In this document: positions 1 to 23,013 of the stretch, piece by piece
Layout of the letters: each line of letters opens with the position of its first letter
Numbering within the stretch: position 1 is the stretch's first letter
Virus record (IMG/VR): IMGVR_UViG_3300021962_000683
Location: 1 to 23,013 of that record
Direction: 5' to 3' (one strand)
DNA: 23,013 nt
Origin: a virus
Translations under genes and position numbers: made by a program
The notes under the pieces: model-generated
Database searches by the model: none
What the model saw: the letters and a program-made list of their open reading frames with translations, nothing else
Told to the model about the DNA's origin: nothing

Positions 1-37
1 TGACATAATATCAGCAATGAGATATTGTGTTATGTCA
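1..37. repeat. Inverted repeat / hairpin at window edge
   Basis: TGACATAA at 1-8 is perfectly complementary to TTATGTCA at 30-37. Inside it, TATC at 9-12 can pair with GATA at 21-24, leaving a 5-base bulge on the 3' side. It lies inside the partial upstream reading frame and has no following T-run, so it is not a classical terminator. It may extend upstream of the window. Its role is unknown. Confidence 0.5.
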
Positions 38-112
38 TTAAGAAAAGCAAGAATAAAAAATTATGAACCAACTCAACTATATTCAGATAGCAATTTTAAT
101 ATATTTACGTAA
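2..112 (+). CDS. 3' end of an upstream gene (partial)
   Basis: An open frame runs from the first bases of the window to a TAA at 110-112. It encodes about 36 residues ending in SDSNFNIFT. It probably is the C-terminus of a gene beginning upstream, because no ribosome binding site precedes the internal ATGs at 17 and 32. The peptide is basic in the middle (SLRKARIKNYE) and matches no family I can name. A short gene starting at 17 is possible but less likely. It ends 22 bases before the next start. Confidence 0.4.
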   Translation, partial: DIISAMRYCVMSLRKARIKNYEPTQLYSDSNFNIFT

Positions 113-115
113 ATA
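102..115. repeat. Perfect 14-base palindrome
   Basis: TATTTACGTAAATA reads identically on both strands. It spans the stop codon of the upstream frame and lies about 20 bases before the first complete gene. It could be a dimeric protein-binding site ahead of the structural operon. It could also be chance in AT-rich DNA, since only the central ACGT is compositionally unusual. Confidence 0.4.
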
Positions 116-134
116 ATAACAATGAGGTAAAAAT

Positions 135-386
135 ATGGGTGGTGCGGCAAGAATAATTAAAAGCGTTTTTTCAAGTCCAAAACCAGCGCCAGTAGTACAA
201 CAAGTAGAAGCACCTAAAGCAGAACCAGCGCAAATGGCTGATGCAACAGGACAAACAAAAGCAAAACTTATGGGTTCTGGTTATGGTGGTTCAACTATTA
301 TGTCTACTGCGGCAGGTGTTGAAGATGAAGCAAATGTAAGCAAAACTGTATTAGGCGGCGGAAGAAAAAGAAAAATTAGAGCATAG
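135..386 (+). CDS. Small virion-type protein upstream of portal (T7 gp6.7-position)
   Basis: An 83-residue protein starts at ATG 135 with GAGG at 124-127 as ribosome binding site. Residues 1-12 form a short amphipathic segment (MGGAARIIKSVF). Residues 15-45 are rich in Pro, Ala, Gln and Glu. Residues 50-76 carry a conserved tail with GVEDEANVSKTVLGGG, followed by a basic end (RKRKIRA). The same tail recurs in the gene at 805-1014. By position it matches T7 gene 6.7, whose product is a small virion protein near the portal. That equivalence is inferred from gene order and the small disordered character, not from clear sequence similarity. The stop overlaps the next start by one base (TAGTG), so translation is probably coupled. 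Confidence 0.75.
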   Translation: MGGAARIIKSVFSSPKPAPVVQQVEAPKAEPAQMADATGQTKAKLMGSGYGGSTIMSTAAGVEDEANVSKTVLGGGRKRKIRA

Positions 387-814
387 TGATAGTTGCTGTT
401 ACAGATGAAAAATGGCGCAATCGTATTTTTGATTATGTAAAAGTAAAAGCACATATTAATCAAGATTTAAACAATCAATTTTCTTTTATAGGTTTTGTAG
501 AAAATGATAATATTTTAGGTGGTTTAATATTTTCTGATTATGATGGTCATAATATTTTTGTGCATTTAGCTTTAGAAACTCCTAAAGTTTGTCAAAGAAG
601 ATTTATTAAAATGATGTTTTCCTACTGTTTTAATCAATTAAAATGTAGTAGAATGACAGCAATGTGCGTAAATGGTTACACCAGAAATGAAAGATTGTTA
701 AAAGGTGTTGGATTTACAAAAGAAGGTGTTATAAGAAAAGTTATGAAAGTCAAAGATAAATTTGTAGATAGTGCAATTTATGGAATGTTAAAGGAGGAAT
801 GCAAATGGGTATGA
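386..814 (+). CDS. GNAT-like acetyltransferase-fold protein (T7 gp7-position)
   Basis: A 142-residue protein starts at GTG 386, overlapping the preceding TAG stop. No other start gives a full-length product, because the next in-frame Met is beyond residue 70. The second half resembles GNAT N-acetyltransferases: a helix around residues 67-86 (CQRRFIKMMFSYCFNQL), the strand CSRMTAMCV (87-95), then NERLLKGVGFTKEG (101-114), which fits the GNAT motif B arrangement of a helix followed by a GF strand, and a closing strand DSAIYGML. The usual acetyl-CoA loop (Q/RxxGxG/A) is not obvious, so enzymatic activity is uncertain. It sits between the two small motif-sharing proteins and upstream of portal, where T7 encodes the host-range protein gp7. 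A virion or host-modifying role is inferred. Confidence 0.7.
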   Translation: MIVAVTDEKWRNRIFDYVKVKAHINQDLNNQFSFIGFVENDNILGGLIFSDYDGHNIFVHLALETPKVCQRRFIKMMFSYCFNQLKCSRMTAMCVNGYTRNERLLKGVGFTKEGVIRKVMKVKDKFVDSAIYGMLKEECKWV

Positions 815-1014
815 AATCAGCACCACAAATGCCACCACCAGTAGATACTTCTGTACAAGACAAAGTTGATGCTTCCGAAGCAAAATTAGAAGCAGAAAAA
901 CAAAAATCTTTATCAAGAAAAAAACAAGGAATGTACGGAACAATTTTAACAAGTGGACAAGGCGTTGAGGACGAAGCATCTACATCTAAAACAGTTTTAG
1001 GTGGCGGTGTATAA
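805..1014 (+). CDS. Small virion-type protein upstream of portal (T7 gp7.3-position)
   Basis: A product of 69 residues is predicted with the start at ATG 805. A strong ribosome binding site, AAGGAGG at 791-797, leaves only one base before the ATG at 799 but seven before 805, so 805 is preferred. It overlaps the end of the preceding gene. The N-terminus is Pro/Met-rich, the middle is a charged helix (KVDASEAKLEAEKQK), and the end is YGTILTSGQGVEDEASTSKT followed by VLGGGV. The last 16 positions closely match the protein at 135-386. Position just before portal matches T7 gene 7.3, a small virion protein needed for tail attachment or ejection. Function is inferred from position only. Confidence 0.75.
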   Translation: MGMKSAPQMPPPVDTSVQDKVDASEAKLEAEKQKSLSRKKQGMYGTILTSGQGVEDEASTSKTVLGGGV

Positions 1015-1024
1015 ATAAAATACT

Positions 1025-2686
1025 ATGGCAACATACGAGTATATTAAAAAACGAGTTGATGCGTTAGCATCTGATAGAGGTACGTGGGAAGTAAACTGGC
1101 AAGAAATTCTTGATTATGTTATGCCACGTAAAGCAGATGTTGTTACTTTAAGAACAAAAGGTGAAAAACGTACAGAAGTTTTATTTGACAGTACAGCAAT
1201 AACTGCTTGTAATTTATTAGCCGCAAGTTTACACGGAACACTTACATCACCATCACTACCTTGGTTTTCAATTAAATTACGAGATGAAGATTTAAACAAA
1301 AGTAGAGATGTACAATTATGGTTAGAAGATACAGGAAGAAGAATGTATGACACTTTTAACGAAACAAATTTTAACACAGAAGTACACGAATTATATCTTG
1401 ATCTATGTTCAATAGGTACAGCCGCAATATTTGTAGAAGAAGGAAATAATGGTTTTGATAAAGATGGAATACACTTTAACACATTACACATTGCAGAATA
1501 TTATATTCAAGAAAACATAAATGGAAAAGTTGATACACTTTATAGAAAATATAAATTAACAGCTAGACAAGCTGTACAAGAATTCGGTGAAAAAAATGTA
1601 GGTGAAAAAATTTTAAAATCGGCAAAAGAAAAACCAGATCAAAAATTTAATTTTATACACGCAGTAGAACCAACAGAAGATTACAAAAGAGCAGTAGGTA
1701 AATCAGCAACTAAATTACCTTTTCATTCTTGTCACGTTTGCGAAGAAGATAAAATGGTAGTTAGAACAGGTGGATACAATGAGTTTCCATACTTAGTACC
1801 TAGATGGTCAAAAGCAACTGGTGAAATTTTTGGTAGATCACCAAGTTACAATGCATTACCAGATATTAAAACTTTAAACAAAGCAGTTGAGATTGGATTA
1901 AAAGCGTGGGCAAAAGCAATAGATCCACCATTACTTGTTCAAGATGATGGTGTTATAGGTAGAGTTAGAACTACACCTGCTGGTATTACAATTATTAGAA
2001 ATGATGGTGCAATTAAACCATTACAAATTGGATCTAATTGGCAAATAACAGATTTAAAAGAAAATCAATTACGTACTGCTATTAGACAAGCATATTATTC
2101 AGATCAATTACAATTACAAGACGGGCCACAAATGACAGCAACAGAAGTACAAGTTAGATATGAATTAATGCAAAGATTACTTGGCCCAACATTAGGTAGA
2201 TTTCAAACAGAATTTTTAAATCCATTAATTGAACGTATATTTGGTATTATGTATCGTTCAGGTGCATTAAACAAAGCACCATCAAGTATTGATGATGCAA
2301 AAATAGATATTGAATATGTTGGCCCATTAGCACGTTCACAAAGAATGGAAGAAGCAGTTGCTATAGAAAGATTATATCAATTAGCAATGAACATTGGACA
2401 AGTAGATCCTGCTATTATGGATAATATAGATCACGACGAAGCAATAAGAATGAGAGCAAAATTATTAGGTGTACCTAAAACAATTATGAAAGATCCAAAT
2501 GATGTTAATGACATTAGAGAACAAAGAGCAATGATGCAACAAGCACAACAACAAGCACAATTACAACAAGCCCAAGCACAAACAGCTTTAACACAAGGAC
2601 AAGCAATGAACCAGTTAGGCCAACCACAAGCGCAAGAAGGAATGGAACAAGCAGAACAAGCCGCTAGAGAACAAGGTTTAATTTAA
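1025..2686 (+). CDS. Portal (head-tail connector) protein, T7 gp8 family
   Basis: This is the dodecameric portal through which DNA is packaged and ejected, and the joint between head and tail. The 553-residue length agrees with T7 gp8 (536). The N-terminus (YIKKRVDALASDRGTWEVNW, residues 6-25), the following QEILDYVMPRK and the segment TACNLLAASLHGTLTSPSLP (around residues 60-79) are characteristic of podoviral head-to-tail connectors. FPYLVPRWSKATGEIFGRSP and the later QTEFLNPLIERIFGIMYRSG also fit the family. The last 55 residues are Gln/Ala-rich, as is common in this family. There is only a weak ribosome binding site upstream of ATG 1025, 11 bases after the previous stop. It is followed by the Bbp19-like gene and scaffold, the standard order for capsid assembly. 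Confidence 0.95.
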   Translation: MATYEYIKKRVDALASDRGTWEVNWQEILDYVMPRKADVVTLRTKGEKRTEVLFDSTAITACNLLAASLHGTLTSPSLPWFSIKLRDEDLNKSRDVQLWLEDTGRRMYDTFNETNFNTEVHELYLDLCSIGTAAIFVEEGNNGFDKDGIHFNTLHIAEYYIQENINGKVDTLYRKYKLTARQAVQEFGEKNVGEKILKSAKEKPDQKFNFIHAVEPTEDYKRAVGKSATKLPFHSCHVCEEDKMVVRTGGYNEFPYLVPRWSKATGEIFGRSPSYNALPDIKTLNKAVEIGLKAWAKAIDPPLLVQDDGVIGRVRTTPAGITIIRNDGAIKPLQIGSNWQITDLKENQLRTAIRQAYYSDQLQLQDGPQMTATEVQVRYELMQRLLGPTLGRFQTEFLNPLIERIFGIMYRSGALNKAPSSIDDAKIDIEYVGPLARSQRMEEAVAIERLYQLAMNIGQVDPAIMDNIDHDEAIRMRAKLLGVPKTIMKDPNDVNDIREQRAMMQQAQQQAQLQQAQAQTALTQGQAMNQLGQPQAQEGMEQAEQAAREQGLI

Positions 2687-2689
2687 TTT

Positions 2690-2908
2690 ATGGATATTGA
2701 CAATAAAGATCATATAGAATTAAAAAAAGATTACCAACATACGTTTGATACACCAGAAGGTAAAAGAGTGTTAGCTGATTTACAGTCAGCTTACTATCAT
2801 AGATTATCTTATACAAAAGATGATCCTTATGAAACAGCATTTCGTGAAGGACAACGAAATGTAATAATCAGAATAATCAACTTAATAAAGGAGGAAAAAG
2901 ATGTCTGA
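2690..2908 (+). CDS. Bbp19-like small protein between portal and scaffold
   Basis: A 72-residue protein starts 4 bases after the portal stop. The pattern YQHTFDTPEGKRVLADLQSA, then a His and Tyr-containing stretch, then DPYETAFREGQRNVIIRI matches the small phage family typified by Bbp19 of Bordetella phage BPP-1. I recognise it from the TPEGKRVL and FREGQR signatures. Members usually lie between portal and scaffold/capsid genes, as here. The biochemical role of the family is not established to my knowledge. Its end overlaps the scaffold start by 8 bases, and the scaffold ribosome binding site lies inside this gene. Confidence 0.75.
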   Translation: MDIDNKDHIELKKDYQHTFDTPEGKRVLADLQSAYYHRLSYTKDDPYETAFREGQRNVIIRIINLIKEEKDV

Positions 2909-3710
2909 TGAACAAATGACCACAAACGACAATTCAGTACAAGAACAAGTTAGTACGGTACTTGGATCGGGAAGTGATAATCAAGATTGGAAAACGGCAC
3001 TCCCAGATGAACTAAAAAATGATGCTACATTGCAAAACTTTAAAGATATAGAAAGTTTAGCAAAAACAGTTGTACATCAACAAAAAGTTTTAGGTAGTAG
3101 AATACCATTACCTAAAAATGATGATGAGTATAACGAAGTTTATACTAAATTAGGAAGACCAGAAGATCCTAGTAAGTATGAAGTTAATATTCCACAAGAC
3201 TATGAACAATTCTTTAAAAAAGAAAATGTTGATGAGTTTAAAAACGTAGCGCATAAAATAGGTTTAAATAACAAACAAGTTAATGCTTTATTAGACTATC
3301 AAGTTAATAGCATTAAATATGAAATGCAAAATGAACCTGCTAGTATTGCGGCAGAAAAAGATCAAACTGAACAAACTCTAAAACAAGAGTGGGGGTATGA
3401 TTACGATAAAAACGTAAGAGCCGCTACAAGAGCATTAAATGTTTATGGTGATGATGAATTAAGAGATTTAATCAATAATACATCTGCTGGTAATAATCCT
3501 GCTGTTATTAAATTTTTTGCTAAATTAGGTGCAGAAATTACAGAAGATATGGCTAAAAATACACAAAATAATAGATTAGCTGTATCACCTTTAGATGCAA
3601 AAGATGAGATTAATAAAATTATGCTAGACGCAAGTCATCCTTATCATAAAGGCGATCAAATGGCTGTTGAAAAAATGCGACAGTTACACGAAAAAGCATA
3701 TGGTGTTTAA
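2901..3710 (+). CDS. Scaffolding protein (capsid assembly, T7 gp9-like)
   Basis: A 269-residue acidic protein without hydrophobic segments. It starts at ATG 2901 with a very good ribosome binding site (AAAGGAGG ending at 2894). The N-terminus is a low-complexity Gln/Asn/Asp/Ser region. Then comes LPDELKNDATLQNFKDIESL, followed by AKTVVHQQKVLGSRIPLP and KLGRPEDPSKYEV, which are hallmarks of podoviral scaffold proteins. The C-terminal part is helical and ends in a short basic helix (MRQLHEKAYGV), the kind of tail that contacts the capsid protein in other scaffolds. It directs capsid protein into procapsids and is then lost. It directly precedes the leader and capsid gene. Confidence 0.9.
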   Translation: MSDEQMTTNDNSVQEQVSTVLGSGSDNQDWKTALPDELKNDATLQNFKDIESLAKTVVHQQKVLGSRIPLPKNDDEYNEVYTKLGRPEDPSKYEVNIPQDYEQFFKKENVDEFKNVAHKIGLNNKQVNALLDYQVNSIKYEMQNEPASIAAEKDQTEQTLKQEWGYDYDKNVRAATRALNVYGDDELRDLINNTSAGNNPAVIKFFAKLGAEITEDMAKNTQNNRLAVSPLDAKDEINKIMLDASHPYHKGDQMAVEKMRQLHEKAYGV

Positions 3711-3720
3711 TTAATAATTG

Positions 3721-3729
3721 TGATATAAT
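3721..3729 (+). promoter_or_regulatory. Extended -10 promoter for the capsid transcript (predicted)
   Basis: TGATATAAT is a perfect match to the extended -10 form (TGnTATAAT) read by the host housekeeping sigma factor. No convincing -35 is seen 17 bases upstream, as is allowed for extended -10 promoters. It lies 11-19 bases after the scaffold stop. The expected transcription start, about 7 bases downstream near 3736, falls exactly where the structured leader begins. TATAAT alone would be common in this AT-rich DNA, so the call rests on the TG extension and the location. Confidence 0.5.
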
Positions 3730-3735
3730 TACAAC

Positions 3736-3915
3736 ACCGATTTCGCCCTATTAGGACAACGAGTAGGTAGCCGTGATGGCTTTAAACTTCCGATTGATCG
3801 TATCGTTTACGATAAGGTTTCCCGTAAGGACAAAAGCCGACATATAACGGAATATGCTATAGTATATTACATACGATAGCCCCTATTCTTAACTTTTAAT
3901 AGGAGGACATATAAA
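3736..3915 (+). ncRNA. Structured 5' leader RNA of the capsid gene (novel candidate)
   Basis: This 180-base stretch has no reading frame and is more GC-rich and hairpin-dense than any other gap. Predicted helices, in order: 3742-3745 with 3760-3763, enclosing 3747-3749 with 3753-3755; 3769-3772 with 3778-3781; 3797-3802 with 3808-3813; 3816-3820 with 3834-3838, enclosing 3822-3823 with 3828-3829 around a GUAA loop; 3851-3857 with 3862-3868; and 3882-3887 with 3898-3903. The first and fourth are equivalent: each has a C on the 5' side facing ACAA on the 3' side between an outer and an inner stem. I could not assign it to a riboswitch, ribozyme or tRNA class. It could regulate or stabilise capsid mRNA, or act as a free small RNA. 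Confidence 0.55.
3882..3906 (+). promoter_or_regulatory. Hairpin masking part of the capsid ribosome binding site
   Basis: CCTATT at 3882-3887 pairs perfectly with AATAGG at 3898-3903 across a 10-base loop. The Shine-Dalgarno sequence AGGAGG is 3901-3906, nine bases before ATG 3916, so its first half is inside the stem. The same CCTATT also occurs at 3747-3752 and could compete for the same partner. Melting or competition would adjust capsid translation, which is an inference. Confidence 0.5.
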
Positions 3916-4776
3916 ATGTCAGTACAAATAACAACAGCTTTTGTAGAACAATACAAAAGTAATGTGTTTCATTTGGCACAACAAAAAGGTTCTAGATTAA
4001 GAGATGCGGTAAGATCTGAAAGTGTTACAGGTAAATCGCATTTTTTTGAAAGAATTGGGTCAACTGCGGCACTAAAAAGAACTTCTAGACACGCTGATAC
4101 TCCAAGAGTAGATACGCCACACTCTAGAAGAAAAGTAACAATGGAGGACTACGATTGGGCAGATCTTATTGATCAAGAAGATAAAGTAAGAATGCTTATA
4201 TCACCTCAATCTGAATACGCTAAAGCGGGTGCTTATGCTATGGGTAGAGCTATGGACGACGCAATTATTGCGGCGGCTGTAGGCAATGCTCTTGCTGGAG
4301 TAAGTGGTGGAACAACTGTTCCATTACCTTCTGGTCAAAAAGTAGCTGTAGCGTCTTCTGGATTATCTGTAACAAAATTAATTTCTGCAAAAGAAATTAT
4401 TGATGCGGCAGATGTTGATCCAGATGAAGAAAGATATTTAATTTGTTCGGCTAAACAAATTTCTGATTTGTTAGCACTTACTCAAATTACTTCATCTGAC
4501 TACAATTCAGTTAAAGCGTTAGTACAAGGTCAAATTGATACGTTTATGGGTTTCAAGTTTATCAGAAGTGAAAGACTTGGAGTTGATGGATCTAGCAATA
4601 GACAAGTATTAGCATTCACAAAATCAGCAATGGGTTTGGCTGTCGGAAAAGATATGAGTACAAAAATATCTGAAAGAGCAGACAAAAACTATGCTACACA
4701 GGTATTTTTATCTATGACTATCGGCGCTACGAGAGTAGAAGACGAGAAAGTAGTAGAAATAGCTTGTCAAGAATAA
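3916..4776 (+). CDS. Major capsid protein
   Basis: A 286-residue protein, the shell subunit of the head. The start SVQITTAFVEQYKSNVFHLA, the motif QQKGSRLRDAVRSE and then KRTSRHADTPRVDTPHSRRK (about residues 55-74) followed by DYDWADLIDQEDKVRMLI are characteristic of a short capsid protein family common in marine podoviruses. It is well below the 345 residues of T7 gp10 and does not resemble it. An HK97-type fold is expected. A strong ribosome binding site AGGAGG lies at 3901-3906. Position after scaffold and before a 140-residue beta-rich protein matches the capsid/cement pair of phage BPP-1. It has its own predicted promoter, leader and terminator, consistent with the need for the highest expression in the cassette. 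There is no sign of a frameshifted long form. Confidence 0.92.
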   Translation: MSVQITTAFVEQYKSNVFHLAQQKGSRLRDAVRSESVTGKSHFFERIGSTAALKRTSRHADTPRVDTPHSRRKVTMEDYDWADLIDQEDKVRMLISPQSEYAKAGAYAMGRAMDDAIIAAAVGNALAGVSGGTTVPLPSGQKVAVASSGLSVTKLISAKEIIDAADVDPDEERYLICSAKQISDLLALTQITSSDYNSVKALVQGQIDTFMGFKFIRSERLGVDGSSNRQVLAFTKSAMGLAVGKDMSTKISERADKNYATQVFLSMTIGATRVEDEKVVEIACQE

Positions 4777-4787
4777 GGAGATAAATT

Positions 4788-5210
4788 ATGGCTAGTGTAA
4801 AAGGATCTAATTTTACCAACATAACTGCTGATCCAGTTGTAAAAACTTCATCACAGTATGCACACGGTAAATTAAGAATACAATACGACAGTTACGAGGC
4901 ATCTTCTTTGGCTAATCCATCTGATATTTCAGTTGCAAGATTACCAAAAGGCGCAGTAGTGTATGATGTAATCATTCATCACGACGCTTTAGGTTCTGGT
5001 GTAACTCTATCAGTAGGTGATAGCGGTAGTGCAACAAGATATATTGGTGCAACTGCGGCGGCAACTGCTGGTAAAGTAGTAATGTCAGAAGATGGCGCTA
5101 TTGACGGTTTCGGCTATGAAAATACTGCTGAAACAGATGTTTTAATTACTGTAGGCGGCGCTACTGCTACTGGTACAATTAAATGTACGGTAGTTTACGC
5201 TGTTGAGTAA
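4788..5210 (+). CDS. Putative capsid cement / decoration protein
   Basis: A 140-residue protein starts at ATG 4788 behind AAGGAG, 11 bases after the capsid stop. It is rich in Gly, Ala, Ser, Thr and Val, with alternating beta-strand patterns (GAVVYDVIIHHDAL, GVTLSVGDSGSATRYIGA, TDVLITVGGATATGTIKCTV) and no membrane segment or charged coil. These features, its length and its place directly after the capsid gene match phage cement proteins; BPP-1 has one of the same size in the same place. It would bind the outside of the shell and stabilise it. The assignment is by context and composition. A head fibre or head-closure protein is the alternative. A terminator follows 20 bases after its stop. 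Confidence 0.65.
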   Translation: MASVKGSNFTNITADPVVKTSSQYAHGKLRIQYDSYEASSLANPSDISVARLPKGAVVYDVIIHHDALGSGVTLSVGDSGSATRYIGATAAATAGKVVMSEDGAIDGFGYENTAETDVLITVGGATATGTIKCTVVYAVE

Positions 5211-5229
5211 TAACTAACTAAACAACTAT

Positions 5230-5265
5230 AAGGGGCGATATATATTGAATTATAGTCGCCCCTTT
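5230..5265 (+). terminator. Hairpin terminator after the capsid-cement pair
   Basis: AAGGGGCGA at 5230-5238 pairs perfectly with TCGCCCCTT at 5256-5264. TATA at 5239-5242 can continue the stem with TATA at 5251-5254, leaving one bulged G. The trailing T-run is short (TTT then GATAT), so termination may be partial, letting some transcription through into the tail genes. It is the only strong GC stem in an intergenic space outside the capsid leader. Confidence 0.75.
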
Positions 5266-5281
5266 GATATATTAATTTATT

Positions 5282-5860
5282 ATGGCTACAGAAGTATCAA
5301 TTTGTTCAAATGCACTAAGAAGATTAGGTGATGATCCAATTACTTCATTAACAGATGATACAGAAAGAGCCAGATTGTGTAATGCATTTTATGCAGACGC
5401 AAGAGATGCTTGTTTAAGATCTCACCCTTGGAATTTTGCAATTACAAGAGCAAGTTTAGCAAAATTATCAGATGCCCCAGCATACGGTTTTAATTATCAA
5501 TACTCATTACCAACAAATCCATATTGTTTAAGAGTATTAGAAATGGAATATAAAGATTACATTTTTAAAATTGAAAATGTAGCAACACACGGTAGAGTAT
5601 TATTAACAGACGAAGGTACTGCTAATATTTTATACATAGCAAGAATTACAGACACTAATTTATTTGATGCAATGTTTGTAGATGTTTTAACTGCAAAACT
5701 ATCTTTAGATTTAGCATATCCTGTAACTAACAGTATGCAAGTGCAACAACAAATGCAGAAACTCTATCAAGCAAAACTTTCTGAAGCACGTAGTATTGAC
5801 GGACAAGAAGGATTTATTGATGATCTTGTTTCTGATACATTTACGGACTTTAGAAAATAA
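5282..5860 (+). CDS. Tail tubular protein A (T7 gp11-like adaptor)
   Basis: A 192-residue protein, close to T7 gp11 (196). The N-terminus EVSICSNALRRLGDDPITSL, then DDTERARLCNAFYADARDAC and LRSHPWNFAITRASLA are the standard signature of this family. It forms a 12-fold ring under the portal that closes the head and receives the nozzle. A ribosome binding site is weak or absent before ATG 5282, after an AT-rich stretch following the terminator. Its TAA overlaps the ATG of the next gene by one base (TAATG), so the adaptor and nozzle proteins are translationally coupled. Confidence 0.93.
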   Translation: MATEVSICSNALRRLGDDPITSLTDDTERARLCNAFYADARDACLRSHPWNFAITRASLAKLSDAPAYGFNYQYSLPTNPYCLRVLEMEYKDYIFKIENVATHGRVLLTDEGTANILYIARITDTNLFDAMFVDVLTAKLSLDLAYPVTNSMQVQQQMQKLYQAKLSEARSIDGQEGFIDDLVSDTFTDFRK

Positions 5861-8328
5861 TGGCAAGAGTACATCCTTTTCAAACAAATTTTACTGCTGG
5901 TGAATTAACACCCAAACTTGCAGGTCAAGTTGATTTTAAAAAATATAATAATGGTGTTGAAGTATTAGAAAATATGACGGTGTTTCCACAAGGAGGCGCT
6001 ACAAGAAGATATGGAAGTAGATTTGTTGCAGAAGTAAAAGATAGTAGTAAAACAACTAGATTAATACCTTTTGAATTTAATATAGAACAATCTTACATTT
6101 TAGAATTTGGCGATCAATATATTCGTTTTTTTAAAGACAACGGACAAATTACAAATACAGCAAAAAATATTACAGGAATAACAAAAGCAAATCCTGCTGT
6201 AGTAACAGTTGCATCACACGGATATTCAAATGGCCAAGATGTTTGGATTAATAGTGTTGGTGGTATGACAGAAGTAAATGGTAGAAGATTTAGAATTGCA
6301 AATGTAACTACAAATACTTTTGAATTATCTGGTGTAAATAGCACAGGTTATACTACATACACATCTGGTGGTACTGCCGCTAGTGTTTATGAAATAGCAT
6401 CACCGTTTACTGAAAGTATGTTGTATGACATACAATTTACACAATCAGCAGACGTTATGTATATCGTACAAGAAACATTACAACCTAGAAAATTATCTAG
6501 AACAGGGCATACGTCTTGGACATTATCAACTGTACAATTTATTAATGGCCCATATTTAGATGATAACGAAACATCTACAACATTTACATCATCTGCATCT
6601 GGTGTTGGTACAGGAAGAACACTAACTGCATCTTCTACAACAGGTATAAATGATGGTGCTGGTTTTAAATCATCAGACGTTAGTAGATCAGTAAGAATGA
6701 AAGATGGATGGGGTGTAATTACAGCATTTACATCAACAACCCAAGTTACTTGGGAAATTAAATTAGATATTGGATCTGCGGCGGCTACAACAGATTGGGC
6801 ATTAGGTGCTTGGTCTGATGATACAGGTTATCCAAGAACAGTATCATTTTTTGAACAAAGATTAGTATTTGGTGGAAGCACAGCATATCCTCAAACTATA
6901 TGGGCAAGTGAAAGTGGTTTTTACGAGCATTTTCATAGAGGCGCAGGTGATCCAGCAGACGCATTTATTTATACTATTGCGGCAAACAAAGTAAACGTAA
7001 TTAGATGGTTAGCACCTGCAAGAGATTTAATTGTTGGTACAGCAGGTGGTGAATTTAAAGTAGGAAGACCAACTGGTGAGCCATTACAACCCGACAACGT
7101 GCAAATTACACAACAAACAACATATGGCGGATGGAATACACAACCAATACAAATTGGTAATGCTGTATTATTTTTACAAAGACAAAGAAAAAAAATTAGA
7201 GAATTTTCTTACAGATTTGAAGATGATGCTTATTTAGCACAAGATATGACTTTGTTATCTGACCATATAACAGGAAATGGAATAACAGATGTAGATTACG
7301 CACAAGAACCAGATAGTATTTATTGGGCAATTAGAGATGATGGTACATTGTTAGGAATGACATATCAAAGACAAGAAGATATTATTGCTTGGCATAGACA
7401 TATTCTTGGTGGTTCTTATAAAATTACATTTAATGGTGCATCAGATGTTACTGATAGTAGCACAGATCCAAATAAAAACGGATACATAACTATCTCAAAT
7501 CACGGTTTATCGACTGGTGATGAAGTAGTTTATAGTGCTGGTGGTGGTACTAAAGTTGCTGGATTAATAGATGGTGAAACATATTATGTTTATAAAATAG
7601 ATGCAAATAACATTGAATTAGCATCAACATACGAACAAGCAATAGATAGAACAATATTACAAATTAATGATGGTGTAGGATCTGGTCATACTTTAACAGG
7701 AAAATCACAAGCAAAAAGTGTATCTACAATATCAGAAGCAACAGAAAACCAAATTTGGTTAATTGTTCGTAGAAGAATAAACGGAAATATAGTACAATAT
7801 GTTGAATATTTAGATCCATTAATAAAATTAGATAGTGGTTTATCTGGAGTAGTTAATGGTGATAGTACAAATATTACTGGATTAGATCATCTAGAAGGTG
7901 AAGAAGTACAGATCCTTATAGGTGATGCGGTATATCCAAATCAAACAGTAACTAATGGTAAAATAAATGTTAATTTACCATCTAATACAAGTTACAAAAG
8001 TATTGAGATTGGATTAGGATATACGTCTAGAATTAAAACAATGAGAATTGAAGCAGGATCACAAGCGGGTACTGCACAAGGACGTAAAAAAAGGTATAAT
8101 GAAGTTATGGTAAGATTACATAAAACAGTAGGTATTATAATCAACGGCGATCAATTACCTTTTAGAACATCATCAACCCCAATGGGTCAAAATATTCCAG
8201 AATTTACTGGCGATAAAAGAGTTATTAATTTAGGATGGGATAGAGATGGGCAAATAGAAATTAAACAAGAACAACCATTACCAATGACGGTATTAGGTAT
8301 AACAGGAACATTAGTAACAAGTGATTAG
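5860..8328 (+). CDS. Tail tubular protein B (T7 gp12-like nozzle)
   Basis: An 822-residue protein against 794 in T7 gp12. It forms the hexameric nozzle at the tail end. The beginning HPFQTNFTAGELTPKLAGQV, then NNGVEVLENMTVFPQGGATR and RYGSRFVAEVK is diagnostic, as is YPRTVSFFEQRLVFGGS with the following TIWASESGFYEHF in the middle. Two small inserted beta modules are visible. Residues about 104-175 carry ASHGYSNGQDVWINSVGGMT and NGRRFRIANVTTNTFELSGV. Residues about 528-615 carry ISNHGLSTGDEVVYSAGGG and YYVYKIDANNIELAS. Both follow the HGxxxGDxV pattern of the so-called E1 FCCH-like domain often inserted in podoviral tail proteins. They may be fibre docking or sugar-binding decorations. It is followed by GGAGG and the internal protein genes. 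Confidence 0.93.
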   Translation: MARVHPFQTNFTAGELTPKLAGQVDFKKYNNGVEVLENMTVFPQGGATRRYGSRFVAEVKDSSKTTRLIPFEFNIEQSYILEFGDQYIRFFKDNGQITNTAKNITGITKANPAVVTVASHGYSNGQDVWINSVGGMTEVNGRRFRIANVTTNTFELSGVNSTGYTTYTSGGTAASVYEIASPFTESMLYDIQFTQSADVMYIVQETLQPRKLSRTGHTSWTLSTVQFINGPYLDDNETSTTFTSSASGVGTGRTLTASSTTGINDGAGFKSSDVSRSVRMKDGWGVITAFTSTTQVTWEIKLDIGSAAATTDWALGAWSDDTGYPRTVSFFEQRLVFGGSTAYPQTIWASESGFYEHFHRGAGDPADAFIYTIAANKVNVIRWLAPARDLIVGTAGGEFKVGRPTGEPLQPDNVQITQQTTYGGWNTQPIQIGNAVLFLQRQRKKIREFSYRFEDDAYLAQDMTLLSDHITGNGITDVDYAQEPDSIYWAIRDDGTLLGMTYQRQEDIIAWHRHILGGSYKITFNGASDVTDSSTDPNKNGYITISNHGLSTGDEVVYSAGGGTKVAGLIDGETYYVYKIDANNIELASTYEQAIDRTILQINDGVGSGHTLTGKSQAKSVSTISEATENQIWLIVRRRINGNIVQYVEYLDPLIKLDSGLSGVVNGDSTNITGLDHLEGEEVQILIGDAVYPNQTVTNGKINVNLPSNTSYKSIEIGLGYTSRIKTMRIEAGSQAGTAQGRKKRYNEVMVRLHKTVGIIINGDQLPFRTSSTPMGQNIPEFTGDKRVINLGWDRDGQIEIKQEQPLPMTVLGITGTLVTSD

Positions 8329-8338
8329 GAGGATATAA

Positions 8339-8761
8339 ATGGCTTTTCCGTGGTTAGCATTAGCAATAGGCGCAAGTACAGCAGTTTCTTATATGGGAAG
8401 TTTACAAACTTCTAAACAATTAAAAGCAGGTGCGGCTTGGGATAAATATTACAAAGACATAGAAAAAAAACAAAACATTATTGCGGCTAACAAACAAGCA
8501 ACAAAATTATTAAGTGCTAAAAGAGCATCTTTTGGTGCAAGAGGTGTATCAATGGGAACAGGGTCATCTTTATTTGACCAAGAACAAGTTGTTACAAATT
8601 TAGAAGAAACATTATTTTGGATAGAAAAAGGAGTAGAAATGGATATAGCAATGATAGATGTTAAATTAGCAGGTAAACTAAGCGAAGAAAGTTGGAGTAG
8701 AAATACCTCATTATTGAAAGGAATAGGTCAAACGTATAGTGCAAGTAGTAAAACTGCTTAA
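8339..8761 (+). CDS. Internal virion protein, T7 gp14-like
   Basis: A 140-residue protein starts at ATG 8339 behind AGGAGG. Residues 3-21 (FPWLALAIGASTAVSYMGSL) form a hydrophobic, Gly/Ala-rich helix. Then come charged helices with AAWDKYYKDIEKKQNIIAAN and LLSAKRASFGARGVSMGTGS followed by SLFDQEQ. The SKRASFGARGVSxxxGS type of segment is common in the small internal proteins of podoviruses. In T7 the equivalent gp14 is ejected first and lodges in the outer membrane. This one is shorter than T7 gp14 (196). Position between nozzle and the two larger internal proteins supports the call. Confidence 0.75.
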   Translation: MAFPWLALAIGASTAVSYMGSLQTSKQLKAGAAWDKYYKDIEKKQNIIAANKQATKLLSAKRASFGARGVSMGTGSSLFDQEQVVTNLEETLFWIEKGVEMDIAMIDVKLAGKLSEESWSRNTSLLKGIGQTYSASSKTA

Positions 8762-8764
8762 TTT

Positions 8765-8950
8765 ATGTATAAAATTAGAGTTTGGGATAGTGATGTTATG
8801 ATTTTTGAAGGATATAGTAAAAAAATACCAAAAGCAGGTCAAGATTTTGAAGGATGGACTATTAGTAAAGATGAAAATGGTTCAATTATAAAATCTGTTT
8901 ATAACCCTGCTAAATACAGAATAACTTACGAGGACGTAGATGGCAATTAA
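8765..8950 (+). CDS. Small hypothetical protein in the internal-protein operon
   Basis: A 61-residue protein starts 4 bases after the previous stop without a clear ribosome binding site and overlaps the next gene by 11 bases. Its beta-rich sequence (MYKIRVWDSDVMIFEGYSKK, then GWTISKDENGSIIKSVY) is not recognised. It has no signal peptide or membrane helix. The overlap on both sides and codon use like its neighbours make it a real gene. A minor virion or assembly role is inferred only from its position. Confidence 0.7.
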   Translation: MYKIRVWDSDVMIFEGYSKKIPKAGQDFEGWTISKDENGSIIKSVYNPAKYRITYEDVDGN

Positions 8951-10877
8951 AATACCTAGAGGTGAAATAGCAACTCCTAGTGTTGCACGTAATACTAATA
9001 TGATGGATCTTGTTACTGTAGGGTCAAGAGCCGCAAGTTCTTCATTATCTAACTTAGCTAGTTCATTATTTGAAATAGATAAAATTAATAAAGCACATAA
9101 TGCTAAAATACGTAATCAAGAAATTACAAATAAAAATACAGAAAATAAATCATTATTAACATCTGATAAAGATGATTTTATCTTTAATTTAAAAGAAAAT
9201 ACAAAATTAAATACAGATGGTGATTATCAAAAATCATATACTAAATGGTCTAATGATACTTTAAATAAATATAAAAAATTATACGAAAACGAACCAGATA
9301 CAGAAGCGTGGGATAGATTTAAGTCAGACTTTTTTACCGTTGTAAATGTTGATGCTAAAAAAGAAATGAGAGAAACAAGAAACAAAAAAATATTAGCAAA
9401 AGCAGAAGTAAATCACGACGCAGGTAAAATACAATTTAAAGATAGTGTAGATAAATTACCAGTTAATGAAAACATTTTTTTAGCAAAAGATTATATTTTA
9501 AGACAAGAAAAAGAAAGACAAACAAATGTAGGTGTAATTTTAGGTACTGATGCTGTTAATTACACAGAACAAGAAAAATATGCAAACGAACAAATTTGGA
9601 AAAAAGTTATATCGTCAGACAAAAAATACAAGTCTGATATGGATGGACAAACTTATACTAATTATCAAGAAGTAATTAAAGAATTAAGAACAGACAAAGA
9701 TAAAAAATATTTTGGTCAATCATTAAAAGATGATGAAAGACAAATATTACTTGATTGGGCTGAAACAGAAATGAAAGATCAAGAATCATATTTTAAATCT
9801 AGAGATGCTAGAATGGATGTTGATAATGCTAAAGATATCAATAAAAATATGGATGAATGGATTAATGGTAAAGGTACTTTTACTTTAGATGAAAAAGAAG
9901 TTACAGCAGAAGTTTATTTTAACAAAACAATACCAACATTAAAAATTACACAAAATCAAAAAGAAGCATTATATAAAAAAGTAGAAGAAATAGCTGATGA
10001 TAAAAAAACTGGTGCAACAAGTGATAGTCTTGGTAGCCCAGTAGCATTAAATGAATATTTTGAAAAAATAGTTACAGGTCAAGCAAAAGATGCACAATTT
10101 ACTTTAAATGTAACTGGTGATGAAAGACTTACAGGTAAAGGTAAAGAATGGATTTTAACTGCTAGTAAAAAATGGAATGAAGATTTAGATGAATTTTCTA
10201 AAGAAAGTTTAACTGATTTTTTAAAACCATATGAAAGAGATGTAAATGCATTAGCAGAAAAATTAGAAAAAGTATCACCTAAGTCATTAAATATATATGC
10301 ACAATTAAGCAGACAAGTTAAATTAACAACATTAAAATTATTAGCAGATGGTGAAAAAGCGGGTATTAGTTATAACAGTATGCTTAATGATATTAATAGT
10401 CCATATTATATAGGTTTTAAAATACAAGAAATATATAATATAGGTTATAATGAAATTGCCAATGCTCTTAAAGATACAGAATTTAATTATGCTAAATTTT
10501 GGCAAGACAAACAAAATCAAACATTAGCATATTTTGTAGATGCAGATCCAGACACAGAAGGTTATCAATTATATAAAGGATTTGAAGCGGGTGCAGATAA
10601 AGATACAGAAGGATATTTAAAAGGTGAAATAAAACAAACACCAATAGGTGATCCTGCTAAATTCTTTGAAAGAAAATTAGCAAAACCAAAACCACCATCA
10701 ATGACTAGAACAGATGGAACTAAAATACCAATAGGTCAATATGAAACAAGTCCAGAATATCAAAAGTATTTAATGGATTACAGAAAATGGTTAGATAAAG
10801 GAGGATTTAACTCTAAAGAAATACCATCAATTATGAAATCAACTTTAGGTTTTAGTGATCTAATAAAAACAAAATAG
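8940..10877 (+). CDS. Internal virion protein, T7 gp15-like
   Basis: A 645-residue, highly charged protein rich in Lys, Asp, Glu and Asn, with long predicted helices and no membrane segment. Residues 1-45 (IKIPRGEIATPSVARNTNMM, then LVTVGSRAASSSLSNLASSL) form an uncharged lead-in that resembles the start of many podoviral internal virion proteins. The rest has no catalytic motif that I can see. T7 gp15 (747) is ejected after gp14 and forms part of the periplasmic channel. Gene order (gp14-like, this, giant gp16-like) gives the assignment; sequence alone would not. It begins inside the end of the preceding small gene. Confidence 0.7.
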   Translation: MAIKIPRGEIATPSVARNTNMMDLVTVGSRAASSSLSNLASSLFEIDKINKAHNAKIRNQEITNKNTENKSLLTSDKDDFIFNLKENTKLNTDGDYQKSYTKWSNDTLNKYKKLYENEPDTEAWDRFKSDFFTVVNVDAKKEMRETRNKKILAKAEVNHDAGKIQFKDSVDKLPVNENIFLAKDYILRQEKERQTNVGVILGTDAVNYTEQEKYANEQIWKKVISSDKKYKSDMDGQTYTNYQEVIKELRTDKDKKYFGQSLKDDERQILLDWAETEMKDQESYFKSRDARMDVDNAKDINKNMDEWINGKGTFTLDEKEVTAEVYFNKTIPTLKITQNQKEALYKKVEEIADDKKTGATSDSLGSPVALNEYFEKIVTGQAKDAQFTLNVTGDERLTGKGKEWILTASKKWNEDLDEFSKESLTDFLKPYERDVNALAEKLEKVSPKSLNIYAQLSRQVKLTTLKLLADGEKAGISYNSMLNDINSPYYIGFKIQEIYNIGYNEIANALKDTEFNYAKFWQDKQNQTLAYFVDADPDTEGYQLYKGFEAGADKDTEGYLKGEIKQTPIGDPAKFFERKLAKPKPPSMTRTDGTKIPIGQYETSPEYQKYLMDYRKWLDKGGFNSKEIPSIMKSTLGFSDLIKTK

Positions 10878-10883
10878 GTTAAA

Positions 10884-13800
10884 ATGGCAACAGTTTTAGA
10901 ATTAAAACAAGCAGGGTATTCAGATGAAGATATTGCATTATGGGTAGATGAAAAGAAAAAAAAGTTTAATGCGGCTGGATACACACAATTAGAACAATCA
11001 GAACATTTAGGCATTCCATATAAAACAACAAATTCTTTAATTAATAATCAAATGATTGGGCCAAAAGACCCACAAAATTATGATATTCAAGATATAGAAA
11101 ACAATCTTACTGAACAACAAAAAATAGATTTAGAAATAAATACTAATACTCAAACTGATAACACAACACAAGAATTAGAAAACAAAGAAGCAGAAGCATT
11201 TAATAATTATGTAAAACAACAAATGGAATTGCAGGATATTGATCCTAATTATGTACCATATAATTTTAGAAACTCATTAGAAGAACAAGCATTTGCAAAT
11301 AAAAACAAATTAAATTTAGGTATTAATGCTAAAATTTATGATGATAAAGGATTACCGTTAGATGAAAATTATCATAAAGAATTTACATTAGAAGAAGATT
11401 TTATAACTCCACACGGAGGAACAAGCGGAAATACAATTAATGCTATTGATAATTTTTACACAGGATTAGGATTAAAAGACGAAGAAAAAAGATATGGCGC
11501 ATTTGTACTAAATGAAACATTAAAACATTACTCAAAATTATTAACAGGTAATGAAAGTTGGGGATCTAGAAGTTATAGTTTTGGTGATAATACTACTGGT
11601 TTATTTAGAATGAGTAATGAACAAGTACAAACAGGTCTTAATAAATATATTGATACACTAACACAATCAAATCAACCATTACCGTATTGGGTAGAAGAAT
11701 TGTCAGAAGATAAAGATGTTAGTGGTCTTACAAAAGACGCACAAACAGCGTTGTTTTTATCTTATATGTCTACACAACCAAATTTTCAAAAAGATTTTTT
11801 AGATTTATTAAGAGGTAAAGATCAAAAAACAGCAGTAAGAAATATGTTGTTTAATAATTTTTTAATACCTAGAAAAATAAAACCAGAAGAATTTACTGTA
11901 TTAAATAATAGACTTACAGATAATTTACAAAAACATTGGTTACAAAAAGAGTTTAAATCTACAACTATGCAAGTACCTGCGTTTGGTAAATGGATGCCAG
12001 ATGCTATTTCAATGAGTGGTGATAATTTATTTGGTGAAGGACGTAGATCTACATTTGTTAGAGGATGGGATCAATCAGTAACATCAATGGCATTTAGATT
12101 ATACAATGATTTAAAACAAGCAAATGCTACTGGTGAAAACCCAATGGATATACAAAAACTTATTGATAGTTTTATGACTAATGGTCAAAGATGGGATAAA
12201 CGTGCAATGGCTGGTATTACATCTGTATTATCTGATCTTCCTATATTTGGTGCAGGTGGCGCTAGTGCAACTGCTTTAACATTTGGAACTACTGGCCCTG
12301 TAGCCGCTATGGGTGGTGCTTTTGGTTTACACGAAGCGTTAAGATGGGCTTTGATGGAAGCATATAGACAGAACGAATTGGGAACATTTGAAGATTTTTG
12401 GAGTTTAGTTTTAAGTAAAGCGGCGGCTAAACATTACGGTAAAGGTTTTGGAACTGGGGTTATGGTTTATGCAGGTGGTAAATATGGAAGTAAAGTTATT
12501 GGTTATTCATTAGCAAAAACACCTTTAAAAAATACAGCAGTAGGTCAAAAAATAATTAATTTTGCTACAGGTACAGGTAAAGCAGGTGGTGAAATTGCTA
12601 TGTTAGCACAAGCACCGCACATAATGGAATGGATAGCATCTGGAGGACAAGAAGAATTTAAAATACCAACTAAAGAAGAATTTTTAGATGCGGCTGTAAT
12701 TATATTTGGATTAAAAGCAGGTCATAAAGGATGGACATATGCTAAAGATGGCGCTGTAACAGGTGTTAAAACAACTGCACAATGGTTACAAAATGGTACA
12801 GAAAAGTTATATCAAATATATGCTAAAACAGGAAAAACACCTAAAACAATATTAAAAGATGCTGAAAAAGATCCATCAATATTAGACGATTTACAAAATA
12901 AAGAAAAACCAATACCAGACGCTTATATCAATCTTAATAACATTATTAAAAAACGTGTAGATCAATTATCTGGTAAAAATGAAATAAATCAAAATACAGT
13001 ATCAGCACCTAAATTTATTGTAGGAAATAAAGTTAAAACAATTTCAACAGGTGTTGAAAATGGTGAGATTGTAAGCATTGGATTTAAAAATGGTGAACAC
13101 GTTTATAAAATAAAAAAACCAGATGGTGAATTATTTAACTTGCCAGAAAGTGCTGTAGAAAAATATACACCTAAAAAAGAAATAATAATATGGGAAGACC
13201 CTACAGAATTTAAAATTAAACAACAAAGAGGTGAATACGATAGTAAAATTGAAATATTAGAAAGAGATAATCAATTATTTGACACTACTACTCACAGAAC
13301 AAGTCAAGCAATATTTGAAAATTATAAAGAAATAGGAACATCTGTAGACGGTAAAGCACAGACAAATAAAATGATGTTATGGATAAAAGAATATTATCCT
13401 AAATTAGTTAAAGAAGGTGAAAAATTAATTGAAAAAGGTAAAAAATTAGAAGGTGAACTATTTAATTTAACTATTGACCAAATGGTTAAAAGAATATTAC
13501 CAGAAAAACTTAATGAATATCCAATAAGACTTTTATTTAAAGTTGATAGAAATAATAATTTAGGTGCAGAAAGACCAATAGTTGTAGGTGAAGTAGATGG
13601 TAAAATATTTAATTTTGATCTTCATTCTTATATGGCTCTTAAAAAATTAAAAGATGGTTCAGATGCAGTAGTAACAGCACATTTAGGTACAAATCAAAGT
13701 GGTACTGCTAGAGGTGTTATGATCTTTAGAGATAATAAAGGTAATACTACAGGATTATTAATGTCACGAGCAGGTTCAGAAAAAATAACAAATGAAGCAA

Positions 13801-16800
13801 TAAAATTTAGAAATGAATTTGGTACAAGAAGTAAGTCATTTGCAGACGCACAACCATCATCTGTAGGAAGTCAACGTGGATTTCCAAAATGGGATGATTT
13901 AAACTTAAACCCAGATACCAATGTATTTAAAGGATTACAATTATCTGATCTAGTTAAAATATTTAAAGACTTATCTGGTAATAGTGTAGTTGCTAAAAAT
14001 ATTAAAAGTAGAAAAGGTTTTATTACATTAGGTTTGTTTTATCCTAGAGGTAAAGGTGAAATAGTATTAAACGAAAAATTATTTGATACTAGAATATACT
14101 TGGAAGACGGTACATCAAGACCAGCAACAAAAGCAGAATACAGAAAAAAATTAGAAGGTGTGTTAATGACTATGGCACACGAATTAGGCCATTTTATTGA
14201 TTATATTCCAGATGCTTCAATGGCTAGAGGTAATATTTTAGGACGTATTAAATCATTAAAAGGATTTATGAAATCTTGGACAGAAGGAAAAGAAGGTGGT
14301 TTTCCTCCATTAACAGCCGCAGAAAAAGCCGCAATGAGAAAAACCGCAGAAAAAAGAGCAAAAGAACGTGAAAAAGAAACAGATAAAGAATTAAAAGAAG
14401 AAGGTATAGATCCTAAAGATATTCTTAAAATTATTACAGATGCTAGAGCAAGAGAGATTTTACCTCCAGAAGTATATGAAGGTTTTGCTAAAGCAAATAC
14501 AGCATTAAAAAAAGAAATTATTAAAGATGCAATGAAAGGCATTGTTAATCCTTACATTAGAAACATTGTTAAAGGTGGTGAAAAAAATGCAACTAACGAA
14601 CAAAAAGCAGAAGCTAATAAAATATTTAAAGAAATGTTTGAGAAAGAAGTTATTAAAAGAGGATTAGTTGGACGTGACCAAGTAATGAATGAATTAAAAA
14701 AACTTACTCAAAGATGGAAACCATTTAATGATAAAGTACAAAGAGATTACACAGATTATAGATATTCTAGCCCAGAATTGTTTGCAGATTTTATGATGTC
14801 TTTTTTACTTCAACCAAAACAAACATTAAAAGCCGCACCAATAACTACATCACTTTGGTTAAACTTTATGCATAGAAAACCAGAAGTTATGAGAGAATAT
14901 GAAATGATCCAAATGGAATTGGCTTTACCTAAAGATCAAAAAATTGCTAATCTTATAAAAGAACAAGTTATTACATCAATGGAAAATACTGCAAAAATGC
15001 AGAAAAAAGCAAATGATGAATTACAATCAGAAGGTAGTTACGATACAATGAGAAGATGGTTTGATTACCACGCTTTTACAATTATTAATTATTATAAAAA
15101 AGTTATGGGTGATAATCATTGGTGGTCATCCCCTACAAGTAAAAAACGATTTGAAACACCTTTAAAAGATAACGTAGAACAACAAATAGAAAGATATCAA
15201 TATACAGATGCTTTAATAGAAGGATTACAAAACAAATTATATAAAGTGTTTTGGAAACCTATGTTAGATAGTGGTATTAATAGACACATATTTGCTACTT
15301 ATTTACAAAACAGATTAGTAATGAACCCTAGTGGTACTAGAGCAAATGTTCTTAACCCTAAAGGTATAGATAGATTTCAAGCAGAAGCAATAGTAAGACA
15401 ATTAGAACAAAAATATTCTGGCGATAGAGCAAATGGTATTTTAAGCATTAGAGAATTAGCAGAAAGATTTTACGATTATAGACAAAAAGAAATTATTACA
15501 GTTTTTGAAGAACTAGGTTTAGATCCAATAAGTTTAGAAATTGCACGTAGTAACAAAGAATACGTTACGTTTGCAGTAGAAGAATATGCAAGATTTATGA
15601 ACGATACTTGGGTTAAAGGTTTTGTTCAAAATACTAAATTTGGTACATCAAAAGATGTAATGAACGTGTTAGATGCAACAATATTAAAAGATTGGGCATT
15701 GATTACAGTTTTACAAAGACACCAAATGATAAGCACAACAGTTAGATTTCTTAAAAACTATAAAGAACAAATCGAAGGTCTTGATAGAAAACAATTACAA
15801 TGGAACGGTAGATTTAAAGGATTAAAAATTGTTCAACCAATTAAAGAAAGAGTTTACGAAGAAGCAGTTTGGGATTTTATGAAGAAAAGATGGAAACCTA
15901 AAACTAAAAATTTAGATACTTCATCTGTTAAAGCAGGATATAAATTAGTTGAGTGGATGGAAAATGGTGAACGTAAAGCGGCTTACATTGGTACAGAAAT
16001 GGCTGATGCTTTAAATGGTTTACAAAGCAGTAGAAACTTAGTGGATCTTCATAGACTTACTTATGGTATGAATACGCCATACAGAAAATTATTTACTGAA
16101 ATAAATCCTCCGTTCTGGGGATATAACGTATTTAGAGATATATTTAGAACTGTACAAAATTTAGATGGTGCAAGATTATTTGATATTATTAATGGTGGTA
16201 AAAATTCATTCTTTAAAAAATGGGTGCAAAGTTTACCTGCCGCATATCGTTCTATTTTTGATCCTAAAAACGCAGATCCTATTGTACTTGAAATGTTACA
16301 AAATAGAGAGATTTTATCTGTATGGAGTAAATATAGAAATAGAGCAGAAGGTTTATTAGAAGGTGATCCAAATTGGTCACAAACAACTGATGGTGCTGTA
16401 AGAAGTTTCTTATTATTGTCTAGAGAAAAAAATTGGCGTTCTATGAGTAAAGAACAAATAGAAGCATTTTTTGAAAAAGTTAAAGATAAAGAAATAACTG
16501 AATATTCATTAGAAGAATTAAATTTTAATAATCAATTAAGAGATAGCATCATCAATTCATATGAAAAAAGATTTATGGAAACTAATTGGTTAGGTAAAGG
16601 TAAAACAGGATTTTTAATTGGTGAAAATAGTTGGTTACAACCTTATTACAAATTGATTACATCTGCTGAAATGATGTCTAGAGTATTTGAAAGAACAACT
16701 AAAATAGCGGCTAAAAGAGATTTATTAGATAGAAGGCAACAAGGATTAATAGATTGGTCTGATGCACAAATAGAATATGCAGTTAGAAACTGGGCAGGAT

Positions 16801-17996
16801 CACCAAACTTTTTAAGAAAAGGTAATGGTGCTTGGTTATATAATAATATGTTTTTATTTGGTAACGTATTTAAAGAAGCAAATAGATCTACATTAGAAGC
16901 AAAAAGATATCATACATTATATAAAATACCTTTTACTGATAAATATTGGGCGGCTGGATGGTACGGTAAATTATTTCAAACTACAATAGCGCCTAAAATA
17001 TTTTATAGAGCCGCTAAATTAGGTATGTTTGGTAAAGCCGCACATATGTATTTTAACTTAATAGGTAATGATGTTCTTGCTAATTATAGTGTAATACCTT
17101 TAGGAGTTATTAATGAAAAAGGTGAATTTGAAACAGGTATGGATAGCCAAGATGGTACTTTAAAAGCAGTATATTTACAGTTTCCATTAGACGAATTTCA
17201 AAAATTTATTGGTGCTTTATCGTGGCATTCAATGATTGAAACTTGGGGTGATGTAAAAGATGATAATGAAACTAATGTATTTGAAACATTAATGAAAACA
17301 GGTGTTGGTGTATTAGATGAGAATACTCCAAGTCTTACACCTTTTGTACCTTTAGTAACTAATGCAGTAAGATCTCTTGGATTTGGTGACACTTTACCTA
17401 AAGATTATTTTACTGGTAAAGACTTATATCCAGAATATTTACAAAAAGCAGAAGGTATGTTGGCTATGAAAATGAGAATGAAAGCGTGGTCTAAATATGC
17501 TTGGAATAATGGTGGTGGTTTAATGTTTTATAAATTTGATACATATTATGATCCATTTAATCAGAAAAAAATAGTAACAGAAATTGAAGAAAAATTAGGT
17601 GTACCAATATTTGGTAAAACATTAGGTAGATTTATAAAAGTATCTGATAGAGGTATGAAAGAAAGAGTTTGGGAACAAATATCTAAATCAAGAGTAGAAG
17701 AAGATACAGCTAAAGTTATTGTTGATAATGCTATGCAAAAAATAATGAGTGATGACGGTACTTTAAATATGGACAAATTAACCCCAGAAGAAAATAATGC
17801 TATGCTTACTGATATAACTTGGGTTAAAAGATATGAAAAAGCAGTATCTAAAACATTTGGTAATCAATGGTCTAGATTATTAAGTGGATTAGAGGGTAGA
17901 GATTTACTAGAAGCCATACAAGAAATGACTAGAATAGAGTATGATTTTAGATATAATTTTAATTATGATGAGAATGAATTGAAAAAGAAAGAATAA
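10884..17996 (+). CDS. Giant internal virion protein with lysozyme-like and zinc metallopeptidase domains (T7 gp16-position)
   Basis: A 2370-residue protein, far longer than T7 gp16 (1318). Residues 6-45 hold two short GYS/GYT helical repeats (LKQAGYSDEDIALWVDEK and FNAAGYTQLEQSEHLGI). Residues about 170-330 resemble the lysozyme/transglycosylase-like domain of ejected phage proteins: NESWGS with Glu224 as candidate acid, TTGLFRM from 237, then LTKDAQTALFLSYM. Residues about 442-625 are Gly/Ala-rich and hydrophobic, probably membrane-interacting. Residues 711-762 look like an SH3/KOW module (VGNKVKT, NGEIVSIGFKNGEHVYKIKK). His1099-Glu-Leu-Gly-His1103 followed by FIDY is a zinc HExxH site, and SPELFADF with Glu1298 is the likely third ligand. 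The C-terminal half is helical, resembling large polyvalent phage proteins. It would be ejected into the host and open peptidoglycan. The peptidase target is unknown. Confidence 0.85.
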   Translation: MATVLELKQAGYSDEDIALWVDEKKKKFNAAGYTQLEQSEHLGIPYKTTNSLINNQMIGPKDPQNYDIQDIENNLTEQQKIDLEINTNTQTDNTTQELENKEAEAFNNYVKQQMELQDIDPNYVPYNFRNSLEEQAFANKNKLNLGINAKIYDDKGLPLDENYHKEFTLEEDFITPHGGTSGNTINAIDNFYTGLGLKDEEKRYGAFVLNETLKHYSKLLTGNESWGSRSYSFGDNTTGLFRMSNEQVQTGLNKYIDTLTQSNQPLPYWVEELSEDKDVSGLTKDAQTALFLSYMSTQPNFQKDFLDLLRGKDQKTAVRNMLFNNFLIPRKIKPEEFTVLNNRLTDNLQKHWLQKEFKSTTMQVPAFGKWMPDAISMSGDNLFGEGRRSTFVRGWDQSVTSMAFRLYNDLKQANATGENPMDIQKLIDSFMTNGQRWDKRAMAGITSVLSDLPIFGAGGASATALTFGTTGPVAAMGGAFGLHEALRWALMEAYRQNELGTFEDFWSLVLSKAAAKHYGKGFGTGVMVYAGGKYGSKVIGYSLAKTPLKNTAVGQKIINFATGTGKAGGEIAMLAQAPHIMEWIASGGQEEFKIPTKEEFLDAAVIIFGLKAGHKGWTYAKDGAVTGVKTTAQWLQNGTEKLYQIYAKTGKTPKTILKDAEKDPSILDDLQNKEKPIPDAYINLNNIIKKRVDQLSGKNEINQNTVSAPKFIVGNKVKTISTGVENGEIVSIGFKNGEHVYKIKKPDGELFNLPESAVEKYTPKKEIIIWEDPTEFKIKQQRGEYDSKIEILERDNQLFDTTTHRTSQAIFENYKEIGTSVDGKAQTNKMMLWIKEYYPKLVKEGEKLIEKGKKLEGELFNLTIDQMVKRILPEKLNEYPIRLLFKVDRNNNLGAERPIVVGEVDGKIFNFDLHSYMALKKLKDGSDAVVTAHLGTNQSGTARGVMIFRDNKGNTTGLLMSRAGSEKITNEAIKFRNEFGTRSKSFADAQPSSVGSQRGFPKWDDLNLNPDTNVFKGLQLSDLVKIFKDLSGNSVVAKNIKSRKGFITLGLFYPRGKGEIVLNEKLFDTRIYLEDGTSRPATKAEYRKKLEGVLMTMAHELGHFIDYIPDASMARGNILGRIKSLKGFMKSWTEGKEGGFPPLTAAEKAAMRKTAEKRAKEREKETDKELKEEGIDPKDILKIITDARAREILPPEVYEGFAKANTALKKEIIKDAMKGIVNPYIRNIVKGGEKNATNEQKAEANKIFKEMFEKEVIKRGLVGRDQVMNELKKLTQRWKPFNDKVQRDYTDYRYSSPELFADFMMSFLLQPKQTLKAAPITTSLWLNFMHRKPEVMREYEMIQMELALPKDQKIANLIKEQVITSMENTAKMQKKANDELQSEGSYDTMRRWFDYHAFTIINYYKKVMGDNHWWSSPTSKKRFETPLKDNVEQQIERYQYTDALIEGLQNKLYKVFWKPMLDSGINRHIFATYLQNRLVMNPSGTRANVLNPKGIDRFQAEAIVRQLEQKYSGDRANGILSIRELAERFYDYRQKEIITVFEELGLDPISLEIARSNKEYVTFAVEEYARFMNDTWVKGFVQNTKFGTSKDVMNVLDATILKDWALITVLQRHQMISTTVRFLKNYKEQIEGLDRKQLQWNGRFKGLKIVQPIKERVYEEAVWDFMKKRWKPKTKNLDTSSVKAGYKLVEWMENGERKAAYIGTEMADALNGLQSSRNLVDLHRLTYGMNTPYRKLFTEINPPFWGYNVFRDIFRTVQNLDGARLFDIINGGKNSFFKKWVQSLPAAYRSIFDPKNADPIVLEMLQNREILSVWSKYRNRAEGLLEGDPNWSQTTDGAVRSFLLLSREKNWRSMSKEQIEAFFEKVKDKEITEYSLEELNFNNQLRDSIINSYEKRFMETNWLGKGKTGFLIGENSWLQPYYKLITSAEMMSRVFERTTKIAAKRDLLDRRQQGLIDWSDAQIEYAVRNWAGSPNFLRKGNGAWLYNNMFLFGNVFKEANRSTLEAKRYHTLYKIPFTDKYWAAGWYGKLFQTTIAPKIFYRAAKLGMFGKAAHMYFNLIGNDVLANYSVIPLGVINEKGEFETGMDSQDGTLKAVYLQFPLDEFQKFIGALSWHSMIETWGDVKDDNETNVFETLMKTGVGVLDENTPSLTPFVPLVTNAVRSLGFGDTLPKDYFTGKDLYPEYLQKAEGMLAMKMRMKAWSKYAWNNGGGLMFYKFDTYYDPFNQKKIVTEIEEKLGVPIFGKTLGRFIKVSDRGMKERVWEQISKSRVEEDTAKVIVDNAMQKIMSDDGTLNMDKLTPEENNAMLTDITWVKRYEKAVSKTFGNQWSRLLSGLEGRDLLEAIQEMTRIEYDFRYNFNYDENELKKKE

Positions 17997-18017
17997 GATG
18001 ATAATATAAGGTGATAT

Positions 18018-20225
18018 ATGACTATTTCTACAACAATTATTAAAGTTAGTTATTCTGGTAACGGTTCTCAAACGGTATTTCCATATACGTTTAAGATTAA
18101 TGCCGAAGCAGATATACAAGTTATTATAAGAGCCGCTAACGGAACAGAAACCGTTAAGACTTTAACAACAGATTATTCTGTAAGCGGTGTAGGATCTGCT
18201 AGTGGTGGTAATGTTACTATGGTAACAGCACCAAGCGCTACAGAAACTATTGTTATAAGACGAGAAACTTCACAAACACAAACAGTTGACTTAGTTGAAA
18301 ATGATCCTTTTACTGCTGAAACAGTTGAAGGTGCATTTGATAAATCAATAGCAGTATCACAAGAATTGCAAGAAGAAGTAGATAGATCTATTAAACTATC
18401 AAGAACAAACACAATGACATCTACAGAATTTACAGTAGATGCGGCAACTAGAGCAAACAAAATTTTAGCATTTGATGCTAACGGTGAGATTGCAGTTACA
18501 CAAGAATTAGGAACATACAAAGGTAATTGGTCTGCTAGTACATCTTATAGTGCTAGAGATATTGTAAAAGACACAAGTACCAATAACATTTTTATATCAA
18601 ATACAGCACACACATCATCTGGTGCATTACCATTAACAACAAATACAGATAGTGCTAAATGGGATTTATTAGTTGATGCGGCATCAGCAACAGCAAGTGC
18701 TAGTGCGGCGGCAACAAGCGCAACCAATGCGGCAAACAGCGCAAGTGCGGCGGCGACATCAGCATCTAATGCGGCTACATCAGAAAGCAATGCCGCTACA
18801 TCAGCATCAACAGCAACAACACAAGCAACTAATGCGGCAACAAGCGCAACTAACGCTTCTAATAGTGCAACGGCGGCGGCTAATAGTGCAAGTGCGGCAG
18901 AAGCATATGCTGATAATTTTGATGATGCATATTTAGGCGCAAAAGCATCTAACCCAACTGTAGATAATGACGGTGATCCGTTAGCAGATGGTGCATTGTA
19001 CTTTGACACAACTAACAATGTAATGAAAGTTTATGATCTTGGTACAACAACTTGGTTTCAACTTACTCCAACAGTTTCAAATCAAACCAATATTAATACA
19101 GTTGCATCAATTTCTAATGAAGTTCAAACTGTCGCAAGTGATAGTGCTGATATTCAAGTAGTTGCATCAGATAGTGCTGATATTAGAACATTAGCTGATA
19201 TTGAAGATGGAACAACTGCAACTAATGCAGTTTCAAATGCTGGTAATAATGCAACAAACATTACAACAGTTGCAGGACAAATTTCACCAACTAACAACAT
19301 TGCAACCGTAGCATCAGCAAATGCAAATATTTCTGCTGTTGCAGGTCAAATATCACCAACAAATAATATTGCAACAGTTGCAGGTGCAAATTCTCAAATT
19401 ACAACAGTTGCAAACAATCTAAATGGCGCTAACACTATTGGAACAGTTGCAGGTTTAAATGCTGAAATTTCAGCACTTGGCCCTATATCTGCTGACATTA
19501 CAACTGCGGCAAACAATGTTACAGATATTACTAATTTTGCTGACGTATATGTTGGGCCATCAGCAACACCACCAACAACAAGAGCAGATAGTTCCGCACT
19601 TCAAGTTGGTGATTTATATTTTGATACAGCAACTTCAACAATGAAAGTTTACTCATCTGGCGGGTGGGTATCTACAGGTTCTAGCGTTAACGGTACTGCA
19701 AGTAGGTTTATTTACACAGTATCTTCTAGTACAGTAACAATTACAGGCGCAGACAATAGTGGTAATACTTTGGCATATGATGCAGGATATGTAGATGTAT
19801 ATCTAAACGGGGTTAAAATGGTTAATGGTACAGATATTACAGCTACATCTGGAAATAGTATTGTATTTGCTAGTGCAATCGGCGCATCTGGTACAGATAC
19901 CGTAGATATTATAGCATATGGTACATTCTCATTATCTAATTTTAGTATTAATGATGCTAATGACGTTTCAACTGCGGGTATTACAGACGGCCAAGTATTG
20001 ACTTGGAATGCATCTGCTAGTAGTTTCCAAGCAGGAAATGCTAGTAGTGCGGAAGTTTATGGGTTTAGTGTTAATGGTAGTGGTCAATTAATAGTAACTA
20101 CAACTGGTGGCGGTGTAGATAATATAGATGCGGCAACATATGCTTCATTTGATGATGTATTATTTGCGGCATCTGGATTTACTTTTAGCATTGATAGTGG
20201 TGGAAATTTAATTGCAACAATATAG
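18018..20225 (+). CDS. Tail fibre protein with T7 gp17-like attachment domain
   Basis: A 735-residue protein. Residues 1-150 match the tail-attachment domain of T7 gp17: YSGNGSQTVFPYTFKINAEA, LTTDYSVSGVG, IVIRRETSQTQ, then FDKSIAVSQELQEEVDRSIK. Residues about 163-200 form a small aromatic module (YKGNWSASTSYSARDIV). Residues 221-295 are an Ala/Ser/Thr/Asn heptad array likely to form a trimeric helical shaft. Residues 307-350 and 511-557 are two copies of a GxLYFDTxxxxMKVY module. Residues 417-490 are VAGQISPTNNIATVA-type repeats. The C-terminus (about 640-735) contains GITDGQVLTWNASASSFQ, a common fibre repeat, and ends in beta strands. It binds the tail through the N-terminus and carries or supports receptor-binding parts. 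Ribosome binding site AAGGTG. Confidence 0.9.
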   Translation: MTISTTIIKVSYSGNGSQTVFPYTFKINAEADIQVIIRAANGTETVKTLTTDYSVSGVGSASGGNVTMVTAPSATETIVIRRETSQTQTVDLVENDPFTAETVEGAFDKSIAVSQELQEEVDRSIKLSRTNTMTSTEFTVDAATRANKILAFDANGEIAVTQELGTYKGNWSASTSYSARDIVKDTSTNNIFISNTAHTSSGALPLTTNTDSAKWDLLVDAASATASASAAATSATNAANSASAAATSASNAATSESNAATSASTATTQATNAATSATNASNSATAAANSASAAEAYADNFDDAYLGAKASNPTVDNDGDPLADGALYFDTTNNVMKVYDLGTTTWFQLTPTVSNQTNINTVASISNEVQTVASDSADIQVVASDSADIRTLADIEDGTTATNAVSNAGNNATNITTVAGQISPTNNIATVASANANISAVAGQISPTNNIATVAGANSQITTVANNLNGANTIGTVAGLNAEISALGPISADITTAANNVTDITNFADVYVGPSATPPTTRADSSALQVGDLYFDTATSTMKVYSSGGWVSTGSSVNGTASRFIYTVSSSTVTITGADNSGNTLAYDAGYVDVYLNGVKMVNGTDITATSGNSIVFASAIGASGTDTVDIIAYGTFSLSNFSINDANDVSTAGITDGQVLTWNASASSFQAGNASSAEVYGFSVNGSGQLIVTTTGGGVDNIDAATYASFDDVLFAASGFTFSIDSGGNLIATI
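18675..18905 (+). repeat. Heptad Ala/Ser/Thr repeat array in the fibre shaft
   Basis: About ten imperfect 21-base units encode seven-residue repeats of the form xNAATSA or SAAATSA. They cover fibre residues 220-295. GC content is locally higher because Ala-Ala is written with GCG. It is a classic phage fibre helical shaft and a hotspot for length change by recombination. Confidence 0.8.
19264..19480 (+). repeat. Degenerate NxxTVAGQISPTNNIATVA repeats in the fibre
   Basis: Two clear copies of a unit containing VAGQISPTNNIATVA are followed by decayed copies (TVANNLNGANTIGTVAG, then NAEISALGPISADITTAANN). The DNA copies differ mostly at synonymous positions, so the duplication is old or the repeat is under selection for protein shape. 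They encode fibre residues about 416-488. Confidence 0.7.
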
Positions 20226-20263
20226 ATTGAAAGTAGAACAAAAATAGGATAAAAGGAGTACAT

Positions 20264-21079
20264 ATGGCAACAGTAAATTTAGGTTCAATAAAATTTAATT
20301 GGCAAGGTGCATACAATGGTGCAACTGCCTACGCAGTAGATGATGTAGTTAGCTACAATGGCTCAAGCTATGTTTGTAAATTAGCATCTACAGGTAACTT
20401 ACCAACTAACACTACATACTTTGATTTAATGTCTAGTGCAGGTACTAATGGTACTAATGGAACAGACTTAACAACAACATTAACAACACAAGGCGATTTA
20501 GTTTATCGTGATGGTTCAGGTCTGCAAAGACTTGGTGCAGGAACAAGTGGTCAAGCATTAATTACAAATGGTGCAGGTGCAAATCCATCTTGGGGTGATG
20601 TATCTGGTGGATTAATTAAAGCAACTACTTTTTATGATGCAACTAGACAAGGACTTCCTAACAGTGCTGACACTGCTCTTATTTCAATGACATTTAATAA
20701 ACAAGAAGACGCAAACACTTCAAAAGTTATAGTTATAGCTTCTATTCCTGGTTTCGGTCAAAATAGTAATACTGCTGGTTGGTACTTTGATTGTTTAACT
20801 TCTGGTATGACAACACATAATACTAATGACAGTTTTGCTTTTCAAGGCGTTAATCAAGGAAATGCTAATAGTGCTGGTGAAGTTGATACTGTAACTATTA
20901 ATAAAACTTTTGAAGATACAACTAATTTTGGTGTTGGTAATCATACTTTTGAATTAGGTTATAGGTCAAGAAATGGCACAGCAAATTTTCCATATGTTGT
21001 AATAAATCCTAATTCATCAGATGACCCAAGATGTCATCAAAAAGCATCATCATATCAATTTTTAGAAGTATTAAGATAA
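20264..21079 (+). CDS. Second fibre / tail tip protein
   Basis: A 271-residue protein starts at ATG 20264 with AAGGAG seven bases upstream. Residues 11-57 form a small aromatic module (FNWQGAYNGATAYAVDDVVS, then YNGSSYVCK) of the same pattern as residues 163-200 of the preceding fibre, resembling carbohydrate-binding modules of family 5/12. Residues 61-68 are a GTNGTNGT stretch. Residues 72-112 (TLTTQGDLVYRDGSGLQRLG, then GQALITNGAGANPSWGDV) are a repeat common in phage fibres. Residues 118-271 look like a compact beta-rich tip domain that ends in SYQFLEVLR. It lacks the T7-type attachment domain, so it may dock onto the main fibre or be a separate receptor-binding subunit. Confidence 0.75.
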   Translation: MATVNLGSIKFNWQGAYNGATAYAVDDVVSYNGSSYVCKLASTGNLPTNTTYFDLMSSAGTNGTNGTDLTTTLTTQGDLVYRDGSGLQRLGAGTSGQALITNGAGANPSWGDVSGGLIKATTFYDATRQGLPNSADTALISMTFNKQEDANTSKVIVIASIPGFGQNSNTAGWYFDCLTSGMTTHNTNDSFAFQGVNQGNANSAGEVDTVTINKTFEDTTNFGVGNHTFELGYRSRNGTANFPYVVINPNSSDDPRCHQKASSYQFLEVLR

Positions 21080-21091
21080 GGAGAAAAATAA

Positions 21092-21352
21092 ATGGCTATA
21101 TTTGATAAAATCATTTTTAAAAAAGAAAACTATAAAGGTTATACAGGTAATCCACCAAGTAATGAAACTGAATACAATGAAATGAAAACAGATATGTTTT
21201 CTGGTACAGCACCAATTTGGGCAGAAGTACAAACTGAAATGGATAATTATGTAGACCCAAAAGTTAGTGGCAATCAAAAGCTATTAGACTTGGGATTAAC
21301 ACAAGCTGAAGCAACTGCACTTACAGGTTACACACCACCAACGGAGGCATAA
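21092..21352 (+). CDS. Small hypothetical protein between fibre genes
   Basis: An 86-residue acidic protein starts at ATG 21092 behind AAGGAG. It contains YTGNPPSNETEYNEM, PIWAEVQTEMDNYV and NQKLLDLGLTQAEATALTGY. It has no membrane segment or known domain. Similar small proteins occur next to fibre genes in marine phages, so a fibre assembly or chaperone role is possible but unproven. Its stop TAA at 21350-21352 lies in the loop of a hairpin that covers the next gene's ribosome binding site, so it probably controls the translation of that gene. Confidence 0.7.
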   Translation: MAIFDKIIFKKENYKGYTGNPPSNETEYNEMKTDMFSGTAPIWAEVQTEMDNYVDPKVSGNQKLLDLGLTQAEATALTGYTPPTEA

Positions 21353-21358
21353 TCCGTT
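21340..21358 (+). promoter_or_regulatory. Stop-start hairpin covering the tip-protein ribosome binding site
   Basis: AACGGA at 21340-21345 pairs perfectly with TCCGTT at 21353-21358. The 7-base loop contains the stop codon of the upstream gene (21350-21352), and the ATG of the downstream gene is the next base. GGAGG at 21343-21347, the ribosome binding site, is half inside the stem. A ribosome finishing the 86-residue gene would open it, giving translational coupling. Confidence 0.55.
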
Positions 21359-22891
21359 ATGACTAAAGCAAGAGATATTGCTGACTTTAAATTTGAAAAC
21401 ATAGTTGATACTGGTACTGAAGGTACTAAAGTCGCTAGTGGTACTACAGCACAAAGAGGTACAACAGCAGGTCAATTAAGATTTAATTCTACGACAGGAT
21501 TAGCTGAATATTATACTGGTACTGCTTTTAAAAGTATTGATAGTCCACCAACAATTTCATCACTTGATGTGACAGAAGTAGATAGTCAAGCAGGTGGAAA
21601 TCAGACAATAGTTATTACTGGTTCTGGTTTTAATGCAGGTGCTACTGTGACTTTTGTAGGAAATAGTGGAACAGATTTTAACGCATCAACTGTAACTGTA
21701 GATAGTGATACTCAAATTACTTCTGTTGCACCTAAAGCTAGTTTTTTAAATGCACAAGAACCTTATGGTGTTAAAGTTACAAATGTTTCTGGTTTATCAG
21801 CAACACTTGCTAGTCAAATTAATGTAGATAGTTCGCCAACTTGGAATACAGCAAGTGGAACATTAGCAACAATTTACGATATGGCTACTGGTACTCACGC
21901 AACAGTTTCAGCAACAGACCCAGATGGTGATACAGTTTCTTATTCTGAAACTGGTGGAACAGTTTTATCTACAAATAATTTATCTTTAAATTCTTCTACA
22001 GGTGCAATTTCTGGTGACCCAGTTGATGTTGTTAGTCCAACAACTCATACATTTACTTTAAGAGCAACAGCAAACTCTAAAACTGCTGATAGAAGTTTTA
22101 ACATAATTGTTAATCCTACTTTAGATGGCTCTACAAGTGCTAAAGCAAATACTTCGGCACAAGCAATTTATGATGTTACTGGAACAACAACAGATGGATT
22201 ATATTGGATAAAAGATAGTTTAGGCAACACTCAACAAATGTATTGCAATATGTCAGCTACAAATGGCAAATGGATTTTAGTAGCTAGTAATAACTGGTCA
22301 AGCAGTACGCTACCTGCGGGTAATGGCGGAAACTCTACATCATATCAAATTAATAGAAATGGAACTTTAGGTGCTTTAGGAACTGCTGACCCAAACAGCG
22401 ATTATTTAGCAGGTGCTATAGTTGATAATATGACTTTTCAATACGCAAGAATTTTAGGTTGGGGTAGAGGTTCAACTAATGGAACTTACTCTTTCACAAA
22501 TAAAGGAAATTGGGATGAAGCTGTTTGGCAACTATCTACTAATACAGGAACAGGAAGATTTACTGAATGGACAAGTACAGCAAATGTAACTTTTACTAAT
22601 AATGAGTTTGCACACGACGATACAGCAGGTACAGGAATGTACGCTATTTTAGATACTGTTCGTTGGTGTCAAACTTATGGAATAACACCAAATGCTAATC
22701 AATTTACTATTGGTGCTTCTGGTCAGTATTGGTCAAACGCACCTTCAAATCCATCAGGTGGAGCTTATAGTGGTTCTTGGTTAGGACACGGTCAAAATGA
22801 AGGTAATGGTGAAGGTTGGTATATTTATGGTGGAGTAAATACTGCAAATGGTGCAGGAGACGCACAAGGTTATACCACTTGGGTAAAATAA
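21359..22891 (+). CDS. Tip/receptor-binding protein with TIG, Ig-like and fibrinogen-like domains
   Basis: A 510-residue protein. Residues 1-60 hold a fibre-type module (TAGQLRFNSTTGLAEYYTG). Residues 63-155 form an IPT/TIG Ig-like domain (PPTISSLDVTEVDSQAGGNQ, then TIVITGSGFNAGATVTFVG). Residues 158-252 are a second Ig-fold, of the cadherin/He-PIG type (ATVSATDPDGDTVSYSETGG, then LNSSTGAISGDP and FTLRATANS). Residues 259-510 resemble a fibrinogen C-terminal domain: DGLYWIKDSLGNTQQMYCNM, then NGKWILVASNNW, and a Gly/Trp-rich end with GEGWYIYGG. Such domains bind sugars or acetylated groups in other systems. The array reads as a display stalk with a lectin-like head, most likely for receptor binding. 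No signal peptide is present, as expected for a virion protein. It follows the coupling hairpin directly. Confidence 0.8.
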   Translation: MTKARDIADFKFENIVDTGTEGTKVASGTTAQRGTTAGQLRFNSTTGLAEYYTGTAFKSIDSPPTISSLDVTEVDSQAGGNQTIVITGSGFNAGATVTFVGNSGTDFNASTVTVDSDTQITSVAPKASFLNAQEPYGVKVTNVSGLSATLASQINVDSSPTWNTASGTLATIYDMATGTHATVSATDPDGDTVSYSETGGTVLSTNNLSLNSSTGAISGDPVDVVSPTTHTFTLRATANSKTADRSFNIIVNPTLDGSTSAKANTSAQAIYDVTGTTTDGLYWIKDSLGNTQQMYCNMSATNGKWILVASNNWSSSTLPAGNGGNSTSYQINRNGTLGALGTADPNSDYLAGAIVDNMTFQYARILGWGRGSTNGTYSFTNKGNWDEAVWQLSTNTGTGRFTEWTSTANVTFTNNEFAHDDTAGTGMYAILDTVRWCQTYGITPNANQFTIGASGQYWSNAPSNPSGGAYSGSWLGHGQNEGNGEGWYIYGGVNTANGAGDAQGYTTWVK

Positions 22892-22919
22892 ATTTTTAAC
22901 AACAACAAAGGAGCAAACT

Positions 22920-23013
22920 ATGTTTGATAATTGGTTCAAGTCTTGGGAAGATATGTTTACTTATGACAACTGGAAAAAAGAAGTCATTAAGTTTAACAAA
23001 AAAGTATGTAAAT
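22920..23013 (+). CDS. Start of a further gene (truncated by window end)
   Basis: ATG 22920 follows AAAGGAG at a good distance. The first 31 residues (MFDNWFKSWEDMFTYDNWKK, then EVIKFNKKVCK) are aromatic and amphipathic, with W5, W9 and W18 in a helical pattern, and have no signal peptide. The family is not recognised with confidence. It is 28 bases after the tip-protein stop and probably belongs to the same transcript. Confidence 0.65.
   Translation, partial: MFDNWFKSWEDMFTYDNWKKEVIKFNKKVCK

Follow-up and report, generated by a model that had tools for sequence, protein, structure and literature searches.

Restriction-site avoidance is an established feature of virus genomes. Rusinov et al. 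(2018; PMC6286503) reported loss of Type II sites in about one tenth of the viral genomes that were tested against the systems of their hosts. In the haloviruses of the HF1 group, several palindromic tetramers (GATC and CTAG) are wholly absent and one member, HRTV-7, is without an additional one, AGCT (PMC7230728). Among phages of SAR11, Seong et al. (2022) found that about half are depleted of GANTC, a motif methylated in SAR11 by an orphan enzyme (PMC9516812).

The DNA examined here, referred to as the window, is a linear fragment of a marine phage from IMG/VR, with 23,013 bases and 32.2% GC. As in the first survey, Type II sites are completely or nearly lost from it; the differences are that the state of the window flips between close relatives in the same samples and that the host enzyme is inferred. 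The haloviruses share with it the complete absence of several palindromes, although they are other viruses of another host domain in which CATG is merely under-represented (0.24-0.44; PMC7230728). The GANTC study concerns the same phage group, a clade-wise loss of a palindrome and the same conflict with the paucity of restriction systems in SAR11, and the window has one GANTC against 32 expected. While that work dealt with one SAR11-methylated motif (PMC9516812), here CATG, GCWGC, CTNAG, ACGT, AGCT and GATC are added in lineage-specific sets. In the literature searched, we found no description of CATG elimination in these phages, of its repetition and switching, or of the private sets of cultured pelagiphages.

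The nearest named relative of the window is Pelagibacter phage EXVC032P Baldr (OQ414636), with portal and tail tubular B proteins of 78% and 71% identity. Portal, capsid and tail proteins are shared in the same order and, as judged from these predicted genes, which are of the T7-like podovirus type, the window represents the structural half of the genome of a Baldr-like pelagiphage. It is kinship with Baldr, whose isolation host is HTCC1062, that suggests SAR11 as the host. The features of the window are as follows.

1..23013, no strand: whole record; no CATG, GCWGC, CCGG or CGCG and a single GANTC at 9783, from direct counts and the codon-shuffled null
1025..2686, + strand: portal (head-to-tail connector); Pfam PF12236, E 4.8e-141; used for a tree and the search for kin
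3916..4776, + strand: major capsid protein; Pfam PF19821, E 3.2e-93
4788..20225, no strand: AGCT-poor stretch; segment-wise codon shuffle, 6 against 59.9 expected
5860..8328, + strand: tail tubular protein B; tblastn, 71% identity to that of Baldr; used for the second tree
10884..17996, + strand: ORF of 2370 amino acids with a HELGH motif at 14178-14192; no Pfam match
18018..20225, + strand: putative tail fibre ORF, from its position and matches to annotated pelagiphage tail fibres; used for the search for kin
20226..23013, no strand: distal module with a different set of missing sites; no GATC, no ACGT, AGCT normal

CATG and other palindromes missing from the window

The original prediction, made from the sequence alone, was that CATG is absent from both strands of the window where base composition would give about 70. 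The count is indeed 0 and, as CATG is a palindrome, it covers both strands; base composition leads to an expectation of 65 and a second-order Markov model to 77. Against 2000 codon shuffles that preserve the protein sequence and codon usage, the null proposed with the prediction, the expectation is 36.2 ± 4.2 (z = -8.5); the lowest count in any shuffle was 24, and none reached 0.

The codon switching that had been noticed by eye is equally clear. Histidine before G is written CAC in 21 of 21 cases, while before other bases CAT is used in 44 of 53. The two examples singled out are exact and in frame: positions 4977-4982 read CAT CAC followed by GAC, and the HELGH motif at 14178-14192 reads CAC GAA TTA GGC CAT, its first histidine standing before G and its second before T. 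The avoidance of GCA TGG for Ala-Trp is part of a wider rule: the last letter of a Ser, Pro, Thr or Ala codon that stands before TG is T (26) or G (6) but never A, the ending of 1021 of 1969 such codons elsewhere in the window. Similarly, codons ending in C are absent before ATG (0 of 120), compared with 460 of 5744 elsewhere. Complete removal was possible because each CATG can be removed with the protein unchanged, by CAT to CAC before G, NCA to NCT or NCG before TG, or NNC to NNT before ATG; each of these contexts, the histidine, the Ser/Pro/Thr/Ala and the pre-methionine one, does switch codon.

While the avoidance of CATG stands, CATG is not the lone avoided site. GCWGC is gone (0 against 45 expected, z = -19) with GCSGC retained; GANTC is nearly gone, AGCT is thinned (28 against 95) and GGWCC is missing (0 against 8), as are several six-base palindromes including CAATTG, CTGCAG and CAGCTG. 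All four- and five-base words in the window below 0.15 of expectation are palindromes.

Alignment with kin reveals how the sites were replaced. Every CATG of the aligned relatives is replaced in the window (17 of 17 against locus L003 and 28 of 28 against L270), while most control tetramers in the same alignments are retained at roughly 30-70%. In CATG-free genomes the commonest replacements are CACG (57), TATG (38) and CGTG (30), each the product of a third-codon-position change in one of the three frames. Together with the sparing of GCSGC where GCWGC is gone, these replacements point to specificity for the exact palindrome. A mutational or codon-usage bias, such as the deamination of methylated cytosine or an overall scarcity of CATG in pelagiphage genomes, might be invoked given that most loci of the family have about half the CATG that a Markov model predicts (median ratio 0.52), yet that level is near the one expected from the codon null. 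Deamination-type products (C to T and G to A, giving TATG and CATA) account for 49 of 194 single changes, and the main replacement, CACG, requires a T to C change. Since the T to C and A to G changes oppose the AT bias and deamination products are a minority, the pattern argues for selection instead of mutation bias. With near kin of equal composition retaining CATG, the shuffled null and the on/off pattern described below refute a bias, and we regard it as hardly credible.

Gain and loss of CATG among related phages

Scans of IMG/VR for relatives gave some hundreds of related loci (numbered L here). In near kin the ratio of observed CATG to the codon null is roughly 0.7-1.2, with a minority of loci having none. 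CATG-bearing kin include L003 (17 observed against 22), L014 (20 against 27), L100 (21 against 28), L270 (31 against 29), L061 (70 against 60) and L258 (21 against 30), and Baldr itself, unlike the window, retains 71 against 87 while having no CTNAG, ACGT or GCGC. CATG-free kin include L095, L249, L265 and L241, with 0 against 24, 20, 16 and 13, respectively. The loss extends beyond the structural genes, as early-region contigs of the window's clade (L249, L251 and L265) and a terminase region (L002) are without CATG too. The trees require at least four changes of CATG state for tail tubular protein B and at least seven for the portal; when strongly supported branches alone are counted, the numbers are at least three and at least seven. 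On these trees, the CATG-free state is placed as having arisen at least three times within the phage family of the window.

The same comparison bears on chance and on a library or assembly artefact, such as an NlaIII-based preparation. CATG-free and CATG-rich loci occur together in metagenomes 3300021959 (L002 and L009 versus L007), 3300025687 (L095 versus L008) and 3300034374 (L010 versus L100), and contigs nearly identical to the window in other metagenome records (L002 at 99.98% and L094 at 99.6% identity) are CATG-free as well. Since both states occur in the same metagenomes and the near-identical contigs agree with the window, an artefact is excluded; chance is refuted by the 2000 shuffles, none of which came to zero, leaving these explanations with practically no weight.

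Loss of CATG is also found outside the family. G024, a phage genome of 36,551 bases with a T7-type RNA polymerase, an integrase and a tRNA-Leu, has no CATG where the codon null predicts 46, and a second phage with a T7-type RNA polymerase, G025, has 1 against 30 expected. The portal of the T7-type RNA polymerase phage is about 20% identical to that of the window, placing it in an unrelated family. The genes common to the window and these phages are chiefly distal tail genes, which CATG-bearing phages have too. A similar loss was sought in HTVC022P-like pelagiviruses and found in none of 79 loci.

Source of the selection

One possible source is the phage itself. T7-like phages degrade host DNA, and a phage with its own CATG-specific nuclease for this purpose might remove the site from its own genome. 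Baldr-like phages do encode HNH/Ref-like and PD-(D/E)XK-type nucleases. Between CATG-free and CATG-bearing kin, however, the HNH/Ref-like nuclease (73-88% identity) and the exonuclease (80-88%) are orthologous with no gene swap, and the early genes of CATG-free L249 pair largely one-to-one with those of CATG-bearing L258, L261, L268, L270 and L303. In the unrelated CATG-free phage the nucleases are of other kinds, namely endonuclease I and a 5'-3' exonuclease. No gene exclusive to the CATG-free phages of both families was found in the sequences compared, which for Baldr-like CATG-free members cover all but about 4-5 kb to the left of the terminase. Self-avoidance of this kind is thus very improbable. 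An early-region swap beside the exonuclease, in which L249 has an ORF at 7393-7575 and most kin have two small genes, was considered and set aside: it encodes no known enzyme, its product is matched in CATG-bearing L268 (53%), and the swap is confounded with ancestry.

Phage-encoded protection was sought as well. The Pfam matches of the window include no methyltransferase or restriction-like gene. N6/N4 (PF01555), D12 (PF02086) and C5 (PF00145) methyltransferases were absent from 19 phage records of CATG-bearing and CATG-free kin, and the N6/N4 and D12 types from six more CATG-free or nearly CATG-free records, so that the records searched hold no such enzyme by which a phage might protect itself through self-methylation. 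For the ICEA/NlaIII family (PF05315) the phage records gave no match, although the control likewise gave none.

Two families that differ in their nucleases have lost CATG independently, which indicates a cause outside the phage, and the agreement of nucleases between CATG-free and CATG-bearing kin, with no gene exclusive to the former, favors the same. That CATG was purged by selection from host Type II restriction at CATG is, in our judgment, very probable. The loss is complete, mostly synonymous and specific to the palindrome; it is on or off in close kin and has a repeat origin in two families, with no phage gene to explain it. Host restriction as the natural cause, which the original prediction had offered, is strongly supported by these observations, although the identity of the external factor as a host restriction enzyme, and CATG as its recognition site, are what we infer from them; "NlaIII-type" accordingly serves as a label for a specificity, not for an identified gene. 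Under host restriction, all or a substantial fraction of the hosts would carry a Type II system that cuts unmethylated CATG. For phages without a methyltransferase of their own, each unmodified CATG would lower the survival chance of the infecting genome, and synonymous changes that destroy the site would be selected until none remain. Other enzymes could have driven the loss of GCWGC and GANTC by the same process.

A two-step route through methylation-dependent restriction deserves consideration too. An orphan host methyltransferase would mark CATG in progeny genomes, which a Type IV (Mrr-like) enzyme of other hosts would then cut. A route of this sort was proposed for the loss of GATC in HF1 haloviruses, Mrr being known to act on methylated GATC (PMC7230728), and the orphan GANTC methylation of SAR11 alongside the GANTC depletion of pelagiphages (PMC9516812), shared by the window, would fit it. 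Nevertheless, it requires two enzymes where one is enough, and we consider it unlikely, if the least improbable of the alternatives to direct host restriction. To our knowledge, no CATG methyltransferase is known in SAR11.

According to published work, restriction systems are scarce in SAR11 (PMC9516812), with 19 of the 172 Pelagibacter genomes surveyed being reported to have one (PMC11066056). Pelagiphages avoid a large number of sites, which sits uneasily with this scarcity. An attempt to link the window to a host by aligning its portal with bacterial genomes returned no more than two phage contigs that had strayed into a Verrucomicrobia MAG, which is not a credible host.

Changing sets of missing sites

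Turning to cultured pelagiphages, most of those examined miss a set of sites of their own, and CATG is missing from none. Expressed as observed over expected, HTVC010P has CTNAG at 0/115, HTVC022P has GATC at 0/96 and GGCC at 0/21, and HTVC028P has GANTC at 3/120. Since the missing sets differ even though nearly all of these phages are HTCC1062 isolates, the enzymes behind the selection are unlikely to come from the isolation strain and would instead be those of different hosts or of hosts in the past.

Within the window's clade, CTNAG is at zero in the CATG-bearing kin (0/12 in L003, 0/12 in L014 and 0/13 in L100, observed over expected) and regained to a varying degree in the CATG-free lineages (7/22 in the window and 15/20 in L249), which reads as one selection turned on and another relaxed. 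A general mutual exclusion of the two losses was rejected, as 8 of 14 non-redundant CATG-free contigs are without both sites and the exclusion holds only in this clade.

The sets also differ along the window. Between 4788 and 20225 almost all AGCT sites are gone, unlike at its ends. The distal module at 20226..23013 has no GATC (6.7 expected), no ACGT (4.3 expected) and 11 of the 12.6 AGCT expected, and it resembles the GATC-free Pelagivirus phages HTVC022P, HTVC031P and Eistla. Given these differing sets within one window and their GATC-free look-alikes, sets of missing sites also appear to move together with gene modules. A purge of CATG from the distal module after its acquisition was looked for, but the similar segments of the likely donors are free of CATG too. 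We slightly favor reading pelagiphage genomes as a record of patchy, fast-changing SAR11 Type II restriction systems, with sets of eliminated palindromes that are gained, swapped and borne on modules.

SAR11 are among the most abundant marine bacteria and have been credited with little defense against phages. The repeated and complete loss of CATG in two phage families suggests that somewhere in nature restriction at CATG exerts strong pressure on them, and the prediction is that hosts of CATG-free phages would carry a CATG nuclease and methylase. Missing sites may, in turn, offer a means of pairing uncultured phages with host types.

Site avoidance along the window

Across the window (1-23013), GCWGC occurs 0 times against the 45 expected, GCSGC is retained, and by z-score the depletion of GCWGC ranks above that of CATG. 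The near-absence of AGCT is confined to 4788-20225 (6 sites, 59.9 expected), a stretch that could reflect either an ongoing purge or a module whose source lineage avoids AGCT.

The distal tail module (20226-23013) lacks GATC and ACGT, and GATC is missing across the whole genomes of the Pelagivirus phages similar to it. This segment looks like a transferred module with its donor's set of missing sites still on board.

A related clade (L129-L133 and L237) is entirely or almost devoid of AGCT, with 0 sites in the full contig where 104 are expected, and of CCWGG, but retains GANTC, GCWGC and CATG.

CATG-bearing and CATG-free relatives

In contig L248, CATG is found within the first 3.3 kb and is absent from the final 2.1 kb. 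The 2.7 kb at this same end of L248 are approximately 91% identical to L249, a CATG-free contig of the window's clade. L248 is likely a recombinant joining the two states. CATG-free members carry a small gene:

L249:7393-7575, 60-aa gene adjoining the exonuclease

In most CATG-bearing kin, two different small genes occupy its position.

An unrelated T7-RNAP phage

One contig of the unrelated CATG-free T7-RNAP phages lacks CATG, GATC, GCWGC and GTWAC and has two GANTC sites:

IMGVR_UViG_3300012953_000006 (L606, L607), 36.6 kb, carrying an integrase and a tRNA-Leu
L607:4049-4133, the tRNA-Leu

This tRNA-Leu could point to the host of the T7-RNAP phage.
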